Assembly (NCBI GenBank): GCA_960531495.1
Contig: CAUIJY010000075.1
Span: 1,612,001 to 1,676,000 of the forward strand
Reading direction: 5' to 3'
From: Zeus faber
Lineage: Eukaryota > Chordata > Actinopteri > Zeiformes > Zeidae
Length of the DNA stretch: 64,000 nt
Shown: piece after piece, positions 1-64,000 of the stretch
Position numbering within the stretch: the stretch's first letter is position 1
Layout of the letters: each line of letters starts with the position of its first letter
Made by a program: the position numbers and the translations under genes
The notes under the pieces: model-generated
What the model was told of the DNA's origin: nothing
Databases searched by the model: none
Seen by the model: the letters and a program-made list of their open reading frames with translations, nothing else

Positions 1-1198
1 AATCTTTCTTTCAATCTTTCTTTCATCCTTTCTTTCAATCTTTCGTTCAATATTTCTTTCAATCTTTCTTACTTTCAATCTATCTTTGTTTAAATCTTTC
101 TTTCATCCTTTCTTTCAATCTTTCGTTCAATATTTCTATCAATCTTTCTTACTTTCAATCTATCTTTGTTTAAATCTTTCTTTCAATCTTTCTTTCAAAC
201 TTCAATCATTATTTCAATATTTAATTCTTTCAATCTTTCTTTCAATCTTTCTTTCATCCTTTCTTTCAATCTTTCGTTCAATATTTCTTTCAATCTTTCT
301 TACTTTCAATCTTTCTTTGTTTAAATCATTCTTTCAATCTTTCTTTCAATATTTCTTTCAATCTTTCTTACTTTCATTCCTTCTTTCAATCTTTCTTTCA
401 TTCTTTCTTTCAATCTTTCTTACTTTCAATCTTTCTTTCTTTCATTATTTCTTTCAATCTTTCAATCTTTCTTTAATTCTTTTATTCATTCTTTCTTTCA
501 GTCTTTCAATCTTTCTTTATATCTTTCTTTCAATCTTTCTTTCAATCTATCAATCTTTCAATTTTTCTTTCATTCTTTCTTTCAATCTTTATTACTTTCA
601 ATCTTTCTTTCAATCTTTCTTACTTTCATTCTCTCTTTCTTTCAATATTTCTTTCAATCTTTCAATCTTTCTTTCATTCTTTCATTCTTTCTTTCAATCG
701 TTCTTTCATTCCTTCTTTCAATTTTTCATTCTTTCTTTCAATCTTTCAATCTTTCAATCTTTCTTTCATTCTTTCTTTCAAACTTCAATCATTATTTCAA
801 TATTTAATTCTTTCAATCTTTCTTTCAATCTTTCTTTCAATCTTTCTTTTTTCAATCTTTCTTTCAATCTTTCTTTCATCCTTTCTTTCAATCTTTCGTT
901 CAATATTTCTTTCAATCTTTCTTACTTTCAATCTATCTTTGTTTAAATCTTTCTTTCATCCTTTCTTTCAATCTTTCGTTCAATATTTCTATCAATCTTT
1001 CTTACTTTCAATCTATCTTTGTTTAAATCTTTCTTTCAATCTTTCTTTCAAACTTCAATCATTATTTCAATATTTAATTCTTTCAATCTTTCTTTCAATC
1101 TTTCTTTCATCCTTTCTTTCAATCTTTCGTTCAATATTTCTTTCAATCTTTCTTACTTTCAATCTTTCTTTGTTTAAATCATTCTTTCAATCTTTCTT
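1..1198. repeat. 853-bp tandem duplication in D1
   Basis: Bases 1 to about 345 recur at about 854-1198 with an offset of 853. Both copies carry the same variants in the same order: CATCC, CGTTCAATATTTC, TTTCTATCAATC, CTATCTTTGTTTAAATC and the contracted CAAACTTCAATC. Between them (about 346-853) lies ordinary array with many CATTC words. The left edge of the first copy lies outside the window. Confidence 0.8.
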
Positions 1199-1308
1199 TC
1201 AATCTTTCTTTCAATCTTTCAATCTTTCTTTCAATCTTTCTTTCATCCTTTCTTTCAATCTTTCGTTCAATATTTCTTTCAATCTTTCTTACTTTCAATT
1301 TTTCTTTG

Positions 1309-2153
1309 TTTAAATCTTTCTTTCAATCTTTCTTTCAAACTTTCAATCATTATTTCAATCTTTCATTCTTTCCATCTTTCTTGCAATCTTTCTTTCAATT
1401 GTTTAATCTTTCAATCTTTTTTTCAATCTTTCTTTCATTCTTTCTTTCAATCTTTCTGTCCGTCATTCTTTCTTTCAGTCTTTCTTTCAATCATTCAATC
1501 TTTCAATTATTCTTTCTTTCAATCTTTCTTTCAATCTTTCTTTCATTCTTTATTTCAATCTTTGTTTCATTCTTTATTTCAATCTTTCTTTCAATCTTTC
1601 TTTCAATCTTTCTTTCTTTCTTTCAAACTTTCAATCTTTATTTCAATCTTTCAATCTTTCAATCTTTCTTTCAATCTTTCAATCTTTCTTTCATTCTTTC
1701 TTTCAATATTTCAATCTTTCAATATTTCTTTCATTCTTTCTTGCAATCTTTCAATCTTTCTTTCAATCTGCCTTTCATTTTTTCTTTCAGTCTTTCAATC
1801 TTTCTTTAAATCTTTCTTTCAATCTTTCTTTCAAACTTTCAATTTTTATTTCAATCTTTCAATCTTTCAATCTTTCTTTCAATCTTTCAATCTTTCTTTC
1901 ATTCTTTCTTTCAATATTTCAATCTTTCAATCTTTCTTTCAATCTTTCTTTCATCCTTTCTTTCAATCTTTCGTTCAATATTTCTTTCAATCTTTCTTAC
2001 TTTCAATCTTTCTTTGTTTAAATCATTCTTTCAATCTTTCTTTCAATCTTTCTTTCAATCTTTCTTTCAATCTTTCTTTCAATTTTTCTTTCATCCTTTC
2101 TTCCAATCTTTCGTTCAATATTTCTTTCAATCTTTCTTACTTTCAATCTTTCT
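1309..2153. repeat. W module, first copy in D1
   Basis: The module starts at a GTTTAAATC tag and runs through AAACTTTCAATCATTATT, TTCCATC, TTGCAATC, CAATTGTTTAATC (CAATTG at 1396), CTGTCCGTCATTC and TTTGTTTCATTC. The same order begins at 2156, 45277, 46769, 58282 and 59754. The next copy starts about 848 bases downstream. Open frames across it are the repeat read in phase. Confidence 0.7.
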
Positions 2154-3358
2154 TTGTTTAAATCTTTCTTTCAATCTTTCTTTCAAACTTTCAATCATTA
2201 TTTCAATCTTTCATTCTTTCCATCTTTCTTGCAATCTTTCTTTCAATTGTTTAATCTTTCAATCTTTTTTTCAATCTTTCTTTCATTCTTTCTTTCAATC
2301 TTTCTGTCCGTCATTCTTTCTTTCAGTCTTTCTTTCAATCATTCAATCATTCAATCTTTCTTTCTTTCAATCTTTCTTTCAATCTTTCTTTCAATATTTC
2401 TTTCTTTCTTTCAATCTTTCTTTCAATCTTTCTTTCAAACTTTCAATCTTTATTTCAATCTTTCAATCTTTCAATCTTTCTTTCAATCTTTCAATCTTTC
2501 ATTCATTCTTTCTTTCAATATTTCAATCGTTCAATCTTTCTTTCATTCATTCTTTAAATCTTTCAATCTTTCTTTCATTCTTTCTTTCAATCTATCTTAC
2601 TTTCAATCTATCTTTCTTTCAATATTTCTTCCAATCGTTCAATCTTTCTTTCATTCTTTCTTTCAATCTTTCTTTTGTTAATTCTTTCAATCTTTCTTTC
2701 AATATTTCTTTCAATCTTTCTTTCTTTAAATCTTTCTTTCAATCTTTCTTTCAAACTTTAAATCTTTATTTCAATCTTTCAATCTTTCAATCTTTCTTAC
2801 ATTCGTTCTTTCAATCTTTCTTTAATTATTTCTTTCATTCTTTCTTTCAGTCTTTCAATCTTTCTTTAAATCTTTCTTTCAATCTTTCTTTCAATCTTTC
2901 AATCTTTCTTTCATTCTTTCATTCTTTCTTTCAATCGTTCTTTCATTCTTTCTTTCAATTTTTCATTCTTTCTTTCAATCTTTCAATCTTTCAATCTTTC
3001 TTTCAATCTTTCTTTCTTTCAATCTTTCTTTCAATCTTTCTTTCAATCTTTCTTTCATTCTTTCCTTCAGTCTTTCAATCTTTCTTTCAATCTTTCTTTT
3101 TTTCAATCTTTCTTTCAATCTTTCTTTCAATATTTCTTTCAATCTTTCTTACTTTCAATCTTTCTTTCCTTAAATCTTTCTTTCAATCTTTCTTTCAAAC
3201 TTTCAATCATTATTTCAATCTTTCAAACATTCAATCTTTCTTTCAATCTTTCAATCTTTCTTTCATTCTTTCTTTCAGTCTTTCAACCTTTTTTTCAATC
3301 ATTCTGTCAATCTTTCAATTTTTCTTTCATTCTTTCTTTCAATCTTTCAATCTTGCTT
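2154..3358. repeat. W module, second copy in D1, with drift into mixed repeat
   Basis: From 2156 the tag order of the module at 1309 repeats (CAATTG at 2244, CTGTCCG near 2304). A TTTTGTTAATTC variant near 2666 matches ones near 46584 and 59569, so 2154-2700 is close to those places. From about 2700 the order changes to TTCATTC-rich array with TTCCTTCAGTC words. No copy edge is sharp here. Confidence 0.6.
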
Positions 3359-3560
3359 TCATTCTTTCTTACTTTCAATTTTTCTATCTTTCAATATTGG
3401 TTCCAATCGTTCAATCTTTCTTTCATTATTTCTTTCAATCTTTCTTTCTTTCAATCTTTCTTTCCAACTTTCTTTCAATCTTTCTTTCATTCTTTCTTTC
3501 AATATTTCTTTTTTCAATCTTTCTTCCAATCTTTCTTTCAATTGTTTAATCTTTCATTCT
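3359..3560. repeat. Flank module shared with 27258-27464
   Basis: About 180-200 bases here match 27258-27464 at a constant offset of 23,899. Both carry the private variant TTTCCAACTTTC (TTCCAAC at 3462 and 27361), where related modules at 16.3, 16.8, 17.3 and 18.8 kb read TTTCCATCTTTC. The module ends with CAATTG at 3539. It marks the left edge of the D2-D4 interval. Confidence 0.7.
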
Positions 3561-3989
3561 TTCTTTCATTCATTCATTCTTTCTTTCAATCGTTCTTTCA
3601 TTCTTTCTTTCAATCTTTCAATCTTTCTTTAAATATTTCTTTCGATCTTTAATACTTTCAATCTTTTTTCAAACATTCAATCTTTCTTTCAATATTTCAA
3701 TCTTTCAATCTTTCTTTCATTCTTTCTTTCAATCTTTCAATCTTTCTTTCATTAATTCTTTCAATCTTTCTTACTTTCAATCTTTCTTTGTTTAAATCTC
3801 TCTTTCAAACTTTCTTTCAATCTTTCAATCTTTCTTTCATTCTTTCATTCTTTCTTTCAACCTTTCAATCTTTCTTTCATTCTTTTTTTTAGTCTTTCAA
3901 TCTTTCTTTAAATCTTTCTTTCAATCTTTCTTTACAACTTTCAATCTTTCAATCTTTCTTTCATTCTATCTTTCAATCTTTCTTTAATT

Positions 3990-5430
3990 CTTTAATTCAG
4001 TCTTAAAATCTTTCTTTCAATCTTTCTTTCTTTAAATATTTTGATCTCTCAAACATTCTTTCTTTTTATCAGTCTTTTTTTGTTTCTTTCATTCATTCTT
4101 TCAATTTTTCTTACTTTCAATCTTTCTTTTTTTCAATATTTCTTTCAATCTTTTAATCTTTCATTCATTCTTTCATTCTTTCTTTCAATCTTTCATTCTT
4201 TCTTTCAATCTTTCAATCTTTCAATCTCTCTTTTAATCTTTCTTTCATTTTTTCTTTCAGTCTTTCAATCTTTCTTTCAATCTTTCTTTCAATCTTTCTT
4301 TCAAACTTTCATTCTTTCTTTCAATCTTTCTTTCAATCTTTCTTTCAATCTTTCTTTCTTTTTTCAATCTTTCTTTCAATCTTTTTTTTCATTCTTACTT
4401 TTAGTCTTTCAATCTTTCTTTAAATCTTTTTTTCTTTAAATCTTTCTTTCTTCAATCTTTCTTTCAATCTTTCTTTCAATCTTTCTTTCAATCTTTCAAT
4501 CATTCTTTAATTCTTTCTTTCAATCTTTCAATCTTTCAATTTTTCTTTCCATCTTTCTTACTTTCATTCTCTCTTTCTTTCAATATTTCTTTCAATCTTT
4601 CAATCTTTCTTTCATTCTTTCATTCTTTCTTTCAATCGTTCTTTCATTCTTTCTTTCAATCTTTCATTCTTTCTTTCAATCTTTCAATCTTTCAATCTTT
4701 CTTTCATTCTTTTTTTTCATTCTTACTTTCATTCTTTAAATCTTTCTTTCTTTCAATCATTCTTTTTTCAATCTTTCTTTCAATCTTTCAATCTTTCGAT
4801 CTTTCAATCTTTCTTTAATTCTTTTATTCATTCTTTCTTTCAGTCTTTCAATCTTTCTTTAAATCTTTCTTTAAATCTTTCTTTCAATCTTTCAATCTTT
4901 CAATTTTTCTTTCATTCTTTCTTTCAATCTTTTTTACTTTCAATCTTTCTTTCAATCTTTCTTACTTTCATTCTCTCTTTCTTTCAATATTCTTTCAATC
5001 TTTCAATCTTTCTTTCATTCTTTCATTCTTTCTTTCAATCGTTCTTTTATTCTTACTTTCAATCTTTCATTCTTTCTTTCAATCTTTCAATCTTTCAATC
5101 TTTCTTTCATTCTTTCTTTCAATATTTCTTTCAAGCTTTCTTTCAATCGTTCTTACTTTCAATCTTTCTTTCTTTCTTTCAGTATTTCTTTCAATCTTTC
5201 AATCTTTCTTTCATTCTTTCTTTCAATCTTTCAATCTTTCAATTTTTCTTTCAATCTTTCTTACTTTCATTCTCTCTTTCTTTCAATATTTCTTTCAGTC
5301 TTTCAATCTTTCTTTCATTCTTTCATTCTTTCTTTCAATCTTTCATTCTTTCTTTCAATCTTTCAATCTTTCAATCTTGCTTTCATTCTTTTTTTTCATT
5401 CTTACTTTTAGTCTTTCAATCTTTCTTTAA
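3990..5430. repeat. Segmental duplicate of 12080-13535 (offset about 8.1 kb)
   Basis: Tags run in the same order in both: the M island, TTTCTTTTTTCAATC, TTCATTCTCTCTTTC, a TTTTTTAC word (near 4931 and 13034) and CGTTCTTAC (5149 and 13252). The offset moves from 8,092 at the island to 8,103 at CGTTCTTAC. Similarity is lost after about 5430 and 13535. Confidence 0.7.
4031..4100. repeat. Divergent island M, copy 1
   Basis: About 70 bases depart most clearly from the monomer: TTTAAATATTTTGATC, then TCTCAAACATTC, TTTTTATCAGTC and a T-run ending in GTTTC. This is the least canonical sequence in the window, and it recurs at 10772, 12123 and 14477. The register of C every fourth base is disturbed here. 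Its function is unknown. Confidence 0.8.
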
Positions 5431-6279
5431 ATCTTTCATTCTTTAAATCTTTCTTTCTTTCAATCATTCTTTTTTCAATCTTTCTTTCAATCTTTCAATC
5501 TTTCAATCTTTCAATCTTTCTTTAATTCTTTTATTCATTCTTTCTTCCAGTCTTTCAATCTTTCTTTCAATCTTTCTTTAAATCTTTCTTTCAATCTTTC
5601 AATCTTTCAATTTTTCTTTCATTCTTTCTTTCAATCTTTTTTACTTTCAATCTTTCTTTCAATCTTTCTTACTTTCATTCTCTCTTTCATTCAATATTCT
5701 TTCAATCTTTCAATCTTTCTTTCATTCTTTCATTCTTTCTTTCAATCGTTCTTTTATTCTTTCTTTCAACCTTTCATTCTTTATTTCAATCTTTCAATCT
5801 TTCAATCTTTCTTTCATTCCTTCTTTCAATCTTTCTTTCAAGCTTTCTTTCAATCGTTCTTACTTTCAATCTTTCTTTCTTTCTTTCAGTATTTCTTTCA
5901 ATCTTTCAATCTTTCTTTCATTCTTTCATTCTTTCTCTCAATCTTTCTTTCTTTCAATCTTTCAATCTTTCTTTCATTCATTCTTTCAGTCTTTCAAACT
6001 TTCAATTTTTCCTTCATTCCTTCTTTCAATCTTTATTACTTTCAATCTTTCTTTCAATCTTTCTTTCGTTCTTTCATTCTTTCTTTCAATCGTTCTTTCA
6101 ATCTTTCCTTCAATCTTTCAATCTTTCTTTCAAACTTTCATTCTTTCTTTCAATCTTTCTTTCTTTCTTTCAATCTTTCTTTCATTCTTTCATTCTTTCT
6201 TTCAACCTTTCAATCTTTCTTTCATTCTTTTTTTTAGTCTTTCAATCTTTCTTTAAATCTTTCTTTCAATCTTTCTTTC
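4915..6279. repeat. 1,365-bp tandem unit, copy 1
   Basis: Tag pairs in this unit and the next sit 1,365-1,366 apart: CGTTCTTAC at 5149 and 5855 against 6514 and 7221. The first tag of each unit is followed by CATTCTTTCTTTCAATC, the second by CATTCTTTCTCTCAATC, so each unit contains an A and a B half of about 706 and 659 bases. Confidence 0.8.
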
Positions 6280-7644
6280 ATTCTTTCTTTCAATCTTTTT
6301 TACTTTCAATCTTTCTTTCAATCTTTCTTACTTTCATTCTCTCTTTCTTTCAATATTCTTTCAATCTTTCAATCTTTCTTTCATTCTTTCATTCTTTCTT
6401 TCAATCGTTCTTTTATTCTTTCTTTCAATCTTTCATTCTTTCTTTCAATCTTTCAATCTTTCAATCTTTCTTTCATTCTTTCTTTCAATCTTTCTTTCAA
6501 GCTTTCTTTCAATCGTTCTTACTTTCAATCTTTCTTTCTTTCTTTCAGTATTTCTTTCAATCTTTCAATCTTTCTTTCATTCTTTCTTTCAATCTTTCAA
6601 TCTTTCAATTTTTCTTTCAATCTTTCTTACTTTCATTCTCTCTTTCTTTCAATATTTCTTTCAGTCTTTCAATCTTTCTTTCATTCTTTCATTCTTTCTT
6701 TCAATCTTTCATTCTTTCTTTCAATCTTTCAATCTTTCAATCTTGCTTTCATTCTTTTTTTTCATTCTTACTTTTAGTCTTTCAATCTTTCTTTAAATCT
6801 TTCATTCTTTAAATCTTTCTTTCTTTCAATCATTCTTTTTTCAATCTTTCTTTCAATCTTTCAATCTTTCAATCTTTCAATCTTTCTTTAATTCTTTTAT
6901 TCATTCTTTCTTCCAGTCTTTCAATCTTTCTTTCAATCTTTCTTTAAATCTTTCTTTCAATCTTTCAATCTTTCAATTTTTCTTTCATTCTTTCTTTCAA
7001 TCTTTTTTACTTTCAATCTTTCTTTCAATCTTTCTTACTTTCATTCTCTCTTTCTTTCAATATTCTTTCAATCTTTCAATCTTTCTTTCATTCTTTCATT
7101 CTTTCTTTCAATCGTTCTTTTATTCTTTCTTTCAATCTTTCATTCTTTATTTCAATCTTTCAATCTTTCAATCTTTCTTTCATTCCTTCTTTCAATCTTT
7201 CTTTCAAGCTTTCTTTCAATCGTTCTTACTTTCAATCTTTCTTTCTTTCTTTCAGTATTTCTTTCAATCTTTCAATCTTTCTTTCATTCTTTCATTCTTT
7301 CTCTCAATCTTTCTTTCTTTCAATCTTTCAATCTTTCTTTCATTCATTCTTTCAGTCTTTCAAACTTTCAATTTTTCCTTCATTCCTTCTTTCAATCTTT
7401 ATTACTTTCAATCTTTCTTTCAATCTTTCTTTCGTTCTTTCATTCTTTCTTTCAATCGTTCTTTCAATCTTTCCTTCAATCTTTCAATCTTTCTTTCATA
7501 CTTTCATTCTTTCTTTCAATCTTTCTTTCTTTCTTTCAATCTTTCTTTCATTCTTTCATTCTTTCTTTCAACCTTTCAATCTTTCTTTCATTCTTTTTTT
7601 TAGTCTTTCAATCTTTCTTTAAATCTTTCTTTCAATCTTTCTTT
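6280..7644. repeat. 1,365-bp tandem unit, copy 2
   Basis: Copy of 4915-6279 with the same A and B halves (CGTTCTTAC at 6514 and 7221; AAGCTT at 6499 and 7206). Differences from copy 1 are few single-base changes by eye. After about 7644 the sequence leaves the unit (CAAAATTTCAATATTTC). The A-B order recurs at 13252 and 13944. Confidence 0.8.
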
Positions 7645-9040
7645 CAAAATTTCAATATTTCAATCTTTCTTTCATTCTATCTTTCAACCTTTCTTTCAAT
7701 CTTTTAATCTTTCATTCTTTCTTTCAATCTTTCATTCTTTCTTTCAATCTTTCAATCTTTCAATCTCTCTTTTAATCTTTCTTTCAATTTTTCTTTCCAT
7801 CTTTATTACTTTCATTCTCTCTTTCTTTCAATATTTCTTTCAATCTTCCAATCTTTCTTTCATAATTTCATTCTTTCTTTCAATCGTTCTTTCATTCTTT
7901 CTTTCAATCTTTCATTCTTTCTTTCAATCTTTCAATCTTTCAATCTTTCTTTCATTCTTTTTTTTCATTCTTTCATTCTTTCTTTCAATCGTTCTTTCAT
8001 TCTTTCTTTCAATCTTTCATTCTTTCTTTCAATCTTTCAATCTTTCAATCTTTCTTTCATTCTTTTTTTTCATTCTTACTTTTAGTCTTTCAATCTTTCT
8101 TCAAATCTTTCATTCTTTAAATCTTTCTTTCTTTCAATCATTCTTTTTTCAATCTTTCTTTCAATCTTTCAATCTTTCAATCTTTCTTTAATTCTTTTAT
8201 TCATTCTTTCTTTCAGTCTTTCAATCTTTCTTTCAATCTTTCTTACTTTCATTCTCTCTTTCTTTCAATATTCTTTCAATCTTTCAATCTTTCTTTCATT
8301 CTTTCATTCTTTCTTTCAATCGTTCTTTTATTCTTTCTTTCAATCTTTCAATCTTTCTTTCAATCTTTCATTCTTTCAATCTTTCTTTCATTCTTTCTTT
8401 CAATCTTTCTTTCAAGCTTTCTTTCAATCGTTCTTACTTTCAATCTTTCTTTCTTTCTTTCAATCTTTCAATCTTTCAATCTTTCTTTCATTCTTTCATT
8501 CTTTCTTTCAATCTTTCTTTCTTTCAATCTTTCAATCTTTCTTTCATTCATTCTTTCAGTCTTTCAAAATTTCAATTTTTCCTTCATTCCTTCTTTCAAT
8601 CTTTATTACTTTCAATCTTTCTTTCAATCTTTCAATCTTTCTTTCATTCTTTCATTCTTTCTTTCAATCTTTCTTTCAATCTTTCCTTCAATCTTTCAAT
8701 CTTTCTTTCATACTTTCATTCTTTCTTTCATACTTTCATTCTTTCTTTCATTCTTTCATTCTTTCTTACAATCTTTCTTTCATTTTTTTCTTTCAATCTT
8801 TCATTCTTTCTTTCAATATTTTTTTCAATCTTTCTTTAATTCTTTCATTCTTTCTTTCAAACTTTCAATCTTTCTTTCATTCTTTCTTTCAGTCTTTCAA
8901 TCTTTCTATAAATCTTTCTTTCAATCGTTCTTTCAATCTTTCTTTCAATCTTTCAATCTTTCTTTCATACTTTCATTCTTTCTTTCATTCTTTCATATTT
9001 TCTTACAATCTTTCTTTCATTTTTTTCTTTCAATCTTTCA

Positions 9041-9760
9041 TTCTTTCTTTCAATATTTCTTTCAATCTTTCTTTAATTCTTTCATTCTTTCTTTCAAACT
9101 TTCAATCTTTCTTTCATTCTTTCTTTCAGTCTTTCAATCTTTCTTTAAATCTTTCTTTCAATCTTTCTTTCAAACATTCAATCTTTCTTTCAATCTTTCT
9201 TTCAATCTTTCAATCTTTCTTTCATTCTTTCTTACAATCTTTTTTTCATTCTTTCTTTCAATCTTTCATTCTTTCTTTCAATATTTCTTTCAATCTTTCT
9301 TTAATTCTTTCATTCTTTCTTTCGCACTTTAAATCTTTCTTTCATTCTTTCTTTCAGTCTTTCAATCTTTATTTCATTCTTTCTTTCAATCTTTCAATCT
9401 TTCAATCTTTCTTTCATTCTATCTTTAATACTTTCAATCTTTTTTTCTTTTAATCTTTCTTTCAATCTTTCACTCATTCTTTCCTTCAGTCTTTCAATCT
9501 TTCTTTCAATTTTTCTTTCAATCTTTCTTTCAAACTTTCAATCTTACTTTCAATCGTTCTTATATTCTTTCTTTCAATCTTTCATTCTTTCTTTCAATCT
9601 TTCAATCATACTTTCTTTCATTCTTTCTTTCAGTCTTTCAACCTTTCTTAAAATCTTTCTTTCAATCTTTCTTTCAAGCTTTCTTTCATTCATTCTTTCA
9701 GTCTTTCAAACATTCAATTTTTCCTTCATTCCTTCTTTCAATCTTTATTACTTTCATTCT
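9041..9760. repeat. D2 sub-repeat copy 1 (CACTCATTC tag)
   Basis: About 9041-9475 matches 11127-11560 at an offset of about 2,087: AATATTTC, TTTAATTC, TTCGCACTTT and CACTCATTC (9471 and 11558). It continues through CGTTCTTATATTC to an AACCTTTCTTAAAATC word and CAAGCTTTC. The 11.6-kb copy has 12 extra bases before CGTTCTTATATTC. Confidence 0.7.
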
Positions 9761-10122
9761 TTCTTTCAATCTTTCATTCTTTCTTTCAATATTTCTTTCA
9801 ATCTTTCTTTAATTCTTTCATTCTTTCTTTCGCACTTTCAATCTTTCTTTCATTCTTTCTTTCAGTCTTTCAATCTTTCTTTCATTCTTTCTTTCAATCT
9901 TTCAATCTTTCAATCTTTCTTTCATTCTATCTTTCAATCTTTCAATCTTTCTTTCAATATTTTTTTCAGTCTTTCAATCTTTCTTTCATTCTTTCTTTCA
10001 ATCTTTCAATCTTTCAATCTTTCTTTCATTCTATCTTTTAGTCTTTAAATCTTTCTTTCAATATTTTTTTCAGTCTTTAATACTTTCAATCTTTTTTTCT
10101 TTTAATCTTTCTTTCAATCTTT

Positions 10123-10771
10123 CACTCATTCTTTCCTTCAGCCTTTCAATCTTTCTTTCAATTTTTCTTTCAATCTTTCTTTCAAACTTTCAATCTTACT
10201 TTCAATCTTTCTTTCAATCGTTCTTATATTCTTTCTTTCAATCTTTCATTCTTTCTTTCAATCTTTCAATCATTCTTACTTTCATTCATTCTTTCAGTCT
10301 TTCAACCTTTCTTAAAATCTTTCTTTCAATCTTTCTTTCAAGCTTTCTTTCATTCATTCTTTCAGTCTTTCAAACATTCAATTTTTCCTTCATTCCTTCT
10401 TTCAATCTTTATTACTTTCAATCTTTCTTTCAATCTTTCAATCTTTCTTTCATTCTTTCATTCTTTCTTTCAATCGTTCTTTCAATCTTTCCTTCAATCT
10501 TTCAATGTTTCTTTCATACTTTCATTCTTTCTTCCAATCTTTCTTTCAATCTTTCAATCTTTCTTTCATTCTTTCATTTTTTCTTTCAACCTTTCAATCT
10601 TTCTTTCATTCTTTTTTTTAGTCTTTCAATCTTTCTTTAAATCTTTCTTTCAATCTTTCTTTACAACTTTCAATCTTTCAATCTTTCTTTCATTCTATCT
10701 TTCAACCTTTCTTTCAATCTTTCTTTAATTCTTTAATTCAGGCTTAAAATCTTTCTTTCAATCTTTCTTTC
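10123..10771. repeat. D2 sub-repeat copy 2 (CACTCATTC tag)
   Basis: CACTCATTC at 10123 is followed by CGTTCTTATATTC, AACCTTTCTTAAAATC, AAGCTT (10340) and the approach to M island copy 2. The same series starts at 11558 and leads to M island copy 3, where it is about 84 bases shorter because a segment holding a long T-run and TTTAGTC is missing. Confidence 0.65.
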
Positions 10772-10840
10772 TTTAAATATTTTGATCTCTCAAACATTCT
10801 TTCTTTTTATCAGTCTTTTTTTGTTTCTTTCATTCATTCT
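10772..10840. repeat. Divergent island M, copy 2
   Basis: This matches the island at 4031, with GATCTCTCAAACATTC and TTTTTATCAGTC in the same order. It is preceded by GGCTTAAAATC, where copies 1 and 4 read AGTCTTAAAATC; copy 3 shares the GG form, so copies 2 and 3 are the closer pair. Confidence 0.8.
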
Positions 10841-11126
10841 TTCAATTTTTCTTACTTTCAATCTTTCTTTTTTTCAATATTTCTTTCAATCTTTTAATCT
10901 TTCATTCATTCTTTCATTCTTTCTTTCAATCCTTCATTCTTTCTTTCAATCTTTCAATCTTTCAATCTCTCTTTTAATCTTTCTTTCATTTTTTCTTTCA
11001 GTCTTTCAATCTTTCTTTCAATCTTTCTTTCAATCTTTCTTTCAAACTTTCATTCTTTCTTTCAATCTTTCTTTCAATCCTTCTTTCAATCTTTCTTTCT
11101 TTTTTCAATCTTTCTTTCAATCTTTC

Positions 11127-12122
11127 ATTCTTTCTTTCAATATTTCTTTCAATCTTTCTTTAATTCTTTCATTCTTTCTTTCAAACTTTCAATCTTTCTT
11201 TCATTCTTTCTTTCAGTCTTTCAATCTTTCTTTAAATCTTTCTTTCAATCTTTCTTTCAAACATTCAATCTTTCTTTCAATCTTTCTTTCAATCTTTCAA
11301 TCTTTCTTTCATTCTTTCTTACAATCTTTTTTTCATTCTTTCTTTCAATCTTTCATTCTTTCTTTCAATATTTCTTTCAATCTTTCTTTAATTCTTTCAT
11401 TCTTTCTTTCGCACTTTCAATCTTTCTTTCATTCTTTCTTTCAGTCTTTCAATCTTTATTTCATTCTTTCTTTCAATCTTTCAATCTTTCAATCTTTCTT
11501 TCATTCTATCTTTAATACTTTCAATCTTTTTTTCTTTTAATCTTTCTTTCAATCTTTCACTCATTCTTTCCTTCAGTCTTTCAATCTTTCTTTCAATTTT
11601 TCTTTCAATCTTTCTTTCAAACTTTCAATCTTACTTTCAATCTTTCTTTCAATCGTTCTTATATTCTTTCTTTCAATCTTTCATTCTTTCTTTCAATCTT
11701 TCAATCATTCTTACTTTCATTCTTTCTTTCAGTCTTTCAACCTTTCTTAAAATCTTTCTTTCAATCTTTCTTTCAAGCTTTCTTTCATTCATTCTTTCAG
11801 TCTTTCAAACATTCAATTTTTCCTTCATTCCTTCTTTCAATCTTTATTACTTTCAATCTTTCTTTCAATCTTTCAATCTTTCTTTCATTCTTTCATTCTT
11901 TCTTTCAATCGTTCTTTCAATCTTTCCTTCAATCTTTCAATCTTTCTTTCATACTTTCATTCTTTCTTCCAATCTTTCTTTCAATCTTTCAATCTTTCTT
12001 TCATTCTTTCATTTTTTCTTTCAATCTTTCAATCTTTCTTTCATTCGATCTTTCAACCTTTCTTTCAATCTTTCTTTAATTCTTTAATTCAGGCTTAAAA
12101 TCTTTCTTTCAATCTTTCTTTC
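11127..12122. repeat. D2 sub-repeat copy 3 (CACTCATTC tag)
   Basis: The left part (11127-11560) repeats 9041-9475. The right part (11558-12122) repeats 10123-10771 with the ~84-base shortening. AAGCTT lies at 11775. The block is therefore a mosaic of the two earlier copies. Confidence 0.65.
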
Positions 12123-13535
12123 TTTAAATATTTTGATCTCTCAAACATTCTTTCTTTTTATCAGTCTTTTTTTGTTTCTTTCATTCATTCTTTCAATTTT
12201 TCTTACTTTCAATCTTTCTTTTTTTCAATATTTCTTTCAATCTTTTAATCTTTCATTCATTCTTTCATTCTTTCTTTCAATCTTTCATTCTTTCTTTCAA
12301 TCTTTCAATCTTTCAATCTCTCTTTTAATCTTTCTTTCATTTTTTCTTTCAGTCTTTCAATCTTTCTTTCAATCTTTCTTTCAATCTTTCTTTCAATCTT
12401 TCTTTCAAACTTTCATTCTTTCTTTCAATCTTTCTTTCAATCCTTCTTTCAATCTTTCTTTCTTTTTTCAATCTTTCTTTCAATCTTTTTTTTCATTCTT
12501 ACTTTTAGTCTTTCAATCTTTCTTTAAATCTTTCTTTCTTCAATCTTTCTTTCAATCTTTCTTTCAATCTTTCAATCATTCAATCTTTCTTTAATTCTTT
12601 CTTTCAATCTTTCAATCTTTCAATTTTTCTTTCCATCTTTCTTACTTTCATTCTCTCTTTCTTTCAATATTTCTTTCAATCTTTCTTTCATTCTTTCATT
12701 CTTTCTTTCAATCGTTCTTTCATTCTTTCTTTCAATCTTTCATTCTTTCTTTCAATCTTTCAATCTTTCAATCTTTCTTTCATTCTTTTTTTTCATTCTT
12801 ACTTTTAGTCTTTCAATCTTTCTTTAAATCTTTCATTCCTTAAATCTTTCTTTCTTTCAATCATTCTTTTTTCAATCTTTCTTTCAATCTTTCAATCTTT
12901 CGATCTTTCAATCTTTCTTTAATTCTTTTATTCATTCTTTCTTTCAGTCTTTCAATCTTTCTTTAAATCTTTCTTTAAATCTTTCTTTCAATCTTTCAAT
13001 CTTTCAATTTTTCTTTCATTCTTTCTTTCAATCTTTTTTACTTTCAATCTTTCTTTCAATCTTTCTTACTTTCATTCTCTCTTTCTTTCAATATTCATTC
13101 AATCTTTCAATCTTTCTTTCATTCTTTCATTCTTTCCTTCAATCTTTCTTTTATTCTATCTTTCAATCTTTCATTCTTTCTTTCAATCTTTCAATCTTTC
13201 AATCTTTCTTTCATTCTTTCTTTCAATCTTTCTTTCAAGCTTTCTTTCAATCGTTCTTACTTTCAATCTTTCTTTCTTTCTTTCAGTATTTCTTTCAATC
13301 TTTCAATCTTTCTTTCATTCTTTCTTTCAATCTTTCAATCTTTCAATTTTTCTTTCAATCTTTCTTACTTTCATTCTCTCTTTCTTTCAATATTTCTTTC
13401 AGTCTTTCAATCTTTCTTTCATTCTTTCATTCTTTCTTTCAATCTTTCATTCTTTCTTTCAATCTTTCAATCTTTCAATCTTGCTTTCATTCTTTTTTTT
13501 CATTCTTACTTTTAGTCTTTCAATCTTTCTTTAAA
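12080..13535. repeat. Segmental duplicate of 3990-5430
   Basis: Contains M island copy 3, CGTTCTTAC at 13252 (A-type half) and AAGCTT at 13237. Similarity to 3990-5430 ends where a T-run word is followed by CTTTAAATCTTTATTTC instead of CATTCTTTAAATC. Confidence 0.7.
12123..12190. repeat. Divergent island M, copy 3
   Basis: Same tag order as copy 2, including the upstream GGCTTAAAATC. It lies 1,351 bases after copy 2. Its downstream sequence follows copy 1 (offset about 8.09-8.10 kb) to about 13535. Confidence 0.8.
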
Positions 13536-14270
13536 TCTTTTTTTCTTTAAATCTTTATTTCTTTCAATCTTTCTTTGTTTTTTTCAGTCTTTCTTTCATT
13601 TTTTTTTTCATTCTTACTTTTAGTCTTTCAATCTTTCTTTATATCTTTCTTTCTTCAATCTTTTTTTCAATCTTTCTTTCAATCTTTCAATCATTCAATC
13701 TTTCTTTAATTCTTTCTTTCAATCTTTCAATCTTTCAATTTTTCTTTCCATCTTTATTACTTTCATTCTCTCTTTCTTTCAATATTTCTTTCAATCTTTC
13801 AATCTTTCTTTCATTCTTTCATTCTTTCTTTCAATCGTTCTTTCATTCTTTCTTTCAATCTTTCATTCTTTCTTTCAATCTTTCAATCTTTCAATCTTTC
13901 TTTCATTCCTTCTTTCAATCTTTCTTTCAAGCTTTCTTTCAATCGTTCTTACTTTCAATCTTTCTTTCTTTCTTTCAGTATTTCTTTCAATCTTTCAATC
14001 TTTCTTTCATTCTTTCATTCTTTCTCTCAATCTTTCTTTCTTTCAATCTTTCAATCTTTCTTTCATTCATTCTTTCAGTCTTTCAAACTTTCAATTTTTC
14101 CTTCATTCCTTCTTTCAATCTTTATTACTTTCAATCTTTCTTTCAATCTTTCTTTCGTTCTTTCATTCTTTCTTTCAATCGTTCTTTCAATCTTTCCTTC
14201 AATCTTTCAATCTTTCTTTCATACTTTCATTCTTTCTTTCAATCTTTCTTTCAATCTTTCAATCTTTCTT
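13500..14270. repeat. 1,335-bp spaced duplication, copy 1
   Basis: A GTTTTTTTCAGTC word (G at 13577) and the B-type CGTTCTTAC (13944) recur at 14912 and 15279, both with an offset of 1,335. Shared variants include CTTTATTTC, TTCCATCTTTATTAC and TTCTTTCGTTC. Confidence 0.75.
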
Positions 14271-14476
14271 TCATTCTTTCATTCTTCCTTTCAACCTTTC
14301 AATCTTTCTTTCATTCTTTTTTTTAGTCTTTCAATCTTTCTTTAAATCTTTCTTTCAATCTTTCTTTCAAACTTTCAATATTTCAATCTTTCTTTCATTC
14401 TATCTTTCAACCTTTCTTTCAATCTTTCTTTCATTCTTTATTTCAGTCTTAAAATCTTTCTTTCAATCTTTCTTTC

Positions 14477-14545
14477 TTTAAATATTTTGATCTCTCAAAC
14501 ATTCTTTCTTTTTATCAGTCTTTTTTTGTTTCTTTCATTCATTCT
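14477..14545. repeat. Divergent island M, copy 4
   Basis: Same tag order as the other three copies, with AGTCTTAAAATC upstream as in copy 1. It lies 2,354 bases after copy 3. Downstream array resembles 4100-4440. Confidence 0.8.
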
Positions 14546-14834
14546 TTCAATTTTTCTTACTTTCAATCTTTCTTTTTTTCAATATTTCTTTCAATCTTTT
14601 AATCTTTCATTCATTCTTTTATTCTTTCTTTCAATCTTTCATTCTTTCTTTCAATCTTTCAATCTTTCAATCTCTCTTTTAATCTTTCTTTCATTTTTTC
14701 TTTCAGTCTTTCAATCTTTCTTTCAATCTTTCTTTCAATCTTTCTTTTAAACTTTCATTCTTTCTTTCAATCTTCCTTTCAATCTTTCTTTCAATCTTTC
14801 TTTCTTTTTTCAATCTTTCTTTCAATCTTTTTTT

Positions 14835-15605
14835 TCATTCTTACTTTTAGTCTTTCAATCTTTCTTTAAATCTTTTTTTCTTTAAATCTTTATTTCTTTC
14901 AATCTTTCTTTGTTTTTTTCAGTCTTTCTTTCATTTTTTTTTTCAATCTTACTTTTAGTCTTTCAATCTTTCTTTAAATCTTTCTTTCTTCAATCTTTCT
15001 TTCAATCTTTCGTTCAATCTTTCAATCATTCAATCTTTCTTTAATTCTTTCTTTCAATCTTTCAATCTTTCAATTTTTCTTTCCATCTTTATTACTTTCA
15101 TTCTCACTTTCTTTCAATATTTCTTTCAATCTTTCAATCTTTCTTTCATTCTTTCATTCTTTCTTTCAATCGTTCTTTCATTCTTTCTTTCAATCTTTCA
15201 TTCTTTCTTTCAATCTTTCAATCTTTCAATCTTTCTTTCATTCCTTCTTTCAATCTTTCTTTCAAGCTTTCTTTCAATCGTTCTTACTTTCAATCTTTCT
15301 TTCTTTCTTTCAGTATTTCTTTCAATCTTTCAATCTTTCTTTCATTCTTTCATTCTTTCTCTCAATCTTTCTTTCTTTCAATCTTTCAATCTTTCTTTCA
15401 TTCATTCTTTCAGTCTTTCAAACTTTCAATTTTTCCTTCATTCCTTCTTTCAATCTTTATTACTTTCAATCTTTCTTTCAATCTTTCTTTCGTTCTTTCA
15501 TTCTTTCTTTCAATCGTTCTTTCAATCTTTCCTTCAATCTTTCAATCTTTCTTTCATACTTTCATTCTTTCTTTCAATCTTTCTTTCAATCTTTCAATCT
15601 TTCTT
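14835..15605. repeat. 1,335-bp spaced duplication, copy 2
   Basis: Copy of 13500-14270. Small differences are visible: TTCAATCTTAC where copy 1 has TTCATTCTTAC, and TTCTCACTTTC where copy 1 has TTCTCTCTTTC. Similarity is lost after about 15605. Confidence 0.75.
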
Positions 15606-16960
15606 TCAATCTTTCATTCTTTCTTTCAATCTTTCAATCTTTCAATCTTTCTTTCATTCTTTTTTTTCACTCTTACTTTTAGTCTTTCAATCTTTCTTTA
15701 AATCTTTCATTCTTTAAATCTTTCTTTCAATCATTATTTTTTCAATCTTTCTTTCAATCTTTCAATCTTTCAATCTTTCTTTAATTCTTTTATTCATTGT
15801 TTCTTTCAGTCTTTCAATCTTTCTTTCAATCTTTCTTTCTTTCATTCTCTCTTTCTTTCAATATTCTTTCAATCTTTCAATCTTTCTTTCATTCTTTCAT
15901 TCTTTCTTTCAATCGTTCTTTTATTCTTTCTTTCAATCTTTCAATCTTTCTTTAATTCTTTCTTTCAATCTTTCTTACTTTCAATTTTTCTATCTTTCAA
16001 TATTTCTTCCAATCTTTCAATCTTTCTTTTGTTATTCTTTCAATCTTTCTTTCTTTCAATCTTTCTATCCATCTATCTTTCAATCTTTCTTTCATTCTTT
16101 CTTTCAATCTTTCTTTTTTCAATCTTTCTTGCAAACTTTCTTTCAATTTTTAATGTTTCAATCTTTCTTTCATTCTTTCTTTCAATGTTTCTTACTTTCA
16201 ATTTTTCTATCTTTCAAAATTTCTTCCAATCGTTCAATCTTTCTTTCATTATTTCTTTCAATCTTTCTTTCTTTCAATCTTTCTTTCCATCTTTCTTTCA
16301 ATCTTTCTTTCATTCTTTCTTTCAATCTTTCAATCTTTCAATCTTTCAATCATTCTTTCATTCTTTTTTTCAATCTTTCAATCTTTCAATATTTCTATCA
16401 TTCTTTCTTTCATTCTTTCCTTCAGTCTTTCAATCTTTCTTTCAATCTTTCTTTCAATCTTTCTTTTTTTCAAACTTTTTTTAAATCTTTCTTTCATTCT
16501 TTCTTTCAATCTTTCAATCTTTCTTTCAATCTATCTTTCTTTTTTCAATCTTTCTTTCATTCTTTCTATAAATCTTTCTTTCTTTCAATCTTTCTTTCAG
16601 TCTTTCAATCTTTCTTTAAATCAATCTTTCAATCTTTCTTTCAATCTTTCAATCTTTCAATTTTTCTTTCATTCTTTCTTTCAATCTTTCAATCTTTCTT
16701 TCATTCTTTCTTTCAATCTTTCTTACCTTCAATTTTTCTATCTTTCAATATTTCTTCCAATCGTTCAATCTTTCTTTCATTATTTCTTTCAATCTTTCTT
16801 TCTTTCAATCTTTCTTTCCATCTTTCTTTCAATCTTTCTTTCATTCTTTCTTTCAATGTTTCTTTTTTCAATATTTCTTTCAATCAGTCAATTTTTCTTT
16901 CATTCTTTCATTCTTTCTTTCAATCGTTCTTTCATTCTTTCTTTCAATCTTTCAGTCTTT

Positions 16961-17160
16961 CTTTAAATATTTCAATCTTTCAATCTTTCTTTCAATCTTT
17001 CTTTCAATCTTTCAATCTTTCTTTCATTCTTTCTTTAAATATTTCAATCTTTCAATCTTTCTTTAAATATTTCAATCTTTCAATCTTTCTTTCAATCTTT
17101 CTTTCAATCTTTCAATCTTTCTTTCATTCTTTCTTTAAATATTTCAATCTTTCAATCTTT
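16961..17160. repeat. Exact 100-bp tandem duplication
   Basis: Bases 16961-17060 and 17061-17160 are identical at all 100 positions when read block by block. Each copy starts CTTTAAATATTTC and contains a second TTTAAATATTTC word 72 bases later. The length is 25 four-base words, so the register is kept. Identity suggests a recent event. Confidence 0.95.
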
Positions 17161-17214
17161 CTTTCATTCTTTCTTTCAATCTTTCAATCTTTCTTTCATT
17201 TTTTCTTTCAATCT

Positions 17215-17580
17215 TTCTTACTTTCAATTTTTCTCTTTCAATATTTCTTCCAATCGTTCAATCTTTCTTTCATTATTTCTTTCAATCTTTCTTTTATTTC
17301 TTTCAATCTTTCTTCCTTTCAATCTTTCTTTCCATCTTTCTTTCAATCTTTCTTTCATTATATCTTTCAATCTTTCTTTTTTCAATCTTTCTTGCAATCT
17401 TTCTTTCAATTGTTTAATCTTTCAATCTTTCTTTCATTCTTTCCTTCAGTCTTTAAATCTTTTTTTCAATCTTTCTTTCATTCTTTCTTTCAATCGTTCT
17501 TTCTTTCTTTTAGTCTTTCTTTCAATCTTTCAATTTTTCAATCTTTCTTTCATTCTCTCTTTTAATCTTTCAATCTTTCT
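17215..17580. repeat. D3 duplication, copy 1 (offset 1,452)
   Basis: A contracted TTTTTCTCTTTCAATATT word here recurs near 18678. The two stretches share CTTTTATTTC, CAATTG (17407 and 18859), CGTTCTTTCTTTCTTTTAG and TTCTCTCTTTTAATC in order. Confidence 0.75.
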
Positions 17581-18666
17581 TTCATTGTTTCTTTCAATCT
17601 TTCTTTCATTCTTTCTTTCTTTCATTCTTTCTTTCAATCTTTCTTTCAATCGTTCTTTCTTTCTTTTAGTCTTTCTTTCAATCTTTCAATTTTTCAATCT
17701 TTCTTTCATTCTTTCTTTTAAACTTTCAATCTTTCTTTCATTGTTTCTTTCAATCTTTCTTTCCATCTTTCTTTCATTCTTTCCTTCAGTCTTTCATTCT
17801 TTCTTTCAATCTTTCTTTTTTCAATCTTTCTTGCAATCGTTCTTTCAATTGTTTAATCTTTCAATCTTTCTTTCATTCTTTCTTTCAGTCTTTCAATCTT
17901 TGTTTCAATCTTTCTTTCATTCTTTCTTTCAATCTTTCTGTCCGTCATTCATTCTTTCAGTCTTTCTTTCAATCATTCAATCTTTCAATCTTTCCTTCTA
18001 TCTTTCTTTCAATCTTTCTTTCATTCTTTATTTCAATCTTTCTTTCATTCTTTCTTTCAATCTTTCATTCAATCTTTCTTTCAATCTTTCTTTCAATCTT
18101 TCTTTCAATCTTTCTTTCAATCGTTCTTTCATTCTTTCTTTTAATCTTTCAATCTTTCTTTCATTGTTTCTTTCAATCTTTCTGTCTTTCAATATTTCTT
18201 TCAATCTTTCAATCTTTCTTTTTTTTTCAATCTTTCTTTCAATCTTTGTTTTATTCTATCTTTAAATCTTTCTTTTTTTTCAATCTTTCTTGCAATCTTT
18301 CTTTCAGTCTTTCAATCTGTCTTTCAAACTTTCAATCTTTCTTTCCATCTTTCAATCTTTCAATCTTTCTTTCAATTTTTCTTTCAATCTTTCAGTCTTT
18401 CTTTCATTCTTTCTTTCAATCTTTCAATCTTTCAATCTTTCAATCATTCTTACATTCTTTCTTTCAATCTTTCAATCTTTCTTTTAATATTTCTTTCAAT
18501 CTTTCTTTCTGTCAATCTTTCTTTCCATCTTTCTTTCCATCTTTCTTTCATTCTTTCCTTCAGTCTTTCAATCTTTCTTTCAATCTTTCTTTCAATTTTT
18601 CTTTCAATCTTTCTTTCATTCTTTCCTTCAATCTTTCAATCTTTCTTTCATTCTTTCTTTCAATCT

Positions 18667-19032
18667 TTCTTACTTTCAATTTTTCTCTTTCAATATTTCT
18701 TCCAATCGTTCAATCTTTCTTTCATTATTTCTTTCAATCTTTCTTTTATTTCTTTCAATCTCTCTTTCTTTCAATCTTTCTTTCCATCTTTCTTTCAATC
18801 TTTCTTTCATTCTTTCTTTCAATCTTTCTTTTTTCAATCTTTCTTGCAATCTTTCTTTCAATTGTTTAATCTTTCAATCTTTCTTTCATTCTTTCCTTCA
18901 GTCTTTCAATCTTTTTTTCAATCTTTCTTTCATTCTTTCTTTCAATCGTTCTTTCTTTCTTTTAGTCTTTCTTTCAATCTTTCAATTTTTCAATCTTTCT
19001 TTCATTCTCTCTTTTAATCTTTCAATCTTTCT
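18667..19032. repeat. D3 duplication, copy 2 (offset 1,452)
   Basis: Copy of 17215-17580 with few changes (TTTCAATCTCTC where copy 1 has TTTCAATCTTTCTTCC). After about 19030 copy 1 reads CATTGTTTC and this copy CATTCTTTC, and the two diverge. Confidence 0.75.
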
Positions 19033-19908
19033 TTCATTCTTTCTTTCAATCTTTCTTTCAATCGTTCTTTCTTTCTTTTAGTTTTTCTTTCAATCTTTCA
19101 ATTTTTCAATCTTTCTTTCATTCTTTCTTTTAATCTTTCAATCTTTCTTCAATAATTTCATTCTTTCTTTCAAACTTTCAATCTTTCTTTCAATCTTTCT
19201 TTAATAATTTCATTCTTTCTTTCAAACTTTCAATCTTTCTTTCATTCTTACTTTCAGTCTTTCAATTTTTTCTTTAAGTCTTTCTTTCAATCTTTCAATC
19301 TTTCAATCTTTCAATTTTTCTTTTATTCTTTCTTTCAATCTTTATTACTTTCAATCTTTCTTTCAATCTTTCTTACTTTCAAATTATCTTTCAATCTTTC
19401 AATCTTTCTTTCAATCTTTCAATCTTTCTTTCAATCTTTCATTCTTTCTTTCAATCTTTCAATTTTTCAATCTTTCTTTCATTCTTTCTTTCATTCTTTC
19501 TTTCAGTCTTTCAACCTTTCCTAAAATCTTTCTTTCAATATTTAATTCTTACTTCAAATCTTTCTTTCTTTCTTTTTTCAATCTTTCTTTCATCCTTTCT
19601 ATAAATCTTTCTTTCTTTCAATCTTTCTTTCAATCTTTCAATCTATCAATCTTTCTTTAAATCTTTTATTCATTCTTTCTTTCAGTCTTTCAATCTTTCT
19701 ATAAATCTTTCTTTCAATCTTTCTTTCAATCTTTCAATCTTTCAATTTTTCTATTTTTCTATCTTTTTTCAATCTTTCTTTCATTCTTTCTTTCAATCTT
19801 TCAATCTTTCTTTCAATCTTTCTTTCTTTTTTCAATCTTTCTTTCATTCTTTCTATAAATCTTTCTTTCTTTCAATCTTTCTTTCAATCTTTCAATCTTT
19901 CAATCTTT

Positions 19909-21474
19909 CTTTAATTATTTTATTCATTCTTTCTTTCAGTCTTTCAATCTTTCTTTAAATCATTCTTTCAATCTTTCTTTCAATCTATCAATCTTTCAAT
20001 TTTTCTTTCATTCTTTCTTTCAATCTTTATTACTTTCAATCTTTCTTTCAATCTTTCTTACTTTCATTCTCTCTTTCTTTCAATATTTCTTTCAATCTTT
20101 CAATCTTTCTTTCATTCTTTCATTCTTTCTTTCAATCGTTCTTTCATTCTTTCTTTCAATCTTTCATTCTTTCTTTCAGTCTTTCAACCTTTCTTAAAAT
20201 CTTTCTTTCAATCTTTCTTTCAAGCTTTCAATATTTCTTTCAATCTTTCTTTCAATCATTCAATCTTTCAATCTTTCTTTCTTTCAATCTTTCTTTCTAT
20301 CTTTCTTTTAGTCTTTCTTTCAATCTTTCAATTTTTCAATCTATATTTCATTCTTTCTTTTTATCTTTCAATCTTTCTTTCATTGTTTCTTTCAATCTTT
20401 CTATCATTCTTTCATTCTTTCTTTCAATCGTTCTTTCATTCTTTCTTTCAATCTTTCAGTCTTTCTTTCAGTCTTTCAACCTTACTTAAAATCTTTCTTT
20501 CAATCTATCATTCAATCTTTCAATCTTTCTTTCTTTCAATCTTTCTTTCTATCTTTCTTTCAATCTTTCTTTCAATCTTTCTTTCAATCTTTCTTTCAAT
20601 CTTTCTTTCAATCGTTCTTTCTTTCTTTTAGTCTTTCTTTCAATCTTTCAATTTTTCAATCTTTCTTTCATTCCTTCTTTTAATCTTTCAATCTTTCTTT
20701 CATTCTTTCTTTCAATATGTCAATCTTAAAATCTTTCTTTCAATCTTTCTTTCTTTCAATCTTTCTTTCAATCTTTTTTTCAATCTTTCTTTCAATCTTT
20801 CTTTCAATCTTTCAATCTTTCTTTCAATATTTCTTTCAATTTTCTTACTTTCATTCCTTCTTTCAATCTTTCTTTCAATTTTTCTTTCAATCTTTCTTTT
20901 TTCAATCTTTCGTTCAATCTTTCTTTCATTCTTTCTTTCAATCTTTCTTACTTTCAATCTTTCTTTCTTTCATTATTTCTTTCAATCTTTCAATCTTTCT
21001 TTCAATCTTTCTTTCATTCTTTCTTTCAGTCTTTCAATCTTTCTTTCAAACTTTCAATCTTTCTTTCAATCTTTCAGTCGTTCATTCTTTTTTTCAATCT
21101 TTCTTTCAATCTTTCAATCTTCCATCTTTCAATCTATCTTTCAGTCTTTCTTTCAATCATTCAATCTTTCAATCTTTCTTTCAATCTTTCTTTCTTTCAA
21201 TCGTTCTTTCAATCTTTCTTTCATTCTTTCCTTCAGCCTTTCAATCTTTGTTTCAATCTTTCTTTCAAACTTTATTTTTTTCAATCCTTCTTTCAATATT
21301 TCTTTCATTCTTTCTTTCAATCTTTCTTTCAATCTTTCTTTCAATCTTTCAATCTTTCTTTCAATATTTCTTTCAATCTTTCTTACTTTCAATCTTTCTT
21401 TCTTTAAATCTTTCTTTCAATCTTTCTTTCAAACTTTCAATCTTTATTTCAATCTTTCAATCTTTCAATCTTTC
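19909..21474. repeat. P unit 1 (about 1.57 kb)
   Basis: Begins at a TTTAATTATTTTATTC word that recurs at about 21475 and 24187. Inside are CATTGTTTCTTTC (20383), AATATGTCAATCTTAAAATC (near 20716) and TCTTCCATC. AAGCTT lies at 20222. Confidence 0.75.
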
Positions 21475-24186
21475 TTTAATTATTTTATTCATTCTTTCTT
21501 TCAGTCTTTCAATCTTTCTTTAAATCTTTCTTTCAATCTTTCTTTCAATCTATCAATCTTTCAATTTTTCTTTCATTCTTTCTTTCAATCTTTATTACTT
21601 TCAATCTTTCTTTCAATCTTTCTTACTTTCATTCTCTCTTTCTTTCAATATTTCTTTCAATCTTTCAATCTTTCTTTCTTTCTTTCATTCTTTCTTTCAA
21701 TCGTTCTTACATTCTTTCTTTCAATCTTTCATTCTTTCTTTCAGTCTTTCAACCTTTCTTAAAATCTTTCTTTCAATCTTTCTTTCAAGCTTTCAATCTT
21801 TCTTTCAATCTTACTTTCAATCATTCAATCTTTCAATCTTTCTTTCTTTCAATCTTTCTTTCTATCTTTCTTTTAGTCTTTCTTTCAATCTTTCAATTTT
21901 TCAATCTATCTTTCATTCTTTCTTTTTATCTTTCAATCTTTCTTTCATTGTTTCTTTCAATCTTTCTATCATTCTTTCATTCTTTCTTTCAATCGTTCTT
22001 TCATTCTTTCTTTCAATCTTTCAGTCTTTCTTTCAGTCTTTCAACCTTTCTTAAAATCTTTCTTTCAATCTATCTTTCAAGCTTTCAATCTTTCTGTCAA
22101 TCTTTCTTTCAATCATTCAATCTTTCAATCTTTCTTTCTTTCAATCTTTCTTTCTATCTTTCTTTCAATCTTTCTTTCAATCTTTCTTTCATTCTTGATT
22201 TCAATCTTTGTTTCATTCTTTCTTTCAATCTTTCTTTCAATCTTTCAATTTTTCAATCTTTCTTTCATTCCTTCTTTTAATCTTTCAATCTTTCTTTCAT
22301 TCTTTCTTTCAATATGTCAATCTTAAAATCTTTCTTTCAATCATTCTTTCTTTCAATCTTTCTTTCAATCTTTCAATCTTTCTTTCAATATTTCTTTCAA
22401 TCTTTCTTACTTTCATTCCTTCTTTCAATCTTTCTTTCATTTTTTCTTTCAATCTTTCTTTTTTCAATCTTTCGTTCAATCTTTCTTTCATTCTTTCTTT
22501 CAATCTTTCTTTCTTTCATTATTTCTTTCAATCTTTCAATCTTTCTTTCAATCTTTCTTTCATTCTTTCTTTCAGTCTTTCAATCTTTCTTTCAAACTTT
22601 CAATCTTTCTTTCATTCTTTCAGTCGTTCATTCTTTCTTTCAATCTTTCTTTCAATCTTTCAATCTTCCATCTTTCAATCTATCTTTCAGTCTTTCTTTC
22701 AATCATTCAATCTTTCAATCTTTCTTTCAATCTTTCTTTCTTTCAATCGTTCTTTCAATCTTTCTTTCATTCTTTCCTTCAGTCTTTCAATCTTTGTTTC
22801 AATCTTTCTTTCAAACTTTCTTTTTTTCAATCCTTCTTTCAATATTTCTTTCATTCTTTCTTTCAATCTTTCTTTCAATCTTTCTTTCAATCTTTCAATC
22901 TTTCTTTCAATATTTCTTTCAATCTTTCTTACTTTCAATCTTTCTTTCTTTAAATCTTTCTTTCAATCTTTCTTTCAAACTTTCAATCTTTATTTCAATC
23001 TTTCAATCTTTCAATCTTTCTTTCATTCTTTCCATCAATCTTTTTTTCAATCTTTCAATCTTTCTTTCAATATTTCTTTCAATCTTTCTTTCAAACTTTC
23101 AATCTTTATTTCAATCTTTCAATCTTTCTTTCAAACTTTCAATCTTTATTTCAATCTTTCAATATTTTCAATCTTTCTTTCAATCTTTCTTTCAATCTTT
23201 CAATCTTTCTTTCATTATTTCTTTCAATATGTCAATCTTTCAATCTTTCTTTCATTCGTTCTTTCAAACTTTCAATCTTTCTTTCAATCTTTCAATCTTT
23301 CATTCTTTCTTTCAATCGTTCTTTCATTCTTTCTTTCAATTTTTCATTCTTTCTTTCAATCTTTCAATTTTTCATTCTTTCTTTCAATCTTTCAATCTTT
23401 CTTTCTTTCAATCTTTCTTTCAATCTTTCTTTTATTCTTTGCTTCAGTCTTTCAATCTTTATTTCAATCTTTCAATCTTTCAATCTTTCTTTCATTCTTT
23501 CCATCAATCTTTTTTTCAATCTTTTAATCTTTCTTTCAATATTTCTTTCAATCTTTCTTTCAAACTTTCAATCTTTATTTCAATCTTTCAATCATTCAAT
23601 CTTTCTTTCAATCTTTCTTTCAATCTTTCAATCTTTCTTTCATTATTTCTTTCAATATGTCAATCTTTCAATCTTTCTTTCATTCGTTCTTTCAATCTTT
23701 CAATCTTTCTTTCAATCTTTCAATCTTTCATTCTCTCTTTCTTTCAATATTTCTTTCAATCTTTCAGTCTTTCTTTCATTCTTTCATTCTTTCTTTCAAT
23801 CGTTCTTTCATTCTTTCTTTCAATTTTTCATTCTTTCTTTCAATCTTTCAATCTTTCTTTCAATCTTTCTTTCTTTCAATCTTTCTTTCAATCTTTCTTT
23901 TATTCTTTGCTTCAGTCTTTCAATCTTTCTTTCATTCTTTCCTTCAGCCTTTCAATCTTTGTTTCAATCTTTCTTTCAAACTTTCTTTTTTTCAATCCTT
24001 CTTTCAATATTTCTTTCATTCTTTCTTTCAATCTTTCTTTCAATCTTTCTTTCAATCTTTCAATCTTTCTTTCAATATTTCTTTCAATCTTTCTTACTTT
24101 CAATCTTTCTTTCTTTAAATCTTTCTTTCAATCTTTCTTTCAAACTTTCAATCTTTATTTCAATCTTTCAATCTTTCAATCTTTCT
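21475..24186. repeat. P unit 2 (about 2.71 kb)
   Basis: The first part follows P unit 1 (tags offset by 1,565 to 1,597). Between about 23.0 and 23.9 kb it carries an extra segment with two AATATGTCAATC words (near 23225 and 23655) and TTTGCTTCAGTC words. The unit then returns to the sequence that precedes TTTAATTATTTTATTC. Confidence 0.75.
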
Positions 24187-26990
24187 TTAATTATTTTATT
24201 CATTCTTTCTTTCAGTCTTTCAATCTTTCTTTAAATCTTTCTTTCAATCTTTCTTTCAATCTATCAATCTTTCAATTTTTCTTTCATTCTTTCTTTCAAT
24301 CTTTATTACTTTCAATCTTTCTTTCAATCTTTCTTACATTCATTCTCTCTTTCTTTCAATATTTCTTTCAATCTTTCAATCTTTCTTTCATTCTTTCATT
24401 CTTTCTTTCAACCGTTCTTTCATTCTTTCTTTCAATCTTTCAATCTTTCATTCTTTCTTTCAGTCTTTCAACCTTTCTTAAAATCTTTCTTTCAATCTTT
24501 CTTTCAAGCTTTCAATCTTTCTTTCAATCTTTCTTTCAATCATTCAATCTTTCAATCTTTCTTTCTTTCAATCTTTCTTTCTATCTTTCTTTTAGTCTTT
24601 CTTTCAATCTTTCAATTTTTCAATCTATCTTTCATTCTTTCTTTTTATCTTTCAATCTTTCTTTCATTGTTTCTTTCAATCTTTCTATCATTCTTTCATT
24701 CTTTCTTTCAATCGTTCTTTCATTCTTTCTTTCAATCTTTCAGTCTTTCTTTCAGTCTTTCAACCTTTCTTAAAATCTTTCTTTCAATCTATCTTTCAAG
24801 CTTTCAATCTTTCTGTCAATCTTTCTTTCAATCATTCAATCTTTCAATCTTTCTTTCTTTCAATCTTTCTTTCTATCTTTCTTTCAATCTTTCTTTCAAT
24901 CTTTCTTTCATTCTTGATTTCAATCTTTGTTTCATTCTTTCTTTCAATCTTTCTTTCAATCTTTCAATTTTTCAATCTTTCTTTCATTCCTTCTTTTAAT
25001 CTTTCAATCTTTCTTTCATTCTTTCTTAAAATATGTCAATCTTAAAATCTTTCTTTCAATCTTTCTTTCTTTCAATCTTTCTTTCAATCTTTTTTTCAAT
25101 CTTTCTTTCAATCTTTCAATCTTTCTTTCAATATTTCTTTCAATCTTTCTTACTTTCATTCCTTCTTTCAATCTTTCTTTCAATATTTCTTTCAATCTTT
25201 CTTACTTTCATTCCTTCTTTCAATCTTTCTTTCATTCTTTCTTTCAATCTTTCTTACTTTCAATCTTTCTTTCTTTCATTATTTCTTTCAATCTTTCAAT
25301 CTTTCTTTCAATCTTTCTTTCATTCTTTCTTTCAGTCGTTCATTCTTTCTTTCAATCTTTCTTTCAATCTTTCAATCTTCCATCTTTCAATCTATCTTTC
25401 AGTCTTTCTTTCAATCATTCAATCTTTCAATCTTTCTTTCAATCTTTCTTTCTTTCAATCGTTCTTTCAATCTTTCTTTCATTCTTTCCTTCAGTCTTTC
25501 AATCTTTGTTTCAATCTTTCTTTCAAACTTTCTTTTTTTCAATCCTTCTTTCAATATTTCTTTCATTCTTTCTTTCAATCTTTCTTTCAAACTTTCTTTT
25601 TTTCAATCCTTCTTTCAATATTTCTTTCATTCTTTCTTTCAATCTTTCTTTCAATCTTTCAATCTTTCTTTCAATATTTCTTTCAATCTTTCTTACTTTC
25701 AATCTTTCTTTCTTTAAATCTTTCTTTCAATCTTTCTTTCAAACTTTCAATCTTTATTTCAATCTTTCAATCTTTCAATCTTTCTTTCATTCTTTCCATC
25801 AATCTTTTTTTCAATCTTTCAATCTTTCTTTCAATATTTCTTTCAATCTTTCTTTCATTCTTTCCATCAATCTTTATTTCAATCTTTCAATCTTTCTTTC
25901 AAACTTTCAATCTTTATTTCAATCTTTCAATATTTTCAATCTTTCTTTCAATCTTTCTTTCAATCTTTCAATCTTTCTTTCATTATTTCTTTCAATATGT
26001 CAATCTTTCAATCTTTCTTTCATTCGTTCTTTCAAACTTTCAATCTTTCTTTCAATCTTTCAATCTTTCATTCTTTCTTTCAATCGTTCTTTCATTCTTT
26101 CTTTCAATTTTTCATTCTTTCTTTCAATCTTTCAATTTTTCATTCTTTCTTTCAATCTTTCAATCTTTCTTTCAATCTTTCTTTCTTTCAATCTTTCTTT
26201 TATTCTTTGCTTCAGTCTTTCAATCTTTATTTCAATCTTTCAATCTTTCAATCTTTCTTTCATTCTTTCCATCAATCTTTTTTTCAATCTTTTAATCTTT
26301 CTTTCAATATTTCTTTCAATCTTTCTTTCAAACTTTCAATCTTTATTTCAATCTTTCAATCATTCAATCTTTCTTTCAATCTTTCTTTCAATCTTTCAAT
26401 CTTTCTTTCATTATTTCTTTCAATATGTCAATCTTTCAATCTTTCTTTCATTCGTTCTTTCAATCTTTCAATCTTTCTTTCAATCTTTCAATCTTTCATT
26501 CTCTCTTTCTTTCAATATTTCTTTCAATCTTTCAATCTTTCAATCTTTCTTTCATTCTTTCATTCTTTCTTTCAATCGTTCTTTCATTCTTTCTTTCAAT
26601 TTTTCATTCTTTCTTTCAATCTTTCAATCTTTCTTTCAATCTTTCTTTCATTCTTTCTTTCAATCTTTCTTTCAATCTTTCAATCTTTCTTTCAATATTT
26701 CTTTCAATCTTTCTTACTTTCAATCTTTCTCTCTTCAAATCTTTCTTTCAATCTTTCTTTCAAACTTTCAATCAATATTTCAATCTTTCAATCTTTCAAT
26801 CTTTCTTTCATTCTTTCTATCAATCTTTCTTTCAATCTTTCAATCATTCTTTCAATATTTCTTTCAATCTTTCTTTCTTTAAATCTTTCTTTCAATCTTT
26901 CTTTCAAACATTCAATCATTCTTTCAATCTTTCAATTTTTCTTTCATTCTTTCTTTCAATCTTTCTTTCATTCTTTCTTTCAATCTTTCT
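24187..26990. repeat. P unit 3 (about 2.8 kb)
   Basis: Tracks P unit 2 at offsets of about 2,719 (24667 against 21948, 25033 against 22314) rising to about 2,770 (25995 against 23225, 26424 against 23655). Near 25.1-25.3 kb it differs locally, with a repeated TTACTTTCATTCCTTC word. After about 26640 it runs into a TTCTCTCTTCAAATC variant and then the S0 junction. Confidence 0.7.
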
Positions 26991-28053
26991 AACTTTCAAT
27001 TTTTCTATCTTTCAATATTTCTTCCAATCTTTCAATCTTTCTTTTGTTATTTCTTTCAATCTTTCTTTCTTTCAATCTTTCTTTCATCTATCTTTCCATC
27101 TTTCTTTCATTCTTTCTTTCAATCTTTCTTTTTTCAATCTTTCTTGCAATCTTTCTTTCAATTGTTTAATCTATCAATCTTTCTTTCATTCTTTCTTTCA
27201 ATATTTCAATCTTTCAATCTTTCTTTCATTCTTTCTTTCAATCTTTCAATCTTGCTTTCAATCTTTCTTACTTTCAATTTTTCTATCTTTCAATATTTCT
27301 TCCAATCGTTCAATCTTTCTTTCATTATTTCTTTCAATCTTTCTTTCTTTCAATCTTTCTTTCCAACTTTCTTTCAATCTTTCTTTCATTCTTTCTTTCA
27401 ATATTTCTTTTTTCAATCTTTCTTTCATTCTTTCTTTCAATCTTTCTTTCATTCTTTCTTTCAATATTTCTTTCTTTCAATCTTTCTTTCAATCTTTCTT
27501 TCATTCTTTCCTTCAGTCGTTCAATCTTTCTTTCAATCTTTCTTTTTTTCAATCTTTCTTTCAATCTTTCTTTCATCCTTTCTTTCAATCTTTCGTTCAA
27601 TATTTCTTTCAATCTTTCTTACTTTCAATCTTTCTTTGTTTAAATCTTTCTTTCAATCTTTCTTTCAAACTTTCAATCATTATTTCAATCTTTCATTCTT
27701 TCCATCTTTCTTGCAATCTTTCTTTCAATTGTTTAATCTTTCAATGTTTCTTTCATTCTTTCTTTCAGTCTATCAATCTTTTTTTAAATCTTTCTTTCAT
27801 TCTTTCTTTAAATCTTTCTGTCCGTCATTCTTTCTTTCAGTCTTTCTTTCAATCATTCAATCTTTCAATCTTTCTGTCTTTCAATCTTTCTTTCAATCTT
27901 TCTTTCATTCTTTATTTCAATCTTTGTTTCATTTTTTCTTTCAATCTTTCTTTCAATCTTTCTTTCTTTCTTTAAATCTTTCTTTCAATCTGCCTTTCAT
28001 TCTTTCTTTCAGTCTTTCAATCTTTCTTTAAATCTTTCTTTCAATCTTTCTTT

Positions 28054-29122
28054 CAAACTTTCAATCTTTATTTCAAACTTTCAATCTTTATTTCAATCTT
28101 TCAATCTTTCAATCTTTCTTTCAATCTTTCAATTTTTCTTTCATTCTTTCTTTCAATATTTCAATCTTTCATTCTTTCTTTCATTCTTTCTTTAAATCTT
28201 TCAATCTTTCTTTCATTCTTTCTTTCAATCTATCTTACTTTCAATCTTTCTTTCTTTCAATATTTCTTCCAATCGTTCAATCTTTCTTTCATTCTTTCTT
28301 TCAATCTTTATTTTGTTATTTCTTTCAATCTTTCTTTCTTTCCATCTTTCTTTCAATCTTTCTTTTATTCTTTCTTTCAATCTTTCTTTTTTCAATCTTT
28401 CTTGCAATCTTTCTTTCAATTGTTTAATCGTTCAATCTTTCTTTCATTCTTTCTTTCAATCTTTCTTTCATTCTTTCTTTCAATCTTTCTGTCTGTCAAT
28501 CTGTCTTTCAGTCTTTCTTTCAATCATTCAATCTTTCAATCTTTCCTTCAATATTTCTTTCTTTCAATCTTTCTTTCAATCTTTCTTTCAAACTTTCAAT
28601 CTTTATTTCAAACTTTCAATCTTTATTTCAATCTTTCAATCTTTCAATCTTTCTTTCAATCTTTCAATCTTTCTTTCATTCTTTCTTTCAATATTTCAAT
28701 CTTTCATTCTTTCTTTCATTCTTTCTTTAAATCTTTCAATCTTTCTTTCATTCTTTCTTTCAATCTATCTTACTTTCAATCTTTCTTTCTTTCAATATTT
28801 CTTCCAATCGTTCAATCTTTCTTTCATTCTTTCTTTCAATCTTTATTTTGTTATTTCTTTCAATCTTTCTTTCTTTCCATCTTTCTTTCAATCTTTCTTT
28901 TATTCTTTCTTTCAAACTTTCTTTTTTCAATCTTTCTTGCAATCTTTCTTTCAATTGTTTAATCGTTCAATCTTTCTTTCATTCTTTCTTTCAATCTTTC
29001 TTTCATTCTTTCTTTCAATCTTTCTGTCTGTCAATCTGTCTTTCAGTCTTTCTTTCAATCATTCAATCTTTCAATCTTTCCTTCAATATTTCTTTCTTTC
29101 AATCTTTCTTTCAATCTTTCTT
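28054..29122. repeat. XA pair in S0 (535-bp tandem)
   Basis: CAAACTT words at 28054 and 28589 are 535 apart, as are TTATTTTGTTATTTC words at 28312 and 28847. Each unit also carries TTTAATCGTTC and TCTGTCTGTCAATCTGTC. The pair recurs at 48561 (523 apart) and 61526 (535 apart). Confidence 0.8.
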
Positions 29123-30384
29123 TCATTCTTTCCTTCAGTCATTCAATCTTTCTTTCAATCTTTCTTTTTTTCAATCTTTCTTTCAATCTTTCTTTCATCC
29201 TTTCTTTCAATCTTTCGTTCAATATTTCTTTCAATCTTTCTTACTTTCAATCTTTCTTTGTTTAAATCTTTCTTTCAATCTTTCTTTCAAACTTTCAATC
29301 ATTATTTCAATCTTTCATTCTTTCAATCTTTCTTTCAATCTTTCTTTCAATCTTTCAATCTTTTTTTCAATCTTTCTTTCATCCTTTCTTTCAATCTTTC
29401 GTTCAATATTTCTTTCAATCTTTCTTACTTTCAATCTTTCTTTGTTCAAATCTTTCTTTCAATCTTTCTTTCAAACTTTCAATCATTATTTCAATCTTTC
29501 ATTCTTTCCATCTTTCTTGCGATCTTTCTTTCAATTGTTTAATCTTTCAATATTTCTTTCATTCTTTCTTTCAGTCTTTCAATCTTTTTTTCAATCTTTC
29601 TTTCAATCTTTCTTTCAATCTTTCTGTCCGTTATTCTTTCTTTCAGTCTTTCTTTCAATCATTCAATCTTTAATCTTTCTTTCTTTCAATCTTTCTTTCA
29701 ATCTTTCTTTCATTCTTTATTTCAATCTTTGTTTCATTCTTTCTTTCAATCTTTCTTTCAATCTTTCTTTCAATCTTTCTTTCTTTCTTTAAATCTTTCT
29801 TTCAATCTTTCTTTCAAACTTTCAATCATTATTTCAATCTTTCTTTCAATCTTACTTTCAATCTTTCAATCTTTCTTTCATTCTTTCTTTCAATATTTCA
29901 ATCTTTCAATATTTCTTTCATTCTTTCTTGCAATCTTTCAATCTTTCTTTCATTCTTTCTTTCAATCTTTCTTACTTTCAATCTTTCTTTCAATCTGCCT
30001 TTCATTCTTTCTTTCAGTCTTTCAATATTTCTTTAAATCTTTCTTTCAATCTTTCTTTCAAACTTTCAATCTTTATTTCAATATTTCAATCTTTCAATCT
30101 TTCGTTCAATCTTTCAATCTATCTTTCATTCTTTCTTTCAATATTTCAATGTTTCAATCTTTCTTTCATTCTTTATTTAAATCTTTCAATCTTTCTTTCA
30201 TTCTTTCTTTCAATCTATCTTACTTTCAATCTATCTTTCCTTCAATATTTCTTCCAATCGTTCAATCTTTCTTTTGTTATTTCTTTCAATCTTTCTTTCA
30301 ATATTTCTTTCAATCTTTCTTTCTTTAAATCTTTCTTTCAATCTTTCTTTCAATCTTTCAATCTTTCTTTCATTATTTCTTTCA
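29123..30384. repeat. XB stretch in S0
   Basis: Marked by private words TTGCGATC (29518) and CTGTCCGTTATTC (29624), which recur at 50012 and 50119 and again at 62928 and 63012. CAATTG lies at 29532. A one-base difference near 29671 (CTTTAATC here, CTTTTAATC at 50.16 kb) is one of the few length changes that is not a multiple of four. Confidence 0.75.
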
Positions 30385-31338
30385 ATATGTAAATCTTTCA
30401 ATCTTTCTTTCAATCTTTCTTTCTTTCAATCTTTCTTTCAAACTTTCTTTCAATCTTTCTTTCATTCTTTCCTTCAGTCTTTCAATCTTTCTTTCAATCT
30501 TTCTTTCAATCTTTCTTTTTTTCAATCTTTCTTTCAATCTTTCTTTCATTCTTTCTTTCAATCTTTCTTTCAATCTTTCAATCTTTCTTTCAATATTTCT
30601 TTCAATCTTTCTTACTTTCAATCTTTCTTTCTTTAAATCTTTCTTTCAATCTTTCTTTCAAACTTTCAATCATTATTTAAATCTTTCAATCTTTCAATCT
30701 TTCTTTCAATATTTCTTTCAATCTTTCTTTCAATATTTCTTTCAATCTTTCTTTCTTTCAATCTTTCTTTCAATATTTCTTTCATTCCTTCTTTCAATCT
30801 TTCTTTCAATTTTTCTTTCAATCTTTCTTTTTTCAATCTTTCGTTCAATCTTTCTTTCATTTTTTCTTTCAATCTTTCTTACTTTCAATCTTTCTTTCTT
30901 TCATTACTTCTTTCAATCTTTCAATCTTTCTTTCAATCTTTCTTTCATTCTTTCTTTCAGTCTTTCAATCTTTCTTTCAAACTTTCAATCTTTCTTTCAA
31001 TCTTTCAGTCGTTCATTCTTTCTTTAAATCTTTCTTTAAATCTTTCTTTCAAACATTCAATCTTTCTTTCAATCTTTCAATCTTTCAATCTTTCTTTCAA
31101 TCTTTCTTTCAATCTTTCAATATTTCTTTCATTCTATCTTTCAATATTTCAATCTTTCAATCTTCTTTTCATTCTTCTTTCAATCTTTCAATCTTTCTTT
31201 CATTCTTTCTTTCAATCTTTCTTACTTTCAATTTTTCTATCTTTCAATATTTCTTCCAATCTTTCAATCTTTCTTTCTTTAAATCTTTCTTTCAATCTTT
31301 CTTTCAATCTTTCAATCTTTCTTTCATTATTTCTTTCA
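30385..31338. repeat. ~930-bp unit U1 (954 bp)
   Basis: Runs from one ATATGTAAATC tag (30385) to the next (31339). Inside, in order, are TTCCTTCAGTC, a TTTTTTTCAATC run, AATCATTATTTAAATC, TTTTTTCAATCTTTCGTTC, TTCATTACTTC, CAGTCGTTC, TTCATTCTATC, CAATCTTCTTTTCATTC and TTTTTCTATC. Longer than its neighbours partly because an AATATTTC word with its spacer is doubled. Confidence 0.85.
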
Positions 31339-32268
31339 ATATGTAAATCTTTCAATCTTTCTTTCAATCTTTCTTTCTTTCAATCTTTCTTTCAATCTTT
31401 CTTCTAATCTTTCTTTCATTCTTTCCTTCAGTATTTCAATCTTTCTTTCAATCTTTCTTTCAATCTTTCTTTTTTTCAATCTTTCTTTCAATCTTTCTTT
31501 CATTCTTTCTTTCAATCTTTCTTTCAATCTTTCAATCTTTCTTTCAATATTTCTTTCAATCTTTCTTACTTTCAATCTTTCTTTCTTTAAATCTTTCTTT
31601 CAATCTTTCTTTCAAACTTTCAATCATTATTTAAATCTTTCAATCTTTCAATCTTTCTTTCAATATTTCTTTCAATCTTTCTTTCTTTCAATCTTTCTTC
31701 CAATATTTCTTTCATTCCTTCTTTCAATCTTTCTTTCAATTTTTCTTTCAATCTTTCTTTTTTCAATCTTTCGTTCAATCTTTCTTTCATTCTTTCTTTC
31801 AATCTTTCTTACTTTCAATCTTTCTTTCTTTCATTACTTCTTTCAATCTTTCAATCTTTCTTTCAATCTTTCTTTCATTCTTTCTTTCAGTCTTTCAATC
31901 TTTCTTTCAAACTTTCAATCTTTCTTTCAATCTTTCAGTCGTTCATTCTTTCTTTAAATCTTTCTTTAAATCTTTCTTTCAAACATTCAATCTTTCTTTC
32001 AATCTTTCAATCTTTCAATCTTTCTTTCAATCTTTCTTTCAATCTTTCAATATTTCTTTCATTCTATCTTTCAATATTTCAATCTTTCAATCTTCTTTTC
32101 ATTCTTCTTTCAATCTTTCAATCTTTCTTTCATTCTTTCTTTCAATCTTTCTTACTTTCAATTTTTCTATCTTTCAATATTTCTTCCAATCTTTCAATCT
32201 TTCTTTCTTTAAATCTTTCTTTCAATCTTTCTTTCAATCTTTCAATCTTTCTTTCATTATTTCTTTCA
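31339..32268. repeat. ~930-bp unit U2 (930 bp)
   Basis: Same tag order as U1. Private changes are TTCTTCTAATC and TTCTTCCAATATTTC. Both recur in the unit at 51811, which shows that the two are corresponding copies. Confidence 0.85.
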
Positions 32269-33186
32269 ATATGTAAATCTTTCAATCTTTCTTTCAATCT
32301 TTCTTTCTTTCAATCTTTCTTTCAATCTTTCTTTCAATCTTTCTTTCATTCTTTCCTTCAGTCTTTCAATCTTTCTTTCAATCTTTCTTTCAATCTTTTT
32401 TTTTTTCAATCTTTCTTTCAATCTTTCTTTCATTCTTTCTTTCAATCTTTCTTTCAATCTTTCAATCTTTCTTTCAATATTTCTTTCAATCTTTCTTACT
32501 TTCAATCTTTCTTTCTTTGAATCTTTCTTTCAAACTTTCAATCATTATTTAAATCTTTCAATCTTTCAATCTTTCTTTCAATATTTCTTTCAATCTTTCT
32601 TTCTTTCAATCTTTCTTTCAATATTTCTTTCATTCCTTCTTTCAATCTTTCTTTCAATTTTTCTTTCAATCTTTCTTTTTTCAATCTTTCGTTCAATCTT
32701 TCTTTCATTCTTTCTTTCAATCTTTCTTACTTTCAATCTTTCTTTCTTTCATTACTTCTTTCAATCTTTCAATCTTTCTTTCAATCTTTCTTTCATTCTT
32801 TCTTTCAGTTTTTCAATCTTTCTTTCAAACTTTCAATCTTTCTTTCAATCTTTCAGTCGTTCAATCTTTCTTTAAATCTTTCTTTAAATCTTTCTTTCAA
32901 ACATTCAATCTTTCTTTCAATCTTTCAATCTTTCAATCTTTTTTTCAATCTTTCTTTCAATCTTTCAATATTTCTTTCATTCTATCTTTCAATATTTCAA
33001 TCTTTCAATCTTCTTTTCATTCTTCTTTCAATCTTTCAATCTTTCTTTCATTCTTTCTTTCAATCTTTCTTACTTTCAATTTTTCTATCTTTCAATATTT
33101 CTTCCAATCTTTCAATCTTTCTTTCTTTAAATCTTTCTTTCAATCTTTCTTTCAATCTTTCAATCTTTCTTTCATTATTTCTTTCA
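32269..33186. repeat. ~930-bp unit U3 (918 bp)
   Basis: Same tag order. Private changes include CTTTGAATC (32517) and CAGTCGTTCAATC. It corresponds to the unit at 52733 and, in its right part, to 35838-36664 at an offset of 3,478. Confidence 0.85.
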
Positions 33187-33958
33187 ATATGTAAATCTTT
33201 CAATCTTTCTTTCAATCTTTCTTTCTTTCAATCTTTCTTTCAATCTTTCTTTCAATCTTTCTTTCATTCTTTCTTTCAGTCTTTCAATCTTTCTTTCAAT
33301 CTTTCTTTCAATCTTTCTTTTTTTCAATCTTTCTTTCATTCTTTCTTTCAATCTTTCTTTCAATCTTTCAATCTTTCTTTCAATATTTCTTTCAATCTTT
33401 CTTACTTTCAATCTTTATTTCTTTAAATCTTTCTTTCAATCTTTCTTTCAAACTTTCAATCATTATTTAAATCTTTCAATCTTTCAATCTTTCTTTCAAT
33501 ATTTCTTTCAATCTTTCTTTCTTTCAATCTTTCTTTCAATATTTCTTTCATTCCTTCTTTCAATCTTTCTTTCAATTTTTCTTTCAATCTTTCTTTTTTC
33601 AATCTTTCGTTCAATCTTTCTTTCATTCTTTCTTTCAATCTTTCTTACTTTCAATCTTTCTTTCTTTCATTACTTCTTTCAATCTTTCAATCTTTCTTTC
33701 AATCTTTCTTTCATTCTTTCTTTCAGTCTTTCAATCTTTCTTTCAAACATTCAATCTTTCTTTCAATCTTTCAATCTTTCAATCTTTCTTTCAATCTTTC
33801 AATATTTCTTTCATTCTATCTTTCAATATTTCAATCTTTCAATCTTCTTTTCATTCTTCTTTCAATCTTTCAATCTTTCTTTCATTCTTTCTTTCAATCT
33901 TTCTTACTTTCAATTTTTCTATCTTTCAATATTTCTTCCAATCTTTCAATCTTTCTTT
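33187..33958. repeat. ~930-bp unit U4, cut at 772 bp
   Basis: Follows the unit order but lacks the CAGTCGTTC stretch and ends where CTTTTGTTATTTC replaces CTTTCTTTAAATC. The same cut appears at 37436 (772 bp), 41310 and 54410 (760 bp), so the junction is inherited, not independent. Confidence 0.85.
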
Positions 33959-35837
33959 TGTTATTTCTTTCAATCTTTCTTTCTTTCAATCTTTCTTTCA
34001 TCTATCTTTCAATCTTTCTTTAATTCTTTCTTTCAATCTTTCTTTTTTCAATCTTTCTTGCAATCTTTCTTTCAATTGTTTAATCTATCAATCTTTCTTT
34101 CATTCTTTCTTTCAATATTTCAATCTTCCAATCTTTCTTTCATTCTTTCTTTCAATCTTTCAATCTTGCTTTCATTCTTTCTTACTTTCAATTTTTCCAT
34201 CTTTCAATATTTCTTCCAATCGTTCAATCTTTATTTCATTATTTCTTTCAATCTTTCTTTCTTTCAATCTTTCTTTCCAGCTTTTTTCAATCTTTCTTTC
34301 ATTCTTTCTTTCAATCTTTCAATATTTCTTTCATTCATTCTTTCAATCTTTCTTACTTTCAATTTTTCTATCTTTCATTATTTCTTTCAATCTTTTTTTT
34401 GTTATTTCTTTCAATCTTTATTTCTTTCAATCTTGCTTTCCATCTTTCTTGCAATCTTTCTTTCAATTGTTTAATCTTTCAATGTTTCTTTCATTCTTTC
34501 TTTCAGTCTTTCAATCTTTTTTTCATACTTTCATTCTTTCATTCAATCTTTCTGTCCGTCATTCTTTCTTTCAGTCTTTCTTTCAATCATTCAATCTTTC
34601 TTTCTTTCAATCTTTCTTTCAATCTTTGTTTCATTCTTTCTTTCAATCTTTCTTTCAATCTTTCTTTCTTTCTTTAAATCTTTCTTTCAATCTTTCTTTC
34701 AAACTTTCAATCTTTCTTTCAAACTTTCAATCTTTCTTTCAATCTTTCTTTCAATCTTTCAATCTTTCTTTCATTCTTTCTTTCAATATTTCAATTTTTC
34801 AATATTTCTTTCATTCTTTCTTGCAATCTTTCAATCTTTCTTTCATTCTTTCTTTCAATCTATCTTACTTTCAATCTTACTTTCTTTCATTCTTTCTTTC
34901 AATCTTTCTTTTGTTATTTCTTTCAATCTTTCTTTCTTTCCATCTTTCTTTCAATCTTTCTTTTTTCAATCTTTCTTGCAATCTTTCTTCCAATTGTTTA
35001 ATCTTTCAATCTTTCTTTCATTCTTTCTTTCAATCTTTCTGTCTGTCAATCTTTCTTTCAGTCTTTCTTTCAATCATTCAATCTTTCAATCTTTCCTTCA
35101 ATATTTCTTTCTTTCAATCTTTCTTTCAATCTTTCTTTCATTCTTTCCTTCAGTCGTTCAATCTTTATTTCAATCTTTCTTTTTTCAATCTTTCTTTCAA
35201 TCTTTCTTTCAATCTTTCTTTCATTCTTTTCTTCAGTCGTTCAATCTTTCTTTCAATCTTTCTTTTTTTCAATCTTTCTTTCAATCTTTCTTTCATCCTT
35301 TCTTTCAATCTTTCGTTCAATATTTCTTTCAATCTTTCTTACTTTCAATCTTTCTTTGTTTAAATCTTTCATTCAATCTTTCTTTCAAACTTTCAATCAT
35401 TATTTCAATCTTTCATTCTTTCCATCTTTCTTGCAATCTTTCTTTCAATTATTTAATCTTTCAATGTTTCTTTCATTCTTTCTTTCAGTCTTTCTGTCCG
35501 TCATTCTTTCTTTCAGTCTTTCTTTCTTTCAATCTTTCTTTAAATCTTTCTTTCATTCTTTATTTCAATCTTTGTTTCATTCTTTCATTCAATCTTTCTT
35601 TTAATCTTTCTTTCAATCTTTCTTTCTTTCTTTAAATATTTCTTTCAATCTTTCTTTCAAACTTTCAATCTTTATTTCAATCTTTCAATCTTTCTTTCAA
35701 TATTTCAATCTTTCTTTCATTCTTTCTTTCATTATTTCAATCTTTCAATATTTCTTTCATTCTTTCTTTCAATCTTTCTTACTTTCAATTTTTCTATCTT
35801 TCAATATTTCTTCCAATCTTTCAATCTTTCTTTTGTT

Positions 35838-36664
35838 ATTCTTTCAATCTTTCTTTCTTTCAATCTTTCTTTCCATCTTTTTTTCAATCTTTCTTTCAAT
35901 CTTTCTTTCATTCTTTCTTTCAATCTTTCTTTCAATCTTTCAATCTTTCTTTCAATATTTCTTTCAATCTTTCTTACTTTCAATCTTTCTTTCTTTCAAT
36001 CTTTCTTTCAAACTTTCAATCATTATTTAAATCTTTCAATCTTTCAATCTTTCTTTCAATATTTCTTTCAATCTTTCTTTCTTTCAATCTTTCTTTCAAT
36101 ATTTCTTTCATTCCTTCTTTCAATCTTTCTTTCAATTTTTCTTTCAATCTTTCTTTTTTCAATCTTTCGTTCAATCTTTCTTTCATTCTTTCTTTCAATC
36201 TTTCTTACTTTCAATCTTTCTTTCTTTCATTACTTCTTTCAATCTTTCAATCTTTCTTTCAATCTTTCTTTCATTCTTTCTTTCAGTTTTTCAATCTTTC
36301 TTTCAAACTTTCAATCTTTCTTTCAATCTTTCAGTCGTTCAATCTTTCTTTAAATCTTTCTTTAAATCTTTCTTTCAAACATTCAATCTTTCTTTCAATC
36401 TTTCAATCTTTCAATCTTTTTTTCAATCTTTCTTTCAATCTTTCAATATTTCTTTCATTCTATCTTTCAATATTTCAATCTTTCAATCTTCTTTTCATTC
36501 TTCTTTCAATCTTTCAATCTTTCTTTCATTCTTTCTTTCAATCTTTCTTACTTTCAATTTTTCTATCTTTCAATATTTCTTCCAATCTTTCAATCTTTCT
36601 TTCTTTAAATCTTTCTTTCAATCTTTCTTTCAATCTTTCAATCTTTCTTTCATTATTTCTTTCA
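35838..36664. repeat. ~930-bp unit in S1, left end joined to Y
   Basis: Entered from TTTTGTTATTC (35834) and TTTCCATCTTTTTTTC, after which it follows U3 at an offset of 3,478 from about 36.0 kb. The first ~100 bases of a normal unit are replaced. Confidence 0.75.
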
Positions 36665-37436
36665 ATATGTAAATCTTTCAATCTTTCTTTCAATCTTTCT
36701 TTCTTTCAATCTTTCTTTCAATCTTTCTTTCAATCTTTCTTTCATTCTTTCTATCAGTCTTTCAATCTTTCTTTCAATCTTTCTTTCAATCTTTCTTTTT
36801 TTCAATCTTTCTTTCATTCTTTCTTTCAATCTTTCTTTCAATCTTTCAATCTTTCTTTCAATATTTCTTTCAATCTTTCTTACTTTCAATCTTTATTTCT
36901 TTAAATCTTTCTTTCAATCTTTCTTTCAAACTTTCAATCATTATTTAAATCTTTCAATCTTTCAATCTTTCTTTCAATATTTCTTTCAATCTTTCTTTCT
37001 TTCAATCTTTCTTTCAATATTTCTTTCATTCCTTCTTTCAATCTTTCTTTCAATTTTTCTTTCAATCTTTCTTTTTTCAATCTTTCGTTCAATCTTTCTT
37101 TCATTCTTTCTTTCAATCTTTCTTACTTTCAATCTTTCTTTCTTTCATTACTTCTTTCAATCTTTCAATCTTTCTTTCAATCTTTCTTTCATTCTTTCTT
37201 TCAGTCTTTCAATCTTTCTTTCAAACATTCAATCTTTCTTTCAATCTTTCAATCTTTCAATCTTTCTTTCAATCTTTCAATATTTCTTTCATTCTATCTT
37301 TCAATATTTCAATCTTTCAATCTTCTTTTCATTCTTCTTTCAATCTTTCAATCTTTCTTTCATTCTTTCTTTCAATCTTTCTTACTTTCAATTTTTCTAT
37401 CTTTCAATATTTCTTCCAATCTTTCAATCTTTCTTT
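36665..37436. repeat. ~930-bp unit in S1, cut at 772 bp
   Basis: ATATGTAAATC at 36665; equals U4 (33187-33958) in length and order, with small changes such as TTTCTATCAGTC. Confidence 0.85.
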
Positions 37437-39280
37437 TGTTATTTCTTTCAATCTTTCTTTCTTTCAATCTTTCTTTCATCTATCTTTCAATCTTTCTTTA
37501 ATTCTTTCTTTCAATCTTTCTTTTTTCAATCTTTCTTGCAATCTTTCTTTCAATTGTTTAATCTATCAATCTTTCTTTCATTCTTTCTTTCAATATTTCA
37601 ATCTTCCAATCTTTCTTTCATTCTTTCTTTCAATCTTTCAATCTTGCTTTCATTCTTTCTTACTTTCAATTTTTCCATCTTTCAATATTTCTTCCAATCG
37701 TTCAATCTTTATTTCATTATTTCTTTCAATCTTTCTTTCTTTCAATCTTTCTTTCCAGCTTTTTTCAATCTTTCTTTCATTCTTTCTTTCAATCTTTCAA
37801 TATTTCTTTCATTCATTCTTTCAATCTTTCTTACTTTCAATTTTTCTATCTTTCATTATTTCTTTCAATCTTTTTTTTGTTATTTCTTTCAATCTTTATT
37901 TCTTTCAATCTTGCTTTCCATCTTTCTTGCAATCTTTCTTTCAATTGTTTAATCTTTCAATGTTTCTTTCATTCTTTCTTTCAGTCTTTCAATCTTTTTT
38001 TCATACTTTCTTTCATTCTTTCATTCAATCTTTCTGTCCGTCATTCTTTCTTTCAGTCTTTCTTTCAATCATTCAATCTTTCTTTCTTTCAATCTTTCTT
38101 TCAATCTTTGTTTCATTCTTTCTTTCAATCTTTCTTTCAATCTTTCTTTCTTTCTTTAAATCTTTCTTTCAATCTTTCTTTCAAACTTTCAATCTTTCTT
38201 TCAAACTTTCAATCTTTCTTTCAATCTTTCTTTCAATCTTTCAATCTTTCTTTCATTCTTTCTTTCAATATTTCAATCTTTCAATATTTCTTTCATTCTT
38301 TCTTGCAATCTTTCAATCTTTCTTTCATTCTTTCTTTCAATCTATCTTACTTTCAATCTTACTTTCTTTCATTCTTTCTTTCAATCTTTCTTTTGTTATT
38401 TCTTTCAATCTTTCTTTCTTTCCATCTTTCTTTCAATCTTTCTTTTTTCAATCTTTCTTGCAATCTTTCTTCCAATTGTATAATCTTTCAATCTTTCTTT
38501 CATTCTTTCTTTCAATCTTTCTGTCTGTCAATCTTTCTTTCAGTCTTTCTTTCAATCATTCAATCTTTCAATCTTTCCTTCAATATTTCTTTCTTTCAAT
38601 CTTTCTTTCAATCTTTCTTTCATTCTTTCCTTCAGTCGTTCAATCTTTATTTCAATCTTTCTTTTTTCAATCTTTCTTTCAATCTTTCTTTCAATCTTTC
38701 TTTCATTCTTTTCTTCAGTCGTTCAATCTTTCTTTCAATCTTTCTTTTTTTCAATCTTTCTTTCAATCTTTCTTTCATCCTTTCTTTCAATCTTTCGTTC
38801 AATATTTCTTTCAATCTTTCTTACTTTCAATCTTTCTTTGTTTAAATCTTTCATTCAATCTTTCTTTCAAACTTTCAATCATTATTTCAATCTTTCATTC
38901 TTTCCATCTTTCTTGCAATCTTTCTTTCAATTATTTAATCTTTCAATGTTTCTTTCATTCTTTCTTTCAGTCTTTCTGTCCGTCATTCTTTCTTTCAGTC
39001 TTTCTTTCTTTCAATCTTTCTTTAAATCTTTCTTTCATTCTTTATTTCAATCTTTGTTTCATTCTTTCATTCAATCTTTCTTTTAATCTTTCTTTCAATC
39101 TTTCTTTCTTTCTTTAAATATTTCTTTCAATCTTTCTTTCAAACTTTCAATCTTTATTTCAATCTTTCAATCTTTCTTTCAATATTTCAATCTTTCTTTC
39201 ATTCTTTCTTTCATTATTTCAATCTTTCAATATTTCTTTCATTCTTTCTTTCAATCTTTCTTACTTTCAATCTTTCTTTC

Positions 39281-40845
39281 AATCTGCCATTCATTCTTTC
39301 TTTCAGTCTTTCAATCTTTCTTTAAATCTTTTTTTCAATCTTTCTTTCAAACTTTCAATCTTTATTTCAATCTTTCAATCTTTCAATCTTTCTTTCAATC
39401 TTTCAATCTTTCTTTCATTCTTTCTTTCAATATTTCAATCTTTCAATCTTTCTTTCATTCTTTCTTTAAATCTTTCAATCTTTCTTTCATTCTTTCTTTC
39501 AATCTATCTTACTTTCAATCTTTCTTTCCGTCAATATTTCTTCCAATCGTTCAATCTTTCTTTCATTCTTTCTTTCAATCTTTCTTTTGTTATTTCTTTC
39601 AATCTTTCTTTCTTTCCATCTTTCTTTCAATCTTTCTTTAATTCTTTCTTTCAATCTTTCTTTTTTCAATCTTTCTTGCAATCTTCCTTTCAATTGGTTA
39701 ATCTTTCAATCTTTCTTTCATTCTTTCTTTCAATCTTTCTTTCATTCTTTCTTTCAGTCTTTCTTTCAATCATTCAATCTTTCAATCTTTCTTTCTTTCA
39801 ATCTTTCTTTAAATCTTTCTTTCATTCTTTATTTCAATCTTTGTTTCATTCTTTCTTTCAATCTTTCTTTCAATCTTTCTTTCAATCTTTCTTTCTTTAA
39901 ATCTTTCTTTCAATCTTTCTTTCAAACTTTCAATGTTTATTTCAATCTTTCAATCTTTCTTTCAATCTTTCTTTCAATCTTTCAATCTTTCTTTCATTCT
40001 TTCTTTCAATATTTCAATCTTTCAATATTTCTTTCATTCTTTCTTGCAATCTTTCAATCTTTCTTTCATTCTTTCTTTCAATCTTTCTTACTTTCAATCT
40101 TTCTTTCAATCTGCCATTCATTCTTTCTTTCAGTCTTTCAATCTTTCTTTAAATCTTTCTTTCAATCTTTCTTTCAAACTTTCAATCTTTATTTCAATCT
40201 TTCAATCTTTCAATCTTTCTTTCAATCTTTCAATCTTTCTTTCATTCTTTCTTTCAGTATTTCAATCTTTCAATCTTTCTTTCATTCTTTCTTTAAATCT
40301 TTCAATCTTTCTTTCATTCTTTCTTTCAATCTATCTTACTTTCAATCTTTCTTTCCGTCAATATTTCTTCCAATCGTTCAATCTTTCTTTCATTCTTTCT
40401 TTCAATCTTTCTCTTGTTATTTCTTTCAATCTTTCTTTCTTTCCATCTTTCTTTCAATCTTTCTTTAATTCTTTCTTTCAATCTTTCTTTTTTCAATCTT
40501 TCTTGCAATCTTTCTTTCAATTGTTTAATCTTTCAATCTTTCTTTCATTCTTTCTTTCAATCTTTCTTTCATTCTTTCTTTCAATCTTTCTTTCTGTCAA
40601 TCTTTCTTTCAGTCTTTCTTTCAATCATTCAATCTTTCAATTTTTCCTTCAATATTTCTTTCTTTCAATCTTTCTTTCAATCTTTCTTTCAATCTTTCTT
40701 TTTTCAATCTTTCTTTCAATCTTTCTTTCAATCTTTCGTTCAATATTTCTTTCAATCTTTCTTACTTTCAATCTATCTTTGTTTAAATCTTTCTTTCATC
40801 CTTTCTTTCAATCTTTCATTTTTTCAATCTTTCTTTCAATCTTTC
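39281..40845. repeat. Z pair in S2 (827-bp tandem)
   Basis: AATCTGCCATTC starts at 39281 and 40108, exactly 827 apart. Each unit has TTTCCGTCAATATTTC and TTCCAATCGTTC. Unit 1 carries the private CAATTGGTTAATC (39691) and unit 2 CAATTGTTTAATC. The pair recurs at 43143 and 56160. Confidence 0.85.
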
Positions 40846-41310
40846 TTTCAATCTTTCTTTCAATATTTCTTTCAATCTTTCTTTCTTTCAATCTTTCTTT
40901 CAATATTTCTTTCATTCTTTCTTTCAATTTTTCTTTCAATCTTTCTTTTTTCAATCTTTCGTTCAATCTTTCTTTCATTCTTTCTTTCAATCTTTCTTAC
41001 TTTCAATCTTTCTTTCTTTCATTACTTCTTTCAATCTTTCAATCTTTCTTTCAATCTTTCTTTCATTCTTTCTTTCAGTCTTTCAATCTTTCTTTCAAAC
41101 ATTCAATCTTTCTTTCAATCTTTCAATCTTTCAATCTTTCTTTCAATCTTTCAATATTTCTTTCATTCTATCTTTCAATATTTCAATCTTTCAATCTTCT
41201 TTTCATTCTTCTTTCAATCTTTCAATCTTTCTTTCATTCTTTCTTTCAATCTTTCTTACTTTCAATTTTTCTATCTTTCAATATTTCTTCCAATCTTTCA
41301 ATCTTTCTTT
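40846..41310. repeat. Short ~930-bp unit remnant in S2
   Basis: The sequence jumps from Z (TTTCATTTTTTCAATC near 40817) into the middle of a ~930-bp unit and follows it to the usual cut before TGTTATTTC. The matching place in S3 (44707) goes on into W instead. Confidence 0.75.
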
Positions 41311-43142
41311 TGTTATTTCTTTCAATCTTTCTTTCTTTCAATCTTTCTTTCATCTATCTTTCAATCTTTCTTTAATTCTTTCTTTCAATCTTTCTTTTTT
41401 CAATCTTTCTTGCAATCTTTCTTTCAATTGTTTAATCTATCAATCTTTCTTTCATTCTTTCTTTCAATATTTCAATCTTCCAATCTTTCTTTCATTCTTT
41501 CTTTCAATCTTTCAATCTTGCTTTCATTCTTTCTTACTTTCAATTTTTCCATCTTTCAATATTTCTTCCAATCGTTCAATCTTTATTTCATTATTTCTTT
41601 CAATCTTTCTTTCTTTCAATCTTTCTTTCCAGCTTTTTTCAATCTTTCTTTCATTCTTTCTTTCAATCTTTCAATATTTCTTTCATTCATTCTTTCAATC
41701 TTTCTTACTTTCAATTTTTCTATCTTTCATTATTTCTTTCAATCTTTTTTTTGTTATTTCTTTCAATCTTTATTTCTTTCAATCTTGCTTTCCATCTTTC
41801 TTGCAATCTTTCTTTCAATTGTTTAATCTTTCAATGTTTCTTTCATTCTTTCTTTCAGTCTTTCAATCTTTTTTTCATACTTTCTTTCATTCTTTCATTC
41901 AATCTTTCTGTCCGTCATTCTTTCTTTCAGTCTTTCTTTCAATCATTCAATCTTTCTTTCTTTCAATCTTTCTTTCAATCTTTGTTTCATTCTTTCTTTC
42001 AATCTTTCTTTCTTTCTTTAAATCTTTCTTTCAATCTTTCTTTCAAACTTTCAATCTTTCTTTCAAACTTTCAATCTTTCTTTCAATCTTTCTTTCAATC
42101 TTTCAATCTTTCTTTCATTCTTTCTTTCAATATTTCAATCTTTCAATATTTCTTTCATTCTTTCTTGCAATCTTTCAATCTTTCTTTCATTCTTTCTTTC
42201 AATCTATCTTACTTTCAATCTTACTTTCTTTCATTCTTTCTTTCAATCTTTCTTTTGTTATTTCTTTCAATCTTTCTTTCTTTCCATCTTTCTTTCAATC
42301 TTTCTTTTTTCAATCTTTCTTGCAATCTTTCTTCCAATTGTTTAATCTTTCAATCTTTCTTTCATTCTTTCTTTCAATCTTTCTGTCTGTCAATCTTTCT
42401 TTCAGTCTTTCTTTCAATCATTCAATCTTTCAATCTTTCCTTCAATATTTCTTTCTTTCAATCTTTCTTTCAATCTTTCTTTCATTCTTTCCTTCAGTCG
42501 TTCAATCTTTATTTCAATCTTTCTTTTTTCAATCTTTCTTTCAATCTTTCTTTCAATCTTTCTTTCATTCTTTTCTTCAGTCGTTCAATCTTTCTTTCAA
42601 TCTTTCTTTTTTTCAATCTTTCTTTCAATCTTTCTTTCATCCTTTCTTTCAATCTTTCGTTCAATATTTCTTTCAATCTTTCTTACTTTCAATCTTTCTT
42701 TGTTTAAATCTTTCATTCAATCTTTCTTTCAAACTTTCAATCATTATTTCAATCTTTCATTCTTTCCATCTTTCTTGCAATCTTTCTTTCAATTATTTAA
42801 TCTTTCAATGTTTCTTTCATTCTTTCTTTCAGTCTTTCTGTCCGTCATTCTTTCTTTCAGTCTTTCTTTCTTTCAATCTTTCTTTAAATCTTTCTTTCAT
42901 TCTTTATTTCAATCTTTGTTTCATTCTTTCATTCAATCTTTCTTTTAATCTTTCTTTCAATCTTTCTTTCTTTCTTTAAATATTTCTTTCAATCTTTCTT
43001 TCAAACTTTCAATCTTTATTTCAATCTTTCAATCTTTCTTTCAATATTTCAATCTTTCTTTCATTCTTTCTTTCATTATTTCAATCTTTCAATATTTCTT
43101 TCATTCTTTCTTTCAATCTTTCTTACTTTCAATCTTTCTTTC
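41311..43142. repeat. Y block in S3
   Basis: Same tag order as 37437-39280, but 12 bases shorter: one TTTCTTTCAATC monomer is missing near 42006. Contains TTTCCAGCTTTTTTC, CTGTCCGTCATTC, TCTGTCTGTCAATC and several CAATTG words. Confidence 0.8.
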
Positions 43143-44707
43143 AATCTGCCATTCATTCTTTCTTTCAGTCTTTCAATCTTTCTTTAAATCTTTTTTTCAA
43201 TCTTTCTTTCAAACTTTCAATCTTTATTTCAATCTTTCAATCTTTCAATCTTTCTTTCAATCTTTCAATCTTTCTTTCATTCTTTCTTTCAATATTTCAA
43301 TCTTTCAATCTTTCTTTCATTCTTTCTTTAAATCTTTCAATCTTTCTTTCATTCTTTCTTTCAATCTATCTTACTTTCAATCTTTCTTTCCGTCAATATT
43401 TCTTCCAATCGTTCAATCTTTCTTTCATTCTTTCTTTCAATCTTTCTTTTGTTATTTCTTTCAATCTTTCTTTCTTTCCATCTTTCTTTCAATCTTTCTT
43501 TAATTCTTTCTTTCAATCTTTCTTTTTTCAATCTTTCTTGCAATCTTCCTTTCAATTGGTTAATCTTTCAATCTTTCTTTCATTCTTTCTTTCAATCTTT
43601 CTTTCATTCTTTCTTTCAGTCTTTCTTTCAATCATTCAATCTTTCAATCTTTCTTTCTTTCAATCTTTCTTTAAATCTTTCTTTCATTCTTTATTTCAAT
43701 CTTTGTTTCATTCTTTCTTTCAATCTTTCTTTCAATCTTTCTTTCAATCTTTCTTTCTTTAAATCTTTCTTTCAATCTTTCTTTCAAACTTTCAATGTTT
43801 ATTTCAATCTTTCAATCTTTCTTTCAATCTTTCTTTCAATCTTTCAATCTTTCTTTCATTCTTTCTTTCAATATTTCAATCTTTCAATATTTCTTTCATT
43901 CTTTCTTGCAATCTTTCAATCTTTCTTTCATTCTTTCTTTCAATCTTTCTTACTTTCAATCTTTCTTTCAATCTGCCATTCATTCTTTCTTTCAGTCTTT
44001 CAATCTTTCTTTAAATCTTTCTTTCAATCTTTCTTTCAAACTTTCAATCTTTATTTCAATCTTTCAATCTTTCAATCTTTCTTTCAATCTTTCAATCTTT
44101 CTTTCATTCTTTCTTTCAGTATTTCAATCTTTCAATCTTTCTTTCATTCTTTCTTTAAATCTTTCAATCTTTCTTTCATTCTTTCTTTCAATCTATCTTA
44201 CTTTCAATCTTTCTTTCCGTCAATATTTCTTCCAATCGTTCAATCTTTCTTTCATTCTTTCTTTCAATCTTTCTCTTGTTATTTCTTTCAATCTTTCTTT
44301 CTTTCCATCTTTCTTTCAATCTTTCTTTAATTCTTTCTTTCAATCTTTCTTTTTTCAATCTTTCTTGCAATCTTTCTTTCAATTGTTTAATCTTTCAATC
44401 TTTCTTTCATTCTTTCTTTCAATCTTTCTTTCATTCTTTCTTTCAATCTTTCTTTCTGTCAATCTTTCTTTCAGTCTTTCTTTCAATCATTCAATCTTTC
44501 AATTTTTCCTTCAATATTTCTTTCTTTCAATCTTTCTTTCAATCTTTCTTTCAATCTTTCTTTTTTCAATCTTTCTTTCAATCTTTCTTTCAATCTTTCG
44601 TTCAATATTTCTTTCAATCTTTCTTACTTTCAATCTATCTTTGTTTAAATCTTTCTTTCATCCTTTCTTTCAATCTTTCATTTTTTCAATCTTTCTTTCA
44701 ATCTTTC
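43143..44707. repeat. Z pair in S3 (827-bp tandem)
   Basis: AATCTGCCATTC at 43143 and 43970, again exactly 827 apart. The first unit carries CAATTGGTTAATC (43553). It lies 3,862 from the S2 pair and 13,017 from the S4 pair. Confidence 0.85.
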
Positions 44708-45276
44708 ATTCTTTCTTTCAATCTTTCAATCGTTCTTTCTTTCAATATTTCTTTCAATCTTTCTTACTTTCAATCTATCTTTGTTTAAATCTTTCTTTCA
44801 ATCTTTCTTTCAAACTTCAATCATTATTTCAATATTTAATTCTTTCAATCTTTCTTTCAATCTTTCTTTCAATCTTTCAATCTTTCTTTCAATCTTTCTT
44901 TCATCCTTTTTTCAATCTTTCGTTCAATATGTCTTTCAATCTTTCTTACGTTCAATCTTTCTTTGTTTAAATCTTTCTTTCAATCTTTCTTTCAATCTTT
45001 CTTTAATTCTTTCCTTCAGTCGTTCAATCTTTCTTTCAATGTTTCTTTTTTTCAATCTTTCTTTCAATCTTTCTTTCATCCTTTCTTTCAATCTTTCGTT
45101 CAATATTTCTTTCAATCTTTCTTACTTTCAATCTTTCTTTGTTTAAATCATTCTTTCAATCTTTCTTTCAATCTTTCTTTCAATCTTTCAATCTTTCTTT
45201 CAATCTTTCTTTCATCCTTTCTTTCAATCTTTCGTTCAATATTTCTTTCAATCTTTCTTACTTTCAATCTTTCTTT
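44708..45276. repeat. W lead-in in S3
   Basis: Holds the contracted CAAACTTCAATCATTATT word near 44812, CAATATGTCTTTC, TTCTTACGTTC and GTTTAAATC words. The contracted word links it to D1 (196, 780, 1049). It is repeated at 57725-58281 at an offset of 13,017, with a further 12 bases missing toward the right end. Confidence 0.8.
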
Positions 45277-46768
45277 GTTTAAATCTTTCTTTCAATCTTT
45301 CTTTCAAACTTTCAATCATTATTTCAATCTTTCATTCTTTCCATCTTTCTTGCAATCTTTCTTTCAATTGTTTAATCTTTCAATCTTTTTTTCAATCTTT
45401 CTCTCATTCTTTCTTTCAATCTTTCTGTCCGTCATTCTTTCTTTCAGTCTTTCTTTCAATCATTCAATCTTTCAATCTTTCTTTCTTTCAATCTTTCTTT
45501 TAATCTTTCTTTCATTCTTTATTTCAATCTTTGTTTCATTCTTTCTTTCAATCTTTCTTTCAATCTTTCTTTCAATCTTTCTTTCTTTCTTTCAAACTTT
45601 CAATCTTTATTTCAATCTTTCTTTCAATCTTTCTTTCAATCTTTCAATCTTTCTTTCAAACTTTCAATCTTTATTTCAATCTTTCAATCTTTCAATCTTT
45701 CTTTCAATCTTTCAATCTTTCTTTCATTCTTTCTTTCAATATTTCAATCTTTCAATATTTCTTTCATTCTTTCTTGCAATCTTTCTTTCAATCTGCATTT
45801 CATTTTTTCTTTCAGTCTTTCAATCTTTCTTTAAATCTTTCTTTCAATCTTTCTTTCAAACTTTCAATTTTTATTTCAATCTTTCAATCTTTCTTTCAAT
45901 CTTTCAATCTTTCTTTCATTCTTTCTTTCAATATTTCAATCTTTCAATCTTTCTTTCAATCTTTCTTTCATCCTTTCTTTCAATCTTTCGTTCAATATTT
46001 CTTTCAATCTTTCTTACTTTCAATCTTTCTTTGTTTAAATCATTCTTTCAATCTTTCTTTCAATCTTTCTTTCAATCTTTCTTTCAATTTTTCTTTCATC
46101 CTTTCTTCCAATCTTTCGTTCAATATTTCTTTCAATCTTTCTTTCTTTCAATCTTTCTTTGTTTAAATCTTTCTTTCAATCTTTCTTTCAAACTTTCAAT
46201 CATTATTTCAATCTTTCATTCTTTCCATCTTTCTTGCAATCTTTCTTTCAATTGTTTAATCTTTCAATGTTTCTTTCATTCTTTCTTTCAGTCTATCAAT
46301 CTTTTTTTCAATCTTTCTTTCATTCTTTCTTTCAATCTTTCTTTCAAACTTTCAATCTTTATTTCAATCTTTCAATCTTTCAATCTTTCTTTCAATCTTT
46401 CAATCTTTCTTTCATTCTTTCTTTCAATATTTCAATCTTTCAATCTTTCTTTCATTCATTCTTTAAATCTTTCAATCTTTCTTTCATTCTTTCTTTCAAT
46501 CTATCTTACTTTCAATCTATCTTTCTTTCAATATTTCTTCCAATCGTTCAATCTTTCTTTCATTCTTTCTTTCAATCTTTCTTTTGTTAATTCTTTCAAT
46601 CTTTCTTTCAATATTTCTTTCAATCTTTCTTTCTTTAAATCTTTCTTTCAATCTTTCTTTCAATCTTTCTTTCAATCTTTCAATCTTTCTTTCAATCTTT
46701 CTTTCATCCTTTCTTTCAATCTTTCGTTCAATATTTCTTTCAATCTTTCTTACTTTCAATCTTTCTTT
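45277..46768. repeat. W unit 1 in S3 (1,492 bp)
   Basis: From GTTTAAATC at 45277 to the same tag at 46769. Contains TTGCAATC, CAATTGTTTAATC, TTTCTCTCATTC, CTGTCCGTCATTC, TTTGTTTCATTC and CATCCTTTCTTCCAATC. The S4 counterpart is 20 bases shorter (1,472). Confidence 0.82.
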
Positions 46769-48150
46769 GTTTAAATCTTTCTTTCAATCTTTCTTTCAAA
46801 CTTTCAATCATTATTTCAATCTTTCATTCTTTCCATCTTTCTTGCAATCTTTCTTTCAATTGTTTAATCTTTCAATCTTTTTTTCAATCTTTCTCTCATT
46901 CTTTCTTTCAATCTTTCTGTCCGTCATTCTTTCTTTCAGTCTTTCTTTCAATCATTCAATCTTTCAATCTTTCTTTCTTTCAATCTTTCTTTTAATCTTT
47001 CTTTCATTCTTTATTTCAATCTTTGTTTCATTCTTTCTTTCAATCTTTCTTTCAATCTTTCTTTCAATCTTTCTTTCTTTCTTTCAAACTTTCAATCTTT
47101 ATTTCAATCTTTCTTTCAATCTTTCTTTCAATCTTTCAATCTTTCTTTCAAACTTTCAATCTTTATTTCAATCTTTCAATCTTTCAATCTTTCTTTCAAT
47201 CTTTCAATCTTTCTTTCATTCTTTCTTTCAATATTTCAATCTTTCAATATTTCTTTCATTCTTTCTTGCAATCTTTCTTTCAATCTGCCTTTCATTTTTT
47301 CTTTCAGTCTTTCAATCTTTCTTTAAATCTTTCTTTCAATCTTTCTTTCAAACTTTCAATTTTTATTTCAATCTTTCAATCTTTCAATCTTTCTTTCAAT
47401 CTTTCAATCTTTCTTTCATTCTTTCTTTCAATATTTCAATCTTTCAATCTTTCTTTCAATCTTTCTTTCATCCTTTCTTTCAATCTTTCGTTCAATATTT
47501 CTTTCAATCTTTCTTACTTTCAATCTTTCTTTGTTTAAATCATTCTTTCAATCTTTCTTTCAATCTTTCTTTCAATCTTTCTTTCAATTTTTCTTTCATC
47601 CTTTCTTCCAATCTTTCGTTCAATATTTCTTTCAATCTTTCTTTCTTTCAATCTTTCTTTGTTTAAATCTTTCTTTCAATCTTTCTTTCAAACTTTCAAT
47701 CATTATTTCAATCTTTCATTCTTTCCATCTTTCTTGCAATCTTTCTTTCAATTGTTTAATCTTTCAATGTTTCTTTCATTCTTTCTTTCAGTCTATCAAT
47801 CTTTTTTTCAATCTTTCTTTCATTCTTTCTTTCAATCTTTCTTTCAAACTTTCAATCTTTATTTCAATCTTTCAATCTTTCAATCTTTCTTTCAATCTTT
47901 CAATCTTTCTTTCATTCTTTCTTTCAATATTTCAATCTTTCAATCTTTCTTTCATTCATTCTTTAAATCTTTCAATCTTTCTTTCATTCTTTCTTTCAAT
48001 CTATCTTACTTTCAATCTATCTTTCTTTCAATATTTCTTCCAATCGTTCAATCTTTCTTTCATTCTTTCTTTCAATCTTTCTTTTGTTAATTCTTTCAAT
48101 CTTTCTTTCAATATTTCTTTCAATCTTTCTTTCTTTAAATCTTTCTTTCA
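46769..48150. repeat. W unit 2 in S3
   Basis: Repeats W unit 1 at offsets of 1,492 to 1,500. Differences include AATCTGCCTTTC here against AATCTGCATTTC in unit 1. Near 48150 the sequence passes to the next module through AAACTTTCAATCATTATT. Confidence 0.8.
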
Positions 48151-48560
48151 ATCTTTCTTTCAAACTTTCAATCATTATTTCAATCTTTCATTCTTTCCAT
48201 CTTTCTTGCAATCTTTCTTTCAATTGTTTAATCTTTCAATGTTTCTTTCATTCTTTCTTTCAGTCTATCAATCTTTTTTTCAATCTTTCTTTCATTCTTT
48301 CTTTAAATCTTTCTGTCCGTCATTCTTTCTTTCAGTCTTTCTTTCAATCATTTAATCTTTCAATCTTTCTGTCTTTCAATCTTTCTTTCAATCTTTCTTT
48401 CATTCTTTATTTCAATCTTTGTTTCATTTTTTCTTTCAATCTTTCTTTCAATCTTTCTTTCAATCTTTCTTTCTTTCTTTAAATCTTTCTTTCAATCTGC
48501 CTTTCATTCTTTCTTTCAGTCTTTCAATCTTTCTTTAAATCTTTCTTTCAATCTTTCTTT
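48151..48560. repeat. W-to-X bridge in S3
   Basis: Contains TTGCAATC, CAATTGTTTAATC, TCTGTCCGTCATTC, TTTAATCTTTC and AATCTGCCTTTC. A similar bridge precedes XA at 27.65-28.05 kb and at 61.13-61.52 kb. Confidence 0.65.
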
Positions 48561-49620
48561 CAAACTTTCAATCTTTATTTCAAACTTTCAATCTTTATTT
48601 CAATCTTTCAATCTTTCAATCTTTCTTTCAATCTTTCAATTTTTCTTTCATTCTTTCTTTCAATATTTCAATCTTTCATTCTTTCTTTCATTCTTTCTTT
48701 AAATCTTTCAATCTTTCTTTCATTCTTTCTTTCAATCTATCTTACTTTCAATCTTTCTTTCTTTCAATATTTCTTCCAATCGTTCAATCTTTCTTTCATT
48801 CTTTCTTTCAATCTTTATTTTGTTATTTCTTTCAATCTTTCTTTCTTTCCATCTTTCTTTCAATCTTTCTTTTATTCTTTCTTTCAATCTTTCTTTTTTC
48901 AATCTTTCTTGCAATCTTTCTTTCAATTGTTTAATCGTTCAATCTTTCTTTCATTCTTTCTTTCATTCTTTCTTTCAATCTTTCTGTCTGTCAATCTGTC
49001 TTTCAGTCTTTCTTTCAATCATTCAATCTTTCAATCTTTCCTTCAATATTTCTTTCTTTCAATCTTTCTTTCAATCTTTCTTTCAAACTTTCAATCTTTA
49101 TTTCAAACTTTCAATCTTTATTTCAATCTTTCAATCTTTCAATCTTTCTTTCAATCTTTCAATCTTTCTTTCATTCTTTCTTTCAATATTTCAATCTTTC
49201 ATTCTTTCTTTCATTCTTTCTTTAAATCTTTCAATCTTTCTTTCATTCTTTCTTTCAATCTATCTTACTTTCAATCTTTCTTTCTTTCAATATTTCTTCC
49301 AATCGTTCAATCTTTCTTTCATTCTTTCTTTCAATCTTTATTTTGTTATTTCTTTCAATCTTTCTTTCTTTCCATCTTTCTTTCAATCTTTCTTTTATTC
49401 TTTCTTTCAATCTTTCTTTTTTCAATCTTTCTTGCAATCTTTCTTTCAATTGTTTAATCGTTCAATCTTTCTTTCATTCTTTCTTTCAATCTTTCTTTCA
49501 TTCTTTCTTTCAATCTTTCTGTCTGTCAATCTGTCTTTCAGTCTTTCTTTCAATCATTCAATCTTTCAATCTTTCCTTCAATATTTCTTTCTTTCAATCT
49601 TTCTTTCAATCTTTCTTTCA
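48561..49620. repeat. XA pair in S3 (523-bp tandem)
   Basis: CAAACTT at 48561 and 49084 are 523 apart, 12 fewer than in S0 and S4, because one TTTCAATCTTTC-length step is missing near 48960. Confidence 0.8.
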
Positions 49621-50868
49621 TTCTTTCCTTCAGTCATTCAATCTTTCTTTCAATCTTTCTTTTTTTCAATCTTTCTTTCAATCTTTCTTTCATCCTTTCT
49701 TTCAATCTTTCGTTCAATATTTCTTTCAATCTTTCTTACTTTCAATCTTTCTTTGTTTAAATCTTTCTTTCAATCTTTCTTTCAAACTTTCAATCATTAT
49801 TTCAATCTTTCATTCTTTCAATCTTTCTTTCAATCTTTCTTTCAATCTTTCAATCTTTTTTTCAATCTTTCTTTCATCCTTTCTTTCAATCTTTCGTTCA
49901 ATATTTCTTTCAATCTTTCTTACTTTCAATCATTCTTTGTTCAAATCTTTCTTTCAATCTTTCTTTCAAACTTTCAATCATTATTTCAATCTTTCATTCT
50001 TTCCATCTTTCTTGCGATCTTTCTTTCAATTGTTTAATCTTTCAATATTTCTTTCATTCTTTCTTTCAGTCTTTCAATCTTTTTTTCAATCTTTCTTTCA
50101 ATCTTTCTTTCAATCTTTCTGTCCGTTATTCTTTCTTTCAGTCTTTCTTTCAATCATTCAATCTTTTAATCTTTCTTTCTTTCAATCTTTCTTTCAATCT
50201 TTCTTTCATTCTTTATTTCAATCTTTGTTTCATTCTTTCTTTCAATCTTTCTTTCAATCTTTCTTTCAATCTTTCTTTCTTTCTTTAAATCTTTCTTTCA
50301 ATCTTTCTTTCAAACTTTCAATCATTATTTCAATCTTTCTTTCAATCTTACTTTCAATCTTTCAATCTTTCTTTCATTCTTTCTTTCAATATTTCAATCT
50401 TTCAATATTTCTTTCATTCTTTCTTGCAATCTTTCATTCTTTCTTTCAATCTTTCTTACTTTCAATCTTTCTTTCAATCTGCCTTTCATTCTTTCTTTCA
50501 GTCTTTCAATATTTCTTTAAATCTTTCTTTCAATCTTTCTTTCAAACTTTCAATCTTTATTTCAATATTTCAATCTTTCAATCTTTCGTTCAATCTTTCA
50601 ATCTATCTTTCATTCTTTCTTTCAATATTTCAATGTTTCAATCTTTCTTTCATTCTTTATTTAAATCTTTCAATCTTTCTTTCATTCTTTCTTTCAATCT
50701 ATCTTACTTTCAATCTATCTTTCCTTCAATATTTCTTCCAATCGTTCAATCTTTCTTTTGTTATTTCTTTCAATCTTTCTTTCAATATTTCTTTCAATCT
50801 TTCTTTCTTTAAATCTTTCTTTCAATCTTTCTTTCAATCTTTCAATCTTTCTTTCATTATTTCTTTCA
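49621..50868. repeat. XB stretch in S3
   Basis: Carries TTGCGATC (50012) and CTGTCCGTTATTC (50119), corresponding to 29518 and 29624 in S0. It leads into the ATATGTAAATC tag at 50869. Confidence 0.75.
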
Positions 50869-51810
50869 ATATGTAAATCTTTCAATCTTTCTTTCAATCT
50901 TTCTTTCTTTCAATCTTTCTTTCAAACTTTCTTTCAATCTTTCTTTCATTCTTTCCTTCAGTCTTTCAATCTTTCTTTCAATCTTTCTTTCAATCTTTCT
51001 TTTTTTCAATCTTTCTTTCAATCTTTCTTTCATTCTTTCTTTCAATCTTTCTTTCAATCTTTCAATCTTTCTTTCAATATTTCTTTCAATCTTTCTTACT
51101 TTCAATCTTTCTTTCTTTAAATCTTTCTTTCAATCTTTCTTTCAAACTTTCAATCATTATTTAAATCTTTCAATCTTTCAATCTTTCTTTCAATATTTCT
51201 TTCAATCTTTCTTTCAATATTTCTTTCAATCTTTCTTTCTTTCAATCTTTCTTTCAATATTTCTTTCATTCCTTCTTTCAATCTTTCTTTCAATTTTTCT
51301 TTCAATCTTTCTTTTTTCAATCTTTCGTTCAATCTTTCTTTCATTTTTTCTTTCAATCTTTCTTACTTTCAATCTTTCTTTCTTTCATTACTTCTTTCAA
51401 TCTTTCAATCTTTCTTTCAATCTTTCTTTCATTCTTTCTTTCAGTCTTTCAATCTTTCTTTCAAACTTTCAATCTTTCTTTCAATCTTTCAGTCGTTCAT
51501 TCTTTCTTTAAATCTTTCTTTCAAACATTCAATCTTTCTTTCAATCTTTCAATCTTTCAATCTTTCTTTCAATCTTTCTTTCAATCTTTCAATATTTCTT
51601 TCATTCTATCTTTCAATATTTCAATCTTTCAATCTTCTTTTCATTCTTCTTTCAATCTTTCAATCTTTCTTTCATTCTTTCTTTCAATCTTTCTTACTTT
51701 CAATTTTTCTATCTTTCAATATTTCTTCCAATCTTTCAATCTTTCTTTCTTTAAATCTTTCTTTCAATCTTTCTTTCAATCTTTCAATCTTTCTTTCATT
51801 ATTTCTTTCA
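50869..51810. repeat. ~930-bp unit in S3, 1 of 4 (942 bp)
   Basis: Corresponds to U1 (954 bp) minus 12 bases: one TTTAAATCTTTC step is absent near 51510. Same private TTCATTTTTTC word as U1. Confidence 0.85.
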
Positions 51811-52732
51811 ATATGTAAATCTTTCAATCTTTCTTTCAATCTTTCTTTCTTTCAATCTTTCTTTCAATCTTTCTTCTAATCTTTCTTTCATTCTTTCCTT
51901 CAGTCTTTCAATCTTTCTTTCAATCTTTCTTTCAATCTTTCTTTTTTTCAATCTTTCTTTCAATCTTTCTTTCATTCTTTCTTTCAATCTTTCTTTCAAT
52001 CTTTCAATCTTTCTTTCAATATTTCTTTCAATCTTTCTTACTTTCAATCTTTCTTTCTTTAAATCTTTCTTTCAATCTTTCTTTCAAACTTTCAATCATT
52101 ATTTAAATCTTTCAATCTTTCAATCTTTCTTTCAATATTTCTTTCAATCTTTCTTTCTTTCAATCTTTCTTCCAATATTTCTTTCATTCCTTCTTTCAAT
52201 CTTTCTTTCAATTTTTCTTTCAATCTTTCTTTTTTCAATCTTTCGTTCAATCTTTCTTTCATTCTTTCTTTCAATCTTTCTTACTTTCAATCTTTCTTTC
52301 TTTCATTACTTCTTTCAATCTTTCAATCTTTCTTTCAATCTTTCTTTCATTCTTTCTTTCAGTCTTTCAATCTTTCTTTCAAACTTTCAATCTTTCTTTC
52401 AATCTTTCAGTCGTTCATTCTTTCTTTAAATCTTTCTTTAAATCTTTCTTTCAAACATTCAATCTTTCTTTCAATCTTTCAATCTTTCAATCTTTCTTTC
52501 AATCTTTCTTTCAATCTTTCAATATTTCTTTCATTCTATCTTTCAATATTTCAATCTTTCAATCTTCTTTTCATTCTTCTTTCAATCTTTCAATCTTTCT
52601 TTCATTCTTTCTTTCAATCTTTCTTACTTTCAATTTTTCTATCTTTCAATATTTCTTCCAATCTTTCTTTCTTTAAATCTTTCTTTCAATCTTTCTTTCA
52701 ATCTTTCAATCTTTCTTTCATTATTTCTTTCA
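51811..52732. repeat. ~930-bp unit in S3, 2 of 4 (922 bp)
   Basis: Corresponds to U2 (930 bp) by TTCTTCTAATC and TTCTTCCAATATTTC, and is 8 bases shorter because one TTTCAATC is missing near 52666. Confidence 0.85.
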
Positions 52733-53650
52733 ATATGTAAATCTTTCAATCTTTCTTTCAATCTTTCTTTCTTTCAATCTTTCTTTCAATCTTTCTTTCA
52801 ATCTTTCTTTCATTCTTTCCTTCAGTCTTTCAATCTTTCTTTCAATCTTTCTTTCAATCTTTCTTTTTTTCAATCTTTCTTTCAATCTTTCTTTCATTCT
52901 TTCTTTCAATCTTTCTTTCAATCTTTCAATCTTTCTTTCAATATTTCTTTCAATCTTTCTTACTTTCAATCTTTCTTTCTTTCAATCTTTCTTTCAAACT
53001 TTCAATCATTATTTAAATCTTTCAATCTTTCAATCTTTCTTTCAATATTTCTTTCAATCTTTCTTTCTTTCAATCTTTCTTTCAATATTTCTTTCATTCC
53101 TTCTTTCAATCTTTCTTTCAATTTTTCTTTCAATCTTTCTTTTTTCAATCTTTCGTTCAATCTTTCTTTCATTCTTTCTTTCAATCTTTCTTACTTTCAA
53201 TCTTTCTTTCTTTCATTACTTCTTTCAATCTTTCAATCTTTCTTTCAATCTTTCTTTCATTCTTTCTTTCAGTTTTTCAATCTTTCTTTCAAACTTTCAA
53301 TCTTTCTTTCAATCTTTCAGTCGTTCAATCTTTCTTTAAATCTTTCTTTAAATCTTTCTTTCAAACATTCAATCTTTCTTTCAATCTTTCAATCTTTCAA
53401 TCTTTCTTTCAATCTTTCTTTCAATCTTTCAATATTTCTTTCATTCTATCTTTCAATATTTCAATCTTTCAATCTTCTTTTCATTCTTCTTTCAATCTTT
53501 CAATCTTTCTTTCATTCTTTCTTTCAATCTTTCTTACTTTCAATTTTTCTATCTTTCAATATTTCTTCCAATCTTTCAATCTTTCTTTCTTTAAATCTTT
53601 CTTTCAATCTTTCTTTCAATCTTTCAATCTTTCTTTCATTATTTCTTTCA
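52733..53650. repeat. ~930-bp unit in S3, 3 of 4 (918 bp)
   Basis: Same length as U3. It lacks the CTTTGAATC change of U3 (CTTTCAATC here), so that change arose after the duplication or was corrected. Confidence 0.85.
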
Positions 53651-54410
53651 ATATGTAAATCTTTCAATCTTTCTTTCAATCTTTCTTTCTTTCAATCTTT
53701 CTTTCAATCTTTCTTTCATTCTTTCTTTCAGTCTTTCAATCTTTCTTTCAATCTTTCTTTCAATCTTTCTTTTTTTCAATCTTTCTTTCATTCTTTCTTT
53801 CAATCTTTCAATCTTTCTTTCAATATTTCTTTCAATCTTTCTTACTTTCAATCTTTATTTCTTTAAATCTTTCTTTCAATCTTTCTTTCAAACTTTCAAT
53901 CATTATTTAAATCTTTCAATCTTTCAATCTTTCTTTCAATATTTCTTTCAATCTTTCTTTCTTTCAATCTTTCTTTCAATATTTCTTTCATTCCTTCTTT
54001 CAATCTTTCTTTCAATTTTTCTTTCAATCTTTCTTTTTTCAATCTTTAGTTCAATCTTTCTTTCATTCTTTCTTTCAATCTTTCTTACTTTCAATCTTTC
54101 TTTCTTTCATTACTTCTTTCAATCTTTCAATCTTTCTTTCAATCTTTCTTTCATTCTTTCTTTCAGTCTTTCAATCTTTCTTTCAAACATTCAATCTTTC
54201 TTTCAATCTTTCAATCTTTCAATCTTTCTTTCAATCTTTCTTTCAATCTTTCAATATTTCTTTCATTCTATCTTTCAATATTTCAATCTTTCAATCTTCT
54301 TTTCATTCTTCTTTCAATCTTTCAATCTTTCTTTCATTCTTTCTTTCAATCTTTCTTACTTTCAATTTTTCTATCTTTCAATATTTCTTCCAATCTTTCA
54401 ATCTTTCTTT
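53651..54410. repeat. ~930-bp unit in S3, 4 of 4, cut at 760 bp
   Basis: Counterpart of U4, 12 bases shorter overall, ending at the same TGTTATTTC junction. A private CTTTAGTTC replaces CTTTCGTTC near 54047. Confidence 0.85.
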
Positions 54411-56159
54411 TGTTATTTCTTTCAATCTTTCTTTCTTTCAATCTTTCTTTCATCTATCTTTCAATCTTTCTTTAATTCTTTCTTTCAATCTTTCTTTTTT
54501 CAATCTTTCTTGCAATCTTTCTTTCAATTGTTTAATCTATCAATCTTTCTTTCATTCTTTCTTTCAATATTTCAATCTTTCAATCTTTCTTTCATTCTTT
54601 CTTTCAATCTTTCAATCTTGCTTTCATTCTTTCTTACTTTCAATTTTTCCATCTTTCAATATTTCTTCCAATCGTTCAATCTTTATTTCATTATTTCTTT
54701 CAATCTTTCTTTCTTTCAATCTTTCTTTCCAGCTTTTTTCAATCTTTCTTTCATTCTTTCTTTCAATCTTTCAATATTTCTTTCATTCATTCTTTCAATC
54801 TTTCTTACTTTCAATTTTTCTATCTTTCATTATTTCTTTCAATCTTTTTTTTGTTATTTCTTTCAATCTTTATTTCTTTCAATCTTGCTTTCCATCTTTC
54901 TTGCAATCTTTCTTTCAATTGTTTAATCTTTCAATGTTTCTTTCATTCTTTCTTTCAGTCTTTCAATCTTTTTTTCATACTTTCTTTCATTCTTTCATTC
55001 AATCTTTCTGTCCGTCATTCTTTCTTTCAGTCTTTCTTTCAATCATTCAATCTTTCTTTCTTTCAATCTTTCTTTCAATCTTTGTTTCATTCTTTCTTTC
55101 AATCTTTCTTTCAATCTTTCTTTCTTTCTTTAAATCTTTCTTTCAATCTTTCTTTCAAACTTTCAATCTTTCTTTCAAACTTTCAATCTTTCTTTCAATC
55201 TTTCTTTCAATCTTTCAATCTTTCTTTCATTCTTTCTTTCAATATTTCAATCTTTCAATATTTCTTTCATTCTTTCTTGCAATCTTTCAATATTTCTTTC
55301 ATTCTTTCTTTCAATCTATCTTACTTTCTTTCATTCTTTCTTTCAATCTTTCTTTTGTTATTTCTTTCAATCTTTCTTTCTTTCCATCTTTCTTTCAATC
55401 TTTCTTCTTTCAATCTTTCTTGCAATCTTTCTTCCAATTGTTTAATCTTTCAATCTTTCTTTCATTCTTTCTTTCAATCTTTCTGTCTGTCAATCTTTCT
55501 TTCAGTCTTTCTTTCAATCATTCAATCTTTCAATCTTTCCTTCAATATTTCTTTCTTTCAATCTTTCTTTCAATCTTTCTTTCATTCTTTCCTTCAGTCG
55601 TTCAATCTTTATTTCAATCTTTCTTTTTTTCAATCTTTCTTTCAATCTTTCTTTCATCCTTTCTTTCAATCTTTCGTTCAATATTTCTTTCAATCTTTCT
55701 TACTTTCAATCTTTCTTTGTTTAAATCTTTCATTCAATCTTTCTTTCAAACTTTCAATCATTATTTCAATCTTTCATTCTTTCCATCTTTCTTGCAATCT
55801 TTCTTTCAATTATTTAATCTTTCAATGTTTCTTTCATTCTTTCTTTCAGTCTTTCTGTCCGTCATTCTTTCTTTCAGTCTTTCTTTCTTTCAATCTTTCT
55901 TTAAATCTTTCTTTCATTCTTTATTTCAATCTTTGTTTCATTCTTTCATTCAATCTTTCTTTTAATCTTTCTTTCAATCTTTCTTTCTTTCTTTAAATAT
56001 TTCTTTCAATCTTTCTTTCAAACTTTCAATCTTTATTTCAATCTTTCAATCTTTCTTTCAATATTTCAATCTTTCTTTCATTCTTTCTTTCATTATTTCA
56101 ATCTTTCAATATTTCTTTCATTCTTTCTTTCAATCTTTCTTACTTTCAATCTTTCTTTC
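54411..56159. repeat. Y block in S4
   Basis: About 83 bases shorter than the S3 Y block. One loss is near 55320 (TTACTTTCTTTC without the AATCTTAC word) and another near 55620, where a TTTTTTCAATC word and its repeat are merged. A TTCTTCTTTCAATC word near 55404 replaces TTCTTTTTTCAATC. Confidence 0.78.
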
Positions 56160-57724
56160 AATCTGCCATTCATTCCTTCTTTCAGTCTTTCAATCTTTCT
56201 TTAAATCTTTTTTTCAATCTTTCTTTCAAACTTTCAATCTTTATTTCAATCTTTCAATCTTTCAATCTTTCTTTCAATCTTTCAATCTTTCTTTCATTCT
56301 TTCTTTCAATATTTCAATCTTTCAATCTTTCTTTCATTCTTTCTTTAAATCTTTCAATCTTTCTTTCATTCTTTCTTTCAATCTATCTTACTTTCAATCT
56401 TTCTTTCCGTCAATATTTCTTCCAATCGTTCAATCTTTCTTTCATTCTTTCTTTCAATCTTTCTTTTGTTATTTCTTTCAATCTTTCTTTCTTTCCATCT
56501 TTCTTTCAATCTTTCTTTAATTCTTTCTTTCAATCTTTCTTTTTTCAATCTTTCTTGCAATCTTCCTTTCAATTGGTTAATCTTTCAATCTTTCTTTCAT
56601 TCTTTCTTTCAATCTTTCTTTCATTCTTTCTTTCAGTCTTTCTTTCAATCATTCAATCTTTCAATCTTTCTTTCTTTCAATCTTTCTTTAAATCTTTCTT
56701 TCATTCTTTATTTCAATCTTTGTTTCATTCTTTCTTTCAATCTTTCTTTCAATCTTTCTTTCAATCTTTCTTTCTTTAAATCTTTCTTTCAATCTTTCTT
56801 TCAAACTTTCAATGTTTATTTCAATCTTTCAATCTTTCTTTCAATCTTTCTTTCAATCTTTCAATCTTTCTTTCATTCTTTCTTTCAATATTTCAATCTT
56901 TCAATATTTCTTTCATTCTTTCTTGCAATCTTTCAATCTTTCTTTCATTCTTTCTTTCAATCTTTCTTACTTTCAATCTTTCTTTCAATCTGCCATTCAT
57001 TCTTTCTTTCAGTCTTTCAATCTTTCTTTAAATCTTTCTTTCAATCTTTCTTTCAAACTTTCAATCTTTATTTCAATCTTTCAATCTTTCAATCTTTCTT
57101 TCAATCTTTCAATCTTTCTTTCATTCTTTCTTTCAGTATTTCAATCTTTCAATCTTTCTTTCATTCTTTCTTTAAATCTTTCAATCTTTCTTTCATTCTT
57201 TCTTTCAATCTATCTTACTTTCAATCTTTCTTTCCGTCAATATTTCTTCCAATCGTTCAATCTTTCTTTCATTCTTTCTTTCAATCTTTCTCTTGTTATT
57301 TCTTTCAATCTTTCTTTCTTTCCATCTTTCTTTCAATCTTTCTTTAATTCTTTCTTTCAATCTTTCTTTTTTCAATCTTTCTTGCAATCTTTCTTTCAAT
57401 TGTTTAATCTTTCAATCTTTCTTTCATTCTTTCTTTCAATCTTTCTTTCATTCTTTCTTTCAATCTTTCTTTCTGTCAATCTTTCTTTCAGTCTTTCTTT
57501 CAATCATTCAATCTTTCAATTTTTCCTTCAATATTTCTTTCTTTCAATCTTTCTTTCAATCTTTCTTTCAATCTTTCTTTTTTCAATCTTTCTTTCAATC
57601 TTTCTTTCAATCTTTCGTTCAATATTTCTTTCAATCTTTCTTACTTTCAATCTATCTTTGTTTAAATCTTTCTTTCATCCTTTCTTTCAATCTTTCATTT
57701 TTTCAATCTTTCTTTCAATCTTTC
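56160..57724. repeat. Z pair in S4 (827-bp tandem)
   Basis: AATCTGCCATTC at 56160 and 56987, 827 apart for the third time. CAATTGGTTAATC at 56570 in the first unit. One private change, CATTCCTTC, directly follows the first tag. Confidence 0.85.
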
Positions 57725-58281
57725 ATTCTTTCTTTCAATCTTTCAATCGTTCTTTCTTTCAATATTTCTTTCAATCTTTCTTACTTTCAATCTATCTTTG
57801 TTTAAATCTTTCTTTCAATCTTTCTTTCAAACTTCAATCATTATTTCAATATTTAATTCTTTCAATCTTTCTTTCAATCTTTCTTTCAATCTTTCAATCT
57901 TTCTTTCAATCTTTCTTTCATCCTTTTTTCAATCTTTCGTTCAATATGTCTTTCAATCTTTCTTACGTTCAATCTTTCTTTGTTTAAATCTTTCTTTCAA
58001 TCTTTCTTTCAATCTTTCTTTAATTCTTTCCTTCAGTCGTTCAATCTTTCTTTCAATGTTTCTTTTTTTCAATCTTTCTTTCAATCTTTCTTTCATCCTT
58101 TCTTTCAATCTTTCGTTCAATATTTCTTTCAATCTTTCTTACTTTCAATCTTTCTTTGTTTAAATCATTCTTTCAATCTTTCTTTCAATCTTTCTTTCAA
58201 TCTTTCAATCTTTCTTTCATCCTTTCTTTCAATCTTTCGTTCAATATTTCTTTCAATCTTTCTTACTTTCAATCTTTCTTT
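57725..58281. repeat. W lead-in in S4
   Basis: Same private words as 44708-45276 (contracted CAAACTTCAATC near 57830, CAATATGTCTTTC, TTCTTACGTTC near 57960). Confidence 0.8.
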
Positions 58282-59753
58282 GTTTAAATCTTTCTTTCAA
58301 TCTTTCTTTCAAACTTTCAATCATTATTTCAATCTTTCATTCTTTCCATCTTTCTTGCAATCTTTCTTTCAATTGTTTAATCTTTCAATCTTTTTTTCAA
58401 TCTTTCTCTCATTCTTTCTTTCAATCTTTCTGTCCGTCATTCTTTCTTTCAGTCTTTCTTTCAATCATTCAATCTTTCAATCTTTCTTTCTTTCAATCTT
58501 TCTTTTAATCTTTCTTTCATTCTTTATTTCAATCTTTGTTTCATTCTTTCTTTCAATCTTTCTTTCAATCTTTCTTTCAATCTTTCTTTCTTTCTTTCAA
58601 ACTTTCAATCTTTATTTCAATCTTTCTTTCAATCTTTCTTTCAATCTTTCAATCTTTCTTTCAAACTTTCAATCTTTATTTCAATCTTTCAATCTTTCAA
58701 TCTTTCTTTCAATCTTTCAATCTTTCTTTCATTCTTTCTTTCAATATTTCAATCTTTCAATATTTCTTTCATTCTTTCTTGCAATCTTTCTTTCAATCTG
58801 CCTTTCATTTTTTCTTTCAGTCTTTCAATCTTTCTTTAAATCTTTCTTTCAATCTTTCTTTCAAACTTTCAATTTTTATTTCAATCTTTCAATCTTTCAA
58901 TCTTTCTTTCAATCTTTCAATCTTTCTTTCATTCTTTCTTTCAATATTTCAATCTTTCTTTCAATCTTTCTTTCATCCTTTCTTTCAATCTTTCGTTCAA
59001 TATTTCTTTCAATCTTTCTTACTTTCAATCTTTCTTTGTTTAAATCATTCTTTCAATCTTTCTTTCAATCTTTCTTTCAATCTTTCTTTCAATTTTTCTT
59101 TCATCCTTTCTTCCAATCTTTCGTTCAATATTTCTTTCAATCTTTCTTTCTTTCAATCTTTCTTTGTTTAAATCTTTCTTTCAATCTTTCTTTCAAACTT
59201 TCAATCATTATTTCAATCTTTCATTCTTTCCATCTTTCTTGCAATCTTTCTTTCAATTGTTTAATCTTTCAATGTTTCTTTCATTCTTTCTTTCAGTCTA
59301 TCAATCTTTTTTTCAATCTTTCTTTCATTCTTTCTTTCAATCTTTCTTTCAAACTTTCAATCTTTATTTCAATCTTTCAATCTTTCTTTCAATCTTTCAA
59401 TCTTTCTTTCAATATTTCAATCTTTCAATCTTTCTTTCATTCATTCTTTAAATCTTTCAATCTTTCTTTCATTCTTTCTTTCAATCTATCTTACTTTCAA
59501 TCTATCTTTCTTTCAATATTTCTTCCAATCGTTCAATCTTTCTTTCATTCTTTCTTTCAATCTTTCTTTTGTTAATTCTTTCAATCTTTCTTTCAATATT
59601 TCTTTCAATCTTTCTTTCTTTAAATCTTTCTTTCAATCTTTCTTTCAATCTTTCTTTCAATCTTTCAATCTTTCTTTCAATCTTTCTTTCATCCTTTCTT
59701 TCAATCTTTCGTTCAATATTTCTTTCAATCTTTCTTACTTTCAATCTTTCTTT
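58282..59753. repeat. W unit 1 in S4 (1,472 bp)
   Basis: GTTTAAATC at 58282 and 59754. Twenty bases shorter than its S3 counterpart through small losses of TTTCAATC-type steps. It keeps AATCTGCCTTTC, where S3 unit 1 has AATCTGCATTTC. Confidence 0.82.
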
Positions 59754-61128
59754 GTTTAAATCTTTCTTTCAATCTTTCTTTCAAACTTTCAATCATTATT
59801 TCAATCTTTCATTCTTTCCATCTTTCTTGCAATCTTTCTTTCAATTGTTTAATCTTTCAATCTTTTTTTCAATCTTTCTCTCATTCTTTCTTTCAATCTT
59901 TCTGTCCGTCATTCTTTCTTTCAGTCTTTCTTTCAATCATTCAATCTTTCAATCTTTCTTTCTTTCAATCTTTCTTTTAATCTTTCTTTCATTCTTTATT
60001 TCAATCTTTGTTTCATTCTTTCTTTCAATCTTTCTTTCAATCTTTCTTTCAATCTTTCTTTCTTTCTTTCAAACTTTCAATCTTTATTTCAATCTTTCTT
60101 TCAATCTTTCTTTCAATCTTTCAATCTTTCTTTCAAACTTTCAATCTTTATTTCAATCTTTCAATCTTTCAATCTTTCTTTCAATCTTACAATCTTTCTT
60201 TCATTCTTTCTTTCAATATTTCAATCTTTCAATATTTCTTTCATTCTTTCTTGCAATCTTTCTTTCAATCTGCCTTTCATTTTTTCTTTCAGTCTTTCAA
60301 TCTTTCTTTAAATCTTTCTTTCAATCTTTCTTTCAAACTTTCAATTTTTATTTCAATCTTTCAATCTTTCAATCTTTCTTTCAATCTTTCAATCTTTCTT
60401 TCATTCTTTCTTTCAATATTTCAATCTTTCAATATTTCTTTCAATCTTTCTTTCATCCTTTCTTTCAATCTTTCGTTCAATATTTCTTTCAATCTTTCTT
60501 ACTTTCAATCTTTCTTTGTTTAAATCATTCTTTCAATCTTTCTTTCAATCTTTCTTTCAATCTTTCTTTCAATTTTTCTTTCATCCTTTCTTCCAATCTT
60601 TCGTTCAATATTTCTTTCAATCTTTCTTTCTTTCAATCTTTCTTTGTTTAAATCTTTCTTTCAATCTTTCTTTCAAACTTTCAATCATTATTTCAATCTT
60701 TCATTCTTTCCATCTTTCTTGCAATCTTTCTTTCAATTGTTTAATCTTTCAATGTTTCTTTCATTCTTTCTTTCAGTCTATCAATCTTTTTTTCAATCTT
60801 TCTTTCATTCTTTCTTTCAATCTTTCTTTCAAACTTTCAATCTTTATTTCAATCTTTCAATCTTTCTTTCAATCTTTCAATCTTTCTTTCATTCTTTCTT
60901 TCAATATTTCAATCTTTCAATCTTTCTTTCATTCATTCTTTAAATCTTTCAATCTTTCTTTCATTCTTTCTTTCAATCTATCTTACTTTCAATCTATCTT
61001 TCTTTCAATATTTCTTCCAATCGTTCAATCTTTCTTTCATTCTTTCTTTCAATCTTTCTTTTGTTAATTCTTTCAATCTTTCTTTCAATATTTCTTTCAA
61101 TCTTTCTTTCTTTAAATCTTTCTTTCAA
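59754..61128. repeat. W unit 2 in S4
   Basis: Tracks S3 W unit 2 at an offset of 12,985, then 12,977. Private changes include TTTCAATCTTACAATC near 60187 and CTTTCAATATTTC near 60430. Confidence 0.8.
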
Positions 61129-62548
61129 TCTTTCTTTCAAACTTTCAATCATTATTTCAATCTTTCATTCTTTCCATCTTTCTTGCAATCTTTCTTTCAA
61201 TTGTTTAATCTTTCAATGTTTCTTTCATTCTTTCTTTCAGTCTATCAATCTTTTTTTCAATCTTTCTTTCATTCTTTCTTTAAATCTTTCTGTCCGTCAT
61301 TCTTTCTTTCAGTCTTTCTTTCAATCATTTAATCTTTCAATCTTTCTGTCTTTCAATCTTTCTTTCAATCTTTCTTTCATTCTTTATTTCAATCTTTGTT
61401 TCATTTTTTCTTTCAATCTTTCTTTCAATCTTTCTTTCTTTCTTTAAATCTTTCTTTCAATCTGCCTTTCATTCTTTCTTTCAGTCTTTCAATCTTTCTT
61501 TAAATCTTTCTTTCAATCTTTCTTTCAAACTTTCAATCTTTATTTCAAACTTTCAATCTTTATTTCAATCTTTCAATCTTTCAATCTTTCTTTCAATCTT
61601 TCAATTTTTCTTTCATTCTTTCTTTCAATATTTCAATCTTTCATTCTTTCTTTCATTCTTTCTTTAAATCTTTCAATCTTTCTTTCATTCTTTCTTTCAA
61701 TCTATCTTACTTTCAATCTTTCTTTCTTTCAATATTTCTTCCAATCGTTCAATCTTTCTTTCATTCTTTCTTTCAATCTTTATTTTGTTATTTCTTTCAA
61801 TCTTTCTTTCTTTCCATCTTTCTTTCAATCTTTCTTTTATTCTTTCTTTCAATCTTTCTTTTTTCAATCTTTCTTGCAATCTTTCTTTCAATTGTTTAAT
61901 CGTTCAATCTTTCTTTCATTCTTTCTTTCAATCTTTCTTTCATTCTTTCTTTCAATCTTTCTGTCTGTCAATCTGTCTTTCAGTCTTTCTTTCAATCATT
62001 CAATCTTTCAATCTTTCCTTCAATATTTCTTTCTTTCAATCTTTCTTTCAATCTTTCTTTCAAACTTTCAATCTTTATTTCAAACTTTCAATCTTTATTT
62101 CAATCTTTCAATCTTTCAATCTTTCTTTCAATCTTTCAATCTTTCTTTCATTCTTTCTTTCAATATTTCAATCTTTCATTCTTTCTTTCATTCTTTCTTT
62201 AAATCTTTCAATCTTTCTTTCATTCTTTCTTTCAATCTATCTTACTTTCAATCTTTCTTTCTTTCAATATTTCTTCCAATCGTTCAATCTTTCTTTCATT
62301 CTTTCTTTCAATATTTATTTTGTTATTTCTTTCAATCTTTCTTTCTTTCCATCTTTCTTTCAATCTTTCTTTTATTCTTTCTTTCAATCTTTCTTTTTTC
62401 AATCTTTCTTGCAATCTTTCTTTCAATTGTTTAATCGTTCAATCTTTCTTTCATTCTTTCTTTCAATCTTTCTTTCATTCTTTCTTTCAATCTTTCTGTC
62501 TGTCAATCTGTCTTTCAGTCTTTCTTTCAATCATTCAATCTTTCAATC
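61129..62548. repeat. Bridge and XA pair in S4
   Basis: CAAACTT at 61526 and 62061 restore the 535-bp spacing. The second XA unit is cut short near 62548: the TTCCTTCAATATTTC end seen in S0 and S3 is missing, and the sequence goes directly to a TTTTTTTCAATC run. Confidence 0.75.
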
Positions 62549-63773
62549 TTTCTTTCAATCTTTCTTTTTTTCAATCTTTCTTTCAATCTTTCTTTCATCC
62601 TTTCTTTCAATCTTTCGTTCAATATTTCTTTCAATCTTTCTTACTTTCAATCTTTCTTTGTTTAAATCTTTCTTTCAATCTTTCTTTCAAACTTTCAATC
62701 ATTATTTCAAACTTTCATTCTTTCAATCTTTCTTTCAATCTTTCTTTCAATCTTTCAATCTTTTTTTCAATCTTTCTTTCATCCTTTCTTTCAATCTTTC
62801 GTTCAATATTTCTTTCAATCTTTCTTACTTTCAATCTTTCTTTGTTTAAATCTTTCTTTCAATCTTTCTTTCAAACTTTCAATCATTATTTCAATCTTTC
62901 ATTCTTTCCATCTTTCTTGCGATCTTTCTTTCAATTGTTTAATCTTTCAATATTTCTTTCATTCTTTCTTTCAGTCTTTCAATCTTTTTTTCAATCTTTC
63001 TTTCAATCTTTCTGTCCGTTATTCTTTCTTTCAGTCTTTCTTTCAATCATTCAATCTTTTAATCTTTCTTTCTTTCAATCTTTCTTTCAATCTTTCTTTC
63101 ATTCTTTATTTCAATCTTTGTTTCATTCTTTCTTTCAATCTTTCTTTCAATCTTTCTTTCAATCTTTCTTTCTTTCTTTAAATCTTTCTTTCAATCTTTC
63201 TTTCAAACTTTCAATCATTATTTCAATCTTTCTTTCAATCTTACTTTCAATCTTTCAATCTTTCTTTCATTCTTTCTTTCAATATTTCAATCTTTCAATA
63301 TTTCTTTCATTCTTTCTTGCAATCTTTCAATCTTTCTTTCATTCTTTCTTTCAATCTTTCTTACTTTCAATCTTTCTTTCAATCTGCCTTTCATTCTTTC
63401 TTTCAGTCTTTCAATATTTCTTTAAATCTTTCTTTCAATCTTTCTTTCAAACTTTCAATCTTTATTTCAATATTTCAATCTTTTAATCTTTCGTTCAATC
63501 TTTCAATCTATCTTTCATTCTTTCTTTCAATATTTCAATGTTTCAATCTTTCTTTCATTCTTTATTTAAATCTTTCAATCTTTCTTTCATTCTTTCTTTC
63601 AATCTATCTTACTTTCAATCTATCTTTCCTTCAATATTTCTTCCAATCGTTCAATCTTTCTTTTGTTATTTCTTTCAATCTTTCTTTCAATATTTCTTTC
63701 AATCTTTCTTTCTTTAAATCTTTCTTTCAATCTTTCTTTCAATCTTTCAATCTTTCTTTCATTATTTCTTTCA
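62549..63773. repeat. XB stretch in S4
   Basis: TTGCGATC at 62928 and CTGTCCGTTATTC at 63012 match S0 and S3. It is shorter than in S3 (offset 12,916 at TTGCGATC, 12,893 at CTGTCCGTTATTC). Confidence 0.75.
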
Positions 63774-64000
63774 ATATGTAAATCTTTCAATCTTTCTTTC
63801 AATCTTTCTTTCTTTCAATCTTTCTTTCAAACTTTCTTTCAATCTTTCTTTCATTCTTTCCTTCAGTCTTTCAATCTTTCTTTCAATCTATCTTTCAATC
63901 TTTCTTTTTTTCAATCTTTCTTTCAATCTTTCTTTCATTCTTTCTTTCAATCTTTCTTTCAATCTTTCAATCTTTCTTTCAATATTTCTTTCAATCTTTC
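63774..64000. repeat. ~930-bp unit in S4, cut by the window end
   Basis: ATATGTAAATC at 63774 is followed by the start of a ~930-bp unit, so the array continues past the window. A private CTATC word occurs near 63889. Confidence 0.8.

What the first reader, a model, noticed from the sequence alone, without database searches (positions are those of the whole stretch)
27045..64000. Nested higher-order array with segments of 6.9, 3.5, 3.9 and 13.1 kb sharing one junction
TGTTATTTC preceded by TTCCAATCTTTCAATC opens segments at 27045, 33959, 37437, 41311 and 54411. The last two repeat a Y-Z-W-X order with shared private variants (TTCTTACGTTC, CAATTGGTTAATC, TTGCGATC). Smaller segments look like deletion or recombination products of the large one. 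A 13-kb higher-order unit made from a 4-base word would be a striking form of satellite organisation.
Basis: seen in the sequence. Interest (0 to 1): 0.8.

Follow-up and report, generated by a model that had tools for sequence, protein, structure and literature searches.

The report
Nested repeats in fish macrosatellite
A 71-kb block of a simple DNA repeat, from what looks like a fish genome, holds recent 13-kb duplications and shortened copies of them, and the block is itself one compartment of a much larger composite repeat of roughly 130 kb found near the ends of several large contigs, a layout that resembles the heterochromatic caps of ape chromosomes.

Summary
The five junctions, segment lengths (6.9, 3.5, 3.9, 13.1 kb) and variants are real. 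The 13,100-b unit U (41288-54387) repeats from 54388 at 99.76% identity, against 82-83% for two unrelated pairs. The second copy is cut at 66312, where the TTTC/AATC block ends, so no 13-kb period runs on. The 3.5- and 3.9-kb segments are U with large internal gaps. The segment at 27045 is not a unit start; a partial copy enters U near U6858. A second pair of U starts, 14.0 kb apart, lies 1.0 Mb upstream, and the neighbouring block has its own 12.4-kb duplication: 13 kb looks like a local, recent duplication scale, not the array's period. The larger repeat is a composite unit (about 27-kb retroelement-bearing cassette, TTTC/AATC block, 196/208-b satellite) with median spacing 134 kb. Its cassette marker occurs 282 times; all 100 listed copies lie within 2.65 Mb of a contig end. 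The cassette-to-TTTC junction is shared between contigs; this block's end is unique. Adjacent cassettes are 99.7% identical while the satellite beside them falls to near background. Closest known layout: spacer-and-satellite caps of African ape chromosomes. Assembly error cannot be excluded without reads.

The parts
1..64000 (+). TTTC/AATC satellite block; the whole window is inside it (block runs about -5148..66312 in window-based coordinates; the cassette, the 196/208-b satellite and the next block lie outside the window and are described in the full report)
   Evidence: 858 G in 64000 bases; 96.5% of TC-terminated words have a length divisible by 4; CTTTCAATC 2124 times and its reverse complement 0 times in the window
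27650..33935 (+). partial copy of U (about U6858-13100)
   Evidence: 27660-33958 vs 48150-54410 = 6222 matches, 9 mismatches (99.86%)
33936..37413 (+). 3,478-b segment: U1-1846, an 86-b join, then U11575-end; about 9.7 kb of U absent
37414..41287 (+). 3,874-b segment: U1-3420 joined to about the last 0.47 kb of U; about 9.2 kb of U absent
41288..54387 (+). full 13,100-b unit U
54388..64000 (+). second copy of U; continues beyond the window to 66312 where another satellite cuts it (11.9 kb present)
45151..48164 (+). 1.5-kb tandem pair inside U (45151-46664 and 46643-48164; 99.87%); also present at 58168-61141
50790..54411 (+). 0.82-0.96-kb tandem sub-repeats forming the 3' part of U; also at 30306-33959

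Best explanation
The window lies in the simple-satellite compartment of a composite macrosatellite. Shown: in the 264 kb read, a unit is a cassette of about 27 kb (retroelement pieces, no host gene recognised), a TTTC/AATC block (71 kb and 46 kb in the two blocks read whole), then 196/208-b satellite; markers for the cassette and for its junction into the TTTC block recur together near the ends of at least nine large contigs. Shown: within a block the sequence consists of slightly changed 4-, 8- and 12-b words, 0.8-1.5-kb tandem sub-repeats, and segments of 3.5-13 kb that are 99.8% alike. Inferred: blocks turn over faster than the cassettes by repeated out-of-register exchange (unequal sister-chromatid exchange, or template switching at a broken fork) between near-identical sub-repeats, yielding tandem gains such as U-U and losses such as the 3.5- and 3.9-kb segments; whole composite units are copied within and between chromosomes by recombination at the larger scale. 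The 13-kb unit is therefore a recent, regional duplication product, not a fixed period maintained for function.
For: Nested near-identical segments with internal-deletion structure. Gaps between the two U copies: 14 of 15 a multiple of 4, nine of 12 b, as slippage in a 12-b word would give. The adjacent block made its own 12.4-kb duplication after a retroelement insertion, the 2,542-b insert being identical in both copies. Cassettes of adjacent units are 99.73% identical over 29,094 b (a 7.5-kb subset 7495 of 7501), yet past the shared 5' junction the first 500 b are 96.2% alike and the next fifteen 500-b steps lie between 80.3% and 90.8%, against 81.7-83.0% for two unrelated pairs. 5' junction marker: 264 genome hits; it follows 82 of 100 listed cassette markers, at about 4.9 kb (4), 6.7-6.8 kb or 7.2-7.35 kb, with one each at 6.95 and 8.07 kb, against a mean of 4.1 (maximum 10) in 200 random placements. 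The window's 3' block end has 1 hit at up to 3 mismatches. A shared insertion shows whole-unit spread: the insert marker lies 1.58-1.72 kb after 14 of 14 listed junctions on C2, 2 of 4 on C1 and 1 of 12 on C4.
Against: No reads, so copy number inside blocks is unverified; long near-identical arrays are easily mis-assembled. A pair of U starts 1 Mb away (13,981 b), the neighbour's 12,391-b duplication and TTCTTACGTTC-context spacings of 13.3-13.6 kb (3 on C22, 1 on C14, of 34 spacings under 30 kb that range from 1.6 to 21 kb; 93 of the 100 listed places were used, C66 and C78 were left out and would add one of 2.1 kb) could hint at a preferred 12-14-kb step that simple unequal exchange does not predict. 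The unit is not strictly regular: cassette spacing quartiles 112-166 kb, 24 of 87 spacings at 160 kb or more, 10 at 50-90 kb, 5 near 12 kb; 18 of 100 listed cassette markers lack the junction marker; orientation switches on C4, C8 and C10. The shared insertion is seen at that distance after 0 of 7 listed junctions on C5 and 0 of 63 on C3, C7, C8, C10 and C11, so that subtype is limited to three contigs among those listed. That the small segments are losses from U rather than precursors of U is inferred.
Confidence: 0.72

Rival explanations
1. A true 13-kb higher-order repeat: the TTTC/AATC array's basic amplified unit is about 13 kb, and the shorter segments are its deletion products.
For: A full and an 11.9-kb copy in tandem at 99.76% plus partial copies; a second pair of U starts 13,981 b apart with the same marker order about 1.0 Mb upstream (324 of 324 and 241 of 243 b identical to the U start); 13.3-13.6-kb marker spacings on C14 and C22.
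Against: The period stops at the block end; the neighbouring block is unrelated at this scale; the 111-b U start has 37 exact genome hits with irregular spacing; the 458 b before the second upstream start match the end of U at only 92.7% (409 of 441).
Confidence: 0.12
2. Assembly artefact: haplotypes or repeat copies placed in tandem, or reads mis-threaded through a near-identical array, created the apparent segments.
For: Duplication sizes of 12-14 kb are similar to typical long accurate reads (recalled); identities of 99.76-99.82% could be allelic differences; the window is in a separate 2.38-Mb contig.
Against: Two different internal joins (in the 3.5- and 3.9-kb segments) beside full copies; other blocks show their own nested copies and further U starts. 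None of this replaces reads.
Confidence: 0.13
3. Circle-mediated amplification: segments of 12-14 kb leave as circular DNA and reinsert, giving tandem pairs of a preferred size.
For: Similar sizes in separate places: 13.1 kb and 12.4 kb in neighbouring blocks, 14.0 kb about 1 Mb away.
Against: Other U-start spacings (3.5, 3.9, 7.0, 8.5, 16.5, 24.9 kb) fit a broad distribution; no data on circles.
Confidence: 0.1
4. Selected function: the satellite (or its transcript) or the cassette is kept for chromosome-end or centromere function, and the 13-kb unit is the functional module.
For: Position near contig ends and a conserved 5' junction.
Against: No Rfam family at gathering score in the 8 stretches searched; of 27 cassette ORFs searched in Pfam only retroelement-type domains passed cut-off; block interiors are not conserved between adjacent units.
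Confidence: 0.05

Closest known systems
Subterminal heterochromatic caps of chimpanzee, bonobo and gorilla (pCht satellite with segmental-duplication spacers; PMC12154684 abstract and passages, PMC12058530 passages)
   Same: Long arrays of a short satellite interrupted by hundreds of similar copies of one spacer of about 30 kb (32-34 kb there, about 27 kb here), near the ends of many chromosomes or contigs, with signs of exchange between non-homologous chromosomes.
   Different: Here the short satellite is a TTTC/AATC word, the two blocks read whole are shorter (46 and 71 kb vs means of 341-398 kb), a second 196/208-b satellite belongs to the unit, the spacer carries retroelements, and neither a telomere beyond the array nor methylation was seen.
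Human satellites 2 and 3 (HSat2,3), including DYZ1 on the Y (PMC4022460 passages; PMC2588610 abstract and section 6)
   Same: Degenerate simple-sequence satellite whose diverged copies form kilobase higher-order repeats: 1.77, 3.36, 3.6 and 5.8 kb.
   Different: Word and lineage differ; the unit here is longer (13.1 kb), and only a doublet with partial copies was found, not long regular runs.
Human megasatellites/macrosatellites built with transposable elements (PMC2588610 abstract)
   Same: Tandem units that carry interspersed transposable elements, spread over several chromosomes, attributed by the authors to unequal crossing over.
   Different: [quoted passage not shown] the unit here is about ten times longer and composite.
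Mouse chromosome 1 homogeneously staining region (Sp100-rs; HEX; PMC13042054 passages)
   Same: Hundreds of copies of a unit of the order of 100 kb (at least 800 copies over more than 100 Mb).
   Different: One locus, with genes and biased transmission; here many contig ends, no host gene recognised and no transmission data.

Membership tests
Simple-sequence satellite with higher-order repeats (as HSat2,3) | array of a degenerate short word | tested here: met
   12-b/4-b word over the whole window
Simple-sequence satellite with higher-order repeats (as HSat2,3) | near-identical kilobase units against a diverged background | tested here: met
   99.76% vs 81.7% and 83.0%
Simple-sequence satellite with higher-order repeats (as HSat2,3) | regular tandem run of the unit (three or more) | tested here: not met
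   one full and one 11.9-kb copy plus partial ones, irregular spacing; most blocks of the genome were not read
HSat2/HSat3 family itself | CATTC/GAATG-derived sequence | tested here: not met
   words are TTTC, AATC, ATTC in 4-b register
Spacer-and-satellite subterminal cap (ape type) | one spacer of about 30 kb repeated hundreds of times among satellite blocks | tested here: met
   282 cassette-marker hits, 264 junction-marker hits; only two cassettes were read and compared over their length
Spacer-and-satellite subterminal cap (ape type) | location next to telomeres | tested here: inconclusive
   C1, C3 and C7 bear telomere repeat at or near the end opposite the array; the sequenced ends of C1 and C3 stop inside the satellite
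Spacer-and-satellite subterminal cap (ape type) | homology to pCht or the ape spacers | not tested
   no ape sequence was compared by a tool
Spacer-and-satellite subterminal cap (ape type) | hypomethylated spacers, heterochromatic satellite | not testable with these tools
   no methylation or chromatin data
Ribosomal DNA with a long spacer | 18S/5.8S/28S or 5S genes in the unit | tested here: not met
   0 Rfam hits at gathering score in 80 kb (8 of the 20 stretches, covering all of the second cassette and all but about 4 kb of the first)
Protein-coding macrosatellite | conserved host gene in the unit | tested here: inconclusive
   27 ORFs searched (22 of the 36 of at least 85 aa outside the main retroelement parts, and 5 inside them), only retroelement-type domains over cut-off; small exons could be missed

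The most novel reading that the evidence does not exclude
A vertebrate lineage far from apes has independently evolved the spacer-and-satellite design of ape chromosome caps: about 280 copies of a retroelement-bearing cassette drive exchange between non-homologous chromosome ends, while the simple satellite between them acts as a fast internal growth zone with a fixed 5' border, a free 3' end and a preferred duplication step of 12-14 kb. A fixed start with a variable end and a preferred step would point to a directional process, such as repeated fork breakage and template switching starting at the cassette border, rather than symmetric unequal crossing over.
Probability: 0.27. Interest if true: 0.78.

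Novelty: new variant of a known kind. Interest (0 to 1): 0.55.

Why it matters
Composite units of this kind show how heterochromatin spreads between non-homologous chromosomes. Here two clocks sit side by side: cassettes that are 99.7% identical and satellite interiors that are near background similarity. That makes it possible to measure which part of a macrosatellite is homogenised by whole-unit exchange and which part turns over locally. If the resemblance to ape subterminal caps holds (position, methylation), it would be a case of convergence and would make the proposed role of spacers in ectopic exchange testable in a non-primate. The 13-kb nesting itself is a modest extension of what is known for HSat2/3.

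Tried and rejected
Self-BLAST of the array was useless: low complexity merges everything at about 80%; exact-match chaining replaced it. Long ORFs in the window (eight of 615-830 aa, stop to stop) were set aside as a by-product of a stop-poor repeat. rDNA was rejected. A host gene in the cassette was looked for and not found (four matches below Pfam's cut-off, E 0.036-0.076, to unrelated families were taken as chance). The claim that 13 kb is the genome-wide unit was rejected. The claim that the variants are private was rejected for two of three. Literature searches for this satellite or for fish macro/megasatellites listed no paper whose title or start of abstract describes this repeat: 5 of 5 listed; 20 of 84; 15 of 204; 15 of 49; 1 of 1; 1 of 1; the library holds open-licence papers only.

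The first comparison of anchor flanks crashed after L005; L006-L008 were done. The last six alignment windows (37.8-71.3%) reflect the insert in the neighbouring block and were not used. In one search printed ORF coordinates are 1 too high; searches use corrected ones. The identity that one search gave for the second upstream U start was taken at a wrong offset; one search replaces it.
Full report
WHAT WAS CHECKED. The window is C82:1612001-1676000 of an unnamed 803-Mb assembly in 153 contigs; C82 is 2,378,538 b. Window coordinates below are genome position minus 1612000, also where they are negative or above 64000. The genome has a RAG1 gene, so it is a jawed vertebrate; the nearest solved chain is 3jbw, zebrafish by recall, so a fish is likely.

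THE OBSERVATION. TTTC, AATC and ATTC make up 78% of TC-terminated words in the block, and 96.5% of such words have a length divisible by 4. The array has one orientation throughout the window (CTTTCAATC 2124, reverse complement 0).

ANATOMY OF THE NESTING. Exact-match chains and alignments give the following. U = 41288-54387. Its second copy, 54388-66312, is 99.76% identical over the aligned part (11702 matches, 28 mismatches, 15 gaps) and stops where the block stops. 33936-37413 is U1-1846 plus U11575-end; 37414-41287 is U1-3420 plus about the last 0.47 kb of U; 27650-33935 is about U6858-end. About 0.2 kb at 27022 echoes U1-192, but over 1.85 kb the 27022 segment is only 84.9-85.0% like two U starts. 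Around the same 32-b anchor on other contigs, the right flank of the five C1 loci and of the C3 locus matches 27022 (92.5-93.5%) better than any U start (at most 88.0%); the left flank does so for 4 of 5 C1 loci and not for C3; the two C2 loci favour 27022 slightly on both sides. So the anchor looks old and family-wide, and the U form of it younger (inference). Inside U lie 1.5-kb and 0.8-0.96-kb tandem sub-repeats. Two unrelated control pairs give 81.7% and 83.0%.

DOES IT CONTINUE? Twelve 10-kb stretches downstream and eight upstream were read. The block ends at 66312 against a 196/206/208-b satellite arranged in 404/612-b higher-order repeats (66320 to about 93000). A new TTTC/AATC block runs from 119964 to 166396; its longest chain with 1-66312 is 919 matched bases, while it holds a duplication of its own at 12,391 b (126223-134842 vs 138614-147237; 8592 matches, 16 mismatches) that includes a 2,542-b insert identical in both copies. 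The insert's 611-aa frame has endonuclease/exonuclease domains of the kind found in non-LTR elements. The 111-b U start occurs 37 times in the genome, 14 of them on C82, with very uneven spacing. One pair, at C82:632177 (324 of 324 b identical to U) and C82:646158 (241 of 243), is 13,981 b apart and shows the same order start, GGTTAATC, TTGCGATC, start, GGTTAATC. Against a full match, the 458 b before the second start are 92.7% like the end of U. So the order does return, but a megabase away.

THE LARGER UNIT. The 29,094 b before the window's block (-34227..-5148, C82:1577773-1606852) and before the next block (90824-119900, C82:1702824-1731900) are 99.73% identical; about 2 kb of this is 206/208-b satellite. 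A 46-b marker in it has 282 hits at up to 2 mismatches (107 forward, 175 reverse; pattern read backwards: 0). Only the first 100 are listed, on nine contigs; all 100 lie within 2.65 Mb of a contig end. Same-strand neighbours (87 pairs) have a median spacing of 134 kb, quartiles 112 and 166 kb; 5 of 87 are about 12.05 kb (on C3 and C11), 10 are 50-90 kb and 24 are 160 kb or more. The product of 282 and the median gives about 38 Mb, 4.7% of the assembly, a rough figure. The TTTC/AATC part, scaled from 24,368 exact hits of a 32-mer, is about 14 Mb; the densities of other stretches would give about 11-23 Mb.

A FIXED START AND A FREE END. A 44-b marker at the border from cassette to TTTC block has 264 hits. 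Of the 100 listed cassette markers, 82 are followed by it in the same orientation, mostly near 6.75 or 7.3 kb, four near 4.9 kb; 18 are not; 200 random placements give a mean of 4.1 and a maximum of 10. The window's own block end has 1 hit at up to 3 mismatches, and the three block ends read here differ; no other block end was searched. On C2 all 14 listed junctions are followed by the insert marker at 1.58-1.72 kb; C1 shows this for 2 of 4 and C4 for 1 of 12, with two more on C4 at 2.3 kb. C5 (0 of 7) and C3, C7, C8, C10 and C11 (0 of 63) do not show it. So units with this insert were multiplied on C2 and shared with C1 and C4. The same element also has copies far from the arrays.

TWO SPEEDS. 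Between neighbouring units a 7.5-kb part of the cassette differs at 6 of 7501 sites, while the first 500 b of the TTTC block are 96.2% alike and the next fifteen 500-b steps are 80.3-90.8%, not far above unrelated stretches. Either block interiors turn over by local duplication and deletion much faster than cassettes, or cassettes are homogenised by exchange that does not carry the blocks along. The nested segments in the window are traces of the first process.

POSITION. C3 and C7 begin with telomere repeat and C1 has it from about base 2,501 (its first 300 bases read N); the array lies at the other end of all three, and the sequenced ends of C1 and C3 stop inside the satellite. C2, C4 and C11 begin in satellite; the first 300 b of C8, C10 and C82 and the last 300 b of C2 show neither satellite nor telomere repeat. 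The markers point outwards, towards the nearby contig end, for all listed copies on C1, C2, C3, C7 and C11 and for 10 of 11 on C8; C4 and C10 are mixed and C5 runs inwards. Against a simple polarity, the last 300 b of C3 and the first 300 b of C11 carry the satellite in the opposite orientation to the listed units there. Whether the missing end is a centromere or a telomere cannot be told.

CONTENT. Of 27 cassette ORFs searched in Pfam, those with domains over cut-off gave RNase H, integrase core and zinc-binding, zinc knuckle, retrotransposon gag, DUF4939, reverse transcriptase and MLV-type integrase C-terminus; a protease match stayed just under cut-off. No RNA family reached its gathering score in 8 of the 20 stretches.

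COMPARISON. HSat2/3 show that simple-sequence satellites form kilobase higher-order repeats (PMC4022460, passages; PMC2588610, abstract and section 6). African ape caps combine a 32-b satellite with 32-34-kb spacers in 400-700 copies and signs of ectopic exchange between chromosomes (PMC12154684, abstract and passages; PMC12058530, passages). Human acrocentric short arms exchange sequence between non-homologues (PMC10172130, passages). The great-tit short-arm expansion (PMC12786263, outline and abstract) and the mouse HSR (PMC13042054, passages) are other large amplifications. The present array is like the ape caps in layout; membership in any of these families is not claimed.

VERDICT. Real and striking nesting, interpreted one level too low: the 13-kb unit is a local duplication within one compartment of a composite repeat of roughly 130 kb. 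The main weakness is the lack of reads.

Noticed in passing
C82:1577773-1606852 (window -34227..-5148): The first cassette copy carries retrovirus-like ORF pieces on the + strand and gag- and RT-like pieces on the - strand; described only.
   Followed up: partly
window-based 66320-93000, -71486..-32050, 166403-184000: The 196/208-b satellite changes orientation inside each stretch (about 3-10 kb one way, then the other way), a macro-dyad arrangement.
   Followed up: no
window-based -68235..-58644: A T/G-rich 95/154-b satellite of about 10 kb sits inside the 208-b satellite of one unit; no such row appears for the next stretch, and the third was read only in part.
   Followed up: no
G000:C3 and C11: Five cassette-marker pairs 12,047-12,057 b apart (2 on C3, 3 on C11), suggesting one duplication inside the cassette that was then shared between chromosomes.
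   Followed up: no
window-based 153960-157560: A third insert of about 3.5 kb, different in sequence from the other two, interrupts the neighbouring TTTC block.
   Followed up: no
window 4002-14428, 19882-26650: The first part of the window holds its own nested duplications (for example 21205-23874 vs 23916-26650, 4906-7519 vs 6272-8731).
   Followed up: partly
G000:C5:17052-300968: On C5 the 5' junction marker occurs as pairs 104 b apart at 3 of 4 listed places, perhaps a C5 subtype of the unit.
   Followed up: no
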